The position numbers and the translations under genes were made by a program. Shown here piece by piece: positions 1-64,000 of a stretch of DNA of 64,000 nucleotides. The stretch is from Isoptericola peretonis. GTDB taxonomy: Bacteria > Actinomycetota > Actinomycetes > Actinomycetales > Cellulomonadaceae. Each line of letters starts with the position of its first letter. Positions within the stretch are counted from its first letter, which is position 1. The DNA is taken from positions 110,012 to 174,011 of the forward strand of contig JALQCY010000008.1 in the NCBI GenBank assembly GCA_023241745.1, in the 5' to 3' direction. The notes beneath the pieces are model-generated. The model ran no database searches. It saw only the letters and a list, made by a program, of their open reading frames with translations, and was not told where the DNA came from.

Positions 1-1542
1 GCCGGGCGCGCGGGCTTCGACACCGTGGGCGAGGTGCTCGTCATGGCGCCCGAGCACGTCGTCGAGAACCGCAAGCTGCTCGCCAAGGCCGGCGACGACC
101 CGAAGAAGCTGAAGAAGATCGTGCGCAAGAAGGCTCCCACGGGGTCGGTGAACTGGACGGACTCCACGTTCGAGCGGCTGCGGGACGCCGACCCGGAGCC
201 CCTGACCAGCCAGTTCCACGTCAACCACGCCATGGTGCTCAACGTGCTGGCGCGCCACGGGGACCCCGTGGAGGCGATGCGGCACCTGCTCACCGCGAAC
301 CACGACAGCGACGCGCTGCAGGCCAAGCACGTGCGCCAGACGTTCCGCATCTACCGGTCGCTGCGGCTCGCCGGCGTGGTCGAGAAGGTGCGCGTGCCCG
401 ACCCGTCGCGGCCCGCGGGGTACCGGCCCAGCGTGCGGCTCGTCGTGGACCTGCCGCGCGACTTCGCGCTCAACGCGCCGCTGTCGCCGTTCGCGCTCGC
501 GGCCATGGACCTGCTCGACACCGAGAGCCCGACGCACGTGCTCGACGTCGTCTCCGTCATCGAGGCGACCCTCGACGACCCGCGGCAGATCCTCTACGCC
601 CAGCAGTCCAAGGCGAAGGGCGAGGCCGTCGCCGCCATGAAGGCCGAGGGCATGGAGTACGAGGAACGGATGGAGGCGCTCGAGGACGTCTCGTGGCCGC
701 GGCCGCTCGCCGACCTGCTCGAGCCCGCGTTCCTCACGTACAAGCGGTCGAACCCGTGGGTGGCGGACGCCGAGCTCGCGCCCAAGTCCGTGGTGCGCGA
801 CATGCTCGAGCAGGCGATGACGTTCTCGGAGCTGGTCAGCGTCTACGGGCTGGAGCGCACCGAGGGCGTGGTGCTGCGCTACCTCGCCGACGCCTACCGC
901 GCGCTGCGCCAGGTGGTGCCCGAGGAGCACCGCACCGAGGAGGTGCACGAGGTCGTCGAGTGGCTCGGGGAGCTGGTGCGCGGCGTCGACTCGTCGCTGC
1001 TGGACGAGTGGGAGCGCCTGCAGAACCCTGTGGACGACGACGCCGACCTCGTCGTGGAGGGCGAGCTCGCCGAGGCCGGGGCCGAGGCGCCGGCCCGCCC
1101 GGTCACGGGCAACCCGCGCGCGTTCCGCCGCCTGGTCCGCAACGCGACGTTCCGGCGCGTCGAGCTCGCCGCCCGGGAGGACTACGACGGCCTCGGCGCC
1201 CTCGACGGCGCGCACGGCTGGGACGGCGACGCGTGGGCCGCCGCCCTCGACCCGCTGTTCGAGGCGCAGGGCGACGACGCCGTCGGCATCGGACCCGCGG
1301 CCCGGTCCGCGGCGCTCCTGACGATCCTGGAGCCCGGCGCCGAGCTGCCCGGCGGCGCCACGACGACCACCCCCGACGGCACGGAGCACGCCACGGTGCC
1401 CGCCGGGACCTGGTGGGTACGGCAGGTGCTCGACGACGCGGACGGCGACCACGACTGGGCCGTCACCGCCGTCGTCGACCTCGCCGCCAGCGACGAGGCC
1501 GGCGCGGTCGCGCTCACCGTCGTGGACGTCGGGCGGATCTGA
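1..1542 (+). CDS. DEAD/DEAH-box RNA helicase C-terminal part, DUF3516 family (5' truncated)
   Basis: The reading frame is open from base 1; its first residues read AGRAGFDT, the end of helicase motif VI (Q..GRAGR.G.D), so the two RecA-like domains lie left of the window. The 513 visible residues are the region after motif VI. They include a long helical section with a VLNVLARHGDP segment and the acidic C-terminal domain typical of actinobacterial DUF3516 helicases, which are usually over 800 residues long. The family is predicted to unwind RNA using ATP; substrates are not known from sequence. A hairpin follows the stop codon. Family assignment is from recognised sequence pattern; the ATPase core itself cannot be seen. 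Confidence 0.85.
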   Translation, partial: AGRAGFDTVGEVLVMAPEHVVENRKLLAKAGDDPKKLKKIVRKKAPTGSVNWTDSTFERLRDADPEPLTSQFHVNHAMVLNVLARHGDPVEAMRHLLTANHDSDALQAKHVRQTFRIYRSLRLAGVVEKVRVPDPSRPAGYRPSVRLVVDLPRDFALNAPLSPFALAAMDLLDTESPTHVLDVVSVIEATLDDPRQILYAQQSKAKGEAVAAMKAEGMEYEERMEALEDVSWPRPLADLLEPAFLTYKRSNPWVADAELAPKSVVRDMLEQAMTFSELVSVYGLERTEGVVLRYLADAYRALRQVVPEEHRTEEVHEVVEWLGELVRGVDSSLLDEWERLQNPVDDDADLVVEGELAEAGAEAPARPVTGNPRAFRRLVRNATFRRVELAAREDYDGLGALDGAHGWDGDAWAAALDPLFEAQGDDAVGIGPAARSAALLTILEPGAELPGGATTTTPDGTEHATVPAGTWWVRQVLDDADGDHDWAVTAVVDLAASDEAGAVALTVVDVGRI

Positions 1543-1573
1543 GCCGGTCCGCCGGTTGCAAGCAACGGCGACC

Positions 1574-1596
1574 CGCCCTGTGATCGACACAGGGCG
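1574..1596 (+). terminator. Hairpin after helicase gene
   Basis: CGCCCTGTG and CACAGGGCG form a perfect 9-bp stem around a 5-base loop, 31 bases after the helicase stop codon. There is no T-run after it, so it could be a weak intrinsic terminator or an RNA-stabilising hairpin. Confidence 0.45.
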
Positions 1597-1630
1597 TCAC
1601 CCGGGCGCCCCCGACGTCAAGGAGTCCGCC

Positions 1631-2092
1631 ATGGACACCACGACCATCGTCTGGATCGTCGTCGCCGTCGTCGTCGTGCTGCTGCTCGTGCTGATCGGCA
1701 TGGCGCTCGCCCGCCGGTCCCGGACGGCCGAGGCGCGCCGCCGCGAGGAGCGTCGTGACGAGGCCGCCGAGCTGCGCCGGCAGGCGGAGCACGACCGCAT
1801 CGCCGTGCAGGAGCGCGAGGCCGCCACCGCGAAGCTCGACGCCGAGGCACGGATGTCGCAGGCGGAGGCCGACCGGAAGGCCGCCGAGGCGGCGCGGCTC
1901 CAGGAGGAGGCCCGGAGCCGGGACGCGAGCCTCGGGGAGCGGCGGGCCGAGGTCGAGGAGCGCCTGCGCCGCGCCGACGAGCTGGACCCGGACCGGGGCC
2001 GGGTGCCGGACCAGGGTCACGCGCCCGAGCACCGCGCCGACGGCCCGCCCGACACGCCTCGGCAGGGCGACGAGGGCGGCCGGCGGATCTGA
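1631..2092 (+). CDS. Small membrane-anchored coiled-coil protein, unknown function
   Basis: This 153-residue protein starts at ATG 1631 with an AAGGAG ribosome site about 8 bases upstream. Residues about 5-26 form one strongly hydrophobic transmembrane helix (IVWIVVAVVVVLLLVLIGMA), followed by RR-rich positively charged residues, so the rest is predicted to be cytoplasmic. Residues about 30-120 are Arg/Glu/Ala-rich with long runs of charged residues, consistent with a continuous helix or coiled coil; the tail is Pro/Gly/Asp-rich and probably disordered. I recognise no enzymatic domain. Similar short anchor-plus-coil proteins are common in actinobacteria, but I assign no role. Confidence 0.75.
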   Translation: MDTTTIVWIVVAVVVVLLLVLIGMALARRSRTAEARRREERRDEAAELRRQAEHDRIAVQEREAATAKLDAEARMSQAEADRKAAEAARLQEEARSRDASLGERRAEVEERLRRADELDPDRGRVPDQGHAPEHRADGPPDTPRQGDEGGRRI

Positions 2093-2115
2093 CGCGGGGC
2101 GTCGGCTCCGTCGGC

Positions 2116-2871
2116 TCAGCCGAGGTGGAGCAGGCCCTGGACGAGGGTCGCGACGCCGCCGAGGTAGGCCAGCACGATCAGGCCGCGGCGGACGGCGGCC
2201 GCCGGCACGTGCGGCGCGACCCGGTCGCCGACGAGCAGCCCCGCGACGACCGCGCCCAGCACGACGGCCCACTGCCAGACGGCGAAGGGCGGGAACGACG
2301 CGTCCGTGAGCAGCAGCTTCGCGACCAGGGCGGCGAGGGCGTTCGTCGCGAAGAACGGCTGTGCGGTCGCGGCGAACCCGCGCGGGTCCCACCCGGTGAG
2401 CACGGAGTAGATCGCCACCGGCGGCCCGCCGATGCCCGCGGCCACGCTCCCCACGCCGCTGGCCAGCCCCGTCACCACGAGGGGCGCGCGGGACTCCGCC
2501 CGGACGGGGTGACGACCCTCGCGGCGCAGGCGCGTCGTCACGACGGCGAGCGTCATCGCGGCGACGACGATGGCGCCCACGGCGATCTCGAGGGCCGCGG
2601 TGCTCGCGTCGCGCAGCAGCACGGCCGCGGGCACCATGACCGTCACCGACGTCGCGGCCAGCCAGGCGTAGCGGCGCCAGTCCACGTCCCGCACGACGCG
2701 CCCCAGGATCAGCGCGGAGGCGATCGCGCCCGCGAGGTTGACGAACAGCACGCCCTCGAGCGGACCCACGATGAGCACGATGAACGGGCCGGCGACCAGG
2801 CCGAAACCCATCCCCGTGACCCGTTGGAGAGCCCCTCCCACCAGGATCGCGAGGACGAGGAGGAGCAGCAC
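2116..2871 (-). CDS. Sulfite exporter TauE/SafE family membrane protein
   Basis: A 251-residue polytopic membrane protein with about eight hydrophobic helices. The early G.GFGLVAGPF stretch and the internal SGVGSVAAGIGGPPVAIY stretch are the two family hallmark repeats of TauE/SafE permeases, which are thought to export sulfite, sulfoacetate or other organosulfur anions; the substrate here is unknown. I choose GTG 2871 because a TACGGT -10 element (2878-2883) lies exactly 6 bases upstream, fitting a leaderless transcript. A longer frame up to 2919 exists but would overlap the divergent ybaK gene. The ybaK start is only 40 bases away, so the promoters are back to back. Confidence 0.85.
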   Translation of the reverse strand: MLLLLVLAILVGGALQRVTGMGFGLVAGPFIVLIVGPLEGVLFVNLAGAIASALILGRVVRDVDWRRYAWLAATSVTVMVPAAVLLRDASTAALEIAVGAIVVAAMTLAVVTTRLRREGRHPVRAESRAPLVVTGLASGVGSVAAGIGGPPVAIYSVLTGWDPRGFAATAQPFFATNALAALVAKLLLTDASFPPFAVWQWAVVLGAVVAGLLVGDRVAPHVPAAAVRRGLIVLAYLGGVATLVQGLLHLG

Positions 2872-2911
2872 CGCTCCACCGTACCCGGGTGCATCACGGC
2901 ACAATCGGCGC

Positions 2912-3412
2912 GTGGCCAAGAAGAAGACGCACGCCTCGCACGGGACGCCCGCGGTCGTGGCCCTCGACCGCGCGGGCGTCGCCTACGACCTGCACACGTA
3001 CGAGCACGACCCGGCGTCCGGGCTGAGCTACGGCCTGGAGGCCGCGGCGGCTCTCGGCGCCGACCCGGCGCAGGTCTTCAAGACCCTGCTCGCCGACGTC
3101 GACGGCACCCTCGTCGTCGGGATCGTGCCGGTCGACGGGTCGCTCGACCTCAAGGCGCTGGCCCGCGCCGTCGGCGGCAAGCGCGCGGCGATGGCCGACC
3201 CGGCCGCGGCACAGCGCGCCACCGGCTACGTGGTGGGCGGCATCTCGCCGCTCGGGCAGAAGCAGCGCCACCCGACGGTGCTGGACGAGTCCGCCGCCGG
3301 GTTCGACGTCGTCTACGTCTCCGGCGGCCGGCGCGGGCTCGACGTCTCGCTCGCGCCGGACGACCTCCTGCGCCTCACCGGCGGCCGGACGGCTCCCGTC
3401 GCGCGCGCCTGA
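2912..3412 (+). CDS. ybaK: Cys-tRNA(Pro)/aminoacyl-tRNA deacylase, YbaK family
   Basis: A 166-residue single-domain protein, the normal size for YbaK. The family hydrolyses Cys-tRNA(Pro) mischarged by prolyl-tRNA synthetase, in the cytosol. Visible signatures are KTLLADVDG (substrate lysine region), GSLDLKALARAVGGKRAAMAD and GYVVGGISPLGQK, the conserved GG.SP.G loop of the active site. The GTG start at 2912 has no Shine-Dalgarno, but a CACAAT -10-like hexamer (2900-2905) lies 6 bases upstream, pointing to a leaderless message. It is transcribed away from the TauE gene. Closely related ProX/YeaK deacylases are possible alternatives, but the length and GG.SP.G loop favour YbaK. Confidence 0.9.
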   Translation: MAKKKTHASHGTPAVVALDRAGVAYDLHTYEHDPASGLSYGLEAAAALGADPAQVFKTLLADVDGTLVVGIVPVDGSLDLKALARAVGGKRAAMADPAAAQRATGYVVGGISPLGQKQRHPTVLDESAAGFDVVYVSGGRRGLDVSLAPDDLLRLTGGRTAPVARA

Positions 3413-3438
3413 CCACCGGCCCGGGGTCGGGCGGGTCG

Positions 3439-3837
3439 TCAGTGCTGGTAGGTCGGGTACCGGGCCTCGCTGGGCACGATGTCCTTGCCGAGAGGCAGCA
3501 ACGAGATCGGGATCATCTTGAGGTTCGCGATCGCGAGCGGGATTCCGATGATCGTGATCGCCTGCGCCACGGCCGTCGTGATGTGACCGATGGTGAGCCA
3601 GATGCCGGCGAACACGATCCAGACGATGTTGCCCAGCACCGACCATCCCCCGGCCTCCGGCTTGTCGACCACCGCGCGGCCGAACGGCCACAGCGCGTAG
3701 CCGGCGATCCGGAACGAGGCGATGCCCCACGGGATGGCGACGATCGTGATGCAGCACAGCACGCCCGCGGCGGCGTAGCCGAGCGCGAGCCAGAAGCCGC
3801 CGAACACGAGCCAGATGATGTTGAGCAGTGCCTTCAC
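3439..3837 (-). CDS. YccF domain-containing inner-membrane protein
   Basis: A 132-residue protein with two similar halves, each containing the YccF pattern: N.IWLVFGG.WLALGY..AG....ITI.GIP.. in the first and NIVWIVFAGIWLTIGH followed by ITIIGIPLA in the second. About four hydrophobic segments suggest a small integral membrane protein. The biochemical function of the family is unknown. GTG 3837 is chosen as the start because GGAGGA lies 8 bases upstream; the open frame continues to 3981, but that extension is Arg/Pro-rich and lacks hydrophobic character. It faces the divergent yggS gene. Confidence 0.88.
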   Translation of the reverse strand: MKALLNIIWLVFGGFWLALGYAAAGVLCCITIVAIPWGIASFRIAGYALWPFGRAVVDKPEAGGWSVLGNIVWIVFAGIWLTIGHITTAVAQAITIIGIPLAIANLKMIPISLLPLGKDIVPSEARYPTYQH

Positions 3838-3950
3838 GCCGCCATCCTCCCTGCCCGACGCCGGCGGGCACCACCCGGGATCGCCCTGACGCGACCCTGG
3901 CCGGGGCCGGCACGGGCCTCGGCGCGCGCCGGCGTTCGTAGACTGACGCC

Positions 3951-4715
3951 ATGCCCACCGAGTGTCCCGGGATCCCCGCACGCCTGGCCGCCGTCCACGA
4001 CCGGGTCGCCGCCGCCGCCCGGGCCGCGGGGCGGGACCCGCGGGAGGTCCGCGTCCTGCTCGCCACCAAGACCCAGGACGCCGAGACCGTGCTCGCCGGG
4101 GTGCGGGCGGCCCTCGACCTGGCCGACGCCGCGGGCGACGACCGCCCGGTGCTGGTCGGGGAGAACCGCGTCCAGGAGCTGGTGGCCAAGGCCCCCGCGC
4201 TGGCCGAGCTCGTCGGCTCCGGGCGCGCCGAGGCCCACCTCATCGGCCACCTGCAGAAGAACAAGGTCAACCAGGTGCTCGCCTCCGCCACCGCGGTCGA
4301 CTCCGTGGACTCCGTGGCCCTCGCCCGCGCGCTGTCCACCCGATGCGAGCGCGACGGCCGTTCCCTCGACGTGCTCGTGCAGGTCAACGTCTCGGGCGAG
4401 GACAGCAAGTCCGGTGTCGCGCCCGACGACGCCACGGCGCTCGCGGCCGAGGTCGCCGGCCTCCCCGGGCTGCGGCTCACCGGGTTCATGACGATCGGCG
4501 CACGGTCCGACGACGAGGCCCTCGTGCGCGCCGGCTTCGCCCGCCTGCGCGGGATCCGTGACGAGGTCCTCGCGAGCGGCGCGCCGGGCACCGCGACGGC
4601 CCGCGAGCTCTCCATGGGCATGACCGGCGACCTGGAGCTCGCCGTCGCCGAGGGGGCCACCGTCGTCCGCATCGGCACCGCCGTCTTCGGCGCCCGCCCC
4701 ACCCCCGCGGGGTAG
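3951..4715 (+). CDS. YggS/PROSC-family pyridoxal-5'-phosphate homeostasis protein
   Basis: A 254-residue PLP-binding fold-type III barrel protein without known catalytic activity; the family keeps free PLP and related vitamers in balance. The PLP lysine is in VLLATKTQ (about residue 34), followed by GENRVQEL, the IGHLQKNKVN signature, and SMGMTGDLELAVAEGATVVRIGTAVFG at the C terminus, all typical of YggS. In actinobacteria this family is often near ftsZ/sepF, but here it stands alone. ATG 3951 lacks a Shine-Dalgarno; TAGACT (3939-3944) lies 6 bases upstream, consistent with leaderless transcription. Its stop is 4 bases from the convergent murQ stop. Confidence 0.92.
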   Translation: MPTECPGIPARLAAVHDRVAAAARAAGRDPREVRVLLATKTQDAETVLAGVRAALDLADAAGDDRPVLVGENRVQELVAKAPALAELVGSGRAEAHLIGHLQKNKVNQVLASATAVDSVDSVALARALSTRCERDGRSLDVLVQVNVSGEDSKSGVAPDDATALAAEVAGLPGLRLTGFMTIGARSDDEALVRAGFARLRGIRDEVLASGAPGTATARELSMGMTGDLELAVAEGATVVRIGTAVFGARPTPAG

Positions 4716-4719
4716 TCGA

Positions 4720-5691
4720 CTATCTCGGCGGGGCGGCGCCCAGACGCCCGAGCGCCCCCCTGACGCCGTCGTCGCCGTCGAGCGCCGTGCGGGCGTGCGG
4801 GGCGTCCACACCCGCGAGGAGCATGACCAGCGCCACCTGCACCTCCCCCGCCGCCTCGGCGAGCACGGGCGCGCACACCTCCGGCTCCAGCCCGGTCGCC
4901 TGGCTGAGCAGGCGGACCAGGCGGGCGCGCAGCTTGGCGTTGGTGGCGCGGACGTCGACCATGAGGTTCGAGTACGTCTTGCCGAGCCGGATCATCGTGG
5001 CGGTCGAGAAGGTGTTGAGCACGATCTTCTGCGCGCTGGCGGCCTTCATCCGGGTGGAGCCCGTGACGGCCTCGGGGCCGGTGTCCAGCAGGATCGCGAC
5101 GTCCACCCGGTCGGCGAGCGCGGCGGCCGGGTTGGCGCTGACGAGCGCGGTGCGCGCCCCGCGCTCGCGCGCCAGGTCCAGCGCACCCGCGACGTACGGG
5201 GTGCGGCCGCTCGCCGCCAGGCCGACGACGAGGTCGTGCGGTCCCACGTCGTCCAGGTCGCGCCGCCCCGCCTCGGCGTCGTCCTCGGCGCCCTCGACGG
5301 ACAGGGTCATGGCGTCGTGCCCGCCCGCGAGGTGCGCGTCGATCCACTCGGGACCGACGCCGTACGTGGGCATGAGCTCGACGGCGTCCAGCACGCCCAG
5401 CCGGCCCGACGTGCCCGCCCCGGCGTAGTGGACGCGACCGCCGGCGCGGATCGCCGCCACGGCGAGCTCCACCGCCTGCGTGACGCGGAACCGCTCCGCC
5501 CGCACCACGCTGGCGACGCCGGCGTCCTCCTCGAGGATGAGCCGCACCACCTCGGCGGTCGGGAGCAGGTCGATGTCGGTGGTGCGCGGGTTGCGCTCCT
5601 CCGTGGGCGAGACCAGCCGCGCGACAGACAGCACGTCGTCCGGCGCGTCGTCCGGGCCGCCTACGGTCTCGGGGACGGGCGCTCCGCTCAT
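4720..5691 (-). CDS. murQ: N-acetylmuramic acid 6-phosphate etherase
   Basis: A 323-residue protein, normal for MurQ. The enzyme removes D-lactate from MurNAc-6-phosphate to give GlcNAc-6-phosphate in cytosolic peptidoglycan recycling. Visible features are the N-terminal SPTEERNPRTTDID segment, the SIS sugar-phosphate fold with YAGAGTSGRLGVLDA (about residue 75), SVEGAEDDAEAG carrying the conserved glutamate, GLAASGRTPYV, and GSTRMKAASAQKI..N. Its ATG overlaps the anmK stop by 4 bases (ATGA), so it is translationally coupled as the last gene of the binding protein-permease-permease-nagZ-anmK-murQ operon. A longer upstream frame exists but is the anmK shadow. Confidence 0.95.
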   Translation of the reverse strand: MSGAPVPETVGGPDDAPDDVLSVARLVSPTEERNPRTTDIDLLPTAEVVRLILEEDAGVASVVRAERFRVTQAVELAVAAIRAGGRVHYAGAGTSGRLGVLDAVELMPTYGVGPEWIDAHLAGGHDAMTLSVEGAEDDAEAGRRDLDDVGPHDLVVGLAASGRTPYVAGALDLARERGARTALVSANPAAALADRVDVAILLDTGPEAVTGSTRMKAASAQKIVLNTFSTATMIRLGKTYSNLMVDVRATNAKLRARLVRLLSQATGLEPEVCAPVLAEAAGEVQVALVMLLAGVDAPHARTALDGDDGVRGALGRLGAAPPR

Positions 5692-6995
5692 CGGGTGCTT
5701 CCTCTCGATGCCGTCGGCAGGCTCGGTGTCGTCGGCAGGCTCGGTGTCGTCGGCAGGCTCGGTGTCGTCATGGCGCGTGGCGAGGTCGTGAGCACGAGAC
5801 GGCGCACGGGCCCCGGCACCGCGCTCACGGGCAGCGGCGTCGGCGGGGTCAACGACCCCAGCACCACGGGACGACGCGCGCCCGTGGCCTGCCGGCGGTG
5901 CGGCCCGGCGGCCGTGCCCGGTACCCCGTGCACGCCGAGGTACCCCAGCAGGGCGAAGAGGTACGCCTCCTTGGCGTCCGCGGGCAGTCCCAGGTCGTCG
6001 GCGGTGACCAGCGACGTGCTGACGGGCAGCAGCGCCCGCAGCCGGTCGCGCAGCACGGGGTTGCGCGCCCCGCCGCCGGAGAGCACGACGCGGCCGACGC
6101 CGCCCGCCGGCCCGTGTTCGGCGAGCGAGCGCGCCACGGTGGCCGCGGTGAGCTCGGTGAGCGTGGCCGCCAGGTCCGCAGCACTCAGGTCGGCCCGCAC
6201 CCCCGCCGCGGCGAGCCGCGTCGCGACGTACTCGGAGTCGTACAGCTCGCGGCCGGTGGAACGCGGCACGGGCAGGTCGTAGAACGGGTCGGCGAGCAGC
6301 GCGTCCAGGGCGGCCGGGTCGACCATGCCCTGCGCGGCGAGCTCCCCGTCGCGGTCGAACGGCCGCCCTGTGAGCCGCTGCACCGCGCCGTCGAGCAGGC
6401 AGTTGCCGGGCCCGGTGTCCCAGCCGAGCACGGGCTCGCCGTGCGCGCCGACGATCGTGACGTTGGCGATGCCGCCCACGTTGAGCGCGGCCGTCGCGCG
6501 GGCGCCCTCGCCGCCGTCGTGCCCGAGCCACAGCGCGTCCAGGATGCTGACGAGCGGCGCGCCCTGGCCCCCCGCCGCGACGTCGGCGACGCGGAAGTCG
6601 CTCACCACGGGGCGCCTCGCGCGCTCCGCGATCCAGGCGGGGTTGCCGAGCTGCAGCGTGCCCCGCGTCCGCCCGGCCACCACCCAGTGGTGCAGGGTCT
6701 GCCCGTGCGAGGCCACGAGGTCCGCGTCGCCGCCGGCGAGGTCGTCGACGGCGCGGCGCGCCGCGGCGCCGAGCTCCTGTCCGACGAGCGTGTCGAGCTG
6801 GCACACCTCGCCCAGGTCGACGGCGGCGGGCGGCAGCGCCGCGAGGATCCGCCGCCGCAGGTGGTCCGGCCAGGCGTACTCGGCGTGGCCGAGGGGCCGC
6901 AGGTGCAGGGTGCCGTCCGCGCGCAGGTCGAGGTCGGCAGCGGCGGCGTCGATCGCGTCGACGCTCGTGCCCGAGGAGACGCCGATGACGATCAT
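5688..6995 (-). CDS. anmK: Anhydro-N-acetylmuramic acid kinase
   Basis: A 435-residue protein of the AnmK family, which opens 1,6-anhydroMurNAc and phosphorylates it to MurNAc-6-phosphate, the substrate of MurQ. Visible motifs are GVSSGTSVDAIDAA at the N terminus (P-loop-like ASKHA phosphate 1 region), ASHGQTLHH, NVGGIANVT, GWDTGPGNCLLDG (with catalytic Asp) and VLSGGGARNPVL. The catalytic part ends near residue 375; a roughly 60-residue proline/threonine-rich tail follows and includes a triple TTPSLP repeat, which is unusual. Its start overlaps the nagZ stop and its stop overlaps the murQ start, both by 4 bases. Confidence 0.95.
   Translation of the reverse strand: MIVIGVSSGTSVDAIDAAAADLDLRADGTLHLRPLGHAEYAWPDHLRRRILAALPPAAVDLGEVCQLDTLVGQELGAAARRAVDDLAGGDADLVASHGQTLHHWVVAGRTRGTLQLGNPAWIAERARRPVVSDFRVADVAAGGQGAPLVSILDALWLGHDGGEGARATAALNVGGIANVTIVGAHGEPVLGWDTGPGNCLLDGAVQRLTGRPFDRDGELAAQGMVDPAALDALLADPFYDLPVPRSTGRELYDSEYVATRLAAAGVRADLSAADLAATLTELTAATVARSLAEHGPAGGVGRVVLSGGGARNPVLRDRLRALLPVSTSLVTADDLGLPADAKEAYLFALLGYLGVHGVPGTAAGPHRRQATGARRPVVLGSLTPPTPLPVSAVPGPVRRLVLTTSPRAMTTPSLPTTPSLPTTPSLPTASRGSTR
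5713..5766. repeat. Three tandem 18-bp repeats inside anmK
   Basis: The unit GTCGGCAGGCTCGGTGTC occurs three times head to tail without mismatch. It is in frame and encodes the hexapeptide repeat TTPSLP at the extreme C terminus of AnmK, just before murQ. Copy number could vary by slippage without breaking the frame. Confidence 0.9.
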
Positions 6996-8605
6996 CGCCC
7001 TGTCTCCCCTCTGCCGGTGCCGTCGCCGATGCCCGGGCCGGGGCCGAGGAGCCTCACGACGGCCGCGGCGTTCGCGCGCCCGGTCCCGCAGGCGAGCACG
7101 GTGGTGGGGAGCCCGCCGGGCAGGGAGGAGAGCCAGCGCTCCCCCGCGTCCGGCACGCCGGTGTGCACGACGACCAGGTCGGGCCGCACCTTCTGCAGCT
7201 CCGCCAGCCGCCCGTGCTCGGCGCCGCCCGGGGCCGGCTCGCGCGTCACGACCAGCACCGACCGCGCCCGGCCGCCGGGCCCGCCGTCGGCCTCACCGCC
7301 GAGCCGGTCGAGCAGGCCGGCGAAGGCGACGTCGTCGAGCGCCGGGTGCAGCACCGCACCCGGCCACCGGTCGGAGACGGCCTGCTGCACGTGCTGTGCC
7401 GTGCGCCCGGCGGCGTGGTCGAGCCGCAGGCGCAGGTCGACGACGTCGGGCGGGCCGGCGACCACGGCCCGCGGACCGACGGCGCGCACCGCCCGTCGCG
7501 CCGCGTCGGCGCCCACCGCCGCGAGCGCCGCCTGTGCCCGCCGGGCGGTGTCGACTCCCGTGGCCGCGCCCGTCACCCGGCCGTCCGCGCGGGCGCGACG
7601 GTCCCGGAGCGTCCGCACCAGCGCGTCGGTGCGCCGCCGGGACGCGGCCAGCCGCTCGAGGCTCACGCGGCCCTCCCTGACCGCGGCCAGCACCGCGTCG
7701 ACCGTGGACCGGAACAACGCCTCGTCGTCGCGACCGGCCGTCGTCCCGAGGCACAGCAGGTCGGCGCCGGCCTCGAGCGCCCGCACCGCCGCCTCGCCCA
7801 CGTGAGCGCCGTCCGAGACGGCGCGCATGTCCAGGGCGTCGGTGATCACCGGGCCGGCGTGGCCGAGCTCGCGGGCGAGCGCCGCGACGGCGGGCTCGAG
7901 GGACGCCGGCGCGGGGCCGAGGGCGGGCACGACCACGTGCGCCGTCATGAGCGCGTCGACCGCCGGGGCGTCGCCGGCGGCGATGGCGGCGGCGAACGGC
8001 ACGAGGTCACGGGCGCGCAGGGTGGCGAGGTCGGCGTCCACGACGGGCAGCTCGAGGTGCGAGTCGACAGTCGTGGAGCCGTGTCCCGGGAAGTGCTTGG
8101 CGCACGTGCCGACGCCGCCGCGCTGCAGGCCGCGCGCGAACGCGACCCCGTGCCGCGCCACCGCCGCGGGGTCGGTGCCGAACGCCCGCACCCCGATCAC
8201 CGGGTTGCCCGGGGAGTCGACGTCGAGCACGGGCGCGAGGTCGAGGTCCACCCCGACGGACGCCAGGAGCCGGCCGAGCGCCTCCCCGGCGGTGCGGGTG
8301 AGGCCCTCGTCGTCCACCGCGCCGAGGGCGGCAGCGCCGGGCAGCGACGACCCGGTTCCCGCCTCGAGCCGGGACACGTCGCCGCCCTCCTCGTCGGTCG
8401 CGACGAGCAGGCCGGGGGCGACGTCGTGCAGCCTCGCCGTGAGCGCCGTCGTCGTCCCGAGGTCGGGCGTGTTGTGCGCGAAGAGCACCACCCCCGCCAG
8501 CCCGGCACGCGCGCCGTCGACCAGCCAGCCGGGCGGCGTGGTGCCCGTGAACCCGGGGAGGAGGACGCCGTGCACGGCCCGGAGGACGGCGTCGGGCGCG
8601 CTCAC
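6992..8605 (-). CDS. nagZ: Beta-N-acetylglucosaminidase, glycoside hydrolase family 3 (NagZ-like)
   Basis: A 537-residue protein starting at GTG 8605, whose first bases overlap the upstream permease stop (GTGA). Residues about 1-340 form the GH3 barrel: FAHNTPD, ATDEEGGDVSRL, the NagZ-specific KHFPGHG followed by DSHLELP (general acid/base His), and TDALDM with the nucleophile Asp. Residues about 350-537 form an additional C-terminal domain as in two-domain Bacillus NagZ, absent from the 340-residue E. coli enzyme. It is expected to split GlcNAc-(anhydro)MurNAc disaccharides. No signal peptide is seen, so it is probably cytosolic, feeding AnmK and MurQ encoded downstream. Confidence 0.92.
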   Translation of the reverse strand: MSAPDAVLRAVHGVLLPGFTGTTPPGWLVDGARAGLAGVVLFAHNTPDLGTTTALTARLHDVAPGLLVATDEEGGDVSRLEAGTGSSLPGAAALGAVDDEGLTRTAGEALGRLLASVGVDLDLAPVLDVDSPGNPVIGVRAFGTDPAAVARHGVAFARGLQRGGVGTCAKHFPGHGSTTVDSHLELPVVDADLATLRARDLVPFAAAIAAGDAPAVDALMTAHVVVPALGPAPASLEPAVAALARELGHAGPVITDALDMRAVSDGAHVGEAAVRALEAGADLLCLGTTAGRDDEALFRSTVDAVLAAVREGRVSLERLAASRRRTDALVRTLRDRRARADGRVTGAATGVDTARRAQAALAAVGADAARRAVRAVGPRAVVAGPPDVVDLRLRLDHAAGRTAQHVQQAVSDRWPGAVLHPALDDVAFAGLLDRLGGEADGGPGGRARSVLVVTREPAPGGAEHGRLAELQKVRPDLVVVHTGVPDAGERWLSSLPGGLPTTVLACGTGRANAAAVVRLLGPGPGIGDGTGRGETGR

Positions 8606-9429
8606 CCCTTCACCGCCCCCGACGTGAGCCCGGCGGCGAGCCGCCGCTGGACCAGGACGAAGAAGATCATCACGGGCACGGTGATGATGGTCGAGGCCGC
8701 CATGATCGAGCCCCAATCGTTGGAGTGCTGGCCGAAGAACGACCGCAGCCCGATGGCCACGGTGTAGTTCTCCGTCTCGCCGCCGAGCAGCGTCATCGCG
8801 AAGACGAACTCGTTCCACGCCGTGATGAAGCCGAAGATGCTCGTGGCCACCAGACCCGGCGCGACCAGCGGGAGCAGGATCGAGCGGAACATCCGCCCCC
8901 ACGTGGCGCCGTCCAGGTACGCCGCCTCCTCCAGCTCGACGGGCACGGCGGCCACGAAGCCGCGCAGCATCCAGATGCCGAACGGCAGCGCGAGCGCCAC
9001 GTACACGACGATCAGCCCGGTGAGCGTGCCGAGCAGGTCGAGGTTGCGCACCTGCACGAACAGCGGGATGACGAGCGCCTCGAGCGGCACCATCTGCACC
9101 ACGAGCACGAGCAGGAGCACCTGGGTGCGGAGCCTGAAGCGGAAGCGCGCCACCGCGACGGACGCCAGCAGGGCGAGCAGCGACGAGACCAGCACGGTCG
9201 CGAGCGCCACGAGCAGGGAGTTGCGCAGGAAGACGTCGAAGCCGCCGTCGGTGAGCACGAACTCGTAGTGGTCGAGGGTCGGCTCGGCGGGCACGAAGGA
9301 CGTCCCGCGGCCCGCCGTGGCGTCGAGGGAGCTCACGAGCATCCAGTAGGCCGGGAAGAGCGTGAAGACGAGCAGCAGCGCGACGGCCACGCCCTTGCCC
9401 ACCCGGGCCGGGGTCGAGGCGCGGCTCAC
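8602..9429 (-). CDS. Carbohydrate ABC transporter permease, MalG type
   Basis: A 275-residue inner-membrane permease of the CUT1 sugar family with about six membrane helices. The cytoplasmic EAA loop reads EEAAYLDGATWGRMFRSILLPL, the contact site for the ATPase. The GTG 9429 start overlaps the stop of the preceding MalF-type permease by 4 bases and the stop overlaps nagZ likewise, so the genes are tightly coupled. No ATP-binding subunit gene is present nearby; actinobacterial CUT1 systems often share a distant MsiK-type ATPase, which is inferred here. Context suggests uptake of cell-wall amino sugars. Confidence 0.92.
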   Translation of the reverse strand: MSRASTPARVGKGVAVALLLVFTLFPAYWMLVSSLDATAGRGTSFVPAEPTLDHYEFVLTDGGFDVFLRNSLLVALATVLVSSLLALLASVAVARFRFRLRTQVLLLVLVVQMVPLEALVIPLFVQVRNLDLLGTLTGLIVVYVALALPFGIWMLRGFVAAVPVELEEAAYLDGATWGRMFRSILLPLVAPGLVATSIFGFITAWNEFVFAMTLLGGETENYTVAIGLRSFFGQHSNDWGSIMAASTIITVPVMIFFVLVQRRLAAGLTSGAVKG

Positions 9430-10397
9430 AGCTCCTCCTCCTTCAGGATGGTGCGCACGTAGGCGACGGTGATGCCGAGCAGCAGCAGGGTCAGCAGCAC
9501 CGCGATGGCGGAGCCGAAGCCGTACCGGTTCTGCCCGAACGACTCGGTGTACGACCAGACGCCGAGGTTGAGCACCTCGCGGTTGCTGCCGGCGCCGCCG
9601 GGCATGAGGTAGACCTGCGCGAAGACCTTGAAGTCCCAGATGGTCGACAGGATGATCACGACGGCGAAGATCTGCTTGAGCTGCGGCACGATCACCGAGA
9701 AGAACCGCCGCCAGGCGCCGGCGCCGTCGATCTCCGCGGCCTCCAGCAGCTCCTTCGGCACGCCGAGCAGGCCGGCGAGCACCGTGATGGCCACGAACGG
9801 GAAGCCGTGGTGCACCACGTTGAGCAGCACGATGGCGTAGAACGACCAGCGGTCGGTGAACCAGTTGACGGGGGCGTCCTGCAGCCCCAACGCCTGGAGC
9901 ACGTGGTTGAACACGCCGCGGTCGGCGTCGAAGATCCAGACCCACACGTACGTGCCGGTGACGGCGGGCATCGCCCAGGCCGCCATGATCGCGCTGGACA
10001 CGACCGTGCGCCAGACCCGGCCGAGCGAGGCGAGCAGCACCGCCACCGCGGTGCCGAACACCACGGTGAACGCGACGGAGAGCACCGCGAACACCACCGT
10101 GTTCGGCAGCACCACGGCCCACAGCTGCTCGGACGTGAAGATCTCGACGAAGTTGCCGAGGCCGATCCAGTTCGGCTCGCCGGAGACGATCTCCCGCAGC
10201 CCGTAGTCCTGCAGGGAGAACAGCGCGACCCGCACCAGCGGCCACAGCAGCAGCACCGCGAGCACGAGCAGCGCGGGCGTCAGCAGCATCCACGGCCGCA
10301 CCCGCGCGAGGAGCGACCGTCCGAGCGGGCGGCGCCTGCCGGTCCCGGGCGTCTGCCCGGGCCCGGCAGGGGCCGCGACGGGGAGCGTGCTCGTCAT
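9426..10397 (-). CDS. Carbohydrate ABC transporter permease, MalF type
   Basis: A 323-residue CUT1-family permease. After a Pro/Arg-rich cytoplasmic N terminus (residues 1-35) there are about six transmembrane helices, and the EAA loop reads EAAEIDGAGAWRRFFSVIVPQL. It pairs with the MalG-type permease that overlaps its stop codon. Its ATG lies 3 bases after the stop of the solute-binding-protein gene, so transcription must come from the binding-protein promoter. Substrate cannot be read from the sequence; the downstream nagZ-anmK-murQ genes point to MurNAc- or GlcNAc-containing saccharides from peptidoglycan. Confidence 0.92.
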   Translation of the reverse strand: MTSTLPVAAPAGPGQTPGTGRRRPLGRSLLARVRPWMLLTPALLVLAVLLLWPLVRVALFSLQDYGLREIVSGEPNWIGLGNFVEIFTSEQLWAVVLPNTVVFAVLSVAFTVVFGTAVAVLLASLGRVWRTVVSSAIMAAWAMPAVTGTYVWVWIFDADRGVFNHVLQALGLQDAPVNWFTDRWSFYAIVLLNVVHHGFPFVAITVLAGLLGVPKELLEAAEIDGAGAWRRFFSVIVPQLKQIFAVVIILSTIWDFKVFAQVYLMPGGAGSNREVLNLGVWSYTESFGQNRYGFGSAIAVLLTLLLLGITVAYVRTILKEEEL

Positions 10398-10400
10398 CCG

Positions 10401-11717
10401 TCAGCTGCCACCGTTGAGCAGCGACGTCATCTCCTCGGCCGCCTTGGCGCTGGCGGTCGCGACGTCCTCGCTCCCCGAGAGGATCGACTGCATCATCGTG
10501 CTGGTCGTGAGCTTGGCCTGCACGGCGCCGAAGTTCGGCGACACCGGCACCGACGCGCCGCCCTCGACGAACTGCTGCGCGAACGGCGCCACGAGCGGGT
10601 CGGTGCTCTGGAGCGTCTCGTCCAGCAGCGACTTCTGCCCCGGGAAGTAGCCCGCCTGCTCGCCCCACTTCGTGGCGAACTCGCCGGTGGTCATGAGCTC
10701 GACGAACGCGAACGCCAGGTCCTTGTCCTCGGCCGTCTCGAAGACCGACAGGTGCGAGCCGCCGAGCACCGACGGCGAGATCCCGCCGTCCTTGCCGGGG
10801 ATCGGCACCGCCGCGAACTTGCCCTCCATGTCGGCGTTGGCCTCGACGACGGCGCCCGGCGTCCACGAGCCCATGATCGCCATGCCGACGTCGCCCTGGG
10901 CGAAGGCGTCGAGCACGTCGGTCTCGCGCCAGGTGGTCGCGCCGGCCGAGGAGTACCCGTCGGCGGCCAGGCCGGTCCAGAACTCCAGGCCCTCCTGAGC
11001 CTCCGGGCTGTCGAGGCCCGAGGTCCAGGTGTCGCCGTCGAGCGTCGCGACCTCGCCGCCCGCGCCCCACACCCACGGGTACACGGTGAACTCGGCGTCG
11101 CCGGGCACCGCGACGGCGGTCTTGTCGGGGAACTCCGCCTTGATCGCCTTGGCCGCCGCCTCGATCTCCGCCCAGGTGGTGGGCGGCTCGACGCCGGCCT
11201 GCTCGAGGATCTCGGTGTTGTACACGAGCGAGCGCACGCCCGCGTACCAGGGCATGCCGTAGAGCTGCTCCTCGTAGGTGCCCGCCTCGACGAGGCCGTC
11301 CACCAGGTCGTCGCCGAGGCCCGCCTCGGCGACGTAGTCGTCCAGCGGGGCCAGCGCGCCCGCGTCGGCGAACTCCGGCGTCCAGGTGGTGCCGGTCTCC
11401 GCCACGTCGGGCGTCGTGTTGCCCGCGATGGAGGTGACGAACCGGTCGTGCGCGTCCGCCCACTCGACGAACTCCACGTTGAGCTCGGCGCCCGTCTCCT
11501 CCGTGAAGGCCGTCGCGACCTCCTCGAAGAAGGCGTCCGCGCTCGGGTTCGTGCCCTGCATGATCCAGACGTCGAGCGTCTTGCCCTCGCCGTCCACCTC
11601 GCCGCCGTCCCCGCTGTCGCCGGAGCCGCCGCCGCCGCAGGCGGAGACGCCGAGCGCCACCAGCGCCGCGGTCGCCACCGCCCCCGCGCGCTTCCGGGTC
11701 CACATGTCTCGCCGCAT
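10401..11717 (-). CDS. Extracellular sugar-binding lipoprotein of ABC transporter
   Basis: A 438-residue solute-binding protein, family 1. Residues 1-27 form a signal peptide (RKRAGAVATAALVALG) ending in the lipobox VSAC, so Cys-27 is expected to be lipid-anchored on the outer face of the membrane. A Gly/Ser/Asp-rich linker follows and then the two-lobed binding fold (DVWIMQGTNPS, WADAHDRFVTSIAGNTTPDV, MPWYAGVRSLVYN, DVGMAIMGSWTPGAV). It is the first gene of the six-gene operon that runs through murQ. The likely ligands are cell-wall amino sugars, inferred only from neighbours. A region with a possible MurR-type site lies upstream. Confidence 0.93.
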   Translation of the reverse strand: MRRDMWTRKRAGAVATAALVALGVSACGGGGSGDSGDGGEVDGEGKTLDVWIMQGTNPSADAFFEEVATAFTEETGAELNVEFVEWADAHDRFVTSIAGNTTPDVAETGTTWTPEFADAGALAPLDDYVAEAGLGDDLVDGLVEAGTYEEQLYGMPWYAGVRSLVYNTEILEQAGVEPPTTWAEIEAAAKAIKAEFPDKTAVAVPGDAEFTVYPWVWGAGGEVATLDGDTWTSGLDSPEAQEGLEFWTGLAADGYSSAGATTWRETDVLDAFAQGDVGMAIMGSWTPGAVVEANADMEGKFAAVPIPGKDGGISPSVLGGSHLSVFETAEDKDLAFAFVELMTTGEFATKWGEQAGYFPGQKSLLDETLQSTDPLVAPFAQQFVEGGASVPVSPNFGAVQAKLTTSTMMQSILSGSEDVATASAKAAEEMTSLLNGGS

Positions 11718-11893
11718 GGTCGTCCTCCCCCGGCGGCCCCCTGGGCCGCCCTCGCTCGCGCGCGGCGCCCGGGGCGCCGTCCTCGCGGTCGTGTCCTGTG
11801 CCGACGCCGTCGTCGTCCGGCGTGACGTCGTCGTCTCGCTGTCGTCCTGCGGGCGACGCGCCGGCTGAAAGGAACTTCCGGCGTGCCGCTATG

Positions 11894-11908
11894 CGAGGAA
11901 GATTACTG
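11894..11908 (+). promoter_or_regulatory. Candidate MurR/RpiR operator upstream of amino-sugar uptake operon
   Basis: CGAGGAAGATTACTG here matches CGAAGAAAATGACTG at 13166-13180, upstream of the kinase-murR pair, in 12 of 15 positions. It lies in an AT-richer patch in the 261-bp gap before the binding-protein gene. The rest of the gap is GC-rich with a small GGAACTTCC palindrome at 11871-11879. Assignment to MurR is inference from co-occurrence. Confidence 0.4.
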
Positions 11909-11978
11909 ACAGACGGAGGAGAACGGAAGCCGCCGCTCCCGTTCGTGACAGGACGGTGACCTCGGCGGGCCGTCCCGG

Positions 11979-13055
11979 TCAGGGCACGCGGTTGATCCAG
12001 TCGGGGTTGCCGAACTTGGTCCGCACGAGGTCCTCGGCGCGGGCCAGCTCGTCGGGCCGCAGCGCGGAGTCGACGGTGCGGTGGTGCGCCTTGAAGTGCG
12101 CCTCGAACGCGTCGACGATCGCGTCGCGCGTCATGCCCGTCTGCGACCGCAGCGGGTCCACCCGCTTGTTGGCGCTGGTCGTGCCCTTGTCGGAGAGCTT
12201 CTCGCGGCCGATGCGCAGCACCTCGAGCATCTTCGCGTTGTCGATGTCGTAGGCCATCGTCATGTGGTGCAGCACCGCGCCGCCGGCAAGGCGCTTCTGC
12301 GCCGAGCCGGCGAGCTTGCCCGCCGGCGACGCGACGTCGTTCAGGCCCGAGAAGTAGGCCTCGACGCCCACGTCCTGCAGCGCCCCGAGCACCCACGAGT
12401 CGAGGAAGGCGTACGACTGCTCGAAGGACAGCCCGTCCACGAGCGAGGCCGGCACCACCAGGGAGAACGTGACGCAGTTGCCGGCCTCCATGAACATGGC
12501 GCCGCCGCCGGAGATGCGCCGCACCACGGTCACGTCGTGCTCGCGCACGCCCACCGGGTCCACCTCGTTCTTCAGCGACTGGAACGAGCCGATGAACACG
12601 GCGCGCTCGTTCCAGTCCCAGAAGCGCAGGGTCGGCCCGCGCCGGCCGTCCGCGAGCTCCTCCGTGAGCACCTGGTCCAGGGCCGCGAGCGTCGCCGGGG
12701 GAAGGGGGCCCGGGCGCAGCACCTCGAAGGTGTGGTCGTCCCACGTGGTCGCCATGCCCAGCGCACGACGCACCGCGACGGCCACCGCCCACGCGTCGAA
12801 GCCGACCATCGTGACGCGACCGGCGACGCGGCCGTCCTGCTCCGCGATGCGCAGGGCGTCGTCGACGGCCCGCGCGAGCTCGCTGGTGGACGTCTCGTGC
12901 GGCAGGCCGACCAGGGCGGCGTCGATCACCTCGAGCGCGTCGTCGGGCTCGAGGAAGAAGTCGCCGGCGAGCCGGACGTCGGCGATCGACCCGTCGCGCA
13001 CCTCGAGGTCGACCGTCACGAGCTTGCCACCGGGAACCTTGTACTCACCATGCAC
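11979..13055 (-). CDS. Lipoate-protein ligase A family protein with N-terminal accessory domain
   Basis: A 358-residue protein that would attach lipoate to E2/GcvH domains using ATP. Residues about 1-85 (GEYKVPGGKLVTVDLEV..G.I.DVRLAGDFF) match the small accessory domain normally at the C terminus of E. coli LplA. The catalytic domain follows, with RRISGGGAMF (lipoyl-AMP binding), GKLAGSAQKR containing the catalytic lysine region, and GAVLHHMTMAYDID. The domain order is therefore permuted relative to E. coli. GTG 13055 is supported by TACCGT (13062-13067) 6 bases upstream, a leaderless arrangement. The gene sits between the two halves of the amino-sugar locus without an evident functional link. 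Confidence 0.85.
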   Translation of the reverse strand: MHGEYKVPGGKLVTVDLEVRDGSIADVRLAGDFFLEPDDALEVIDAALVGLPHETSTSELARAVDDALRIAEQDGRVAGRVTMVGFDAWAVAVAVRRALGMATTWDDHTFEVLRPGPLPPATLAALDQVLTEELADGRRGPTLRFWDWNERAVFIGSFQSLKNEVDPVGVREHDVTVVRRISGGGAMFMEAGNCVTFSLVVPASLVDGLSFEQSYAFLDSWVLGALQDVGVEAYFSGLNDVASPAGKLAGSAQKRLAGGAVLHHMTMAYDIDNAKMLEVLRIGREKLSDKGTTSANKRVDPLRSQTGMTRDAIVDAFEAHFKAHHRTVDSALRPDELARAEDLVRTKFGNPDWINRVP

Positions 13056-13165
13056 GTCTCCACGGTAGCGGCGTCCCCGCGGAACACGGAGGCGGCGTCG
13101 GTCACACCGACGCGGCGCGCCCGGGCCCCCGAGGGAATCGAGAATGTTTTTGTCAGGTGCCCGAC

Positions 13166-13180
13166 CGAAGAAAATGACTG
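13166..13180 (+). promoter_or_regulatory. Candidate MurR/RpiR operator upstream of kinase-murR
   Basis: CGAAGAAAATGACTG, 12/15 identical and in the same orientation as the element at 11894-11908. It lies 14 bases before the chosen GTG start of the kinase, in an AT-rich stretch (13141-13180) whose codons (TTT, TTG, TCA, CGA, AAA, ACA) are atypical for this genome and therefore look non-coding. Confidence 0.4.
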
Positions 13181-13194
13181 CCACACTGGGTCTC

Positions 13195-14292
13195 GTGACC
13201 GGCCCGGACGCCTCGCCCTCCGCCCCCGAGCACGTCGTCGCCGTGGACGTCGGCGGCAGCGGCGCGCGCCTGGTCGCCGTGCCGCTGCGCCGGCCGTCCG
13301 GCTCGGACGGCGACGGTGCGCTCGCCCTCACCGGCCGCCCCGTGCGCATCACCGCCGCCGGGAGCGACGCGGCGGACGTCGTGGCCGAGCTGGTCGGCGA
13401 CCTCCTGCGCCTGCACCCCGGCGTGCGGGTCTCCGCCGCGGCGGCGTCGGTGACCGGGCTCCCCTCCCTCGTCCCCGACCCCGAGGCCCTGCACGACGCG
13501 CTCCGCGGCGCGGGCGCCGCGACGACCGCCGTCGCCTCGGACGCGCTCGCAGCCCACCTCGGGGCCCTCGGCGGGCGGCCCGGCGCCGTGGCCGCGGTCG
13601 GCACGGGCGCCATCGTGCTCGCCACCGACCTGCACCGACGCTGGCACCGCGCCGACGGCTGGGGCCATCTGCTCGGCGACCTCGGCTCCGGCTCCTGGAT
13701 CGGCGCGCACGGGCTCCGCGCGGCGGTCGCCACCCACGACGGGCGGCCCGGGCCCACCTCCCCCGCGCTGCTCGCCGCCGCGCTGGAGCGCTTCGGACCC
13801 GTCGACGGCTGGCCCGCCGCCCTCTACGGCCGCCCCGACCGGGCGCACCTCCTCGCGTCCTTCACGCCCGCCGTCGCCGACGCCGCGCGGGCCGGCGACC
13901 TCGTCGCCACGCAGCTGCTCCGCGACGCCGGCACCCACCTCGCGGAGAGCCTCGCCGCCGCCCTGCGCCCCGGCATCCCGCCGCTCGCGGCCGTGACCGG
14001 AGGCATCGTCGGCGTCGGCGACGCCGTGACCACCCCGCTCCGCGCGCGCCTGTCCGCGCTGCGGCCCGACGTCCGGCTCGTCCCCGCCGACGGCGGACCG
14101 CTCGACGGCGCGCTGCGCCTGGCCCGCTCCCTCGCCGAGCACCGGCCCGGCGACGGCACGCTCGTGGAGCCCTACGCACCGTGGCTCACCGTCCGCCCCG
14201 CCGGGGCGCCGGCGCCTCCGACCGCCCCACCGACCACCCCACCGACCGCCGGCACGCCCGCCGGGAAGGAGACCTCCGCGCATGAACGGTGA
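13195..14292 (+). CDS. N-acetylglucosamine/MurNAc kinase-like BadF/BadG ASKHA ATPase
   Basis: A 365-residue ASKHA-fold sugar kinase. It shows the phosphate-1 loop VAVDVGGSGARLVA at the N terminus, SVTGLPSL, VGTGAIVLATD (phosphate 2), GWGHLLGDLGSGSWIG, which is the GlcNAc-kinase-like GD.GS.W.G signature, and VTGGIVGVGD (adenosine motif). Neighbours suggest phosphorylation of GlcNAc or MurNAc. The start is uncertain: GTG 13195 follows a CACACT hexamer by 7 bases (leaderless); ATG 13174, and ATG 13144 with GAGGGA upstream, are alternatives but would add rare-codon, non-conserved residues. The Pro/Thr-rich tail overlaps the murR start by 11 bases. Confidence 0.85.
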   Translation: MTGPDASPSAPEHVVAVDVGGSGARLVAVPLRRPSGSDGDGALALTGRPVRITAAGSDAADVVAELVGDLLRLHPGVRVSAAAASVTGLPSLVPDPEALHDALRGAGAATTAVASDALAAHLGALGGRPGAVAAVGTGAIVLATDLHRRWHRADGWGHLLGDLGSGSWIGAHGLRAAVATHDGRPGPTSPALLAAALERFGPVDGWPAALYGRPDRAHLLASFTPAVADAARAGDLVATQLLRDAGTHLAESLAAALRPGIPPLAAVTGGIVGVGDAVTTPLRARLSALRPDVRLVPADGGPLDGALRLARSLAEHRPGDGTLVEPYAPWLTVRPAGAPAPPTAPPTTPPTAGTPAGKETSAHER

Positions 14293-15163
14293 CGTCCTCG
14301 TCCGGCTCCGCCAGACGCTGCCCACGCTGCGGCCCGCCGAGGCCCGCATCGCCTCGGTCGTGCTCGACGACCCGCCCGGCGTCGTCGGGGCCACCATCAC
14401 CGAGCTCGCCGCCCGCGCCGGCACGTCGCAGGCGACCGTCGTGCGGTTCTGCCGCGCGGTCGGCTACGCCGGGTACCCGGAGTTCCGCATCGACCTCGCC
14501 CAGGCCACCAGCCGCCGCGCCGTCGAGCTCGAGCGGTCCGGCATCGCGGAGGGCGAGATCAACCGGACCGACACGGCCACCGACGTCGTGTCCAAGATCG
14601 CCTTCCACGAGGCGCGGACGATCGAGGAGACCGCGCGGATGCTCGACCTCGACGCCCTGGAGCGCGCCGTCGACGCCGTGGCGTCCGCCCCACGCGTCGA
14701 CGTGTACGGCGTCGGGTCCAGCGGGCTGACCGCGCAGGACCTGGCGCAGAAGCTGTCGCGCATCGGTCTCGTGTGCTTCGCCCCCGTCGACCCGCACGGT
14801 CAGCTCCAGTCGGCGGCCCTGCTCGGCGACGGGTGCGTCGCCGTCGCCGTCTCGCACACCGGCACCACCGTGGAGGCGCTGCAGGCCCTCACCCTGGCGC
14901 GCGACGCCGGCGCCACCACCGTGGCCGTCACCAACTTCCCGGGCTCCCCGCTCGCCGACCTGGCCGACGTCGTGCTGGCCACCACGGCGCGCGAGACCCA
15001 GTTCCGCTCCGGCGCCATGTCGAGCCGCATCGCGCAGCTCGCCGTCGTCGACTTCCTCTTCGTGCGCGTCGCGCAGCGCCGCTACGACCAGACCACCGCG
15101 GCCCTCAAGGCCACCTACGAGGCGGTGCAGCCGCACCGCCTCACGACACGCACGCCGCGGTAG
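14282..15163 (+). CDS. MurR/RpiR family transcriptional regulator
   Basis: A 293-residue regulator. Residues 1-80 form the RpiR winged helix-turn-helix (PAEARIASVVLDD, then TSQATVVRFCRAVGYAGYPEFR as recognition helix). Residues about 120-260 form a SIS sugar-phosphate sensing domain (VDVYGVGSSGLTAQDLAQKL, VAVSHTGTTVEALQ). In this family MurNAc-6-P or GlcNAc-6-P commonly acts as the inducer. The ATG 14282 has GGAAGGAGA upstream within the end of the kinase gene, so the two are coupled. It is the most likely regulator of the divergent amino-sugar operon and of itself; the shared 15-bp elements at 11894 and 13166 are candidate sites. Confidence 0.92.
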   Translation: MNGDVLVRLRQTLPTLRPAEARIASVVLDDPPGVVGATITELAARAGTSQATVVRFCRAVGYAGYPEFRIDLAQATSRRAVELERSGIAEGEINRTDTATDVVSKIAFHEARTIEETARMLDLDALERAVDAVASAPRVDVYGVGSSGLTAQDLAQKLSRIGLVCFAPVDPHGQLQSAALLGDGCVAVAVSHTGTTVEALQALTLARDAGATTVAVTNFPGSPLADLADVVLATTARETQFRSGAMSSRIAQLAVVDFLFVRVAQRRYDQTTAALKATYEAVQPHRLTTRTPR

Positions 15164-15191
15164 CCCGCCGGCTCTTCGGACCCGGGACCGC

Positions 15192-16853
15192 TCAGCGCGG
15201 CTCGGCCCCCGCGTGCAGCAGGCCGTACACGTACGCGTCGATGAGCGACTCCCACGCCGCCTCGATGACGTTGGGCCCCACGCCCACGGTGGACCAGGAG
15301 TGCTGCCCGTCCGTGGTCTCCACCAGCACGCGGGTGGTGGCGTCGGTGCCCTGCTGGGCGTCGAGGATGCGCACCTTGAAGTCGATGAGCTCGAACTTCT
15401 CGATCGCCGGGTACACCCGCGTGAGCGCGCTGCGCAGCGCCTGGTCGAGCGCGTTCACGGGGCCGTTGCCCTCCCCCGTCTCGACGACGCGCTCCCCGCC
15501 GGCGTGCAGCTTCACCGTCGCCTCGGCGACAGCGTCCGCGTCCCGGCTGGCGGCGTCGTGCGCCGTGTCGTGCCCGGGCGCGCCGGCGACCGTCTCGACG
15601 ATCGTGCGCCAGCTCTCCACCCGGAAGTACGTCTGCCGCGTCCCCGTGAGCTCCTCGCGCAGCAGCAGCTCGAAGGAGGCGTCCGCGGCGTCGTAGGTGT
15701 AGCCGCGCGCCTCGGCGTCCTTGACGCGCGTCGTGACGCGGGTGAGCAGGTCGCCCTGGCCGCTGAGGTCGTAGCCCAGCTCGCGGCCCTTGAGCTCGAT
15801 CGACGCCCGCCCGGCCATGTCGGACACGAGCATGCGCATGTCGTTGCCCACGGCGGTGGGGTCGATGTGCTGATAGAGGTCGGGGTCCACCTTGATGGCG
15901 CTGGCGTGCAGGCCGGCCTTGTGGGCGAAGGCGCTGGCGCCCACGTAGGGCTGGCGGGCGTACGGCGAGATGTTGGTGATCTCGGCGACGGCGTGCGCGA
16001 TGCGGGTGGCCTCCTCGAGGCCGCCGCCCGCGAGGGTGCGCAGGCCGTGCTTGAGCTCGAGGTTCGCGACCACGGTCACGAGGTCGACGTTGCCGGTGCG
16101 CTCCCCGTAACCGTTGACGGTGCCCTGCACGTGCGCGCACCCCGCGGCCACCGCGGCCAGCGTGTTCGCCACGGCGCACCCGGAGTCGTTGTGCGCATGC
16201 ATGCCCAGCAGCCGGTCGCCCGCGACGGCGTCGCGCCCGTGCGGCACCCCCAGCGACTCGCGGACCTCGGTCACGACGTCGGTCACCCAGTGCGGCAGCA
16301 TGCCGCCGTTGGTGTCGCACAGCGTCACCACCTCGGCGCCCGCCGCGAAGGCCGCCTCGGCGGCCGCGAGCGAGTACGCGGGGTCGGAGCGGTAGCCGTC
16401 GAAGAAGTGCTCGGCGTCCACGACGACGCGACGCCCCTCGCCCACGAGGAACGCCACCGTGTCCGAGATCATGGCCAGCCCCTCCTCGGGGGTGGTGCGC
16501 AGCGCCCGCTCCACGTGCCGCACGTCCGACTTGGCCACGAGCGTCACGACCGGCGCCTCGGAGTCGACGAGCGCCCGCACCTGCGGGTCGTCCCAGGCGC
16601 GGGTGCCGGCCTTGCGGGTGGAGCCGAACGCCGCGAGGACGGCGTTCGAGAACCGGAGCTCCTTGGCGGCGCGCCGGAAGAACTCCGTGTCCTTGGGTAC
16701 TGCCCCGGGCCAGCCGCCCTCGATGAAGCCGACGCCCAGCTCGTCCAGCAGCGGCGCGATGGCCAGCTTGTCCGCCACCGAGAGGTTCATGCCCTCCTGC
16801 TGCGCACCGTCGCGCAGGGTGGTGTCGTACACGTGGAACGGGGTGGCGGTCAT
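15192..16853 (-). CDS. cimA: (R)-Citramalate synthase
   Basis: A 553-residue enzyme of the DRE-TIM metallolyase family that condenses acetyl-CoA with pyruvate to citramalate, the first step of the threonine-independent route to isoleucine. Residues 1-300 carry the barrel with VYDTTLRDGAQQEGMNLS (metal/substrate loop), GFIEGGWPG, and LGMHAHNDSGCAVANTLAAV (metal-binding HxH). A linker and the C-terminal LeuA-type dimerisation/allosteric domain follow (IEKFELIDFKVRILD.., WSTVGVGPNVIEAAWESL). The length (about 530) and IEGGWPG motif distinguish it from LeuA and homocitrate synthase. An Ile/Leu leader peptide and terminator hairpin upstream indicate attenuation control. Confidence 0.94.
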   Translation of the reverse strand: MTATPFHVYDTTLRDGAQQEGMNLSVADKLAIAPLLDELGVGFIEGGWPGAVPKDTEFFRRAAKELRFSNAVLAAFGSTRKAGTRAWDDPQVRALVDSEAPVVTLVAKSDVRHVERALRTTPEEGLAMISDTVAFLVGEGRRVVVDAEHFFDGYRSDPAYSLAAAEAAFAAGAEVVTLCDTNGGMLPHWVTDVVTEVRESLGVPHGRDAVAGDRLLGMHAHNDSGCAVANTLAAVAAGCAHVQGTVNGYGERTGNVDLVTVVANLELKHGLRTLAGGGLEEATRIAHAVAEITNISPYARQPYVGASAFAHKAGLHASAIKVDPDLYQHIDPTAVGNDMRMLVSDMAGRASIELKGRELGYDLSGQGDLLTRVTTRVKDAEARGYTYDAADASFELLLREELTGTRQTYFRVESWRTIVETVAGAPGHDTAHDAASRDADAVAEATVKLHAGGERVVETGEGNGPVNALDQALRSALTRVYPAIEKFELIDFKVRILDAQQGTDATTRVLVETTDGQHSWSTVGVGPNVIEAAWESLIDAYVYGLLHAGAEPR

Positions 16854-16896
16854 GCGGGACTCCCCACGTCGAGAAGCTCTGGGCGATCAGATCAAC

Positions 16897-16926
16897 AAAA
16901 AAGACCCTCCGGGGTACGGAAGGTCT
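16897..16926 (-). terminator. cimA attenuator terminator hairpin
   Basis: On the minus strand AGACCTTCCG and CGGAGGGTCT pair around TACCC with a single mismatch, followed directly by six T residues. This is a full rho-independent terminator placed 27 bases after the leader-peptide stop and 44 bases before the cimA start codon, the classic position of an attenuator. Confidence 0.88.
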
Positions 16927-16953
16927 GCGCGTCCGGCGGGTGGCCGGACGCGC
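16927..16953 (-). promoter_or_regulatory. Upstream leader hairpin of the cimA attenuator
   Basis: GCGCGTCCGG and CCGGACGCGC form a perfect 10-bp stem with a 7-base loop immediately after, and touching, the leader-peptide stop codon, and adjacent to the terminator hairpin. A ribosome at the leader stop would mask it; it is a candidate pause or anti-antiterminator hairpin. Confidence 0.6.
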
Positions 16954-16997
16954 TACCGAATGATGAGCGAGCGACGCTGGTGCGCGAGGCGTGTCAT
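16953..16997 (-). CDS. cimA leader peptide (14 aa, MTRLAHQRRSLIIR)
   Basis: ATG 16997 opens a 14-codon frame ending in Leu-Ile-Ile-Arg-stop, immediately before two nested hairpins and the cimA gene. Tandem Ile codons (ATC ATT) preceded by a Leu codon are what an isoleucine-sensing attenuator needs: stalling on low charged tRNA-Ile would alter folding of the downstream hairpins. No Shine-Dalgarno is visible; a weak CACCAT hexamer (17005-17010) lies 7 bases upstream, the same geometry as the ilvB leader, so the transcript may be leaderless. Peptide production is inferred from arrangement. Confidence 0.7.
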   Translation of the reverse strand: MTRLAHQRRSLIIR

Positions 16998-17149
16998 GGG
17001 CCACATGGTGCCACACCGTCGCGCCCGCCGGACAGGCCGTCCACGCGGGGCCCGGCCGCGGCTCGGGCGCTCGCTGGCGTGGCGGTCGTGCGACCGGGCC
17101 CGGGCTGTGGTCGGCTGGCACCTGTCACCGAGGTCAGGAGGCCGCAGCG

Positions 17150-17707
17150 ATGACCGACCCGCGACCGCACGGCGGTGTCCCCGGACCGGCGGACCCGCCG
17201 CCCGCGATCACTCCCGGCACCGTGCCGACGTCGGAGCCCGCCGAGGCCTGGGACGCCCCGGCGCCGGCCTCGCGCGACCTGCTGCGGCTCGACCGCCCGC
17301 GGTACTGGTCGGGGGCCGCGGTCACCGTCCTGGTGTGCGCCGTGCTGGGGCTGGCCGCCTCGGTGGTCTTCGACAGCGCGTTCGACGTGGGCCTGCTCGG
17401 CCCCTCCCGGCTGGTTCCGGGCGCCCCCGGGCTCGCCTGGGCGCTGACGGGCGCCCTCTTCGCGCTGCTCGCCGCCATCGTGCTGCAGCTGCTGGTGGTC
17501 GTCGTGCCCCGGCCGCGGATGTTCTTCGGGTGGCTGGTCGCGCTGGTCACCGTCATCCTCGCGGCCCTCGCGTTCACGGGTGCCGGCGACGGCGCGTCCG
17601 CCGTGGTCACCGCCCTGGTGTGGATCGTGCTCGGGGTGGCGGTCTCCGCGATGCTCAACGGCGTGCTCGGCCGGACTCTCGTGCGGCCGGCTCGGCCGCC
17701 CAGGTGA
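17150..17707 (+). CDS. Four-helix membrane protein, unknown function (DUF6069-like)
   Basis: A 185-residue protein starting at ATG 17150 with AGGAGG 8 bases upstream. Residues 1-45 are Pro/Asp-rich and hydrophilic. Four hydrophobic helices follow at about 58-78, 95-122, 128-145 and 149-172, with a VVVPRPRMFFGWLVAL turn between helices 2 and 3. The layout resembles small actinobacterial DUF6069 membrane proteins, but I cannot confirm this from sequence alone. Its last 53 bases overlap the convergent AlkZ-like gene. Confidence 0.75.
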   Translation: MTDPRPHGGVPGPADPPPAITPGTVPTSEPAEAWDAPAPASRDLLRLDRPRYWSGAAVTVLVCAVLGLAASVVFDSAFDVGLLGPSRLVPGAPGLAWALTGALFALLAAIVLQLLVVVVPRPRMFFGWLVALVTVILAALAFTGAGDGASAVVTALVWIVLGVAVSAMLNGVLGRTLVRPARPPR

Positions 17708-18833
17708 CCTCGCGGTCCGGTGCGTCCCCCGCGACGAGCTGGAGCAGCGACGCGGCCTCCGCCTCCAGCTCCTCCCGGTGGCGGGCCCACGCGTCCCCCG
17801 CGAAGGGTTCGAGGTGCACCGTGGCGCGGCGCGCGTCGAGGTCCAGGGACCAGGTGCCCGCGACGCGGCCGTCCACCCAGAGGGTCGGAAGCACGTCGGC
17901 GTTGCGCCGGTAGACCAGCCCGGCGTGCTCGGCGTCGAGCAGGCGCGACCGCTCGTCGAGCGCCACCAGGAGCTGGTCCCAGCGCGGCAGGAGCCGCACC
18001 GGGGCGGGGATGTCCGCCGGCACGACGTCGGCTCCGGCCAGGTCGAGCAGCTCGCTCCCGTCGGGTCCTTCGTGGACGCGCAGCTCCAGCAGGGCCAGCG
18101 CGCGCTTCATCGCCCCGATCCCCCGCACGCCCAGCCCGCGCGCGACGTCCCGCACCGACGCCGGCCCGAAGGCGCCCAGGTAGCGCTCGACGGCGCGAGC
18201 GCGGGCCTCGTCCGGCGGGAGGGTGGGCACCGGGTGCGGCAGCCGGTCGGCCAGCCAGCGCACCCCGTCCTGGTACTGCGCGGCCACGTGGGAACCCCAC
18301 AGCCCGCTCGGCGGCACGTGCACGAGGCCGCCGCCCGCGCTCGCGAGGCGCCACCACGCCCGGCTCACCCCGCCGGGGATCGCGGCGACCGCGTCGACCC
18401 CCGGGTACTGCGCGGCCGCGAAGGCCTCCACCTCGTCCAGGGTGCGGGGCTCGGCGCAGAACGCGCGCACCGCCGCGTTGAGCCCCACCAGGTCGACGCC
18501 TGCGCGGCGGGCGCTCGCCCGCCAGGCGGCCAGCCGCTGCTCGGCCGAGACGGCGTCGAGCAGCGGCCAGTCGTCGCTGGGCACCACGTGCAGCGTCGAG
18601 CGCATGACGGTCGCCTTCACGACCGAGCCGTCGGTCAGCGCGTCCTCCAGCGCCGCGATCGTCTGCCCCGCCCGCCGCGCCCAGAGGGCGAGGTACGGCA
18701 TGTCCGCGTGCTGCGCCTGCAGCCCGCCCACCCGGCCGACGACCGCCGTGAGGTCGTCCTCGGACCGGGTGAGCAGCTGCTGGCGGGCGAGCGTCGTGCG
18801 GTTGAGCTCGCCGGCCGTGATCGGCATGGGCAT
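17655..18833 (-). CDS. AlkZ/YcaQ-type winged-helix DNA glycosylase family protein
   Basis: A 392-residue protein of the winged-helix DNA-binding (HTH_42) family, whose characterised members are DNA glycosylases such as AlkZ that release bulky or crosslinked bases. The N-terminal region holds GRVGGLQAQHADMPYLALWAR, containing the QxQ motif (Gln-Ala-Gln) of the catalytic site, then VVKATVMRSTLHVV and HPVPTLPPDEARARAVERYLGAFGPAS, and a C-terminal beta-rich part (RLLPRWDQLLVAL, VDGRVAGTWSLD). Start ATG 18833 follows GGGAGG by 9 bases; ATG 18827 is an alternative. Actual glycosylase activity is an inference from the family. Confidence 0.8.
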   Translation of the reverse strand: MPMPITAGELNRTTLARQQLLTRSEDDLTAVVGRVGGLQAQHADMPYLALWARRAGQTIAALEDALTDGSVVKATVMRSTLHVVPSDDWPLLDAVSAEQRLAAWRASARRAGVDLVGLNAAVRAFCAEPRTLDEVEAFAAAQYPGVDAVAAIPGGVSRAWWRLASAGGGLVHVPPSGLWGSHVAAQYQDGVRWLADRLPHPVPTLPPDEARARAVERYLGAFGPASVRDVARGLGVRGIGAMKRALALLELRVHEGPDGSELLDLAGADVVPADIPAPVRLLPRWDQLLVALDERSRLLDAEHAGLVYRRNADVLPTLWVDGRVAGTWSLDLDARRATVHLEPFAGDAWARHREELEAEAASLLQLVAGDAPDREVTWAAEPAARESGRARR

Positions 18834-18856
18834 CTCGGACGACCTCCCGGGTCGCG

Positions 18857-20029
18857 TCAGGCGAGGCGGCGCATCCAGCCGTGCCGGTCGGCGGCCCTGC
18901 CGTACTGGATGTCGGTGAGCTCGCCGCGGATCGCCATGGTGAGCTCGCCGGGCTCGCCGTCCCCGACCGTGCTGTCGAAGGTCGTGCCCGCGAGGCGGCC
19001 CACGGGCGTGATGACCGCCGCCGTGCCGCACGCGAAGATCTCCCGCACGGTGCCGTCGGCGAGGCCGGAGACGACCTCCGCGAGCGGGATGCGGCGCTCC
19101 ACCACGGCGTGGCCACGGTCGGCGACGAGCTGCAGGATCGACGAGCGCGTGACGCCCTCGAGGATGGAGCCCGTGAGCTCCGGCGTGTGCACGGACCCGT
19201 CGGCCATGACCACGAAGACGTTCATGCCGCCGAGCTCTTCGAGGTAGGTGTTCGTCGTGGCGTCGAGGAAGCACACCTGGTCGCAGCCCTGCTCCTGGGC
19301 GAGGGTCTGCGGCAAGAGGCTCGCGGCGTAGTTCCCGCCGCACTTGGCGTCGCCGGTGCCCCCGGGGCCGGAGCGGTGGTAGTCCTCCGCCACCCAGATC
19401 GACACGGGCTTCACGCCGCCGGCGAAGTACGGGCCGACGGGCGAGGCGATGACGAGGTACTCCACCTCGGCGGCGGGGCGGACGCCGAGGAACGACTCGG
19501 ACGCGAACATGAACGGGCGCAGGTACAGGCTCGAGTCCTCGCCGGACGGCACCCAGTCGACGTCCGTGCGCACGAGCGCGGCGATCGAGCCGACGAAGTC
19601 GTCCACGGACAGGGCGGGGAGCGCCAGCCGGTGCGCCGACCGGGCGAAGCGGGCGGCGTTCGCGTCCGGGCGGAACGTCCACACGGAGCCGTCCGCGTGC
19701 CGGTACGCCTTCATCCCCTCGAAGATCTCCTGCGCGTAGTGCAGGACGGCGGTCGCCGGGTCGAGCTGCAGCGGTCCGTACTTCTCGATACGGCGGTCGA
19801 GCCAGCCGTCGCCCTGGCGCCAGGAGACCCGGGCCATGTGGTCCGTGAACACGGTGCCGAACCGCGGCGACTCGAGCGCGGCCGCGCGCTCGGCGTCAGG
19901 GGTCGGGCTGTCCGTGGCGCGCACGTCGAAGAGGGTGACGAGGTCCTCGAGCTCGGCGGGGAGGATGCCCGAGGCGTCCGTGCTCGTCGTGCTGCTCGAG
20001 GTGGCAGGAGTGGTGCTGGAAGTGGTCAT
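18857..20029 (-). CDS. ilvE: Branched-chain amino-acid aminotransferase
   Basis: A 390-residue PLP enzyme (fold type IV, class IV aminotransferase, long actinobacterial IlvE form) that interconverts Leu, Ile and Val with their 2-oxo acids using glutamate/2-oxoglutarate. Visible: HYAQEIFEGMKAYR, YLRPFMFASESFLGV, PVGPYFAGG, GGTGDAKCGGNYAAS with the PLP lysine, and YLEELGGMNVF. The first 20 residues are a Thr/Ser-rich tail not conserved in the family, so the true start might be a little further in, though ATG 20029 has AAAGG upstream. Together with ilvBNC, leuB and ilvD in this window it completes most of the pathway. Confidence 0.94.
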   Translation of the reverse strand: MTTSSTTPATSSSTTSTDASGILPAELEDLVTLFDVRATDSPTPDAERAAALESPRFGTVFTDHMARVSWRQGDGWLDRRIEKYGPLQLDPATAVLHYAQEIFEGMKAYRHADGSVWTFRPDANAARFARSAHRLALPALSVDDFVGSIAALVRTDVDWVPSGEDSSLYLRPFMFASESFLGVRPAAEVEYLVIASPVGPYFAGGVKPVSIWVAEDYHRSGPGGTGDAKCGGNYAASLLPQTLAQEQGCDQVCFLDATTNTYLEELGGMNVFVVMADGSVHTPELTGSILEGVTRSSILQLVADRGHAVVERRIPLAEVVSGLADGTVREIFACGTAAVITPVGRLAGTTFDSTVGDGEPGELTMAIRGELTDIQYGRAADRHGWMRRLA

Positions 20030-20193
20030 GATCGGGGGCCTTTCACCGGGTGACCCCTGTAGTTTTCCACGACCGTGCACCACGTGGGCACCGGCGCCGT
20101 TCCGACCACAGCGGCCACCCGAGGTCGTGAGGGACGTCGGGTGATCGACAGGGGCTGACGGCCGGGGCGGGCGGTGGCTCGGACGACTCGTCC

Positions 20194-20224
20194 GACGGCG
20201 CGGCGCGGGTGGCGCCGCGCCGTC
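20194..20224 (-). terminator. Hairpin terminator after leuB
   Basis: GACGGCGCGGCGC and GCGCCGCGCCGTC make a perfect 13-bp stem with a 5-base loop, 23 bases past the leuB stop. No U-tract follows. A second palindrome, TCGGACGA-C-TCGTCCGA, adjoins at 20179-20195. The remaining gap to ilvE (20030-20178) shows nothing else I can assign. Confidence 0.6.
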
Positions 20225-20247
20225 CGGTGACGACGCGCGGGGCGTCG

Positions 20248-21291
20248 TCAGCCGTTGACGCGAGCGGCGAGGTCGCGCCCGACCTCGGCCGTCGTGCGTA
20301 CTCGGCCGTCGCGCTCGACGAGGTCGGCCGCGACGGCGGCCTCGACGCGCTTGCTCTCCTCGGTCAGGCCGAGGTGGTCGAGCAGGAGCGAGACCGACAG
20401 CACCGTGGCGGTCGGGTCGGCCTTGCCCTGGCCAGCGATGTCCGGCGCGGAGCCGTGCACCGGCTCGAACATGGACGGCGCGGTGCGGTCGGGGTTGATG
20501 TTCGCCGACGCGGCGAGCCCGATGCCGCCGGTGATCGCGGCGGCCTGGTCGGTGAGGATGTCGCCGAACAGGTTGTCCGTGACGATCACGTCGAACCGCG
20601 ACGGGTTCGTCGTGAGGAAGATCGTGGCGGCGTCCACGTGCAGGTAGTCCGTGGTGACGTCGGGGAACTCCGCGTTGACGGCCTCGACGGTGCGCCGCCA
20701 CAGGTGCCCGGCGTGGACCAGCACGTTGTGCTTGTGCACCAGCGTGAGGTGCTTGCGCGGGCGGGCCTGGGCACGGGCGAAGGCGTCCCGGACCACGCGC
20801 TCGACGCCGAACGCGGTGTTGACGGAGACCTCGGTCGCGATCTCGTGCGGGGTGCCGACGCGCAGCGCGCCGCCGTTGCCGACGTACGGGCCCTCGGTGC
20901 CCTCGCGCACGACGACGAAGTCGACCTCGCCGGGGTTCGCGAGCGGGCTCGTCACGCCGGGGTACAGCTTGCCCGGGCGCAGGTTGACGTAGTGGTCCAG
21001 CGAGAACCGGAGCTTGAGCAGCAGGCCGCGCTCGAGCACGCCGGAGGGCACGCTCGGGTCGCCGATGGCGCCCAGCAGGATGGCGTCGTGGCGCCTGACG
21101 GCCTCGAGGTCGGCGTCGGTCAGCGTCTCGCCGGTGGCGTGCCAGCGGCGCGCGCCCAGGTCGAACTCCGTGGTGGAGACCTTCACGTCCGAGCCGGCCA
21201 CCGCCGCCTCGAGGACCGCGAGGCCCTGCTCCACGACTTCCGTGCCGATGCCGTCGCCGGCCACCACTGCCAGGTCGATGCTGCGCGTCAT
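20248..21291 (-). CDS. leuB: 3-Isopropylmalate dehydrogenase
   Basis: A 347-residue member of the beta-decarboxylating dehydrogenases; it oxidises and decarboxylates 3-isopropylmalate to 2-oxoisocaproate with NAD in leucine synthesis. Motifs: [12 protein letters not shown] at the N terminus, [29 protein letters not shown] (substrate arginines), [24 protein letters not shown] (Mg-binding Asp) and [22 protein letters not shown] (NAD site). ATG 21291 has TACCCT (21298-21303) 6 bases upstream and no Shine-Dalgarno, so it is probably leaderless with its own promoter. leuA and leuCD are not in the window. Confidence 0.95.
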
Positions 21292-21334
21292 GCGCCGAGG
21301 GTATGCCCGCCAGGTCATGATGCGGACACGGATC

Positions 21335-22219
21335 TCATCGTTCGGACGCCGGGGCCGCGACCGGCGGCGCCTCCCGGCCGGGCCGGTAGACGCTGAGCTC
21401 CGGCTCGCGGTGGCGGACCGTCTGCACCACGAAGAGGGTGACGCCGAGGGCCACGGCGACGACCGACGCCCACACGTTCGCCGGGAGCCCGAGGACGACG
21501 CCGCTCGAGGGGTCGATGCGGATGGCCTCCAGCCAGCTGCGACCGAGCCCGTACCAGACCAGGTAGACCGCGAAGGCCCGTCCCCAGCGCAGGGCGAGCC
21601 GGCGCTCGAGGACGAGGATCACGCCCACCCCGGCGAGGTTCCACAGGATCTCGTAGAGGAACAGGGGGTGGAACAGCGTGCCGGCCGCGACGCCGTCGGG
21701 GAACGCGGGGTTGGTGGCAGGGATCTCCAGCCCCCACGGGGCGGTCGTGGGCAGGCCGAAGAGCTCGTGGTTGACGTAGTTGCCCAGCCGTCCGAGCGCC
21801 TGCGCGACGAGCATCGCGGGGGCGAGGGCGTCCGCGAACGACCACAGCCGGATCCCGGCCCGCCTGCAGCCGATCGCGGCGCCGACCGCACCCCCGATGA
21901 GCGAGCCGTAGAAGGCGTTCCCGCCGTACCAGATCGCGAGCACCTCCCACGGGTCCGCCCCCGGGGAAAAGTAGTCGCCCGGGTGCGTGAGCACGTGGTA
22001 GATCCGCGCGCCGACGATCCCGAGCGGCACCGCCCAGAGGACGATGTCGACGACGACGCCGGGCTCCGCGCCGCGGCCCGAGAGCCGCCGCTGCGTGATG
22101 ACGACGGCCGCGAGGATCCCGGCCAGCAGGCAGAGCGCGTAGGTGTGGACCGTCAGGGGGCCGACCTGGAACTGGGCCCACGACGGGTCGGGGCTGGGGA
22201 TGCCGGCGGGGAGCGCCAT
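21335..22219 (-). CDS. lgt: Phosphatidylglycerol-prolipoprotein diacylglyceryl transferase
   Basis: A 294-residue integral membrane enzyme with about seven helices that transfers diacylglycerol from phosphatidylglycerol to the lipobox cysteine of prolipoproteins. Signature [23 protein letters not shown] matches the Lgt pattern (GR.GNF.N.E..G.PT). Other conserved parts are [33 protein letters not shown] and [12 protein letters not shown]. It would act on lipoproteins such as the sugar-binding protein at 10401-11717. ATG 22219 has an AGAGACGAGG purine-rich stretch upstream. In other actinobacteria it often neighbours trpA; here its neighbours are leuB and an ASCH protein. Confidence 0.95.
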
Positions 22220-22251
22220 CGATCCTCGTCTCTCTGGCTCGTCGGCCGCGC

Positions 22252-22794
22252 TCAGGCGCGGTAGAGGACCTCGAACCGCTCGCACACCACGGGCATCGCG
22301 GGGTCGAACTCGCGCCCGAGCTGGCCGAGCGTGCGCCGCCAGTACCGCTCGTGCCCCTCGCGCCAGTCGGCCAGCGAGCGGTCGCCCTCGCCCTCGGCCG
22401 CGGCATGCTCCGCGGTGACCTCCTCGAACGGGACCGTCTCGACCTCCGTGGTCCGGATCAGCAGGCGCGGTGCGCCGGCGCCGTCGAGCACGATCGACAG
22501 GTCCCCCTTGCGGGGCAGCGGCTCCTCGGCCGCCTCGAACTCCCAGACCGCGGCCGCGGTCCCCGTCTTCACGCCGTCGAGGACCAGGCCGAGCAGCTCG
22601 TCGGCCAGCTCGGGCGAGTCGCCGAACGACCACGACGGCGGCGGCACGACGTTCTCGGAGCGCTCGCCCACCGCGCCCCCGTGGCTCGTGCGGCCGGCGC
22701 TGGGCCGCGCCACGTCCCAGAACCGCGTGATGCGGTCGGCCTGCTCGGCGTCGTCCAGCCCGGCGCCCGGGGTCGCGTTCGCGTCGTCGCTCAT
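22252..22794 (-). CDS. ASCH domain-containing protein
   Basis: A 180-residue cytosolic protein. After a poorly conserved N terminus, the sequence FGDSPELADELLGLVLDGVKTGTAAAVWEFE matches the ASCH fold start (G.K..T....). Next come GDLSIVLDGAGAPRLLIRTTEVETVPFEEVTAEHAAAEGEGDRSLADWREGHERYW, which is the characteristic tail of the DUF984/YqfB-like group. ASCH domains are proposed to bind RNA or modified nucleosides and a few hydrolyse N4-acetylcytidine; function here is unknown. A CAGGAT hexamer 6 bases before ATG 22794 suggests a leaderless message divergent from the NUDIX gene. Confidence 0.88.
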   Translation of the reverse strand: MSDDANATPGAGLDDAEQADRITRFWDVARPSAGRTSHGGAVGERSENVVPPPSWSFGDSPELADELLGLVLDGVKTGTAAAVWEFEAAEEPLPRKGDLSIVLDGAGAPRLLIRTTEVETVPFEEVTAEHAAAEGEGDRSLADWREGHERYWRRTLGQLGREFDPAMPVVCERFEVLYRA

Positions 22795-22875
22795 GGCGCC
22801 ATCCTGCCAGGCCCTGGACGGCCCGCCGCCACCGGGCGACGCCGCTCGCCCGCACCGACCTGGCACGATGTCCGG

Positions 22876-23310
22876 ATGTTCACCCGCATCGCCGCGTACG
22901 CCGTCGTCCTCGACGGGGACCAGATCCTCCTCCCCCACTGGAACGAGGGCAACGGGTCGGGCTGGACGCTCCCCGGCGGGGGCATCGACCCGGGCGAGCA
23001 CCCCGAACAAGCCGCCGTCCGCGAGCTCCGCGAGGAGACGGGCTACGACGTCGAGCTCGACGGCCTGCTCGGGGTCGACAGCATCGTGGTGCCCGCCGAG
23101 CGGCGGTTCGTCGTGGACGGCACGCCGCCCACCGAGCCCCTGCACGGGATCCGGATCGTCTACCGTGCCCACGTCGTCGGCGGCGAGCTCACCGTCGAGG
23201 CCGACGGGAGCACCGACGACGTCGCCTGGCACCGGCTGTCCGACGTGGACGCCCTCGACCGCGTCGACCTGGTGGACGTCGGTCGGCGCCTGGCGGGCCT
23301 GCTCGACTGA
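22876..23310 (+). CDS. NUDIX hydrolase
   Basis: A 144-residue single-domain NUDIX pyrophosphohydrolase. The NUDIX box is present from GGGIDPGEHPEQAAVRELREETGY, fitting GX5EX7REUXEEXG with all three catalytic glutamates. Flanking strands (AAYAVVLDGDQILLPHW, GWTLPG) are typical. Substrate (nucleoside diphosphate derivative) cannot be inferred. ATG 22876 lacks a Shine-Dalgarno and follows CACGAT by 6 bases. It is transcribed divergently from the ASCH gene and converges on ilvC. Confidence 0.92.
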   Translation: MFTRIAAYAVVLDGDQILLPHWNEGNGSGWTLPGGGIDPGEHPEQAAVRELREETGYDVELDGLLGVDSIVVPAERRFVVDGTPPTEPLHGIRIVYRAHVVGGELTVEADGSTDDVAWHRLSDVDALDRVDLVDVGRRLAGLLD

Positions 23311-23332
23311 GCGGCCGGGGCCGGACGCACGT

Positions 23333-23369
23333 GCGGCCGCCGGCCGGGGGTCTCCCGGGCGGCGGCCGC
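23333..23369. terminator. Hairpin between convergent NUDIX and ilvC genes
   Basis: GCGGCCGCC and GGCGGCCGC form a 9-bp GC stem with a GC-rich internal loop in the 83-bp gap between the two stops. It could terminate either strand; there is no U-run. Confidence 0.45.
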
Positions 23370-23393
23370 GCGCGTCGCTGCTGACGGGGTGGG

Positions 23394-24500
<1,107 letters not shown>

Positions 24501-24532
24501 TCACCGGCAGGGGTGACGGTACGCGCTCGGCG

Positions 24533-25054
24533 TCAGGCCGTGCGTGCGCGCTCCAGCGCTCGGTCGGTGATGGACCGCGAGCCGCGGCCCACGGCGAGGG
24601 TGCCGGACTTCACGATCTCGCGGACGCCGTACGGCTCCAGGGCCGCGAGCAGCGCGGACAGCTTGGCGGCGGTGCCGGTCGCCTCCACGACGACCGTGTC
24701 GGGCACGACGTCCACGACGTGGGCGCGGAAGAGGTCGACGACCTCGAGCACCCCCGCCCGCGTGCTGGCGTCGGCGCGCACCTTGACGAGCAGCAGCTCG
24801 CGCTGCACGGAGGACTCGGCGTCGAGCTCCACGATCTTGATGACGTTGACCAGCTTGTTGAGCTGCTTGGTCACGTGCTCGAGGGGGTGCGCCTCGACGT
24901 CGACCACGACGGTGATGCGCGAGATCTCCTCGTGCTCGGTGGGGCCCACCGCGAGGGAGTGGATGTTGAACGCACGCCGCGCGAAGAGCGCGGACACGCG
25001 GGTGAGGACGCCGGGCTTGTTCTCGACCAGCACGGACAGGGTGTGACGCGACAT
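24533..25054 (-). CDS. ilvN: Acetolactate synthase small (regulatory) subunit
   Basis: A 173-residue regulatory subunit that activates the catalytic subunit and confers valine feedback inhibition. The N-terminal ACT domain (residues 1-75) begins HTLSVLVENKPGVLTRVSALFARRAFNI, with SLAVGPTEHEEISRITVVV. The C-terminal half contains ELLLVKVRAD and VVDVVPDTVVVEATGT, and EPYGVREIVKSGTLAVGRG near the end. It begins 29 bases after the ilvB stop, with GAGACGGAGCC upstream of ATG 25054. It belongs to the attenuator-controlled ilvB-ilvN(-ilvC) operon. Confidence 0.96.
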   Translation of the reverse strand: MSRHTLSVLVENKPGVLTRVSALFARRAFNIHSLAVGPTEHEEISRITVVVDVEAHPLEHVTKQLNKLVNVIKIVELDAESSVQRELLLVKVRADASTRAGVLEVVDLFRAHVVDVVPDTVVVEATGTAAKLSALLAALEPYGVREIVKSGTLAVGRGSRSITDRALERARTA

Positions 25055-25083
25055 GGGTGGCTCCGTCTCTGCTCGTCGGCCGG

Positions 25084-26910
25084 TCAGTCTTCGCGGTCCC
25101 ACGCGGGCGAGATGCCCCGCGCGTACTGGATGTCGTCGTTGGGCACGCCGGCGGCGACCATCGGCCACACCATGGCGTCGCGCGAGACCTGGAAGTCGAT
25201 GACCACGGGGCGGTCGTCGATCTGCTGGGCCCGCTTGATCGCCGCGTCGACCTCGTCCTCGCGCTCCACGCGGATGCCCTCGCACCCGTAGGCGTCCGCC
25301 AGCTTCACGAAGTCCGGGATGCGCGCCGTGCCGTGGCCGGTGTGCAGGTCGGTGTTGGAGTACCGCTCGTCGTAGAAGAGCGTCTGCCACTGCCGCACCA
25401 TGCCGAGCGAGCTGTTGTTGATCAGCGCCACCTTGATGGGGATGTCGTTGATCGCGCAGGTGGCGAGCTCCTGGTTGGTCATCTGGAAGCAGCCGTCGCC
25501 GTCGATCGCCCACACCTCGCGGTCGGGCTCGCCGACCTTGGCGCCCATGGCGGCGGGCACCGCGAAGCCCATGGTGCCCAGGCCCGCGGAGTTGAGCCAC
25601 GTGCGCGGGCGCTCGTAGCGGATGAACTGCGCCGCCCACATCTGGTGCTGCCCCACGCCCGCGGCGTAGATGGCGTCCGGGCCGGCCAGCTCGCCGAGCC
25701 GCGAGATCACGTGCTGCGGTGCCAGGTGCCCGTCGTCGGTGGGCGAGAAGCCCAGCGGGTAGGTCTCGCGCCAGGTGTCGAGCTGGTGCCACCAGGCCGC
25801 CAGGTCGGGCTTGCCCACCTTGGCGTGCTCGGCCTCGAGGGCGGGCACGAGGTCAGCGATGACCTCGCGCAGGTCGCCGACGATGGGCACGTCCACGGGG
25901 CGGTTCTTGCCGATCTCCGCGGGGTCGATGTCGGCGTGCACCACGGCCGCGTGCGGGGCGAAGCTCGACAGGCGGCCGGTCACCCGGTCGTCGAAGCGGG
26001 CGCCGAGCGCCACCACGAGGTCGGCCTTCTGCAGCGCCGCGACGGCCGGGACCGTGCCGTGCATGCCGGGCATGCCCAGGTGCTGCGGGTGGCTGTCGGG
26101 CACGGCGCCGCGGGCGGTGAGCGTCGTGACGACCGCGGCGCCCGAGGTGTCGACGAGCCGGCGCAGCGCCTCGGACGCCCCGGAGCGGATGACGCCGCCA
26201 CCCACGTACAGCACCGGCCGCCGGGCCGTCGCGAGCAGCTTCGCCGCCTCGCGGATCTGCTTGGCGTGCGGCTTGGTCACCGGGTGGTACCCCGGCAGCG
26301 CCAGCTCCTGCGGCCACGAGAACGTGGTGCGCGCGGTCATCGCCGACTTCGCGATGTCCACCAGCACGGGGCCCGGTCGGCCCGTCGACGCGATGTGGAA
26401 CGCCTCCGCGATGGTGCGCGGGATGTCCGCCGCGTCGGTCACCAGGTAGGAGTGCTTCGTCACCGGCATCGTGATGCCGACGATGTCGGCCTCCTGGAAG
26501 CCGTCGGTGCCGATCAGCGACTCGGCCACCTGGCCGGTGATCGCCACCAGCGGGACGGAGTCCATGTGCGCGTCGGTGAGGGGCGTGACCAGGTTGGTCG
26601 CACCGGGGCCGGAGGTCGCCATCGTCACGCCGACCTTGCCGGTGGCGTGGGCGTAGCCCTGGGCCGCGTGTCCGCCGCCCTGCTCGTGCCGCACCAGGAT
26701 GTGGCGGATCCTCTTTGAGTCCATGAGCGGGTCGTAGAGCGGGAGGATCGCACCTCCCGGGATGCCGAAGACGTCCTCGACGCCGACCGACTCGAGCGAG
26801 CGGACGATCGACTCGGCGCCGGTGACCTCCTCACCGGACACGGATCGGTCGGTGGGGCGCGACGCGGTGCGCGCGGCCACCTGGGCGGGGGTCGGGTTCG
26901 GCTGGACCAT
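25084..26910 (-). CDS. ilvB: Acetolactate synthase large (catalytic) subunit
   Basis: A 608-residue ThDP-dependent enzyme forming 2-acetolactate or 2-aceto-2-hydroxybutyrate, the committed step of branched-chain amino-acid synthesis. Order of domains: N-terminal pyrimidine-binding domain with [13 protein letters not shown] and [19 protein letters not shown] (catalytic Glu in the ThDP site), the central FAD-type domain, and the C-terminal pyrophosphate domain with [16 protein letters not shown] (Mg/ThDP motif) and [13 protein letters not shown]. The first 28 residues are a variable tail. ATG 26910 has GGAGAG upstream. The leader (26971-27122) has a promoter, a leader peptide and a terminator hairpin. 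Confidence 0.97.
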
Positions 26911-26970
26911 CGGTCTCTCCTGCCGGTCGGTCTTGCGGGCGAAGGGTCTGGCGAGGGTGTCGCTGCAACG

Positions 26971-27011
26971 AAAAACCCCCCGGTCCCGGGATGTCGGGAC
27001 TGACGAGGGGT
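26971..27011 (-). terminator. ilvB attenuator terminator hairpin
   Basis: On the minus strand GTCCCG and CGGGAC pair, extended outside by ACCCC with GGGGT, followed by TTTTT. The hairpin sits 30 bases after the leader-peptide stop and 60 bases before ilvB, so it would stop transcription before the gene unless an alternative structure forms. Confidence 0.85.
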
Positions 27012-27041
27012 GAGCGCGCTGACGAAGCCTGGTGCGTGGGC

Positions 27042-27086
27042 CTAGTCGGCGCGCCCGGGAAGAAGTACTACGAGGATCGTCTGCAC
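27042..27086 (-). CDS. ilvL: ilvB leader peptide (14 aa, [14 protein letters not shown])
   Basis: A 14-codon frame from GTG 27086 to TAG, containing the uninterrupted run Ile-Leu-Val-Val-Leu-Leu, that is, codons for all three end products of the pathway. It lies between a strong promoter and an intrinsic terminator upstream of ilvB, the standard layout of multivalent attenuation in actinobacterial ilv operons. No Shine-Dalgarno is present; the -10 box is 7 bases before GTG, so transcription is predicted to begin at or next to the start codon and translation to be leaderless. Confidence 0.85.
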
Positions 27087-27093
27087 GGATCGA

Positions 27094-27122
27094 ACGTTAC
27101 GCCCGCCACTCGGCGATGTCAC
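27094..27122 (-). promoter_or_regulatory. ilvB operon promoter (-35 GTGACA, -10 TAACGT)
   Basis: Minus-strand -35 GTGACA (27117-27122, five of six consensus bases) and -10 TAACGT (27094-27099, TAnnnT type) are separated by exactly 17 bases. The -10 ends 7 bases before the GTG of the leader peptide, placing the predicted transcription start at the start codon. Confidence 0.75.
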
Positions 27123-27138
27123 GTCGTGAGCCCGGAGT

Positions 27139-27160
27139 CCCAGCATGCGGACATGCTGGG
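27139..27160 (-). terminator. Perfect hairpin after ABC exporter operon
   Basis: CCCAGCATG and CATGCTGGG form a perfect 9-bp stem with a 4-base loop, 37 bases past the ABC permease stop and just upstream of the ilvB promoter. No U-tract. It probably ends the ABC transcript; as a palindrome so near the -35 it could alternatively be a protein-binding site. Confidence 0.5.
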
Positions 27161-27196
27161 GACGCCGGGCCCACGACGTACGGCGCCTCGGAGGGA

Positions 27197-28291
27197 TCAG
27201 CTCACGTCGCGGCGGCGGAACACGAGGGCCGCCACGAGGAGCAGCACGAGGGTGAGCCCGAGCAGGTAGAGCCCGCCCTGCGTCTGCGAGACCGTCTCCT
27301 CCACCCAGGGGCACTCGACGACGCCGGACTCGCTGGGCCCGCAGACGGCGCGGCCGTACACCGCCCCGCTCTCGATCCACGCGGTGATGTTCACCACCGG
27401 GTTCCACCGCTGCGCAGCCTCGGCCACGCTGCTGGCGACCACCCCGACGACGGCGAGGACCGCTCCCGCACCGGCCGCGGCGGCTGCGTGCCGGAACATG
27501 GCGCCCAGCGCCGCGCCGATCATCGCGAACGCCACCCCCGCGACCACGACGCGCCCGCCGAACCCCGCGATCTCGGCCCAGCGCGAGGCGGTGAGGTTCC
27601 CGAGCGTCCCGAAGGCCGCGTACACGGCGTAGACCGCGCCGATCGACGCGACCACCCCGAGCACGGTCACCGGGACGGTGCCCAGGCCCGCTGCCGCGGC
27701 CTTGGACCAGAAGACCCGGCGGCGGCGCGGCTCGAACGTGAGCCACATCCCGAGCGCACCGGAGCTCGTCTCCGCGGTCACGAAGCTCACGCCCAGCACG
27801 AAGACCACCGCGAGGACGGCGAGCGCGCTCGTCGCGATCGTCGGGGTGCCGCTCTCCCAGTCGTTCCAGATGGACGAGTTGACGGCGGCGACCTCCGGGT
27901 CGGCGGTCGTCCCCGTGTCCTGGGCGAACGCCTCGAGCGCGGCCTGGTCGTCGAGGTCCACCTCGTCACGGACGAAGGTGGCCTCCGGGGGCAGGAACCA
28001 CTCGCGCCGCGGTGCGAGCTGGTCGCACCCCCACTCCTCGGGGGTGATCCCCTCGCTCTCCGCGCCCTCCGCGCACTCGGCGACCTGCTCCTCGCCCGTC
28101 TCCTCCCAGGCCTGCAGCTCCTGCTCGTAGGCGTCCTGCGCCCACGCGACCTCCTCGGCGGACGGCGGCTTCGCCATTCCGTACACCGAGAACGCGGTGA
28201 GGCACGCCACCCCGAGCAGCCCGGCCAGGGCCCACCAGGTGAGCCGGCGCGCCCACAGGCGGCGCAGCTCGACGCGCAGCAGGCGGCTCAT
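27197..28291 (-). CDS. ABC-2 type transporter permease subunit
   Basis: A 364-residue membrane protein. One hydrophobic helix at about residues 17-36 is followed by a large Glu/Ala-rich extracytoplasmic region (about 40-150, with several cysteines), then about five helices (SALAVLAVVFVLGVSFV, VPVTVLGVVASIGAVYAVYAAF, GRVVVAGVAFAMIGAALGAM, AGAVLAVVGVVASS, GLYLLGLTLVLLLVAALVF). This is the ABC-2 permease arrangement with a single long loop after helix 1. It partners the ATPase encoded just upstream, whose stop overlaps its ATG 28291 by 4 bases. Substrate unknown; such pairs often export drugs, peptides or lipids. Confidence 0.88.
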   Translation of the reverse strand: MSRLLRVELRRLWARRLTWWALAGLLGVACLTAFSVYGMAKPPSAEEVAWAQDAYEQELQAWEETGEEQVAECAEGAESEGITPEEWGCDQLAPRREWFLPPEATFVRDEVDLDDQAALEAFAQDTGTTADPEVAAVNSSIWNDWESGTPTIATSALAVLAVVFVLGVSFVTAETSSGALGMWLTFEPRRRRVFWSKAAAAGLGTVPVTVLGVVASIGAVYAVYAAFGTLGNLTASRWAEIAGFGGRVVVAGVAFAMIGAALGAMFRHAAAAAGAGAVLAVVGVVASSVAEAAQRWNPVVNITAWIESGAVYGRAVCGPSESGVVECPWVEETVSQTQGGLYLLGLTLVLLLVAALVFRRRDVS

Positions 28292-29355
28292 GCGCCCACC
28301 TCCGTCGTCGCGCCCTGCGCGGCGTCGCCCGACGCCGCGGCGTGGGCCGGCTCCGGCGGCGGGCCGCCACGCTTCGTGCGCCCGCCCTTGTGCGTGTGGC
28401 CGCCCGGCGTCTCGTGGGCGGTGAGGCCGAGGAACACCGACTCCAGGTCGGCCTGGAGCGGTGCGAGCTCGTGCACCCAGACGCCGCGCTCGCCGAGCGC
28501 GCGGTTCACCGCGGCGGGGTCGGCGGCGCCGTCCACCACGAGCGCGTCGTGCTCGCGGCGCACCAGCAGCCCGCCCGTCTCGAGCACGCTCGTCGCGATG
28601 GTCAGGTCCGGCGGCGCGACGCGCACCCGCACCGACCGCGTGGCCGACCCGGCGCCGATCAGGTCCGCCACCCGCCCGGAGGCGACGAGGCGACCGCGGG
28701 CCACGATCGACACCGTGTCGGCGATCTGCTCCACCTCCGCGAGGATGTGGCTGGACACCAGCACCGTCTTGCCCTGGTCGGCCAGCCCGCGCATCGTCTG
28801 GCGGATCTCGCGGATGCCCGCCGGGTCGAGGCCGTTGGTCGGCTCGTCGAAGATCAGCAGGTCGGGGTCCTTGAGCAGGGTGGCGGCGATCGCGAGGCGC
28901 TGCTTCATGCCGAGCGAATAGGTCCGGTACTTGTCCCTGGCCCTGCCGGTGAGGCCGACCTGGTCGATCACGGCGTCGACGCGGCCCGCCGGTGCACCGA
29001 TCGCGTCGGCGAGCAGGCGCAGGTTGCGCCGGGCGCTGAACGCCGGGAAGAACTTGGGGCTCTCGACGATGGCGCCGACCCTGCCCACGACCTCGGGGAG
29101 CCGCTTCGGGACCTCGTGACCGAAGATCGTGGCCGTGCCGCGGTCGGGCCGCACGAGGCCGAGCAGCATGCGGATCGTGGTCGTCTTGCCCGAACCGTTG
29201 GGGCCGAGGAACCCGTGCACGCCGCCCACGGGCACCCGCAGGTCGAGGCCTTCCACCCCGACCGACCTCCCCCGCACGCTGCGATACGTCTTGCGCAGGC
29301 CTCGCGTCTCGATCGCCAGCTCCCCGACGCCTGGCCCGCCGTCGTGCACGGTCAC
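28288..29355 (-). CDS. ABC transporter ATP-binding protein
   Basis: A 355-residue ATPase. Walker A GPNGSGKTTT near residue 50, Q-loop region GAIVESPKFFPAFSARRNL, signature YSLGMKQRLAIA, Walker B LLIFDEPTNGLDPAG, and the H-loop in VLVSSHILAEV are all present. Residues about 240-355 form a C-terminal extension typical of ABC-2 exporter ATPases, ending in a Gly/Lys/Pro-rich tail. Three in-frame GTG codons (29361, 29355, 29349) could be the start; 29355 has AGGAGG at 5-base spacing and is preferred. Coupled by a 4-base overlap to the permease gene. Confidence 0.92.
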   Translation of the reverse strand: MTVHDGGPGVGELAIETRGLRKTYRSVRGRSVGVEGLDLRVPVGGVHGFLGPNGSGKTTTIRMLLGLVRPDRGTATIFGHEVPKRLPEVVGRVGAIVESPKFFPAFSARRNLRLLADAIGAPAGRVDAVIDQVGLTGRARDKYRTYSLGMKQRLAIAATLLKDPDLLIFDEPTNGLDPAGIREIRQTMRGLADQGKTVLVSSHILAEVEQIADTVSIVARGRLVASGRVADLIGAGSATRSVRVRVAPPDLTIATSVLETGGLLVRREHDALVVDGAADPAAVNRALGERGVWVHELAPLQADLESVFLGLTAHETPGGHTHKGGRTKRGGPPPEPAHAAASGDAAQGATTEVGA

Positions 29356-29512
29356 CGCCACCTCCTCGTGGCCGCGCGGCGGCCGATCCCGGTCGCGCCT
29401 GCCGGACGGCGGCGCTGCCAGGGAGAATAGGGCAGTCTTGACGTCGGCGAAAGGACCTCGCTACCGGGATTTGACCGTGGCGGCGGATCTCACCCGGGAG
29501 ACCGCCGGGCGG

Positions 29513-30859
29513 TCATCCCGAGGCGCGCGCCTCGGCCCGCCCGGGCAGCACGGCGATGTCGACCTCGTTGCCCTCGGGGTCGGCGACCGTGCGCCAGGCG
29601 GGGGCCTCGTCCCGGACCACCCGGCCGCCCGCCGCCACGGCGGCCGCCACCCGGGCGTCGGCCTGGTCCGCGGGCACGAAGAGGTCCACGTGGATCCGGT
29701 TGCGCTGCTCACGCGGCTCCGCCAGGGGCTGGAGGAAGACGGACGGACCGCGCAGCAACGGGTCGTAGAGGTCGGTCTCCTCGCGCAGGGCGTAGCCGAG
29801 CGCCGCCGCCCAGAACCGCTGCACGGCCCCGACGTCCAGCGCGTCGAGCGTGAGCTGGACGTCCCGCAGCACGGCCGGCTCGGCGCGCAGCCCGAGGTCC
29901 CGGGCCACGGCCTGGACGCCCCGGGCCAGCTCCGCGCGGTCGAGGTCGATCCAGCCGTCCTCCGGCGGGCCCACCCTCAGGGTGACGCCGCCGCGGCGCA
30001 GGTCCGCAAACAAAGGCACGCCGAGCTCCTCGGCCGCCCGCGCCGCGCGCGCCACGAGGTCGACGCCCGCGTCGAAGCCGCCCGGCCCGGTGACGTAGTG
30101 CGCGGCCGCGCCCTGCAGCACCCGCCAGTCCTCCACCCCGTCCAGCGCCCGGAACTCGTCCGGCGCGAGCAGGCCGACGGGCAGGTCCTCGTCGAACCCC
30201 TCCCAGGCCACGACGTCGGCCTCGTTGCCCTCGGCGTCCGCGAGCGTCCACCAGTGCGGCACGAACTCCTCCGTGGTCACCCGCCCGCCGGCCGCCAGCA
30301 CGGCGTCCACGCGCGCCTGCCGCTCGTCGTGCGGCACGAAGACGTCCAGGTGCAGCCGGTTGCGCAGCGGGCGCGGGGAGTCCAGCTGCTGGAACCACAC
30401 GCCGGGCCACCGGCGGTGCGGGTCGACCAGGTCCTCCCCGGTGCGCCGGTGGCCGAGCACGGCGCCCCAGAACGGCATGACCCGCTCGCGGTCCTCCGCG
30501 TCGATCGTCAGCTCCACCTCCTGCAACGCCGCCGGGTCGGCGGACAGGCCGACGTCGACCGCCGCGCCGGAGATCTCACGTGCCAGGGCGACGTCGCGCG
30601 GGCCGAGTCCCCCGCCGTCGCCCGAGGTCACGCGCACGACGACGCCCCCGGGGCGCAGGTCCACGTCGGGGCGGTGGTCGGCGGCGTCGGCGAGCACCGC
30701 GACCCGCTCGAGCAGCACCGCGCCCTCGCCCAGGGAGCCGGTGCGGAACAGCGCGCTGGCTCCGCGGGCGAGGGCGCGCCAGTCGCCCGTGCCGTCCGCC
30801 GCCTCGAACTGTGCAGCGGTGAGCTCGGGGCCCGGCCCGCCCGTGCTGTCCTCGGCCAT
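29513..30859 (-). CDS. Tandem PCD-like/VOC (glyoxalase-like) four-domain protein
   Basis: A 448-residue protein built as two similar halves. Residues about 12-108 and 228-330 resemble pterin-4a-carbinolamine dehydratase (PCD); residues about 112-222 and 335-440 resemble VOC/glyoxalase modules, with FWGAVLGHRR..DLVDP / VWFQQLD...RLHLDVFVPHDERQARVDAVLAAGGRV in the first and the matching FWAAALGYALREETDLYDP / VFLQPL...RIHVDLFVP in the second. The first PCD unit has HRPDVDLRP where active PCD has HHP, so the catalytic second histidine is missing; the second unit is further degenerated. A metal-dependent VOC activity is unproven. Start ATG 30859 follows GGGAGCC. A genuine-looking PCD is encoded nearby at 32929-33240. 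Confidence 0.8.
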   Translation of the reverse strand: MAEDSTGGPGPELTAAQFEAADGTGDWRALARGASALFRTGSLGEGAVLLERVAVLADAADHRPDVDLRPGGVVVRVTSGDGGGLGPRDVALAREISGAAVDVGLSADPAALQEVELTIDAEDRERVMPFWGAVLGHRRTGEDLVDPHRRWPGVWFQQLDSPRPLRNRLHLDVFVPHDERQARVDAVLAAGGRVTTEEFVPHWWTLADAEGNEADVVAWEGFDEDLPVGLLAPDEFRALDGVEDWRVLQGAAAHYVTGPGGFDAGVDLVARAARAAEELGVPLFADLRRGGVTLRVGPPEDGWIDLDRAELARGVQAVARDLGLRAEPAVLRDVQLTLDALDVGAVQRFWAAALGYALREETDLYDPLLRGPSVFLQPLAEPREQRNRIHVDLFVPADQADARVAAAVAAGGRVVRDEAPAWRTVADPEGNEVDIAVLPGRAEARASG

Positions 30860-30944
30860 GGTGGCTCCCGTCCCTCGGCGTCGCTGCGTCCACCCTGCCG
30901 CGCGGTCGCGGCGCACGCGCGCGGGACCGGGCCGACCGCGGTGC

Positions 30945-31457
30945 TCAGCCCCGGCGCGCGGGCGACCAGCCGCGGGCCGTCGCGCCGATGCCGTTCCAGG
31001 CCACGACCGTGACGACCAGGGCGACCACCGCCGCGGCGGCCTCCTCCCCGACCTCGGCGACCAGCCCCTCGACGACGGCGGCGGGCACCTCCGCCGCCGA
31101 GACCCGGGCGACCGCCTCCGCGAGCTCGAGCGCGGCGCGCTCGGCCGCCGTGAAGAAGCCCGACTCCCGCCACACGGGGAGCGCGAGGAGCCGCTGGAGG
31201 TCGACTCCCGCCTCGGTGGCCGCGGTCGAGTGCAGGTCCACGCAGTACGCGCAGCCGTTGACCTGCGACGCGCGCAGGCGGACGAGCTCGCGCAGGGCCG
31301 GGTCCACGCCCGCGCGCTCGGAGTCCGCTGCCGCGGCGGCGTCGAGCTGCCCCATCGCGGCGGAGAACCGGGGCGCGAGGCGGTCGACGTCCAGGCGGCG
31401 CGGGATGCGGACGAAGCGGTCGGTGGCCGGGGTCGGGGTGGTGGTGTCGGTCGTCAT
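30945..31457 (-). CDS. Carboxymuconolactone decarboxylase/AhpD-like family protein
   Basis: A 170-residue helical protein of the AhpD-like family. The active-site pattern CAYCVDLHS (about residues 85-93) has the CxxC pair and histidine found in alkylhydroperoxidase-type members, suggesting a thiol peroxidase/antioxidant role; neighbours are LVRLRASQVNG before and GLV.....AA.VALVVTVVAWNGIGATAR at the C terminus. ATG 31457 has TAGCGT (31464-31469) 6 bases upstream, so the transcript is probably leaderless. It is divergent, with a 45-bp gap, from a MocR regulator that may control it. Confidence 0.9.
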   Translation of the reverse strand: MTTDTTTPTPATDRFVRIPRRLDVDRLAPRFSAAMGQLDAAAAADSERAGVDPALRELVRLRASQVNGCAYCVDLHSTAATEAGVDLQRLLALPVWRESGFFTAAERAALELAEAVARVSAAEVPAAVVEGLVAEVGEEAAAAVVALVVTVVAWNGIGATARGWSPARRG

Positions 31458-31463
31458 GATTCG

Positions 31464-31497
31464 ACGCTACGAGCCGATGGACCAGCGCTACAGTCCA
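31464..31497. promoter_or_regulatory. Divergent promoters and inverted repeat between AhpD-like gene and mocR
   Basis: The 45-bp gap holds two -10 elements: TAGCGT on the minus strand (31464-31469) and TACAGT on the plus strand (31489-31494). An inverted repeat TGGAC-N10-GTCCA (31478-31497) overlaps the mocR -10, so a bound regulator would repress mocR and could affect the divergent gene. Confidence 0.5.
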
Positions 31498-31502
31498 CTC
31501 CG

Positions 31503-32978
31503 ATGACAGATTCCTGGGCCACTTCGTCGGGCGCCTCCGGTCTCGACCTGCACCTCGCGCTCGGGACGCCGCGCCCCGGACGCGACCTCGAGGCCGCCCT
31601 GCGCGACGCGGTGACGAGCGGCCGGCTGGCGCCCGGCGCCCGGCTGCCCTCGTCCCGCGCGCTCGCGGCCGACCTCGGCATCGCGCGCAACACGGTGGCC
31701 GCGGTGTACGGGCAGCTCGCGGCAGAGGGCTGGCTCCTGTCGCGGGTCGGGGCGGGCACCTGGGTGGCGGAACCGGCCGCCGCGGCCGAGCGCCGGCCCG
31801 TGCGGGCACCGGCCGCGCCGTCCCGGCTCGACCTGCGGGCGGGCATCCCCGACGTGTCCGCCTTCCCCCGGTCGGCCTGGGCGGCGAGCGTGCGACGCGC
31901 CCTGACCGACGCCGAGGCCGGGCGGCTCGGCTACGGGGACCTCCTGGGCGACGACGCGCTCCGCCGGAGCCTGGCCGCCTACCTCGCGCGGGCCCGCGGG
32001 GTCCGGACCGAGCCCGGGTCGGTCGTCGTGGCGAGCGGGTTCGGCGACCTCCTCGGCCTGGTCGGCAGGGCGCTCGCCGCCCGGGGTGCCCGGCGCGTGG
32101 CCGTCGAACGCTACGGGCACGCGGCCCATCGAGCGGTGCTGGCCGCCACGGGGCTCGAGCTGGTGCCCGTGGAGGTGGACGAGGGCGGCCTCGACGTCGA
32201 CCGGCTCGCCGGGATCGCCGGGATCGACGCCGTGCTGGTGACGGCCGCGCACCAGTTCCCCACCGGGGTCGCGCTCGCCCCGGACCGGCGCCGCGCCCTC
32301 GCCGCCTGGGCGACGCGCACGGGTGCGGTCGTCGTCGAGGACGACTACGACGGCGAGTTCCGGTACGACCGGCGGGCGGTCGGCGCGCTGCAGGCCCTCG
32401 CGCCCGACCACGTCGTCTACGCGGGGACGGCGAGCAAGGCCCTCGCACCCGCCGTCGGGCTGGCATGGGGTGCCGTCCCGGCGACGCTCGTCGAGGAGCT
32501 GCGGCACGAGCGGCGGCTGTCCGGTGTCCGCCCGGACGGGCTCGGCCAGCTCACCCTCGCCCGCTTCCTCGAGGACCACGAGTACGACCGCACCGTGCGG
32601 CGTCGGCGCGGGACGTACGGCGCGCGCCGCCGCCGGCTGCGGCAGGTGGTGGACGAGCGGCTGCCCGCGTGCCGCCTCGTCGGCATGGACGCAGGGCTGC
32701 ACGGCCTGCTCGCCCTGCCCGACGGCGTCGCGGAGCGGGCCGTGACCGGCGCGGCAGCGGCACGGGGCCTTCGCCTCATGGGGCTCGGCGAGCACGACGC
32801 CGTCGGCCCGGGCGCGCCTGCCGCCGCCCCGCACGTCGTCGTGGGCTTCGGAGCCCCGCCCGGTCACCGGTACGAGGCGGCGCTGGAGGCCCTGGTCGGC
32901 GCGGTGCTCGCGGCGACGCCGGACGCGCTCAGGCCTGGGTCGCGACCGGGATCTCCAGCTCGCGCGCGGCGTCGCTGA
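31503..32978 (+). CDS. MocR/PdxR-family transcriptional regulator with aminotransferase domain
   Basis: A 491-residue GntR-superfamily regulator of the MocR class. Residues about 20-95 form the winged helix domain (LEAALRDAVTSGRLAPGARLPSSRALAADLGIARNTV). Residues about 120-480 resemble class I aminotransferases: VVVASGFGDLLGLVGRAL, the AHQFPTGVALAPDRR segment, VVEDDYDGEFRYDRR, and YAGTASKALAPAVGLAW containing the PLP lysine (SK). Members usually sense PLP or aminated ligands. ATG 31503 is preceded by TACAGT at 8 bases. The Arg-rich C terminus overlaps the convergent PCD gene by 50 bases. Confidence 0.92.
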   Translation: MTDSWATSSGASGLDLHLALGTPRPGRDLEAALRDAVTSGRLAPGARLPSSRALAADLGIARNTVAAVYGQLAAEGWLLSRVGAGTWVAEPAAAAERRPVRAPAAPSRLDLRAGIPDVSAFPRSAWAASVRRALTDAEAGRLGYGDLLGDDALRRSLAAYLARARGVRTEPGSVVVASGFGDLLGLVGRALAARGARRVAVERYGHAAHRAVLAATGLELVPVEVDEGGLDVDRLAGIAGIDAVLVTAAHQFPTGVALAPDRRRALAAWATRTGAVVVEDDYDGEFRYDRRAVGALQALAPDHVVYAGTASKALAPAVGLAWGAVPATLVEELRHERRLSGVRPDGLGQLTLARFLEDHEYDRTVRRRRGTYGARRRRLRQVVDERLPACRLVGMDAGLHGLLALPDGVAERAVTGAAAARGLRLMGLGEHDAVGPGAPAAAPHVVVGFGAPPGHRYEAALEALVGAVLAATPDALRPGSRPGSPARARRR

Positions 32979-33240
32979 TCCGCCGGGCGAGGTCCACGTC
33001 GCGCCCCGAGAGCCCGCCGACGTCGTGCGAGGACGTCCTGACCGTGACGGAGGCGTAGCGGAGGTCCACGTCGGGGTGGTGGTTCACGGCGTCGGCGATC
33101 TCGCCGATCGCGTCGACGAACCGCACGCCGGCCGCGAACGAGCCGGTGCGGAACTCCGCGGCCGCGGACGCGCCGTCGGCCTGCCAGTCGGTGACGCCGT
33201 CGGCGGCGGCGAACTCGGCGGGGCTGATGGTGTCGCTCAT
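32929..33240 (-). CDS. 4a-hydroxytetrahydrobiopterin dehydratase (PCD) family protein
   Basis: A 103-residue protein, the usual PCD length. The catalytic motif NHHPDVDLRYASVTVRTSSHDVGGLSGRDVDLA contains HHP plus the later H, matching active enzymes ([E/N]HHP....Y..V...T.THD.GGLT..D..LA). In known pathways the enzyme recycles pterin cofactor after aromatic hydroxylation, and PCD homologues also occur in bacteria without such hydroxylases; none is encoded in this window. Its 3' end overlaps the convergent mocR gene. It may share ancestry with the PCD-like parts of the fusion protein at 29513-30859. Confidence 0.88.
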   Translation of the reverse strand: MSDTISPAEFAAADGVTDWQADGASAAAEFRTGSFAAGVRFVDAIGEIADAVNHHPDVDLRYASVTVRTSSHDVGGLSGRDVDLARRISDAARELEIPVATQA

Positions 33241-33286
33241 GCGCCCAGCATCGCCCGCGAGCGCACCGCTCGCCCGCCCGCAGCCT

Positions 33287-35008
33287 TCACCCGAGGACCG
33301 CGCCCCGCGAGGCTGACTGCACCAGCTTGGTGTACTTCGCCAGCACCCCGCGCGTGTACCCGTGCGACAGCGGCACCCAGCCGTCCCGGCGCGCCGCCAG
33401 CTCGGCGTCGTCGACCATGAGGTCGAGCCGCTTGCTCGCCACGTCGAGGCGGATGCGGTCGCCGTCGCGCACGAACGCGATGGGTCCCGCGTCGACGGCC
33501 TCGGGCGCGATGTGCCCGACGCACAGCCCGGTGGTGCCGCCCGAGAACCGCCCGTCGGTGATGAGCAGCACGTCCTTGCCGAGCCCGGCGCCCTTGATCG
33601 CCCCCGTGATGGCGAGCATCTCGCGCATCCCCGGGCCGCCCTTGGGACCCTCGTAGCGGATCACGACGACGTCGCCCGCGGTGATCGTCCCGTCCTCGAG
33701 GGCGTCCAGGGCGGCGCGCTCGCGCTCGAAGACGCGGGCCTTGCCCTCGAAGACGTCGGAGTCGAAGCCGGCCGACTTCACCACCGCGCCCTCGGGGGCG
33801 AGCGAGCCGTGCAGGATCGTGATGCCGCCCGTCGGGTGGATGGGCCGGTCCAGGGCGCGCAGGATCTTGCCGTCCGGGTCCGGCGGGTCGATCTCGGCGA
33901 GGTTCTCCGCGACGGTGCGGCCCGTCACGGTGAGGCAGTCGCCGTGCAGCAGCCCGGCGTCGAGCAGGGCCTTCATCACCACGGGCACGCCGCCGATCCG
34001 GTCGACGTCGTTCATCACGTACCGGCCGAACGGCTTGAGGTCGCCGAGGTGCGGCACCCGGTCGGCCACGCGGGAGAAGTCGTCGAGCGTGAGCTCCACC
34101 TCGGCCTCGTGCGCGATGGCGAGCAGGTGCAGCACCGCGTTGGTGGAGCCGCCGAACGCCATCACCACGGCGATCGCGTTCTCGAACGCCTCCTTGGTCA
34201 TGATCTGCCGCGCCGTGATGCCGCGCCGCAGCAGCTCCACCACCGCCTCGCCCGACCGGTGCGCGAACCCGTCGCGGCGGCGGTCCGCCGACGGCGGCGC
34301 GGCCGACCCGGGCAGCGACATGCCCATGGCCTCGGCCACCGACGCCATGGTGTTCGCGGTGTACATGCCGCCGCACGCGCCCTCGCCGGGGCAGATGGCG
34401 CGCTCGATGCGGTCGACGTCCTCGGTGCTCATCAGGCCGCGCGCGCACGCGCCGACGGCCTCGAAGGCGTCGATGAGCGTGACGTCCTTCTCCGTGCCGT
34501 CGGACAGCTTCACCCAGCCGGGCATGATCGAGCCGGCATAGAGGAACACGCTCGCGAGGTCCAGGCGTGCGGCGGCCATGAGCATGCCGGGCAGCGACTT
34601 GTCGCAGCCGGCCAGCAGCACCGAGCCGTCCAGGCGTTCCGCCTGCATCACCGTCTCGACCGAGTCGGCGATCACGTCACGGGACACGAGGGAGAAGTGC
34701 ATGCCCTCGTGCCCCATGGAGATGCCGTCGGACACCGAGATGGTGCCGAACTCCAGCGGGTAGCCCCCGCCGGCGTGCACGCCCTCCTTGACCGCGCCCG
34801 CCAGGCGGTCCAGCGACAGGTTGCAGGGCGTGATCTCGTTCCACGAGCTCGCGACGCCGATCTGCGGCTTGACCCAGTCGTCGTCGGTCATGCCGACGGC
34901 GCGCAGCATGCCGCGCGAGGCCGTCGCCTCCAGGCCGTCCGTGACCTGACGGGAGCGGGGCTTGAGGTCGGGTGCGAGGTCCGGGGTGGCTGCGGCGTCG
35001 GCGCTCAT
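33287..35008 (-). CDS. ilvD: Dihydroxy-acid dehydratase, 573-residue form
   Basis: A 573-residue IlvD/Edd-family dehydratase converting 2,3-dihydroxy-3-methyl acids to 2-oxo acids in Val/Leu/Ile synthesis. Iron-sulfur cysteines are seen in [14 protein letters not shown] and [17 protein letters not shown], with a third near [15 protein letters not shown] at the N terminus; three conserved cysteines of this spacing are associated with the [2Fe-2S] type. [16 protein letters not shown] and [19 protein letters not shown] (catalytic serine region) are also present. TAGGCT (35015-35020) lies 6 bases before ATG 35008, indicating a leaderless message. A second, dissimilar ilvD is encoded at 38325-40187. 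Confidence 0.93.
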
Positions 35009-35034
35009 GCTCCGAGCCTAGGCACCCGCGCCCG

Positions 35035-36300
35035 TCAGGGCTCCCCGACGCGCCCCGTCGCCGGGCCCACCTCGACCAGCGCGTCGCGCACGGCCTCGAC
35101 GCCCGCCCGCACCTCGTCGAACGACGTGGACAGCGGGGAGAGCCCGAGCCGCAGCCCGTTCGGCCGGCGGAAGTCGGGGATGACGCCACGGGCCCACAGC
35201 AGCGGCAGCGTCGCGGCGAACGCGTCGTGGTCCACGGTCACGTGGCTCCCCCGCCGGTCGTCGTCCCGCGGCGAGGCGACCCGCACGCCGAGGGGCACCA
35301 GCAGGTCGTCCACGAGCTCGAGCGCGAACCGCGTGAGCGCCACGGACTTCGTGCGCACGGCGGCGATCCCGGCGTCCTCGACCAGGCCCAGCATGTCCTG
35401 CATCGCGAGCATCCCGACGATCGCCGGCGTGCCCGACAGGAACCTCCGCACCCCGGCGTGCGGCGCGTACGTCGGGCCCATCTCGAAGGGCGCGTCGCTG
35501 CCCATCCAGCCCTGGACCGGCTGGGTGAGCTCGCCCTGCAGGCCCGCGCGCACGTAGCCGAACGCGGGCGAGCCCGGCCCGCCGTTCAGGTACTTGTAGG
35601 TGCAGCCCGCCGCGAGGTCCGCGCCCCATCCGTCCAGGTCGACGGGCAGCGCGCCCACCGAGTGGCACAGGTCCCACAGCACGAGCGCCCCGGCCTCGTG
35701 GGCCCGGCGCGTGATCTCGGCGGCGTCGCTCACGTAGCCCGAGCGGTAGGCGACATGGCTCAGCACCACCAGCGCCGTGCGGTCGCCGAGCACCGCGGAC
35801 ACCTGGTCCGGGGTCACGCCGCCGTCCGGCTCGGGGGTGATCCAGCGCAGGCTGGCGCCGTGCTCGCGGGCCGCGCCCTCCAGCACGAAGCGGTCGGTCG
35901 GGAAGTTGCCGGAGTCGAGGACGATCTCGTCCCGCCCGGCCACCCGGGGCGAGGACAGCGCGGCCCGCACCAGCTTGTACAGGACGACCGTCGTCGAGTC
36001 GCCGACGAACGTCTGCCCGGCGCCCGCGCCGAGCGCCACGGCGCCGATCCGGTCGCCGAGCGTGAGCGGCAGGTCGTACCACTCCTCGTCCCACCCCCGG
36101 ATCAGCCGGGAGCCCCACATCTCCGGCACGAAGTGGGCCAGGCGCTCGGCCGACGCCCGGGTCGGCCGGCCGAGGGAGTTGCCGTCCAGGTACGCGGTGA
36201 CGTCCTCGGACTGGACGAACGCCGCGCGGAACCCCGCCAGCGGGTCGGCGGCGTCCAGGGCGGCGGCGCGGTCACGGTGGCTCGGGTCGTGCGCGGTCAT
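35035..36300 (-). CDS. kynU: Kynureninase
   Basis: A 421-residue PLP enzyme (aminotransferase class V fold) cleaving L-kynurenine to anthranilate and L-alanine. Visible are YLDGNSLGRPT at the N terminus, FVGDSTTVVLYKL, RDEIVLDSGNFPTDRF, LVLWDLCHSVGALPVDLDGWGADLAAGCTYKYLNGGPGSPAF carrying the Asp and the PLP-binding Lys (YKYL), and QGWMG. It is the last gene of a three-gene operon: its ATG overlaps the amidohydrolase stop by 4 bases, and tryptophan dioxygenase is first. The operon would convert tryptophan to anthranilate. Confidence 0.95.
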   Translation of the reverse strand: MTAHDPSHRDRAAALDAADPLAGFRAAFVQSEDVTAYLDGNSLGRPTRASAERLAHFVPEMWGSRLIRGWDEEWYDLPLTLGDRIGAVALGAGAGQTFVGDSTTVVLYKLVRAALSSPRVAGRDEIVLDSGNFPTDRFVLEGAAREHGASLRWITPEPDGGVTPDQVSAVLGDRTALVVLSHVAYRSGYVSDAAEITRRAHEAGALVLWDLCHSVGALPVDLDGWGADLAAGCTYKYLNGGPGSPAFGYVRAGLQGELTQPVQGWMGSDAPFEMGPTYAPHAGVRRFLSGTPAIVGMLAMQDMLGLVEDAGIAAVRTKSVALTRFALELVDDLLVPLGVRVASPRDDDRRGSHVTVDHDAFAATLPLLWARGVIPDFRRPNGLRLGLSPLSTSFDEVRAGVEAVRDALVEVGPATGRVGEP

Positions 36301-37352
36301 GCGGCTCCTCCAGGAGCGTCGGGGCGGCTGTCAGGGGCGTCGTCAGGGCCGGACGGCGGGACGAAGCCCGGGTCCCGCAGGTCGCCGAGGTCGAGCACGG
36401 TGGCGCGGGCGAGCCAGGCGGCATGCACGGCGCCGCCCTCGGCGCGGGCGGGCGCCGGGCCGGGCACGAACGACACGAGGCCGGCCGGCGGCTCGTCGCC
36501 GACCAGCGCCACGAGCAGCGACCGCCGGCCGAGGCCGGCCGCCGCGAGCGCGGCGAGCTCGCGGGCGTTCAGCCCCACCGGCAGCGGGCCGTTGCCCAGG
36601 TCGGTGCCGTAGCGGATCCGGCCGCCGGCCGCGACGAAGCGGCGCACGTTGTCGATCGCCACTTCGAGCTCCGGTGCCGGGGTGCCCCAGCCGTGGATGT
36701 CGAGCGTGCTGATCCACGTCAGCGGGTGCCGCGTCGTACCGCCTCCGGCCATGGCGGCGAGCAGCTCGTCGGGCAGCGGCTCGCTGAACGGGGCGTGCGC
36801 CAGGCGGTCGACGCCCGCCTCGAAGGCCCGGGCCGCCTGTCCCGGCCCCTCGGCGTGCGCGACGACGTCGCGTCCGCGCTCGTGCGCCCGGGCGACGAGC
36901 GCGGCCAGGGTGGCGTCGTCGGGCGTCGGCCCCGCGCCCGCGTGCAGCGCGACCTTGACGAAGGACGCCCCGGCGGCGACCTGCCGGTCCACCGCGTCGA
37001 CCGCGGCAGCCGGGTCGCCGACCTCCTCGACCGCGCCGGCGGGGGCCCAGGAACGGTCCGTCGGGTACCCGCCGGGAGCGGTGAGGAACGCTCCCGCGTA
37101 GGCGACGCGCGGGAGCGCCGGGTCGGATGCCAGGGCCGCGACGTCGTCCGGGACCCCGCCCAGGTCGTGCACGGCGGCGACGCCGCGGGCGCGCAGCGGC
37201 GCCGGGTCGACGAGCCCGAGATGCACGTGGGCGTCGGTGAACGGCGGCAGCAGGGTGCCGGCCTCCCCCAGCCTGCGCCGCACCGGGGGCGGGACGTCGG
37301 CGGGAAGGGTGACCGCGGCGACGCCCGGGGGCACGCGGAGCGAGCCGGTCAC
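36297..37352 (-). CDS. Amidohydrolase-superfamily metal hydrolase in kyn operon (candidate N-formylkynurenine deformylase)
   Basis: A 351-residue TIM-barrel amidohydrolase. The metal ligands appear in order: [10 protein letters not shown] (HxH, about residue 41), [11 protein letters not shown] (candidate bridging lysine), [20 protein letters not shown] and [13 protein letters not shown] (catalytic Asp). No signal peptide. It overlaps kynA (GTGA) and kynU (ATGA) by 4 bases each, so it is translated in the middle of a tryptophan-to-anthranilate operon exactly where kynurenine formamidase (kynB) is expected. None of the known KynB families is encoded in the window. A formamidase role is inference from position; no substrate motif proves it. 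Other amide or lactone substrates are possible. Confidence 0.85.
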
Positions 37353-38257
37353 GAGCGGGCGTCCGGGCCCGCCGGCGCGCCGAGCTCCGTGCGCACCGCG
37401 AAGAGCTCGGGGAAGAAGGTGAGGTCGAGGGCCCGCTGGAGGAACCCGACGCCGCTGGACCCGCCCGTGCCACGCTTGGTGCCGATGATGCGCAGCACCG
37501 TCTTCATGTGGCGGAACCGCCAGAGCTGGAAGTTGTCCTCGAGGTCGACGAGCTCCTCGCAGGTCTCGTACGCCGACCAGTGCGCCTCGGGGTCGGCGTA
37601 GATGCGGCGGAACACCTCGACCAGGTCGTCGTCGAGCGTGTGGGCGGTCGTGACGTCGCGGTCCAGCAGCCTCTGCGGCACGTCGTGGCCGTGGCGCGCG
37701 AGGTAGCGCAGGAACTCGTCGTACACGCTCGGCTCGGCGAGCAGCCGGGCAAGCTCGGCCCGCGCGTCGGGCTCGGCGTCGAAGACGGCGAGCATGCGCG
37801 CGTTCTTGTTGCCGAGCAGGAACTCCACGGCCCGGTACTGCCACGACTGGAACCCGGACGCGTTCCCGAGGAACCCGCGGAACTGCGCGTACTCGCTCGG
37901 TGTGAGGGTCGCGAGCACCGACCACTGCTCGGTGAGCGTGCGCTGCACGTGCTTGACGCGGGCGATCCGCTTGAGCGCCGCGCCGAGCTCGTCCGCCGCG
38001 AGCAGGTCGCGCGCCGAGACCAGCTCGTGCAGCACCAGCTTGAGCCACAGCTCCGTCGTCTGGTGCTGCACGATGAACAGCATCTCGTCGTGGTGCGCCG
38101 GGGTGCTGATCGGCTCCTGGGCCGCCAGCAGCGTGTCCAGGTGCAGGTACGAGCCGTAGGTCATGCGCTCGCGCAGGTCCGTGACGATCCCGGGCTCCAG
38201 CTCGCGCTCGTTGGGTGTTCCGGGGCGCGCGGCGTCGGGCTGGGGCTGGTCGACCAT
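37349..38257 (-). CDS. kynA: Tryptophan 2,3-dioxygenase
   Basis: A 302-residue heme enzyme that opens the indole ring of L-tryptophan to N-formylkynurenine, first gene of the kyn operon. Helical fold with [36 protein letters not shown] (substrate and distal His region), [26 protein letters not shown], and [28 protein letters not shown], whose RHMK histidine is the proximal heme ligand and whose GTGGS loop binds substrate. The ATG 38257 has TAGGCT (38265-38270) 7 bases upstream and no Shine-Dalgarno, so it likely starts a leaderless mRNA. Confidence 0.96.
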
Positions 38258-38324
38258 GGCGCGGAGCCTATGTCACGGCCGCCGACCCCGTCCCCTCCGC
38301 ACCCCCCGGACCGGGCAGGGCCCG

Positions 38325-40187
38325 TCAGCGCCGGGTGATGAGCGAGACGTCGCGCACGGCGCCGCGGTCGGCCGACGTCGCCATGGCCGCGTAGGCCTGC
38401 AGGGCCGGGGAGACGTAGCGGTCCCGGTCCAGCGGCTGCCACGGGTTCTCGCGCGCCTCCATCTTGGCGCGGCGCTCGGCCAGCACCTCGTCCGGCACGT
38501 TCAGCCGGATGAGGCGGGTGTCGACGTCGATCTCGATCTCGTCGCCGTCCTCGACCAGGCCGATCAGACCGCCGGCTGCCGCCTCGGGCGACACGTGCCC
38601 CACGGAGATGCCGCTCGACCCGCCGGAGAAGCGGCCGTCCGTGATGAGCGCGCACACCTTGCCCAGGCCACGACCTTTGATGAACGACGTCGGGTAGAGC
38701 ATCTCCTGCATCCCCGGGCCCCCGGCCGGGCCCTCGTAGCGCACCACGACGACGTGCCCCGGCTGGACCTGCTTGGTGAGGATCTTCTCGACCGCGTCCT
38801 CCTGCGACTCGCACACCAGGGCGGTGCCGACGAAGTGGAAGACGTCCGGGTCCACGCCCGCCGTCTTGAACACCGCGCCGTCCTCGGCGAGGTTGCCGCG
38901 CAGCACGGCCAGGCCGCCCTCCACGGTGTACGCGTGCTCCAGGTCGCGGATGCAGCCGTTCGCGGCGTCGGTGTCGAGGCTCTCCCAGACGTTCGACGTC
39001 GAGAACGCCTGCGTGGTGCGCACCCCGCCGGGCGCGGCGAGGAACAGCTCCCGGGCCCGGTCGGTGGCCCTGCCGCCGCGCACGTCCCAGTCGTCGAGCC
39101 ACGCGCGCAGGGTGGGCGTGTGCACGGAGGTGACGTCGTGGTCCAGCAGTCCGGCGCGGTCCAGCTCGCCCAGCAGGGCGGGGATGCCTCCGGCGCGGTG
39201 CACGTCCTCCATGTGGAAGCTCGGGTGGTTGGGCGCCACCTTGCTCAGGCACGGCACCCGCCGGCTGATGTCCTCGATGTCGGACAGGTCGAAGTCGACC
39301 TCGCCCTCCTGGGCGGCCGCGAGGATGTGCAGCACCGTGTTGGTGGAGCCGCCCATCGCGACGTCGAGGGCCATCGCGTTCGAGAACGCGGCCTTGGTCG
39401 CGATCGAGCGCGGCGCGGCCGAGTCGTCCTCGTCGTCGTAGTACCGCCGGGCCAGGTCGACGATCGTGCGCCCCGCCTCGAGGAAGAGCTCCTTGCGGGC
39501 GGCGTGCGTGGCCAGCGTGGAGCCGTTGCCCGGCAGCGAGAGCCCGAGGGCCTCGGTAAGGCAGTTCATCGAGTTCGCGGTGAACATCCCGGAGCACGAG
39601 CCGCACGTGGGGCACGCGTTCTCCTCGACCGCCGCGAGCGCGTCGTCGGACACGTTGTCGTCGGCCGAGTAGTTGATCGCGTTGATGAGGTTCAGGGGCG
39701 TCTTCGCGACGCCGTCGGCGACGATCGCCTTGCCGGCCTCCATCGGCCCGCCGGACACGAAGATCACGGGGATGTTGAGGCGCAGCGCGGCGTTGAGCAT
39801 GCCGGGCGTGATCTTGTCGCAGTTGGAGATGCAGACCAGGGCGTCGGCGCAATGGGCGTTGACCATGTACTCGACGGAGTCCGCGATGAGGTCGCGGCTG
39901 GGCAGCGAGTAGAGCATGCCGGCGTGCCCCATGGCGATGCCGTCGTCCACGGCGATGGTGTTGAACTCCTTGGCGACGCCGCCCGCCTCCTGGATCGCGG
40001 ACGCCACGAGGTCGCCCATGTCCTTGAGGTGCACGTGGCCCGGGACGAACTGCGTGTAGGAGTTCGCGATCGCGACGATCGGTTTGCCGAAGTCCTCCGC
40101 CCCCATGCCGGTCGCGCGCCACAGAGCGCGGGCACCGGCCATGTTGCGGCCGTGGGTGGACGTCCGAGAGCGCAGGGGGCGGCTCAT
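38325..40187 (-). CDS. ilvD: Dihydroxy-acid dehydratase, 620-residue E. coli-type form
   Basis: A 620-residue dehydratase, close in length and motifs to the [4Fe-4S] E. coli IlvD. Motifs: [49 protein letters not shown] and [33 protein letters not shown] (cluster cysteines), [19 protein letters not shown] near the C terminus. It duplicates the function of the 573-residue enzyme at 33287-35008. ATG 40187 follows AAGGAGC by 6 bases, and it overlaps by 4 bases the stop of a possible 25-codon upstream frame (40184-40261). Which of the two paralogues serves biosynthesis is unclear. Confidence 0.94.
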
Positions 40188-40261
40188 GTAAGCTCCTTCG
40201 ACGAGTGGTGCTGCGCGACGCGGACGTCGCGCACGAGCACGCTACGCCCGCCGTCCCGCAT
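40184..40261 (-). CDS. Possible upstream ORF/leader peptide coupled to ilvD (25 aa)
   Basis: An ATG at 40261 opens a 25-codon frame ([20 protein letters not shown], then SKELT) whose TGA overlaps the ilvD ATG as ATGA. It includes Val-Leu-Val and two more Val codons, suggestive of a branched-chain leader. The last six codons span the ilvD Shine-Dalgarno. The frame also spans a perfect palindrome (40212-40233, 9-bp arms). No good ribosome site or TAnnnT box precedes it, and there is no terminator hairpin, so it may be chance. Confidence 0.35.
40212..40233. repeat. Perfect inverted repeat in ilvD leader
   Basis: TGCGCGACG-CGGA-CGTCGCGCA, 9-bp arms with a 4-base loop, 25 bases upstream of the ilvD start. 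A second stem, GCCCGCC/GGCGGGC, lies at about 40246-40268. The rest of the gap to the DoxX-like gene is AT-richer, with repeated ACGGTT/AAACGGTACG-like words at about 40319-40396 and no clear promoter match. Confidence 0.55.
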
Positions 40262-40438
40262 GGCGGGCATCCGTCCGCCCTGTGGTCGGTTTGTCTGCTG
40301 AAACGATCCGAAGGTCACGAAACGGTTGCGGTCCGCCGGTGGCGTTGGCATGTTGACCACGGTTCGTCGGTTATCCGGCCAAACGGTACGAAGCCGACAA
40401 TCACCCCACGCAGCGCACCACGATCAGGGAGCACACTC

Positions 40439-41020
40439 ATGACCGCGACCGCCGCAGGCAGCACGATCGGCACCACGTCCACCGACCGCCCACCCGCCGG
40501 CGAGGCCGACGCCGTCACGCCCGTCGTCACCCGTCCCGCCGCGCGCCGCGCCCTCGCGCTGTGTCGTCTCCTCTTGTCCGGCGTCTTCCTGTGGCCCGTC
40601 CTGGACAAGACGTTCGGCCTCGGCTACGCCACGCCCCCGGAGCGCGCGTGGGTGTCCGGCAGCTCCCCCACCGCCGGCTACCTGGGGTCGATCGAGAGCC
40701 CGCTCGCCGGGAGCTTCGCCACCCTGACGGGCCCGGCGGTCGACTGGCTGTTCATGCTCGGCATGCTCGGCACGGGCCTGGCCCTGCTGCTCGGCATCGG
40801 GCTGCGCGTCGCCGCCGTGGCCGGCGGGCTCCTCATGCTCACGCTGTGGCTGTCCGTCTGGCCGTTCGCGCCGGGCTCCCAGAACCCGGTCGTCGACCAG
40901 CACGTCGTGTACGTCGCGCTCCTGGCGGCCCTCGCCCTCACGCGGGCCGGCGACACCTGGGGCCTCGGCCGCGCCTGGGCGGCTTCGCCCGTGCCGGGCA
41001 GCGGCACCTGGCTGCGCTGA
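40439..41020 (+). CDS. DoxX-family-like membrane protein
   Basis: A 193-residue protein with a Thr/Ser/Pro-rich cytoplasmic N terminus (about 35 residues) and four hydrophobic helices (about 38-58, 90-115, 118-140 and 155-170). The segment RLLLSGVFLWPVLDKTFGLGYATPPERAWVSG and the later FMLGMLGTGLALLLGIGLRVAAVAGGLLMLTLWLS follow the DoxX/thiosulfate-quinone oxidoreductase DoxD-like arrangement (helix 1 with FL..DK.FGLG). Function unknown; some homologues form redox membrane complexes. ATG 40439 follows GGGAG by 8 bases. Confidence 0.82.
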   Translation: MTATAAGSTIGTTSTDRPPAGEADAVTPVVTRPAARRALALCRLLLSGVFLWPVLDKTFGLGYATPPERAWVSGSSPTAGYLGSIESPLAGSFATLTGPAVDWLFMLGMLGTGLALLLGIGLRVAAVAGGLLMLTLWLSVWPFAPGSQNPVVDQHVVYVALLAALALTRAGDTWGLGRAWAASPVPGSGTWLR

Positions 41021-41052
41021 CCGCGCGGTGAGCACCCGGGGCGCCCGCGGGG

Positions 41053-42576
41053 TCAGGCGGCGCCGGCGCTCCGGGTGTGCTCGAGCTCGTCGGCGTGGCG
41101 GATGTGCCGCGTGACCCACGGGGCGAGCAGCAGCAGGATCCCCGCGAACACCAGCGCGACGACGCCGATCCCCCCGAAGTACCGGGTGTCGGACACGCCC
41201 TCGGTCGCCTCGATCGTCTGGGCCGTGATCGCCTGGCCCGCCGCGGACGACAGGAACCACAGCGCCATCGCCTGCCCGCGGAACGCCCGCGGGGCGAGCA
41301 GGGTCGTGGCGGCGATGCCCACCGGCGACAGGCACAGCTCGCCGAGCGTCTGGATCACATAGACGCCCATGAGCACCCACGGCGGGGCGAGCTCGTCGGC
41401 GAAGACCGCCGACATCCCCGCGAGGAACAGGAACGACAGCGCCGCGAGGGTCAGGCCCATGACGAACTTGTACGCGGTGGGCGGGCGGTCCCCCGTCTTC
41501 GTCCAGATCCAGGCGAACACCGGCGCCAGGATGATGATGGACGCGGGGTTCACCGACTGGAAGAACGCGGGCGACAGGTCGATGCCGAACAGCTGCAGCT
41601 GGGTGCGGTCGGCCGCGAACGCCGCCAGGGTGGTGGCCGCCTGCTCGAAGATCATCCAGAACAGCATCGCGGCCACGAAGAGCGGCACGTAGGCGACGAT
41701 GCGCGGCCGCTCGGCGTCGGTCACCCGCTTCGACCGGTACATCACGGTGAGCAGCACGACGGGCGTGACCAGCGCCAGGTAGGACACCGCGTCGATGAAG
41801 GTCTCGACCGCCCAGCCCCCGGCGACGACGACGGCGAGCAGCGACGCCGCCACGATCACGCCGAGCACGTAGAGCCCGAGCCGCACCACCGCCGGCCGGT
41901 CCTCGGGGGTGATGGGGTTCGGCACGTCCGTACCGGCCGCCCCGAGGAACCGGTAGCCGCCGACGAAGAAGACGAGGGCGAACGCCATGCCGATCGCGGC
42001 GACCAGGAAGCCGGCGTGGTAGCCCCACGCGTCCGCGACGACGCCCACGATCAGCGGGGAGAAGAACGACCCCAGGTTGATCCCCATGTAGAAGATGGAG
42101 AACGCGGGGTCGCGGCGCTCGTCGTCGCGGGAGTACAGCTCGCCCACCATCGACGACACGTTCGGCTTCAGCAGGCCGGTGCCGAACGCGACCAGCCCGA
42201 TCCCCAGCATGGAGAACCCGTAGGTGGGGACCGTGAGCGACACGTGCCCGGCCGCGATGATGACCCCGCCGTACAGCACGGAGCGCCGCGCCCCGATCAT
42301 CCGGTCGGCGAGCCAGCCGCCGACCACCGAGAGCAGGTACACCGACGTGCCGTAGATCGACACGAACGCCGCGCCGGTGGTGGCGTCCATCCCGAGCCCG
42401 CCGTCGGCGACGGTGTCGGTCAGGTAGTACAGCAGGATGGCGCGCATCCCGTAGTAGCTGAACCGCTCCCACATTTCCGTGCCGGCGAGCGTCATCAGCC
42501 CCCGGGGATGCCCGAAGAACGCGCGGTCCCCCTCGTGCTCCGGGTGCGGCGCCGGCGTCGCGGCCTGCTCGGTCAT
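41053..42576 (-). CDS. Peptide MFS transporter (POT/PTR2 family)
   Basis: A 507-residue proton-coupled oligopeptide transporter with about fourteen helices. Hallmarks: MWERFSYYGMRAILLYYL at helix 1 (the ExxERFxYYG motif of POTs), GGWLADRMIGARR, GLLKPNVSSMVGELY, and the PTR2 signature FSIFYMGINLGSFFSPLI. FLSSAAGQAI and QTLGELCLSPVG appear later. It imports di- and tripeptides; some bacterial family members take other small molecules. It lies after allE on the same strand with a 66-bp gap and could be read from the same promoter, but peptide transport has no obvious link to allantoin. Confidence 0.93.
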   Translation of the reverse strand: MTEQAATPAPHPEHEGDRAFFGHPRGLMTLAGTEMWERFSYYGMRAILLYYLTDTVADGGLGMDATTGAAFVSIYGTSVYLLSVVGGWLADRMIGARRSVLYGGVIIAAGHVSLTVPTYGFSMLGIGLVAFGTGLLKPNVSSMVGELYSRDDERRDPAFSIFYMGINLGSFFSPLIVGVVADAWGYHAGFLVAAIGMAFALVFFVGGYRFLGAAGTDVPNPITPEDRPAVVRLGLYVLGVIVAASLLAVVVAGGWAVETFIDAVSYLALVTPVVLLTVMYRSKRVTDAERPRIVAYVPLFVAAMLFWMIFEQAATTLAAFAADRTQLQLFGIDLSPAFFQSVNPASIIILAPVFAWIWTKTGDRPPTAYKFVMGLTLAALSFLFLAGMSAVFADELAPPWVLMGVYVIQTLGELCLSPVGIAATTLLAPRAFRGQAMALWFLSSAAGQAITAQTIEATEGVSDTRYFGGIGVVALVFAGILLLLAPWVTRHIRHADELEHTRSAGAA

Positions 42577-42642
42577 GATGAAACTCTGGCACCGCCGGTG
42601 GACGACGGCGACCGGACCGCGCGCCGGCGGAGGTCAGGGTGG

Positions 42643-43476
42643 TCAGCGGCGGTCGAGCCGCACCTGACGGTTGACGTCCTTGTAGAGCAGGTACCGGAAG
42701 GGCTTGGGGCCGCCGGCGTAGCAGGCCTGCGGGCAGAAGGCACGCAGCCACATGAAGTCGCCCTCCTGCACCTCGACCCAGTCGCCGTTGAGGCGGTAGA
42801 CGGCCTTGCCCTCGAGCACGTACAGGCCGTGCTCCATGATGTGCGTCTCCGCGAACGGGATGGAGCCGCCGGGCTGGAACGTCACGATGTTGACGTGCAT
42901 GTCGTGCGCCAGGTCGTCGGGGTCGACGAAGCGCGTGGTGGCCCAGGCCCCGTCGGTGTCCGGCATGGGGCGCGGCTCGATGTCCTGCTCGCGGGTGACG
43001 AACGTCGTCGCCCGGTACCCCTCGATCGGCTCGTAGACCTTGCGGACCCACTGGAACGCGGCCTTCACGTCCGAGCGGTTGTGCAGGGACCACTGGTCGC
43101 CCGCGGCGAGGTAGGCGTAGCCGCCCGGCTCGAGCACGTGCTCCGCGCCGCCGACCGTCAGGGTCAGCGTGCCCTCGGTGACGAAGACGACGGACTGCAC
43201 GGTCTCCTCGATCTCGCCCTGGTCGGCGCCGCCGCCCGGGGAGACCTCGACGACGTACTGCGCGAACGTCGTGGCGAAGCCCTCGACCGGGCGCGCGAGC
43301 ACCCACAGCCGGGTCTTCTCCCAGCCCGGCAGGTTCGAGGTGACGATGTCGCGGAGCACGCCGCGCGGGATGACCGTGTACGCCTCGGTGACGATCGCCC
43401 GGTCGGTCAGGAGCTCCTCCTGCCCGGGAAGCCCGCCCTGCGGGGTGTAGTAGCGGGTGGTCTGGGGCTGGGTCAT
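42643..43476 (-). CDS. allE: (S)-Ureidoglycine aminohydrolase
   Basis: A 277-residue bicupin that hydrolyses (S)-ureidoglycine to (S)-ureidoglycolate and ammonia in allantoin degradation. N-terminal half: TRYYTPQGGLPGQEELLTDRAIVTEAYTVIPRGVLRDIVTSNLPGW; C-terminal cupin: SIPFAETHIMEHGLYVLEGKAVYRLNGDWVEVQEGDFMWLRAFCPQACYAGG, with the metal-binding E/H/H/Q set (ETH.MEHG, Q). Both match E. coli AllE. ATG 43476 has AGGAGCG upstream. It is separated by four kb from the main purine region but carries the same predicted operator. Confidence 0.95.
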   Translation of the reverse strand: MTQPQTTRYYTPQGGLPGQEELLTDRAIVTEAYTVIPRGVLRDIVTSNLPGWEKTRLWVLARPVEGFATTFAQYVVEVSPGGGADQGEIEETVQSVVFVTEGTLTLTVGGAEHVLEPGGYAYLAAGDQWSLHNRSDVKAAFQWVRKVYEPIEGYRATTFVTREQDIEPRPMPDTDGAWATTRFVDPDDLAHDMHVNIVTFQPGGSIPFAETHIMEHGLYVLEGKAVYRLNGDWVEVQEGDFMWLRAFCPQACYAGGPKPFRYLLYKDVNRQVRLDRR

Positions 43477-43529
43477 CGTCGCGCTCCTCGCTCGGCGGCC
43501 CCCGGCACCAGCGCCAGGCTTCCGCCTTT

Positions 43530-43582
43530 CGGAATTGAGATTCTGTCTAGTGACATTAGCGGCGCGGCGGGGAGCCGGTCAA
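43530..43582 (-). promoter_or_regulatory. allE promoter with predicted IclR-type operator
   Basis: Minus-strand -35 TTGACC (43577-43582) and -10 TAATGT (43553-43558) are 18 bases apart; the -35 overlaps the end of the GNAT gene. Seven bases below the -10 lies CGGAATTGAGATTCTG (43530-43545), one of five CGGAA-N6-TTCCG-like palindromes in the window, covering the predicted transcription start. Confidence 0.65.
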
Positions 43583-44187
43583 GCCGCGCTCCCATCGTGC
43601 CCGGACACGACGACGCCGGCCCGGAACTCGTCCTCGAGGATGCTCATGACGACGGCGTCCGTCCAGCCCTTGCCGTCCCGGAAGGCGTCGCGCAGGCGCC
43701 CTTCCTCCCGGAAGCCGAGCGAGTCGTACAGCGCCCGCGCCCGCGGGTTGATGCTCATCACGGCAAGGCTCACCCGGTGCAGGCCGAGCCCGGCGTCCGA
43801 GGGCTGGAAGGCGAACCGCAGCACCTCGCCGATGGCCTCGCGCCCGTACCCGCGCCCTCGGTAGTCCGGCATCATGCGCAGGCGCAGGTGGGCCGAGCGC
43901 AGCTGGAGGTCCACCTGGTCGAGCGAGATCTCGCCGAGCAGGTCGTCGCTCACCGGCTCCCCGTCGCGCACGGCGGCGGACGTGATCGCCCAGTCGTACC
44001 GACCGGGCAGGTCCGCCGCCGTCGCCGCCCACACGTCGACCTCGGCGCGGGTCGAGGCCTCGCTGGTGCCCATCCCCGTCAGGCGCCCGCTGTCGGGGTC
44101 GCGCAGCGACGCCCACAGCCGGTCGGCGTCCCGCGCCTCGAGGGGGCGCAGGCGCACGAGCTCCCCGTGCAGGACGGGCGAGCGCAT
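43579..44187 (-). CDS. GNAT family N-acetyltransferase (RimJ/RimL type)
   Basis: A 202-residue acetyl-CoA-dependent acetyltransferase. It begins LHGELVRLRPLEARDADRLW, typical of RimJ/RimL-type GNATs, and has the acetyl-CoA pyrophosphate loop MMPDYRGRGYGREAIGEVLRFAF (Q/RxxGxG/A as RGRGYG) and the final VSLAVMSINPRARALYDSLGFREEGRLRDAF. Substrate cannot be deduced; relatives acetylate ribosomal protein termini, amino acids or antibiotics. Its ATG shares one base with the gatB stop (TGATG), so it is co-translated with the gatCAB operon. Confidence 0.9.
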   Translation of the reverse strand: MRSPVLHGELVRLRPLEARDADRLWASLRDPDSGRLTGMGTSEASTRAEVDVWAATAADLPGRYDWAITSAAVRDGEPVSDDLLGEISLDQVDLQLRSAHLRLRMMPDYRGRGYGREAIGEVLRFAFQPSDAGLGLHRVSLAVMSINPRARALYDSLGFREEGRLRDAFRDGKGWTDAVVMSILEDEFRAGVVVSGHDGSAA

Positions 44188-45692
44188 CAGCCGATCCTCT
44201 CCAGCACGAGCTCGCGGACGCGCTTGGCGTCCGCCTGCCCCTTCGTCGCCTTCATCACCGCACCGATGATGGCGCCGACCGGGCCCTGGTTGCCGCCGCG
44301 GACCTTCTCCACGATGTCCGGCTGCGCGGCCAGTGCGGCGTCGATGGCCTCCAGGAGCGGGCCGTCGTCGGAGACGACCTCGAGCCCGCGGGCCACCACG
44401 ACCTCCTCCGGGCCGCCCTCGCCGGCGAGCACGCCGTCGAGCACCTGCCGGGCGATCTTGTCGTTGATGCGACCGGAGTCGACGAGCTGCTGGAGCTCGC
44501 CGATCTGCGCGGGCGTGATCGCGAGGTCCGCGAGCTCGGCCTCCTCCTGCTTGGCCCGGCGGGCCAGCTCGCCCATCCACCACTTGCGGGCCGCGGCCGG
44601 CGTGGCCCCCGCGGCGACCGTCGCCTCGATGAGGTCGAGCGCGCCCGCGTTCACGACGTCGCGCATCTCCGCGTCCGCGAAGCCCCACTCGTCGTGCAGG
44701 CGCCGGCGCCGGGCCTGCGGCAGCTCGGGCAGCGTCGCGCGGATCTCCTCGACCCACTCCCGCGACGGGGCGACGGGCACGAGGTCCGGCTCCGGGAAGT
44801 ACCGGTAGTCCTCGGCGTCCGACTTCACGCGGCCGGGCGAGGTCGAGCCGTCCTCCTCGTGGAAGTGCCGGGTCTCCTGGATCACCGTCTCGCCGGCGTC
44901 GAGGATCGCCGCCTGGCGCGACACCTCGTACCGCACCGCCCGCTCCACCGAGCGGAAGGAGTTGACGTTCTTGGTCTCCGTGCGCGTGCCGAGCGGCGAC
45001 TCGGGCGTCGCGCGCAGGGAGAGGTTGACGTCGGCGCGGACGTTGCCGCGCTCCATGCGCGCCTCGGACACGTCGAGCACGCGGAAGATGTCGCGCAGCG
45101 CCTGCACGTAGGCGCGGGCCACCTCGGGCGCCCGCTCCCCCGCGCCGGTGATCGGCCGGGTGACGATCTCCACCAGCGGCACACCGGCGCGGTTGTAGTC
45201 GACGAGCGAGTACTCGGCGCCGTGGATGCGGCCCGCGGAGCCGCCCACGTGCGTGTTCTTGCCCGCGTCCTCCTCCATGTGCGCCCGCTCGATCTCGACG
45301 CGGTGCACCGTGCCGTCCTCGAGCTCGACGTCGAGCCAGCCGTCGAAGGCGATCGGCTCGTCGTACTGCGACGTCTGGAAGTTCTTCGGGACGTCCGGGT
45401 AGAAGTAGTTCTTCCGGGCGAACCGGCAGCTCTCCGCGATCTGGCAGTTGAGCGCCAGGCCGATGCGGATCGCGTACTCGACGGCGGTGCCGTTGACGAC
45501 GGGCAGCGCGCCCGGCAGGCCGAGCGACACCGGCGTGGTCTGCGTGTTCGGCTCGGCGCCGAACGACTGCTCGGCCGCGCAGAACATCTTGGTGCGGGTG
45601 CCGAGCTCGACGTGCACCTCGATGCCGATCACCGGGTCGTAGCGGCGCACGGCGTCGTCGTAGGCGACGAGAGCAGGGGTCGTGATGCTCAC
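44187..45692 (-). CDS. gatB: Asp-tRNA(Asn)/Glu-tRNA(Gln) amidotransferase subunit B
   Basis: A 501-residue subunit of the GatCAB complex that corrects Glu-tRNA(Gln) and Asp-tRNA(Asn) by ATP-dependent transamidation. Motifs are [28 protein letters not shown], the GatB signature [30 protein letters not shown] and EIVTRPI, and the C-terminal YqeY-like tRNA-binding tail ([39 protein letters not shown]). ATG 45692 has AAGGAGA upstream and begins 23 bases after the gatA stop. Confidence 0.97.
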
Positions 45693-45715
45693 AGCGATGG
45701 TCTCCTTCTCGTCCG

Positions 45716-47218
45716 TCAGAGCTCGGGGGCGCGCGACAGCAGCGGGGCGCCCCAGGTGGACTCGAGGGCCGACTCGAGCGCCGCGCCGACGCGGTACAGG
45801 CGGTCGTCCGCCTTGGCCGGCGCGAGGATCTGGAACCCGACGGGCAGGCCGTCGTCGGACAGGCCGTTCGGCACCGAGATGCCCGGCACGCCCGCGAGGT
45901 TGGCCGGGATGGTGGCGACGTCGTTGAGGTACATCGCCAGCGGGTCGTCCAGCTTCTCCCCCAGCGGGAACGCCGTGGTCGGCGCCGTCGGCGAGACCAG
46001 GACGTCGGTCTTGGCGAACGCCGCGGCGAAGTCGCGCTGGATGAGGGTGCGGACCTTCTGGGCGCTCCCGTAGTACGCGTCGTAGTACCCGGCCGACAGG
46101 GCGTAGGTGCCGAGCACGACCCGGCGCTTGACCTCGTCGCCGAAGCCGGCGCCACGGGTGGCGGCCATGACGCGCTCCGCGGTGACCGGGCCGTCCGTGG
46201 GCTCCACGCGCAGGCCGAAGCGCATGCCGTCGAACTTGGCGAGGTTGCTCGACGCCTCCGCCGGCATGATCAGGTAGTACGCGGCCAGCGCGTAGTCGAA
46301 GCTCGGGCAGGAGACCTCGACGACCTCCGCGCCGGCCTTGGTGAGCAGCTCGAGCGACTCGTGGAACCGCGCGAGCACGCCGGGCTGGTAGCCCTCGCCC
46401 TGCAGCTGCGTCACGACGCCCACGCGCAGGCCGGACAGGTCGCCCAGGGCGCCCTGGCGGGCCGCCTCCACGAGCGGCGGCAGGGGCTCGGGGATGGACG
46501 TCGAGTCGCGCGGGTCGTGCCCGCCGATCAGCTCGTGCAGCAGCGCGGAGTCCAGCACGGTGCGCGTGACCGGGCCGGCCTGGTCGAGCGACGACGCCAT
46601 CGCGATGAGGCCGTAGCGGGACACGCCGCCGTAGGTCGGCTTGACGCCGACGGTGCCGGTGACGGCCCCCGGCTGGCGGATCGAGCCGCCGGTGTCGGTG
46701 CCGATCGCCAGGGGCGCCTCGAAGGCCGCGACCGCCGCGGCCGAGCCCCCGCCGGACCCGCCGGGGATGCGGTCGAGGTCCCAGGGGTTGTGCGTGTTGC
46801 CGTAGGCCGAGTGCTCGGTGGAGGAGCCCATCGCGAACTCGTCCATGTTGGTCTTGCCGAGGATCGGCAGCCCGGCCGCGCGGATCCTCTCGACGAGGGT
46901 CGCGTCGTACGGCGGGATCCAGCCCTCGAGGATCTTCGAGCCGGCCGTGGACGGCATGCCCTGGGTGACGACGACGTCCTTGACGGCGATCGGCACGCCG
47001 GCCAGCGGGTGCAGCTCCTCGCCGGCGGCCCGGCGGGCGTCGACGTCGGCGGCGGTGGCCAGCGCGTCCTCGTCGTTCACGTGCAGGAACGCGTGCACGT
47101 CGCCGTCGACGGCCGCGATGCGGTCGAGGTGCGCGCGGGTGGCCTCGACGCTGGAGGCCTCGCCGGCGGCCAGGGTCGCGGCGAGCTCCGCCGCGGACAG
47201 GCGGGTCAGGTCCGTCAT
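45716..47218 (-). CDS. gatA: Asp-tRNA(Asn)/Glu-tRNA(Gln) amidotransferase subunit A
   Basis: A 500-residue amidase-signature subunit that releases ammonia from glutamine for GatB. Catalytic triad segments are visible: Lys in [24 protein letters not shown], cis-Ser in [13 protein letters not shown] (around residue 150-160) and nucleophile Ser in [16 protein letters not shown]. The C-terminal part has [25 protein letters not shown]. It begins one base after the gatC stop. Size and motifs match bacterial GatA rather than a generic amidase. Confidence 0.97.
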
Positions 47219-47219
47219 C

Positions 47220-47516
47220 TCACTCCTCCCCGAGGATCTGCGGCACGGCGAAGCGGCCGTCCTGCGCGTCCGGCGCGCCGGCCAGCACGTCGGCGACGGG
47301 CAGCGCCGGGGCGGGCACGTCCTCGCGGAACACGTTCGTCAGGGGCAGCGGGTGGCTCGTCGCGGGCACGTCGGGGGTCGCGACCTCGCGCACGCGGGCG
47401 ATCGAGTCGACGATGACGTCGAGCTCGCCGGCGAGCCGGTCGACCTCGTCGTCGCGCAGGTCGATCCGGGCCAGGGCGGCGACGCGCGCGACCTCGTCTC
47501 GGGAGATGGTGGACAT
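47220..47516 (-). CDS. gatC: Asp-tRNA(Asn)/Glu-tRNA(Gln) amidotransferase subunit C
   Basis: A 98-residue stabilising subunit of GatCAB. It starts [44 protein letters not shown] and ends with LREDV-like [33 protein letters not shown], both characteristic of GatC. ATG 47516 has TAGACT (47524-47529) 7 bases upstream and no Shine-Dalgarno, so the gatCAB-GNAT operon probably begins with a leaderless start here; a slightly longer frame to 47540 lacks support. Confidence 0.95.
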
Positions 47517-47607
47517 GGCCGCCAGTCTAGTGGTCGGCACATGTCCGGGAGGTTGTCCCCCCGTGACGGCACGGCTGCCCCCGCGGCGGACTAGACGGCA
47601 GACGAAA

Positions 47608-47645
47608 CGGCCGGGACCACGTCACACAGGACGTGGCCCCGGCCG
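47608..47645 (-). terminator. Long hairpin terminator after aceB
   Basis: CGGCCGGGACCACGTC pairs with GACGTGGCCCCGGCCG (one mismatch) around a 6-base loop, 53 bases past the malate synthase stop; TTTCGTC follows on the minus strand. It separates aceB from the gatC promoter. Confidence 0.7.
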
Positions 47646-47698
47646 TACCGCACCGGCGGTGCTCGGCGCCCCCGTCGCGGCCGAGCGTGCCGGGTTCC

Positions 47699-49285
47699 TC
47701 AGTCCATCCGCCCGTAGGCGGCCGTCGTGAGGAAGTCGATGTACTCGTCGGCGACGGCGACCTCGAGGAAGGTGCCGCGCGCCTCGGCGTAGTCGGCGGC
47801 GTCGCCCGGGAGCTTGGCCACCTCCTCCTCGACGATGCGGTCCACCAGCTCGCGCGTCACCTTCTCGCCCGTGTCGGCGAGGACGACGTCGTTGTGCAGC
47901 CACTGCCACACCTGCGACCGGGAGATCTCCGCGGTCGCGGCGTCCTCCATGAGGCCGAAGATGGCGACGGCGCCGAGCCCGCCCAGCCAGGCCTGCAGGT
48001 ACTGGATGCCGACCGACACGTTGCTGCGCAGGCCCGCCTCGGTGACGGTGCCCGGCGTCTTGTCCACGGACAGCAGGTCGGCCGCCGTCACGCGCACGTC
48101 GTCGCGGGCGCGGTCGATCTGGTTCGGCCGCTCGCCCAGCACCTCGGTGAAGACCTCCTTGCAGGTCTCGACCATGCCGGGGTGCGCCACCCAGGAACCG
48201 TCGAAGCCGTCGCCGGCCTCGCGGGCCTTGTCCGCGCGGACCTTGGCGAACGCCTGGGCGTTGGCCTCGGCGTCCTTGCTCGGGACGAACGCGGCCATGC
48301 CGCCGATCGCGTGCGCGCCGCGCTTGTGGCAGGTGGCCACGAGCAGCTCGGTGTACGCCCGCATGAACGGCACCGTCATCGTGATCTGGTTGCGGTCGGG
48401 CAGCAGGAACTCCGACCCACGGGTCCTGAAGTTCTTCACCACGGAGAAGAGGTAGTCCCAGCGCCCGGCGTTCAGGCCGGCCGAGTGCTCGCGCAGCTCG
48501 TAGAGGATCTCCTCCATCTCGAACGCGGCCGGGATGGTCTCGATGAGCACCGTGGCGCGGATGGTGCCGCGCGGGATGCCGAGCGCGTCCTGGGCGAGGA
48601 CGAAGGCCTCGTTCCACAGCCGCGCCTCGAGGTGCGACTCCATCTTCGGCAGGTAGAAGTACGGCCCGAGGCCCTTGGCGATCTGCCGCCGTCCCGCCGT
48701 CGCGACGTAGAGCGCGAAGTCGACGAGGCCGCCGGAGGTCTGCTCGCCGTCGACCAGCACGTGCTTCTCGTTCATGTGCCACCCGCGGGGGCGCACGATG
48801 ATGGTGGCGAGCTCCTCGTCGGGCCGGAGCGCGTACGTCTTGCCGGCCTCGTTGGTGAAGTCGATCCGGCGCTCGATCGCGTCGAGCAGGTTGAGCTGGC
48901 CGCCCACCACGTTGCGCCACTGCGGCGTGTTGGCGTCCTCCTGGTCCGCGAGCCATGTCTTCGCGCCGGAGTTGAGCGCGTTGACCGTCATCTTCCTGTC
49001 GGTGGGCCCGGTGATCTCGACGCGCCGGTCGACGAGGCCGGGGGCCGGGTCGGCCACCTTCCAGGAGTCGTCGGCGCGGATGTGCGCCGTCTGCGGCAGG
49101 AAGTCGAGCGTGCCGCCGTCGGCGAGCTCCTGGCGGCGGCGCTGCCGCGCGTCCAGCAGCTCGAGGCGCCGGGCACCGAGCTTCCGGTGCAGGGTCACGA
49201 TGAGGTCGAGCGCGGCCGGGGTGAGGACCTCGTCGTCGCGCTCACCGATCTCGGCGGTGATGGTCAGGCCGTCGGGGAGCTCCAC
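47699..49285 (-). CDS. aceB: Malate synthase A
   Basis: A 528-residue malate synthase condensing glyoxylate and acetyl-CoA to malate. The family signature is REHSAGLNAGRWDYLFSVVK (about residue 255), preceded by PRGTIRATVLIETIPAAFEMEEILYEL with the Mg ligands, and DRNQITMTVPFMRAYTELLV; the catalytic Asp region is in VGIQYLQAWLGGLGAVAIFGLMEDAATAEISRSQ. Length fits isoform A. GTG 49285 is preferred because AAGGAGGG sits about 6 bases upstream; ATG 49321 is a possible longer start. No isocitrate lyase is present, so here it likely disposes of glyoxylate from allantoin. Confidence 0.94.
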   Translation of the reverse strand: MELPDGLTITAEIGERDDEVLTPAALDLIVTLHRKLGARRLELLDARQRRRQELADGGTLDFLPQTAHIRADDSWKVADPAPGLVDRRVEITGPTDRKMTVNALNSGAKTWLADQEDANTPQWRNVVGGQLNLLDAIERRIDFTNEAGKTYALRPDEELATIIVRPRGWHMNEKHVLVDGEQTSGGLVDFALYVATAGRRQIAKGLGPYFYLPKMESHLEARLWNEAFVLAQDALGIPRGTIRATVLIETIPAAFEMEEILYELREHSAGLNAGRWDYLFSVVKNFRTRGSEFLLPDRNQITMTVPFMRAYTELLVATCHKRGAHAIGGMAAFVPSKDAEANAQAFAKVRADKAREAGDGFDGSWVAHPGMVETCKEVFTEVLGERPNQIDRARDDVRVTAADLLSVDKTPGTVTEAGLRSNVSVGIQYLQAWLGGLGAVAIFGLMEDAATAEISRSQVWQWLHNDVVLADTGEKVTRELVDRIVEEEVAKLPGDAADYAEARGTFLEVAVADEYIDFLTTAAYGRMD

Positions 49286-49323
49286 GACAGTCCCTCCTTG
49301 TTCTTGTCCTGCTGGTTGCATTG

Positions 49324-49339
49324 CGGAATCTTGCTTACG
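49324..49339 (-). promoter_or_regulatory. Predicted IclR-type operator upstream of aceB
   Basis: CGGAATCTTGCTTACG, a 16-bp imperfect palindrome of the CGGAA-N6-TTCCG type seen at four other catabolic promoters, with one more pairing base outside each arm. A TAGGGT -10-like hexamer lies at 49363-49368 on the minus strand; no good -35 is seen. Confidence 0.55.
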
Positions 49340-49383
49340 CCTGGTGAAAACTGCCTGATGGCACCCTAGCGGCTCGGGCCGGC

Positions 49384-49860
49384 TCAGGCACCCAGCAGCT
49401 CGGCCCGCAGCGCGGCCACGTGGCCCGTGGCCTCGACGTCGTACTCGGCGCTCCGCAGGGTGCCGTCCGGCTCGACGACGAACGTGCACCGGTGCACGCC
49501 GTCGAACGTCCGGCCGTCGATCGTCTTGGGGCCCCACGTGCCGTAGGCGTCGGCCACGGCGTGGTCGGCGTCGCTCAGCAGCGGGAAGGTCAGGTGCTCC
49601 GCCTCGACGAAGGCGCGGACGTCCTCCACCGGGTCCGCGGAGACCCCGACGACGGCGTACCCGGCCCCGGCGAGCGACGCCAGGTTGTCGCGGAAGTCGC
49701 ACGCCTCGGTGGTGCACCCGGGGGTGCCCGCCCTCGGGTAGAAGTAGACGACCACGCCCTGGTCCGCCGCTGCGCGCACGTCCGCGAGGGACACCGGCGT
49801 GCCGGCGGAGTCGGGCAGGGTGAAGTCGGGGGCGGTGTCGCCCGGCTGGAGTCGCGTCAT
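49384..49860 (-). CDS. bcp: Thioredoxin-dependent thiol peroxidase (Bcp/PrxQ)
   Basis: A 158-residue peroxiredoxin of the Bcp/PrxQ group, reducing hydroperoxides with thioredoxin. Features: LQPGDTAPDFTLPDSAGTPVSL start, YFYPRAGTPGCTTEACDFRD with peroxidatic Cys in PGCT and resolving Cys five residues later, GVSADPVEDVRAF and FPLLSDADHAVADAYGTWG. In place of the usual YP.A.TPGC this has YPRAGTPGC. It precedes aceB on the same strand; a peroxide-removal role near uricase (an H2O2 producer) is plausible but unproven. Confidence 0.94.
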   Translation of the reverse strand: MTRLQPGDTAPDFTLPDSAGTPVSLADVRAAADQGVVVYFYPRAGTPGCTTEACDFRDNLASLAGAGYAVVGVSADPVEDVRAFVEAEHLTFPLLSDADHAVADAYGTWGPKTIDGRTFDGVHRCTFVVEPDGTLRSAEYDVEATGHVAALRAELLGA

Positions 49861-49906
49861 CGTGCGTCCTCGTTCGTTCTTCTCGGGGTTGACGGGGGAA
49901 CCGTGG

Positions 49907-51247
49907 TCAGGCCTCGCCGCGGCGCAGCAGAGTGCCGGTGGGCTCGTCGCCCACGTCGCGCCCCCGCAGCAGCGTGCGCCGCACCGTTCCCGTGAGGTCG
50001 CGGCCGGCGTACGGCGTGACCGGGTTCTTGTGGTGGAGCCGCGCCGGGTCGACGACGAACGTCGCGTCGGGCGCGAAGACCGCGAGGTCCGCGTCCTTGC
50101 CCACCGCGATGGCGCCCTTGCGCTCCAGCCCCACCAGGGCGGCCGGTCCGGCGGACATCCAGCGCACGACGTCGGCCAGGGGGACGCCGCGGCGGCGGGC
50201 CTCGGTCCAGACGACGGCGAGGCCGAGCTGCAGCGAGGCGACGCCGCCCCAGGCCTCGGCGAAGTCGCCCGACGCCGGCTCCTTGAGGTCGCGGGTGGCC
50301 GGCGAGTGGTCGGTGACGACGACGTCGATCAGGCCGTCGCGCAGGCCCTGCCACAGCCGGTCCTGGTTGTCCTGCTCCCGGATGGGCGGGCAGCACTTGT
50401 ACGCCGTGGCGCCGTCCGGCACGTGCTCGGCGTCCAGGGACAGGTAGTGCGGGCACGTCTCGACGGTGAGCCGCACGCCGTCGGCCCGCGCCGCGGCGAT
50501 CAGGGGCAGGGAGTCCGCGTCCGACAGGTGCAGCACGTGCGCGCGGGCCCCGGTGGCGCGGGCCGCGTCGATGAGCGCGGCGATGGCCGTGGACTCCGCC
50601 TTCGCAGGGCGCGAGGCGAGGAAGTGCCGGTAGTCGCGGCCCGCCCGCTGGGGGGCGTCCTCGAGCGTGCCGGGGTCCTCCGCGTGCACGATCATCAGCC
50701 CGCCGAACCGGGTCAGCTCGAGCAGGTCGGCGCGCAGCTCGTCGGCCTCGAGGTGGCCGAACTCCGGCACCCCCGAGTCGGCGAGGAAGCACTTGAAGCC
50801 GAACACGCCCGCCTCGTGCAGGTCCCGCAGCTCCGCCGTGTTGCCCGGCACCGCGCCGCCCCAGAAGCCGACGTCGACGAACGCCTGGTCCACGGCCCGC
50901 TGCTTCTTGACCTCGAGGTTCGCGACCGACGTGGTGGGCGGCAGCGAGTTGAGCGGCATGTCGACGATGGTCGTGACGCCGCCGGCGGCCGCGGCGCGTG
51001 TGGCGGTGGCGAAGCCCTCCCACTCGGTGCGGCCCGGCTCGTTGACGTGCACGTGCGAGTCGACCAGGCCGGGCAGCAGCACCTCGTCCTCGGCGAGCTC
51101 CAGCACCTCGGCACCCAGGAGCCCGGTGCCGAGCGGGACGACCGCCGTGATGCGGCCGGCGGTGACGCCGACCTCGACGGCGCGCTCGCCGTCGGGCGTC
51201 AGGGCGCGCGCGGCGCGGACGACGAGGTCGTGGGGGGCGGCGGTCAT
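49907..51247 (-). CDS. allB: Allantoinase
   Basis: A 446-residue amidohydrolase hydrolysing allantoin to allantoate. Metal-binding sequence [21 protein letters not shown] matches allantoinase ([16 protein letters not shown]), followed by [11 protein letters not shown] with the carboxylated-lysine position, [36 protein letters not shown], and [13 protein letters not shown] with catalytic Asp. This set distinguishes it from dihydroorotase and hydantoinase. It is the last gene of the hyi-glxR-gcl-glxK-allB operon; its ATG overlaps the glxK stop by 4 bases. Confidence 0.96.
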
Positions 51248-52488
51248 GCGTGCTCCATCTCGGTCGTCGCGGGGTTCGCGACGGGGTTCGTCACGGGGTT
51301 CGTCACCGGGTTCGTCACGGGCGTCGTGGCCTTCGCCGGCAGGTGGTCGGTGAGCCGCGCTGCGAGGGTCTCGAGCAGAGGCCCGGCCGCGGCGATGCAG
51401 CGGTCGACGTCGGGCTCGACGTCCGTGAGGGCGTGCACGGCCGTGATCCCGGCCGCCGCGGCCTGCTCGGGGCTCAGCGTGGTGCGGCCGCACACGGCCA
51501 CCGTGGGCACGCCCGCGGCGGCTGCCGCGGCCGCCACGCCCACGGGCGCCTTGCCGTGCAGGGACTGGTGGTCGAGGCTCCCCTCGCCGGTGACCACGAG
51601 GTCCGCCCCCGCCAACCGGTCGGCGAAGCCCGTGAGGGCGAGGACCTCCTCGACGCCCGGGCGGCGCTCGGCACCCAGCAGGAGGCACGCGAAGCCGACG
51701 CCGCCGGCCGCGCCCGCCCCGGGCGCGGCCGCGTACCCGCGGGCCCCCGTGACGCCGACCGTCGCGAGCACGTCCACCCACGTGGCCAGCCCCAGCTCCA
51801 GCTCGGCCACGGTGGACGGGTCGGCTCCCTTCTGCGGCCCGTACACGGCGGCGGCGCCGTGGTCGCCGAGCAGCGGGTTGTCCACGTCGCTCGCGAGCAC
51901 GATCTCCGTGTCCGCGAGCGCGGCGTGGAGGCCGGACAGGTCGACGTCGACAAGCTCGTGCAGGTGTCCCCCGCCGTCGGCCAGGTCGCCCGCGCCCGAG
52001 GCGAGCCGGGCGCCGAGCGCGGCGAGCATCCCGGCCCCGCCGTCCGTGCCGGCGGAGCCGCCGACGCCGACCACGATCTCCCGCACGCCGGCGTCCAGCG
52101 CGTGGGCGATCACCTCGCCGAGGCCGCGGGACGTCGCGGCGAGGGCCGTGGCGGGCGTCGGGGTCACCATCGCCAGCCCGCTCACGGCCGCCATCTCGAC
52201 GACCGCGGTGGCGCCGCGGCGGGCGTACCGGGTCGTCGCCGGCTCCCCGAGGGGCCCGGTCGCCACCAGGTCCACCGCCCTGAAGCCGGCGGCGAGGGCG
52301 GCCTCGAGGGTGCCCTCGCCGCCGTCGGCGACGGGGAGCTCGCAGGTGACGACACCGGGCACGGCCCGGCGCAGGCCGGCCGCCAGGTGCGCGGCCACCT
52401 CGCCCGCGGAGAGCGAGCCCTTGAACTTGTCGGGGGCCAGCAGCACGCGCGGCCCGCCCGCCGGCGCCGTCGTCGTGTCCGTGCTCAT
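51244..52488 (-). CDS. glxK: Glycerate kinase (GK-I/GlxK type)
   Basis: A 414-residue glycerate kinase that phosphorylates the glycerate made by tartronate semialdehyde reductase. Family motifs are [18 protein letters not shown] at the N terminus, [42 protein letters not shown], and [22 protein letters not shown]. The final 30 residues carry a TNPV/TNPVA repeat not typical for the family. ATG 52488 follows GGAGGCGAGCG; an in-frame upstream ATG is less well placed. Confidence 0.94.
51271..51318. repeat. Four tandem 12-bp repeats at the 3' end of glxK
   Basis: Units of GGGGTTCGTCAC repeat four times with small differences in the outer copies, in frame, encoding a TNPV-type tetrapeptide repeat near the GlxK C terminus. 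The repeat ends 24 bases before the allB start and may vary in copy number. Confidence 0.85.
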
Positions 52489-52556
52489 CGCTCGCCTCCC
52501 CCGGTCCCTCGTCGTCATCGTCCCTCCCCGTCGCCCTGGTCGTCGGGCGATGTCGT

Positions 52557-54344
<1,788 letters not shown>

Positions 54345-54389
54345 GATGCTCTCCTTCGAGTCTTCTGAACGGTGGGTCGGGCCGGGGCG

Positions 54390-55268
54390 TCAGCTGCGGC
54401 CGGACAGGCGCGCGATCGCGTTGAACAGGCCGGAGTGGTCCAGCGAGCCGTCGCCCTCCGCGCGGGCCGCGGCCATGAGCTGCGCGACGACGGCGCCCAC
54501 GGGGGCGACGACGCCCTGCTCGCGGGCGGCGGACGTGAAGATGCCCAGGTCCTTGTGGTGCAGGTCGATGCGGAAGCCGGGGGCGAACTCGCGGCCCAGC
54601 ATCTTCCCGGCCTTCTGGTTCAGTACGGCGGAGCCGGCGAGGCCGCCGCCGAGCACAGTGACGGCCGCCTCGGTGTCCACGCCGAACGCCTCGAGAAAGA
54701 CGACGGCCTCGGCCAGCAGCGCGATGTTGCCGGCGACCATGAGCTGGTTCGCGGCCTTGACGGTCTGGCCGGAGCCGGAGGGTCCCACGTGCACGACGGT
54801 CTTGCCGACGACGTCGAACACCTCGGACGCGGCGGAGAAGTCCTCGGCGTCGCCGCCCACCATGATCGACAGCGCGGCGTTCTTCGCGCCCGCCTCGCCG
54901 CCGGAGACCGGCGCGTCGAGGTAGCGGAAGCCGGCGGCCCTGGCCTGCGCGGCCAGCTCGACGGTCACGTCCGGGCGGATCGAGGAGAAGTCGATGATCA
55001 GCGTGCCCGGCTGCGCGTTCGCGAGGACGCCGTCGTCCCCGGTGAGGACGCCCTCGACGTCCGGCGAGTCCGGCACCATGACGGCCACGACGTCCGCGGC
55101 CTTGACCGCCTCGGCGACGGAGGAGGCGGCCGTGCCGCCCGCCTCGACGAGGGGCCGGGCCTTGGCGGCCGTGCGGTTGTGGCCGACGACGGTGTGCCCG
55201 GCGTTCTGCAGGTGGACGGCCATCGGGCTGCCCATGATGCCGAGGCCGATGAAGGCGATGGTGCTCAT
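54390..55268 (-). CDS. glxR: 2-Hydroxy-3-oxopropionate (tartronate semialdehyde) reductase
   Basis: A 292-residue beta-hydroxyacid dehydrogenase reducing tartronate semialdehyde to D-glycerate with NAD(P)H. Rossmann motif FIGLGIMGSPMAVHLQNAGH, substrate-binding YLDAPVSGGEAGAKNAALSIMVGG, and catalytic lysine region GPSGSGQTVKAANQLMV are all present. The C-terminal helical domain includes FRIDLHHKDLGI. Located between hyi and gcl in one transcription unit, with 51- and 45-bp gaps. 3-hydroxyisobutyrate dehydrogenase is the main alternative, disfavoured by context. Confidence 0.93.
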   Translation of the reverse strand: MSTIAFIGLGIMGSPMAVHLQNAGHTVVGHNRTAAKARPLVEAGGTAASSVAEAVKAADVVAVMVPDSPDVEGVLTGDDGVLANAQPGTLIIDFSSIRPDVTVELAAQARAAGFRYLDAPVSGGEAGAKNAALSIMVGGDAEDFSAASEVFDVVGKTVVHVGPSGSGQTVKAANQLMVAGNIALLAEAVVFLEAFGVDTEAAVTVLGGGLAGSAVLNQKAGKMLGREFAPGFRIDLHHKDLGIFTSAAREQGVVAPVGAVVAQLMAAARAEGDGSLDHSGLFNAIARLSGRS

Positions 55269-55319
55269 GATCGTGTCCCTTTCGGAAGGTGCGGGGTCGC
55301 TGCTGCGGTCGGCGCGCCG

Positions 55320-56153
55320 TCAGGCGGCGGTGCCCCGGCCGCGCTGCTCGCGCGGGAGCCAGGCGAACGGGTCGGCGTCGCCCGAGGGCTCGGCCTTGTA
55401 CTCGAGGCCGACAGGGCCGGCGTAGCCGGCGGCGCGGAGGTCGCCGATCCAGCGCTGGATCGGCAGGTCCCCGCTGCCCGGGGCGCCGCGCCCGGGGGCG
55501 TCGGCGACCTGCACGTGGGCGATGCGGTCGCCGTAGGTCTTGAGGTCGAGGTCGACGTCCGAGCCGTTGACCGACAGGTGGTAGACGTCGAACAGCAGTC
55601 CGAGGTTCGTCGCGCCGTGCTCGTCGCGCACCCGGTCGAGGACGGCGACGGCGTCGGCGGACGTCGTCAGCGGGTACGCCGGGGCGCCGGAGACCGGCTC
55701 CACCAGCACCGTGCCGCCGATCCGCTCGACCGCCTGCGCGGCGAGCGCAAGGTTCTCCGCGCCGAGCGCGTCCTGGGCCGCCGGGTCCTCGCCCTCCACG
55801 CGGTTGCCGTACAGCGCGTTGAACGCGCGGCAGCCGGTGCGCTCGCCGATGCGGGCGACGACGTCGAGGTTGGCGCGCAGGTCCGCGGAGCGCTGCGGCC
55901 ACGAGACGAGACCGCGGTCGCCGCCCGGCATGTCACCTGCGTCGAAGTTGAGGCCCGTCAGCTGCACGCCGGCGTCGGCGAGGGCGGCGACGAACGCGTC
56001 GACCTCGTCGGCCGCGGGCGTCGGGGTCGCGAAGGGCCACCAGAACTCGACCCCGTCGAAGCCGGCCGCCTTCGCGGCCGCCGGGCGCTCCAGGAGCGGC
56101 AGGTCCGTGAGGAGGATCGAGCAGTTCACGGTGTAGGGGATCTGGTCCGTCAT
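55320..56153 (-). CDS. hyi: Hydroxypyruvate isomerase
   Basis: A 277-residue TIM-barrel sugar isomerase-like enzyme interconverting hydroxypyruvate and tartronate semialdehyde. Sequence features: YTVNCSILLTDLPLLERPAAAKAAGFDGVEFWWPF, LTGLNFDAGDMPGGDRGL, FNALYGNR, VLVEPVSG (metal Glu), LLFDVYHLS and HVQVADAPGRGAPGSGDLP, matching Hyi/GlxB1. First gene of the glyoxylate operon. ATG 56153 has GAAAGCGAG upstream; a promoter with a predicted operator is at 56175-56230. Confidence 0.93.
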   Translation of the reverse strand: MTDQIPYTVNCSILLTDLPLLERPAAAKAAGFDGVEFWWPFATPTPAADEVDAFVAALADAGVQLTGLNFDAGDMPGGDRGLVSWPQRSADLRANLDVVARIGERTGCRAFNALYGNRVEGEDPAAQDALGAENLALAAQAVERIGGTVLVEPVSGAPAYPLTTSADAVAVLDRVRDEHGATNLGLLFDVYHLSVNGSDVDLDLKTYGDRIAHVQVADAPGRGAPGSGDLPIQRWIGDLRAAGYAGPVGLEYKAEPSGDADPFAWLPREQRGRGTAA

Positions 56154-56174
56154 CGCTGACTCGCTTTCGCCAGA

Positions 56175-56230
56175 TGGAAGTTCTGTTCCTTGTGGTGAAA
56201 ACGCTACGCCGAGCCGGGCGGATCGGTCAA
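56175..56230 (-). promoter_or_regulatory. hyi operon promoter with predicted IclR-type operator
   Basis: Minus-strand -35 TTGACC (56225-56230) and -10 TAGCGT (56201-56206) with 18-bp spacing. The palindrome TGGAAGTTCTGTTCCT (56175-56190) begins 10 bases below the -10, overlapping the early transcribed region, as at allE and uraD. Confidence 0.65.
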
Positions 56231-56279
56231 CCCCTGCGGCGGGCCGTCCCGACCAGCGGTCGTGATCCCGCGCACACGC

Positions 56280-56316
56280 CGACGGCCCGGCAGGACGTCG
56301 TCCTGCCGGGCCGTCG
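56280..56316 (-). terminator. 17-bp perfect hairpin after DUF6986 gene
   Basis: CGACGGCCCGGCAGGAC and GTCCTGCCGGGCCGTCG pair perfectly around a 3-base loop, 37 bases past the stop of the DUF6986 gene and upstream of the hyi promoter. No U-run, but the stem is very stable and likely ends the maeB transcript. Confidence 0.7.
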
Positions 56317-56353
56317 GGACCGGTGCGCGAGCGCGGTGGTGCTGCCGGGTCGC

Positions 56354-57610
56354 TCAGGCCCCGACCGGGCGGGTCACCATCGCCGTGAGCTCCGCCGGCT
56401 GCAGGCCGACGCGCTCGACGATCTCCTCGGCACCCAGCGCGCCGCCGTCGACGCCGCGCTTGAGGAACCACGCCAGCGCCTTGGCGGTGGCGGGCTCGTC
56501 GAGCACCGCCCCCTCGACCCGGTTCACGTAGTTCGACAGGCGCTGGGCGGCCGGCTCGAAACCCTCCCGGTAGAAGGCGCAGGTGGCGGCGAACCGACTG
56601 GGCAGCTGGGCCGGGTGCAGGTCCCAGCCCTGGTAGAACCCGCGCTCCAGCGACCGGCGCACGAGCCGCCCGTGGTTGGCCCACGCAGCCCGCACCTGGG
56701 CGTCGTCGCCGACCGGCAGCACGTTCGTCGAGCCGTCGGACAGCCGAACCCCCGTGCCGGCCGCCGCGAGCTGCATGACCTCCTTGGCGAGGTCCGCCGC
56801 CGGGTGCTCCATCGACTGGTACGCGGCGGCGATGCCGAGCGACGCCGAGTAGTCGTACGTGCCGTAGTGCAGCCCGCTGACGCGACCGCCGCCGGCATGG
56901 ATCATCCGTGCCACCGTCGCCGTGCCCGCGGAGTCGAGGATCGACTGCGGCGTCTCGACCTGCACCTCGAAGCGCAGGCGCCCCGCGGGCAGGCCGTTGG
57001 CCTCCTCGAGCCGCTCGCACACCGCGACCATCGCCTCGACCTGCGCGACGGCGGTGACCTTCGGCAGGGTCAGGACGAGCCCCTCGGGGAGGTCCCCGGA
57101 CGCCGCCAGGGTGCTGACGAACACGTCCAGCGTCCGCAGCCCCCGGGCCCGCGTGAGCCTCTCGAAGCACTTGAACCGGATGCCGACGAACGGCGTGGCG
57201 GTCCCGGCGTCCAGCTCCGCCCGCAGCGCGAGGGCCGCCGCCGCCGCCACCTCGTCCTCCGCGGCGTCGGGGTGGGTGCCGTACCCGTCCTCGAGGTCGA
57301 TGCGCAGGTCCTCGATCGGTTCCACGGCGAGCTTGCGCTCCACCTGGGCCGCGACCGCCTCACGCAGGTCGGCCCGCACGCCGACCGCGTCGAGCAGCGC
57401 GTCCGTCCCCTGCGCGTCGAGGACGGCACGCGCCTGCGCGCCCCAGTCCCCGGCGAGCCCCGCGGTGTACCGGTGCGCCGGCACGTACACGGTGTGCACC
57501 GGCTGGCGCGTGCCGTCGTCCCCCGGGTAGGCCCGGTCGAGGTGGGCGTCGTGCGCGGAGAGCCGTCGCTCGACGGCCTCGAGAGTCGCCCGGTCGAGGG
57601 AGACCTTCAT
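56354..57610 (-). CDS. DUF6986 protein, HpcH/HpaI aldolase/citrate lyase superfamily
   Basis: A 418-residue protein related to citrate lyase beta/HpcH aldolases. VYVPAHRYTAGLAGDWG, DLRIDLEDGYGTHPDAAEDEVAAAA, GIRFKCFERLT, LTLPKVTAVAQVEAM, RLRFEVQVETPQSILD and LHYGTYDYSASLGIAA show the barrel with acidic Mg ligands (DLEDG, E of VET, D of YDYS). This looks like an active C-C lyase/synthase site. Its substrate is unknown. It overlaps the malic enzyme stop by 4 bases, and the operon shares the predicted IclR-type operator with glyoxylate genes, so a role in glyoxylate or malate metabolism is inferred. Confidence 0.85.
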   Translation of the reverse strand: MKVSLDRATLEAVERRLSAHDAHLDRAYPGDDGTRQPVHTVYVPAHRYTAGLAGDWGAQARAVLDAQGTDALLDAVGVRADLREAVAAQVERKLAVEPIEDLRIDLEDGYGTHPDAAEDEVAAAAALALRAELDAGTATPFVGIRFKCFERLTRARGLRTLDVFVSTLAASGDLPEGLVLTLPKVTAVAQVEAMVAVCERLEEANGLPAGRLRFEVQVETPQSILDSAGTATVARMIHAGGGRVSGLHYGTYDYSASLGIAAAYQSMEHPAADLAKEVMQLAAAGTGVRLSDGSTNVLPVGDDAQVRAAWANHGRLVRRSLERGFYQGWDLHPAQLPSRFAATCAFYREGFEPAAQRLSNYVNRVEGAVLDEPATAKALAWFLKRGVDGGALGAEEIVERVGLQPAELTAMVTRPVGA

Positions 57611-59088
57611 CGGGCCACCACCGTGGCCGCGTCCGCCTTCAGGGCCCGGCCCAGGTGCTGCGCCAGGTACTCCGCGTCGTCGGCGCGGTGCGCGGCCACG
57701 GGGACCTCCTTGACGCCCTCGGCGCGGACGGCGTCGGCGACGGCCTCGGCCACCCGGCTGTCGAACACGCCGGGGATGACGAACGCCGAGTTGAGCTCGT
57801 CGTCGCTCACCACCGAGGAGATCGCGACGGCGGCCACGCGCAGCATCTCGTCGGTGATCTGGGTGGCGCCCGCGTCGAGCAGGCCGCGGAACAGGCCCGG
57901 GAACGCCAGCACGTTGTTGATCTGGTTCGGGTAGTCGCTGCGGCCGGTGGCGACGACCGCGGCCGTCTCGCCCGCGGCGATCGGGTCGACCTCGGGCGTC
58001 GGGTTCGCGAGGGCGAACACGATCGCGTCGTCGGCCATCTTCGCCACGTCGGCGCCCGCCAGGATGTTGCCAGCCGAGACGCCGACGAAGACGTCGGCCC
58101 CGACCAGGCCCGCCTTGAGCGTGCCCGAGAAGCCGGACGGGTTCGTGTTCTCCACGATCCAGGCGCGGTTCTCGTCGCCGGCGGCCGACTCCGGGGTGAG
58201 CGCGCCGTGCCGGTCGAAGCCGATGATGTCCAGGGCGCCCTGCGCGAGCAGCAGGCGGATGATGGCGGACCCCGCGGCCCCGACCCCGGACACCGCGATG
58301 CGCACGTCCTCGATCTTCTTGCCCACCACCTTGAGCGCGTTGATGAGCGCGGCGAGCACCACGATGGCGGTGCCGTGCTGGTCGTCGTGGAAGACGGGGA
58401 TGTCGAGCTCCTCGCGCAGGCGCTTCTCGATCTCGAAGCAGCGCGGCGCGGAGATGTCCTCGAGGTTCACGCCGCCGAAGCCCGGCGCGATCGCCTTGAC
58501 CGTCCGGATGATCTCCTCGGTGTCGGTCGTGTCGAGGGCGATGGGCCACGCGTCGACGTCGGCGAACTGCTTGAACAGGGCCGCCTTGCCCTCCATGACC
58601 GGCATGGCGGCCGCCGGGCCGATGTCGCCCAGGCCGAGCACGGCGGTGCCGTCGGTGACCACCGCGACGGTGTTCCGCTTGATGGTCAGGCGGCGGGCGT
58701 CCTCCGGGCGGTCCGCGATCGCGAGGCAGACGCGGGCGACGCCCGGCGTGTACGCGCGCGACAGGTCGCGGCGCGTCTTGAGCGGCACCTTCGGGGTGAC
58801 CGAGATCTTGCCGCCGAGGTGCATGAGGAAGGTCGAGTCCGACATCTTCAGCACCCGCACGCCGTCGAGGGCGTCGAGCGCCGCGACGATCCGCTCGCCG
58901 TGCTCGGCGTCCACCGTGTCGCAGGTGACGTCCACGACGATCGTGTCCGCGTGCGACTGGGCGATGTCGACGCCCATCACCGAGCCGCCGGCCGTGGCGA
59001 TCTCGTGGACGATCTCGCTCGTCGCGCGCTGCGAGGCCGGCGCCTCGACGCGGAGGGTGATCGTGTAGCTGGGGCTGGGCATCGCCAT
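57607..59088 (-). CDS. NAD(P)-dependent malic enzyme with N-terminal ACT domain
   Basis: A 493-residue malic enzyme converting malate to pyruvate and CO2. Residues about 5-85 form an ACT-type domain (YTITLRVEAPASQRATSEIVHEIATAGGSV). Then the malic domain: YTPGVARVCLAIA (catalytic Tyr), VVTDGTAVLGLGDIGPAAAMPVMEGKAALFKQFADVDAWPI (catalytic Lys) and NLEDISAPRCFEIE (metal ligands); the Rossmann domain has VSGVGAAGSAIIRLLL. The ACT fusion suggests amino-acid control. ATG 59088 follows AAGGA. It is first of a two-gene operon and divergent from the IclR gene across a 106-bp gap with an operator-like site. Confidence 0.94.
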   Translation of the reverse strand: MAMPSPSYTITLRVEAPASQRATSEIVHEIATAGGSVMGVDIAQSHADTIVVDVTCDTVDAEHGERIVAALDALDGVRVLKMSDSTFLMHLGGKISVTPKVPLKTRRDLSRAYTPGVARVCLAIADRPEDARRLTIKRNTVAVVTDGTAVLGLGDIGPAAAMPVMEGKAALFKQFADVDAWPIALDTTDTEEIIRTVKAIAPGFGGVNLEDISAPRCFEIEKRLREELDIPVFHDDQHGTAIVVLAALINALKVVGKKIEDVRIAVSGVGAAGSAIIRLLLAQGALDIIGFDRHGALTPESAAGDENRAWIVENTNPSGFSGTLKAGLVGADVFVGVSAGNILAGADVAKMADDAIVFALANPTPEVDPIAAGETAAVVATGRSDYPNQINNVLAFPGLFRGLLDAGATQITDEMLRVAAVAISSVVSDDELNSAFVIPGVFDSRVAEAVADAVRAEGVKEVPVAAHRADDAEYLAQHLGRALKADAATVVAR

Positions 59089-59113
59089 GGCCTGGGTTCC
59101 TTTCGAGGTGCTG

Positions 59114-59149
59114 CTGACTGAAGTTCCGAGATGTGGAAGAATGGTTTCT
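59114..59149 (+). promoter_or_regulatory. IclR-gene promoter with overlapping predicted operator
   Basis: Plus-strand -35 CTGACT (59114-59119) and -10 AAGAAT (59137-59142) are 17 bases apart. TGGAAGAATGGTTTCT (59134-59149), a more diverged member of the TGGAA-N6-TTCC family, overlaps the -10, suggesting autorepression and, because the gap is only 106 bp, possible joint control of divergent maeB. Confidence 0.5.
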
Positions 59150-59194
59150 GGAGCCGGCATCGGTTCACGACACTCGGCAGAGGGAGACATGACC

Positions 59195-59947
59195 ATGGCG
59201 AACGGCTCCGGAGTCCAGTCGGTGGACCGGGCGATCGACCTGCTCGAGATCATGACGGACCTCGGTGGCGACGCCGCGCTCAGCGAGCTGGCGGCGGCCG
59301 CGGGCCTCCCGCTCCCGACGATCCACCGGCTCATGCGGACGCTCGTCGGCAGGGGTTACGCCCGCCAGCTCCCGTCCCGCCGGTACACCCTGGGGCCGCG
59401 CCTGATCCGGCTGGGCGAGAGCGCCGGACGCCAGCTCGGCGCCAGCGCCCGCCCCCACCTGGAGCGCCTGGCCCGCGAGCTCGGCGAGAGCGCCAATCTC
59501 GCGATGATCGACCGCGACATGGTGGTCTACGTGGCTCAGGCCTCGTCGTCGCACTCGATGCGCATGTTCACCGAGGTCGGCCGGCGCGTCTACACGCACT
59601 GCACCGGCGTCGGCAAGATGGTGCTCGCCGAGCTGCCCGACCAGACCGTCCGGGACATCGTCGGCCGCGTCGGGATGCCGCCCGCCACCGACCTGTCCAT
59701 CACCGACGTGAACGACCTGATCACCGAGATCCGCACGATCCGCGAGCAGGGGTACGCCGTCGACGACGGCGAGCAGGAGATCGGCGTGCGCTGCTTCGCG
59801 GTGCCGGTGAAGGACGCGCCCACCCCGACCGCCCTGTCGATCTCGGGTCCCGCGGCACGCGTGACCTACGAGTTCGGCGAGGCCGCGCTCCCCCTGCTCC
59901 ACGAGGTGGCGGAGACCATCTCCAAGGAGCTGCTCTCCGCGGCCTGA
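59195..59947 (+). CDS. IclR-family transcriptional regulator (AllR-like)
   Basis: A 250-residue IclR regulator. Residues about 5-65 form the winged helix domain (SVDRAIDLLEIMTDLGGDAALSELAAAAGLPLPTIHRLMRTLVGRGYARQ); residues about 80-250 form the effector domain (LANLAMIDRDMVVYVAQASSSHSMRMFTEVGRRVYTHCTGVGKMVLAEL, GEQEIGVRCFAVPV), which resembles AllR, the glyoxylate/allantoin-sensing repressor. ATG 59195 has AGGGAG 8 bases upstream; ATG 59189 is too close to it. It lies in the middle of the purine region and is the obvious candidate to bind the five shared palindromes. Confidence 0.92.
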   Translation: MANGSGVQSVDRAIDLLEIMTDLGGDAALSELAAAAGLPLPTIHRLMRTLVGRGYARQLPSRRYTLGPRLIRLGESAGRQLGASARPHLERLARELGESANLAMIDRDMVVYVAQASSSHSMRMFTEVGRRVYTHCTGVGKMVLAELPDQTVRDIVGRVGMPPATDLSITDVNDLITEIRTIREQGYAVDDGEQEIGVRCFAVPVKDAPTPTALSISGPAARVTYEFGEAALPLLHEVAETISKELLSAA

Positions 59948-59976
59948 CGGCACGCGGTCCGGGCCGCGCACGGGGG

Positions 59977-61656
59977 TCACCCGTCCCCCGGGTCGCCGCG
60001 GCCGGCGTGCACCAGCTCGGCCGGCTCCCGGACGGCGGGACGCCCGGCGACGGCCGCGCGTGCTCCCTCACGGATCTGCAGCACGTCCGGCACGCCGTCG
60101 GCGTCGAGGTCGATCGCCGAGACGCAGCCCGAACGGCGGCCGTGCCCGTGGCGCACCCGCGCCCGTACGTCCGCGTTGAGGCGCGCCCGGCGCTGCTCCT
60201 CCTGCCGCTCGGCGTCGAGCCGCGCGAAGTACTCGGCCCGGCGCTGCTCCTGCTCCTCCGTGACGACGAGCCGCGCCGACGAGCCGGCCGTGAACACCGA
60301 CGGGTCCTTGCTCCGCCGGCCCCACCGGATCTCGTTGAAGACGAGGTTGAGCAGCACGGCCACCACAGCGGCCGCCGCGATCCCCGAGTGGAAGATCATG
60401 CCGACCCACGCCGGGAACTGGTCGTAGAAGTCGGGCACCGCGATCGGGATGACACCGAAGCCCAGCGCCACGGCGACGAGCGTCAGGTTGAGGTTGCCCT
60501 CGTACTCGACGCGCGAGAGCGTGCGGATCCCCGACACGGCCACCGAGCCGAACAGGACGATGCCGGCACCGCCGAGCACCGGCTCGGGGATGGCCGCCAC
60601 CACGCGGCCCAGCACCGGGAACAGGCCCAGCACGAACAGGACCGCGCCGCCCGCCGCGACCGCGAACCGGGAGCGGATCCCGGTGATCGCGACCAGGCCC
60701 ACGTTCTGCGCGAAGGCGGACGCCGGGAACGAGTTGAGGAAGGGGGCGACGAGCGTGGCTGCCATGTCGGCGCGCAGCCCGTCGCCGACGCGCTTCGCGT
60801 CCACCTCGGTGTCGAGCACCTCGCCGATGGCGATCAGGTCCGCGGTCGTCTCGGTCATGATCACGAGGATCACGATCGTCATCGAGAGGATCGCGCCGAT
60901 CTCGAAGACCGGCGCCCCGAACGCGAACGGCGTCGGCAGCTCGAAGACGCTGCCCTGACCCACCGCCGAGAAGTCCGCCAGGCCCAGGGGCAGCGCCACC
61001 ACGGTGCCGATGACGAGCCCGAAGAGGATGGACAGCCGGGAGATCGTGCCCTGCAGGAACCTGCTGAGCACGAGCACGACGGCCAGGGTGCCGAGGGCCA
61101 GCGTGAGGTTCGGCACCGAGCCCCAGTCGGCCGCGTCCTCGTCCCCGCCCATCATCCAGCCCGCCGCCGTCGGCAGCAGCGAGACGCCGATGATCGTGAT
61201 GATCGTGCCGGTGACCACGGGCGGGAAGAACCGCACGACCTGTGCGAAGAAGGGGGTGATCGCCAGGCCGATGGCCGCGGCCACGATGATCGCCCCGAAG
61301 ACGGCGGGCAGGCCGCCGTCCCCGCTCGCCACCGCGACCATCGTGGACACGGTGGCGAACGAGATGCCCTGCACCAGCGGGAGCTGCGACCCGAAGAAGC
61401 GGATGCCGAGCGTCTGGAGCGCGGTGGCCAGGCCGCTCACGAGCAGCGCCGCGGAGACGAGGACGCCGATCTGCGCACCGTCCAGCCCGGCCGCCTGCCC
61501 GACGATGATCGGCGGCGCGATCACGCCGCCGTACATCGTCATGATGTGCTGCAGGCCGTAGAGGAACGTCTTGCCGAGCGGGTACCGCTCGTCCTCCGGT
61601 CGACCGCCCTGCGGCAGGCCGGGCCGAGCCGCCGCGTCGATGGTCGTCGTGCTCAT
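59977..61656 (-). CDS. Uracil-xanthine/urate permease (NCS2 family)
   Basis: A 559-residue nucleobase:cation symporter of the NCS2 (UraA/PbuX/UacT) family with about fourteen helices. Motifs: YGLQHIMTMYGGVIAPPIIVGQAAGL, SQLPLVQGISFA, VIMTETTADLIAIGEVL (the family ETTAD signature carrying the substrate Glu), FLNSFPASAFAQNVGLVAITGI and a final FHSGIAAAAVVAVLLNLVFNE. The gene order suggests urate or xanthine as substrate. After the last helix, about 110 extra cytoplasmic residues include a charged helix and a DLDADGVPD loop resembling a calcium-binding motif, not usual in this family. ATG 61656 has AAGGAGC upstream; last gene of the uraD-led operon. Confidence 0.94.
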   Translation of the reverse strand: MSTTTIDAAARPGLPQGGRPEDERYPLGKTFLYGLQHIMTMYGGVIAPPIIVGQAAGLDGAQIGVLVSAALLVSGLATALQTLGIRFFGSQLPLVQGISFATVSTMVAVASGDGGLPAVFGAIIVAAAIGLAITPFFAQVVRFFPPVVTGTIITIIGVSLLPTAAGWMMGGDEDAADWGSVPNLTLALGTLAVVLVLSRFLQGTISRLSILFGLVIGTVVALPLGLADFSAVGQGSVFELPTPFAFGAPVFEIGAILSMTIVILVIMTETTADLIAIGEVLDTEVDAKRVGDGLRADMAATLVAPFLNSFPASAFAQNVGLVAITGIRSRFAVAAGGAVLFVLGLFPVLGRVVAAIPEPVLGGAGIVLFGSVAVSGIRTLSRVEYEGNLNLTLVAVALGFGVIPIAVPDFYDQFPAWVGMIFHSGIAAAAVVAVLLNLVFNEIRWGRRSKDPSVFTAGSSARLVVTEEQEQRRAEYFARLDAERQEEQRRARLNADVRARVRHGHGRRSGCVSAIDLDADGVPDVLQIREGARAAVAGRPAVREPAELVHAGRGDPGDG

Positions 61657-61696
61657 GTCGATGCTCCTTCGAACCGACTCCACGGAGTCTCGCAGA

Positions 61697-62641
61697 TCAG
61701 CAGAACCCCGTGACCGTGGCCCAGGCGCGCGGCTCCGCCGACGCGCCCTCCCGCTTCACCTCCGCCTCGATCTTGCCGTAGGGGCGGTCGGCCACGTAGA
61801 AGACCTCGTTGGGGTTCTCCAGGCCGAACGGCTCGAAGTCGACGACGAAGTGGTGCAGGTTCGGCATCGAGAACTTGATCTCGCCGATCTCCGGGTGCGC
61901 CTCGAGCACCCGCTTGCCCATCTGGTACAGGGTCTGCTGCAGCGCGAGGGAGTGCACGTCCGCGAACGTCTCGAGCAGGATGCGGCGCACGTCGTCGTAG
62001 ACGGCGTTGAAGTCGAGGTCGAGCGTGGTGTACCGCCAGCGGGCCGTCACCGACGTCGCGAGGATGCGGTCCGTGGTCTCCTGCAGCGTGGTGAACCGGT
62101 CCTTCGGGAAGCCGTGGAACTCGGAACCCGTCGACTTGAGGACCTTGAGGTCCTCCAGGCCCGAGACGACGAAGAGGTCGTCACCGTCGCGCTGGACCAC
62201 CGTGGTGCGCGTCTCCGTGCCGCCCTTGACGAACGCGTGGTCGTGCTCGCCGTCGGTCACGTTCGTCGACAGGGAGGAGGGGATGTGCTCCCAGGTGTAC
62301 TCCTTGGCCTCCCAGCGGCCGCCCTCGATCCACTCGAAGCTGGAGACGAAGTGCTCCGCGAGGCGGATCGCGAACTCCTCGGGAGAGGGGATGCCGTCCT
62401 TGGCGAGCCCGAAGATCGTGTTCTTCTGCGTGTCCGTGGGGACGACGCGCCCCTGGTCGCCGTCGATGTGCGCGGCGGAGAAATCGCCGCGCAGCTGCGA
62501 GGTCACCGACAGCTCGGTGATGCGGTGGCGCGCCTGGTCGCGGTCGACCTTCATGACGCGGACCTCGGCCTTGCCGTACTGGTTGTCCCCCAGCACGATC
62601 GTGCCGGTCGCGGCCTGGGCGTCGGTGGCGGTGGCGGTCAT
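61697..62641 (-). CDS. Urate oxidase (uricase)
   Basis: A 314-residue cofactor-free uricase oxidising urate to 5-hydroxyisourate with production of H2O2. Features: GDNQYGKAEVRVMKVDRD (catalytic Lys), VVPTDTQKNTIFGLAKDG with the catalytic Thr, EEFAIRLAEHFVSSFEWIEGG, LKSTGSEFHGFPKDRFTTLQET, ARWRY and MPNLHHFVVDFEPFGLENPNEVFYVADRPYG (substrate Phe/Gln region). ATG 62641 follows AAGGAGTCAGCC. It is third in the uraD-uraH-uricase-permease operon; the intermediate it releases is processed by UraH and UraD. Confidence 0.97.
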   Translation of the reverse strand: MTATATDAQAATGTIVLGDNQYGKAEVRVMKVDRDQARHRITELSVTSQLRGDFSAAHIDGDQGRVVPTDTQKNTIFGLAKDGIPSPEEFAIRLAEHFVSSFEWIEGGRWEAKEYTWEHIPSSLSTNVTDGEHDHAFVKGGTETRTTVVQRDGDDLFVVSGLEDLKVLKSTGSEFHGFPKDRFTTLQETTDRILATSVTARWRYTTLDLDFNAVYDDVRRILLETFADVHSLALQQTLYQMGKRVLEAHPEIGEIKFSMPNLHHFVVDFEPFGLENPNEVFYVADRPYGKIEAEVKREGASAEPRAWATVTGFC

Positions 62642-62767
62642 GGCTGACTCCTTCATCTGTTGGTGCGTTCGTCCCGCGGCCCGGAAGGGCCGGTCGGTAC
62701 GTCTCCTATGACGCTGACGCAAGCCGCGGCGCCTCTGCCGCGGCCGGTGATGCAGGCCCGAGGCCCG

Positions 62768-63106
62768 TCAGCTCCCGCGGTACGTCGAGTACGCGAACGG
62801 GCTGAGCAGGCAAGGCACGTGGTAGTGGTCGCGCCCCTCCTCGACGGTGAAGTCGATGGTGATCGACGGGTAGAAGGTCTCGACCCCCTTGCGGGCGAAG
62901 TAGTCGCCCGTCGCAAAGGTCACCCGGTAGGTACCGGGCCGCAGCGACTCCGGACCGAGGTCCTTCACGCGGCCGTCGTCGTCGGTGGTCGCCTCCGCGA
63001 TCCGCTCGGCGGCGTCGGCGCCGACCGACCACAGGGAGACGGCCACCCCCGCCGCGGGGACGCCCGAGACGGCGTCGAGCACGTGGGTGGTGATGTGCGA
63101 GGTCAT
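62768..63106 (-). CDS. uraH: 5-Hydroxyisourate hydrolase
   Basis: A 112-residue transthyretin-fold hydrolase acting on 5-hydroxyisourate to give OHCU. The start ITTHVLDAVSGVPAAGVAVSLW matches the family N-terminal signature (TTHVLD...G.PA), and the C-terminal tetrapeptide YRGS with HYHVPCLLSPFAYSTYRGS is the diagnostic HIUase ending with catalytic His and Arg. Its ATG overlaps the uraD stop by 4 bases. Confidence 0.97.
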   Translation of the reverse strand: MTSHITTHVLDAVSGVPAAGVAVSLWSVGADAAERIAEATTDDDGRVKDLGPESLRPGTYRVTFATGDYFARKGVETFYPSITIDFTVEEGRDHYHVPCLLSPFAYSTYRGS

Positions 63107-63606
63107 GAGAGCTCTCCTTCGAGGCGCAGGACGGCGATCTCCCGCAGCTGCTGGCCGGCGATCCGTCGTTCGGTGGCGGGGTCGTTCCCGAGCCGCTGCT
63201 CGAGCGATGCCAGGATCTCGTCGGCCGACCGGCCTGCCGCCCGGATGAGGAAGACATGGCCGAACCGCTCCTCGTAGGCGCGGTTCCCGGCCCGCAGCCG
63301 CTCCTCGACGGAGCCGCTGAGCTCACCGAGACCAGCCTGCTCCCGCCGCGAGTGCGCGGCGTCGGGGTCGTCCCCCGAGGCACGCTCACCGATCCGGGGG
63401 TGGCGGGCGAGCGCGGAGTCGATCTCCTCCTCGCTCCAGGGGTCGGCCGCGGTACGGGCAGCGACGAGAGCGGCCTCGGTGTCCGCGTAGGGACGGCCGG
63501 CGACGATCTCGTCGGCCCACCTCGCGACGGCGGCGCAGGACAGCACCTGCGCACGCGCGACGTCGACGTCCGCCGCGTTGAATGCCTCGAGACCTGCACT
63601 CGTCAT
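63103..63606 (-). CDS. uraD: 2-oxo-4-hydroxy-4-carboxy-5-ureidoimidazoline (OHCU) decarboxylase
   Basis: A 167-residue all-helical decarboxylase converting OHCU to (S)-allantoin. AFNAADVDVARAQVLSCAAVARWADEIVAGRPYADTEAL, LARHPRIGERA with catalytic His, AHSRREQAGL and YEERFGHVFLIRAAGRSADEILASLEQRLGNDPATER match the family closely. ATG 63606 follows AAGGAGGATCGCTCG. It is the first gene of the urate operon; the promoter and predicted operator lie at 63639-63692. Confidence 0.96.
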   Translation of the reverse strand: MTSAGLEAFNAADVDVARAQVLSCAAVARWADEIVAGRPYADTEAALVAARTAADPWSEEEIDSALARHPRIGERASGDDPDAAHSRREQAGLGELSGSVEERLRAGNRAYEERFGHVFLIRAAGRSADEILASLEQRLGNDPATERRIAGQQLREIAVLRLEGELS

Positions 63607-63638
63607 CGAGCGATCCTCCTTCGGGGAATTCCACCCAC

Positions 63639-63692
63639 CGGAAGCGGGTTTCCGTTCAGTGAAGTCTGACTCTCGGGGAGGCGGGCTGTCAA
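63639..63692 (-). promoter_or_regulatory. uraD operon promoter with predicted IclR-type operator
   Basis: Minus-strand -35 TTGACA (63687-63692, full consensus) and -10 CAGACT (63663-63668) with 18-bp spacing. Eight bases below the -10 is CGGAAGCGGGTTTCCG (63639-63654), the most symmetric member of the shared palindrome family, covering the predicted transcription start. Confidence 0.7.
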
Positions 63693-63952
63693 GTGAGTCC
63701 CCGCTCACTCTGGGGCCCGCCGGGTGAGCAAGGACCGAGACGTGTTCACCAGCCCCGACACCCATGGTCGGGCAGCGAGCTGCGCCACGCGACGACAGCC
63801 CGCGAGAGGGCTGCACGGGCCGGCCTGGGCCCGGGCTGGCGCTCAGGGGCGAAGGCCCACGAGAGATGGCGGGAGAGTCGCTGCGCTCGCTCCACGTCGA
63901 ACGGCGCCCGGTATGCGGCGCAGCGTGGTGTGGGCCTGTTCGGGGGTATGCG
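63693..63952. other. Gene-free stretch between the urate operon promoter and rRNA terminator
   Basis: No reading frame here has credible codon use, ribosome site or recognisable product; the open frames are GC-rich shadows. I see no tRNA cloverleaf. It separates the 3' end of an rRNA operon from the urate operon. Confidence 0.6.
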
Positions 63953-63981
63953 AAAGGCCCACCCCGGTGGGGTGGGCCTTT
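63953..63981 (-). terminator. rRNA operon terminator (bidirectional hairpin)
   Basis: AAAGGCCCACCCC and GGGGTGGGCCTTT form a perfect 13-bp stem with a 3-base loop, with a T-rich end on both strands. It lies 9 bases after the apparent 5S rRNA 3' end, where the rrn terminator is expected. Confidence 0.88.
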
Positions 63982-63990
63982 CGTAATGGG

Positions 63991-64000
63991 TGTCCGGCGG
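63991..64000 (-). rRNA. rrf: 3' end of 5S rRNA gene (truncated by window edge)
   Basis: The last ten bases, read on the minus strand, are CCGCCGGACA, which matches the 3' end of actinobacterial 5S rRNA (..GACGCCGCCGGACA). The strong terminator directly downstream supports this. Only about ten bases are visible, so the call depends on recognition plus context. Confidence 0.6.

Follow-up and report, generated by a model that had tools for sequence, protein, structure and literature searches.

In Streptomyces coelicolor, the regulator AllR reportedly represses allantoin genes, and its binding is said to be inhibited by allantoic acid and, to a lesser extent, by glyoxylate. TtgV, an IclR-family protein that we matched by sequence in a PDB search, presumably sits on its operator as a tetramer (2xrn/2xro); its likeness to the regulator studied here is at the sequence level, and it is a multidrug-binding repressor, unlike the one proposed below. 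Three-box and tandem motifs of the IclR family have been published (Suvorova et al., 2021; PMC8222616), with tandem spacings of 18-22 nt linked to tetramers. In Paracoccus denitrificans, glyoxylate weakens the DNA binding of BhcR (PMC11323563), which controls the beta-hydroxyaspartate cycle, unlike the purine and glyoxylate targets considered here. S. coelicolor AllR is the subject of Navone et al. (2015), as cited in PMC12772271.

We analyzed a window of 64,000 nucleotides from Isoptericola peretonis, that is, the whole stretch of DNA, in which an IclR-family regulator is encoded on the forward strand (59195-59947). Its product matched HTH_IclR (62.2 bits) and IclR_C (133.5 bits) above their cut-offs, which places it in the IclR family. 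It shares 60.9 and 62.7% identity with two proteins of Streptomyces and, among the matches listed, 60-64% with many from that genus. These Streptomyces relatives are found near aceB in most of the fetched loci (best 80 of 559 relatives, chosen by the regulator alone). Identity to E. coli AllR and E. coli IclR, of the same family, is only 27.6 and 31.6%. The E. coli AllR equivalog NF007548 scored 92.1 bits (cut-off 406), and the best NCBIfam model, the BhcR equivalog NF045644, reached 174.7 bits, also below its cut-off of 350. Moreover, the E. coli AllR sites (allS-allA, gcl) read GGAA-N5-TTCC, whereas the palindrome here has N6, and no four-box match (see below) with fewer than four mismatches was present in three E. 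coli stretches scanned. Because of the low identity, the low equivalog score and the N5 sites of E. coli, the label "AllR-like" of the initial annotation holds for the actinobacterial AllR group only, and by these measures the protein is not an orthologue of E. coli AllR. As for the pocket, four of the glyoxylate-oxygen ligands listed in PMC11323563 are kept in our alignment (G160, D212, S239, S241), a likeness to E. coli AllR and IclR; the exception is A161, replaced by Val in the regulator and by Ile in BhcR (PMC11323563). The pyruvate patch differs from that of IclR (L143S, L154V, L220V).

Apart from the regulator gene itself, the genes of the window considered here as targets all lie on the reverse strand. 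The (S)-ureidoglycine aminohydrolase gene allE (42643-43476) was assigned by a family model, with a bifunctional allantoicase model also over its cut-off, and aceB (47699-49288) encodes malate synthase A (over cut-off). A run of genes is headed by hyi, hydroxypyruvate isomerase-like (55320-56153; 227 bits, short of the 353 set for the equivalog), and includes the genes for tartronate semialdehyde reductase (glxR, 54390-55268), glyoxylate carboligase (gcl, 52557-54344), glycerate kinase (51244-52545) and allantoinase (allB, 49907-51244), all over cut-off. The malic enzyme gene maeB (57607-59088) has malic domains over cut-off and an N-terminal ACT-like match below it; its stop codon is overlapped by the start codon of the gene for an HpcH/HpaI-like DUF6986 protein (56354-57610). 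We found DUF6986 genes in 14 loci; the alignment with the window protein took in 11 of them, L027, L030 and L034 being omitted for cut or over-long reading frames. The sequence search of the PDB gave no relative of DUF6986 at E up to 1, and the literature searched does not mention it. The uraD operon comprises uraD for OHCU decarboxylase (63103-63606; domain match), a hydroxyisourate hydrolase gene of the transthyretin family (62768-63106; domain match), urate oxidase (61697-62722; family match) and a transporter of the xanthine permease family (59977-61683; domain match). For allantoate hydrolase, a search for AllC gave no match, and hydantase matches were below cut-off only.

The initial annotation had proposed that a 16-bp palindrome, YGGAA-N6-TTNCK, marks five of these promoters. 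All five 16-mers are present in the window sequence where it had placed them, and four fit the pattern exactly. The deviant was misnamed: the fourth site (59134, in the maeB/iclR gap) is an exact match, and it is the first, the allE element CGGAATTGAGATTCTG (43530-43545), that has one mismatch. The window holds five exact matches at four distinct sites (the uraD site matches on both strands), while shuffled windows (n = 100) averaged 0.30 with a maximum of 3. With one mismatch allowed there is no enrichment (18 matches, 13.2 expected), so the allE site rests on its conservation and on the longer motif. Across the 4.47-Mb genome the pattern gave 22 matches at 18 distinct exact sites, compared with 3 matches for a reversed control; 4 of the 18 are in the cluster, 1 is at another purine gene and 13 are elsewhere, including 5 within an ORF (rough ORF calls) and 3 in hairpin repeats (judged by eye). 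The variant YGGAA-N6-TTCCR occurs at 12 distinct exact sites genome-wide, against about 6 under an independent-base model. As the palindrome is unspecific genome-wide and boxes outside it are conserved, we rejected the idea that it is the entire operator.

The predicted operator is instead a 36-bp element of four boxes, TTYCR-N5-YGRAA-N6-TTYCR-N5-YGRAA, with the 16-bp palindrome as its two inner boxes. In relatives these boxes form two IclR dyads with centers 21 bp apart. In the window, predicted operators lie at allE (43520-43555, reverse strand; two mismatches, with 43530-43545 as its middle), aceB (49314-49349, reverse strand; four mismatches), the hyi operon (56165-56200, reverse strand; one mismatch), the divergent maeB/iclR gap (59124-59159; two mismatches) and the uraD operon (63629-63664, reverse strand; one mismatch). 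The last three are conserved in the genus. The aceB operator has an additional box on the promoter side, and its outer box on the gene side is degenerate. In the best 80 of 559 relatives, the 5-6-5 spacing gave 90 matches with at most two mismatches, covering 71 of 80 loci, compared with 10 for 24 other spacings together. Of these 90 matches, 86 are situated upstream of iclR, hyi, uraD, aceB or maeB at a distance of no more than 260 bp, 56 of them at iclR alone. The inner boxes are partly a product of selection, since sites, those of relatives included, were first picked by the inner palindrome. The outer boxes played no part in that choice, and we counted them at 60 target sites (best palindromes with at most two mismatches, iclR-oriented rows left out): YGGAA, with 4 or 5 of 5 letters, lies N5 downstream at 46/60 target and 10/356 non-target sites, and TTCCR lies N5 upstream at 23/60 and 13/356, respectively, among sequences that are related rather than independent. 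With centers 21 nt apart, the element falls within the published tandem range of 18-22 nt; its outer-inner pair corresponds to group 1 and its inner pair resembles group 2 of that classification (PMC8222616). The difference from those motifs is that all four boxes occur here at fixed 5-6-5 spacing, and the term "four-box" is absent from the main text of that paper.

We then scanned with matrices built without any sequence of this genome. A matrix from relatives outside the genus (46 distinct sequences) scored the five sites at 22.3-36.8 bits, with the next place at 15.3. A Streptomyces-only matrix of allR promoters (29-30 distinct) also put them first, with 26, 23, 21, 17 and 8 bits against about -4 for the next place, indicating an operator of the same form in the actinobacterial AllR group. 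The first version of this matrix was made from 31 iclR promoters of loci L042-L098 with at most one mismatch (41/57 rows), one of them from Phytoactinopolyspora, and the order of sites was unchanged without that sequence. The held-out scans rank these five places first, the fifth weakly: with Streptomyces matrices the maeB/iclR site scored 7.7-8.1 and the best of 20 shuffled windows 7.2-8.5. One non-target place (16885-16922) also beat the shuffles with two matrices (18.5 versus at most 13.3; 15.3 versus at most 14.9). In the whole genome, a three-box pattern with at most one mismatch has three matches, all at purine promoters; with two mismatches it is hardly specific (31 matches, against 22 when the pattern was reversed as a control). 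Beyond the window there is a sixth site, in front of a second xanthine permease gene that lies behind an 8-oxoguanine deaminase gene. The claim of one regulon with five promoters and an IclR-family gene inside it is supported, with one target added. Three further candidates were set aside. C10:236264 scored 17.6 bits with a matrix from relatives, about the same as the non-target place at 16885 (18.5); C14:630613, with two mismatches upstream of a third NCS2 permease, has similar letters (by eye) in some regulator-less genomes and is retained in G011 with its middle box broken; and C10:182832, between MFS and TetR genes, is more likely a TetR operator.

Conservation in orthologous promoters, a check suggested at the outset, came out in favor of the sites. 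All five regulator-bearing genomes of the genus carry the palindrome at all six promoters with at most two mismatches to YGGAA-N6-TTCCR (for hyi, maeB/iclR and uraD, rows above 68% identity with N-terminally anchored matches). The allE palindrome is present with one mismatch in 5/5 of them, as is the aceB site, whose inner box CGTAA is constant. Judged by coordinates, target promoters account for 22 of the 25 matches to the three-box pattern (at most one mismatch) in these five genomes, while 13 genus genomes without the regulator gave 19 matches, 1 of them target-like. Second aceB genes (13 from rows with at least 59% identity plus 4 paralogues checked separately) showed no palindrome with at most one mismatch at any of 17, one having a two-mismatch match. 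At loci L023-L041, which come from outside the genus, 18/19 iclR, 7/8 uraD, 6/9 maeB, 4/8 hyi, 2/5 second-permease (perm2), 3/13 aceB and 0/4 allE promoters carry the palindrome with no more than one mismatch. It is missing at 16/57 iclR promoters in L042-L098.

These purine and glyoxylate gene groups thus share a 36-bp site that is very probably bound by one repressor encoded among them. From the site anatomy, the conservation, the link between site and regulator and the kept pocket residues computed here, we infer binding, a tetramer, repression and an effector: the protein would be an actinobacterial AllR-type tetrameric repressor of a purine-to-glyoxylate regulon, acting on 36-bp operators and released by glyoxylate, a reading to which we give a probability of about 0.8. 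Two dimers would bind each operator, one TTYCR-N5-YGRAA dyad per dimer, on the same helix face at the 21-bp distance. By eye, the -35/-10 pairs of the initial annotation at allE, hyi and uraD have the 18-bp spacing it gave, and the element follows the -10 at a distance of 7, 10 and 8 bp, respectively; the predicted operators there start within or directly after the -10 hexamer, over the predicted transcription start. A tetramer sitting mostly over the start would block initiation at these three promoters because the operator covers it, and the maeB/iclR site would provide autoregulation. During purine breakdown, rising glyoxylate would enter the C-terminal pocket and the repressor would leave the DNA, jointly switching on permease uptake, the breakdown of uric acid and allantoin, and glyoxylate disposal by the carboligase route and by malate synthase plus malic enzyme.

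For AllR of E. coli the effector had been given as glyoxylate or allantoin; our comparison points to the former rather than the latter, since the regulator and operator adjoin glycolate- or glycerate-type genes elsewhere. In Promicromonospora they occur with malate synthase, a lactate-permease-family gene and glycolate oxidase-like genes (GlcF 333.6, cut-off 333; a GlcD/GlcE-like match below cut-off), and in G006 a 56% homologue lies with hyi-like and glxR genes, where a search for allE found none; both are short stretches, and purine genes may lie elsewhere in these genomes. It is possible, although somewhat unlikely, that allantoate (or allantoin) is the physiological inducer for the same repressor and operators, glyoxylate having little or no effect. 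The reported inhibition of S. coelicolor AllR by allantoic acid, and less by glyoxylate, and a hydrophobic pocket patch unlike that of IclR would fit such an effector, but glyoxylate is the common metabolite of the Promicromonospora and G006 contexts.

BhcR, whose model is the best NCBIfam match although below its cut-off, has been proposed to play a dual role (PMC11323563), and the regulator here might likewise activate or do both; the operators of allE, hyi and uraD, however, start inside the -10 or directly behind it, the usual position for a repressor, which makes such a role improbable. The genome encodes nine further IclR-family matches (28-35% identity to the regulator) and IclR-family members have motif classes in common (PMC8222616), so another paralogue might own the sites while the cluster protein binds elsewhere. 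We consider this very improbable, as 71 of the 80 regulator-chosen loci (best 80 of 559) carry a four-box site, mostly at the regulator's own promoter, and the HTH stretch PLPTIHRLMRTLV is identical in six aligned actinobacterial proteins. That the palindromes arose by chance or composition might be argued from the 18 exact sites genome-wide and the unenriched one-mismatch form, yet for the whole set this is contradicted by the held-out matrices, the spacing controls and the conservation, leaving it a negligible probability.

A broader reading, offered tentatively, takes this group of actinobacterial IclR proteins for a switch answering to glyoxylate in general rather than for a regulator of allantoin genes. 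A single regulator with its 36-bp four-box operator would be reused in each lineage for the route by which glyoxylate arises or is handled: purines here, glycolate oxidation in Promicromonospora and glycerate-type genes in G006. On this reading DUF6986 may be an unrecognized enzyme of the HpcH/HpaI kind that uses glyoxylate, and the box defects conserved at single promoters (CAGAA at allE, CGTAA at aceB) may set the order of induction.

The regulon described here is a well-supported new example of a kind already known, given what is reported for S. coelicolor AllR and the published three-box and tandem motifs of the family. What differs from S. coelicolor AllR is that the predicted operator stands here before the uric acid operon, the maeB-DUF6986 pair and also a second xanthine permease. 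A motif noticed by eye thereby becomes a regulon that can be tested, its operator defined at 36 bp, and malate synthase, malic enzyme and the uncharacterized DUF6986 family would be tied to glyoxylate disposal in actinobacteria. With its fixed 5-6-5 spacing and 21-bp period, this natural operator set may serve for testing the tetramer model of IclR-family repressors.

The five 16-bp palindromes reported in the initial annotation at the allE, aceB, hyi, maeB/iclR and uraD promoters were all at the correct coordinates. Their consensus YGGAA-N6-TTNCK matched four sites exactly (0.30 expected), but the deviating site is allE and not the maeB/iclR gap, which fits exactly. When the sites were aligned towards their genes, an extra YGGAA was present exactly 5 bp past the palindrome on the gene side at allE, maeB, uraD and a second xanthine permease gene. 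The hyi site has CGAAA in this outer box; at aceB the gene-side box is not clear, and the extra box lies on the opposite side (TTTCA-N5). The inner palindrome alone was used to select 60 distinct target sites in this genome and its relatives. At gap 5, a YGGAA box with four or five matching letters lay downstream in 46 of them and TTCCR upstream in 23, with at most five occurrences on either side for any other gap from 0 to 15. The 356 non-target look-alikes (window, relatives and other stretches of this genome) gave 10 and 13, respectively, at gap 5. Because of this enrichment and of an information profile in which four boxes are visible, the predicted operator takes the form TTYCR-N5-YGRAA-N6-TTYCR-N5-YGRAA, 36 bp long with equivalent boxes 21 bp apart. 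The second xanthine permease gene, which comes after an 8-oxoguanine deaminase gene outside the window, is preceded by a perfect predicted three-box operator (inner palindrome plus one outer box) at positions 628534-628559 of contig C10 of the 4.47-Mb genome (12535-12560 of the fetched stretch L114), and its palindrome is kept in all five regulator-bearing genomes of the genus.

The spacing was also compared in loci fetched through the regulator protein (window 59195-59947, plus strand) alone. In the best 80 of 559 relatives, the 5-6-5 form with at most two mismatches occurred 90 times in 71 loci, and the 24 other combinations of outer (3-7) and inner (4-8) gaps gave 10 matches altogether. Eighty-six of the 90 were located at most 260 bp upstream of iclR, hyi, uraD, aceB or maeB (56 at iclR alone); the remaining four represent one conserved Promicromonospora place before a lactate-permease-family gene. 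The window was scanned with matrices that excluded this genome's own sequences and drew on sites from relatives including the genus (54 distinct), from relatives outside it (46), or from Streptomyces-group allR promoters (31 sequences with one from Phytoactinopolyspora, 29-30 once it was removed). On the best strand, each put exactly the five promoters at the top. With the Streptomyces matrices four are significant (at least 17 bits), and the maeB/iclR site by itself is not, since its score (7.7-8.1) is level with the best of 20 shuffled windows (7.2-8.5). Since the inner palindrome had served to preselect the training sites, this test chiefly supports the flanking letters, the outer boxes and the locations chosen. 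One location outside the targets, before a LeuA-type gene (window 16885-16922), scored 18.5 and 15.3 with the genus-inclusive and outside-genus matrices, both above shuffles. It departs from the four-box form at 4 positions and was taken as chance.

The genome belongs with the actinobacteria of the Isoptericola/Krasilnikoviella group, its regulator being 88-96% identical to the counterparts in four such species (L019-L022, which, judged by contig coordinates, appear to correspond to same-genus genomes G004, G011, G014 and G002). Five of 18 same-genus genomes combine allE with an AllR-type protein at 88% identity or more and with an aceB orthologue and the second permease, both at 90% or more; in those five all six promoters have the palindrome with at most two mismatches to YGGAA-N6-TTCCR. 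Box letters are kept while flanks diverge, including promoter-specific defects (CAGAA at 5/5 allE, CGTAA at 5/5 aceB). None of 17 second aceB genes (13 + 4, paralogues) had the palindrome at one mismatch or fewer, one of the 13 having a two-mismatch match. The three-box form (at most one mismatch) gave 44 matches over the 18 genomes: 25 in the five regulator-bearing ones, 22 of them on target promoters as read from coordinates, and 19 in the other 13, where two recurring strings account for 10 and 3. Of the 10 perfect matches, eight lie in the five regulator-bearing genomes at promoters of uraD or a permease, one is the G006 site described below, and one in G008 is inside an ORF by rough ORF calls. 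A recurring string that fits the pattern, CGGAAGTGCTCGTCCAT...CGGAA, was seen in G001, G003, G005, G007-G010, G012 and G014-G016, mostly regulator-free genomes, and probably sits within a conserved gene. By eye, three intergenic places of C10 (465785, 732280 and 820775; L004, L007 and L008) are hairpins of repeated 'cgagatagagaacc'-like units, whose GGAA-N6-TTCC core mimics the operator pattern. Outside the genus (L023-L041), conservation of the predicted operator is uneven, with at most one mismatch at 18/19 iclR, 7/8 uraD, 6/9 maeB, 4/8 hyi, 2/5 permease, 3/13 aceB and 0/4 allE promoters.

Neither the regulator type nor the operator class is new, and most of the regulon logic has precedents as well. 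No description of the strict four-box form in the actinobacterial AllR group, of the sixth target, or of this operator controlling maeB-DUF6986 and the uric acid operon was found in the literature searched, which did not cover the key Streptomyces paper and is thus weak evidence of absence. Family scans of the window identified allE, aceB, hyi-glxR-gcl-glycerate kinase-allB, maeB-DUF6986, iclR and uraD-hiuH-uox-xanthine permease, which would together encode most of a pathway that converts uric acid into glyoxylate and then into glycerate or malate/pyruvate. AllE (window 42643-43476) also passes the 'bifunctional allantoicase/ureidoglycine aminohydrolase' model. Family scans of the whole genome gave no match to an AllC-type allantoate hydrolase and hydantase matches solely below cut-off; allantoate may be processed by AllE or by an enzyme of unknown type. 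The DUF6986 protein (window 56354-57610), whose start codon overlaps the maeB stop codon, is 56-92% identical to 11 aligned relatives with an invariant DLR-x-D-x-EDG stretch that recalls HpcH/HpaI-type enzymes, making it a candidate glyoxylate-using enzyme; it was not mentioned in the literature searched.

At allE, hyi and uraD the predicted operator starts, by eye, within or directly after the -10 element, a position from which a bound tetramer would block RNA polymerase. A period of 21 bp is compatible with two dimers on the same helix face, and Suvorova et al. (2021; PMC8222616) describe three-box motifs in 32 orthologous groups of the IclR family and tandem sites 18-22 nt apart, tied to tetramers, in 94. 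Four of the five glyoxylate-oxygen ligands of E. coli IclR, as listed in PMC11323563, are retained in the regulator (A161 is V). In the pyruvate patch, three of four residues are changed.

Allantoate could instead be the general signal, as AllR of S. coelicolor reportedly has allantoic acid as its main effector and glyoxylate as a weaker one, but the short stretches examined in Promicromonospora and in G006 argue against this. In Promicromonospora (L029, L032, L033, L037), aceB and glycolate oxidase-like genes come after iclR, and a predicted four-box operator then precedes the lactate-permease-family gene. The oxidase-like genes, annotated for L032 alone, gave a GlcF match of 333.6 bits (cut-off 333) and a GlcD/GlcE-like match below cut-off. 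In the same-genus genome G006 (L254), where allE was not found, a 56% homologue of the regulator lies about 3 kb from a perfect three-box match before hyi-like, glxR and 2-hydroxyacid dehydrogenase genes. We favor glyoxylate as the effector, with a probability of roughly two in three, and the Promicromonospora arrangement would represent the same switch placed on a glycolate module.
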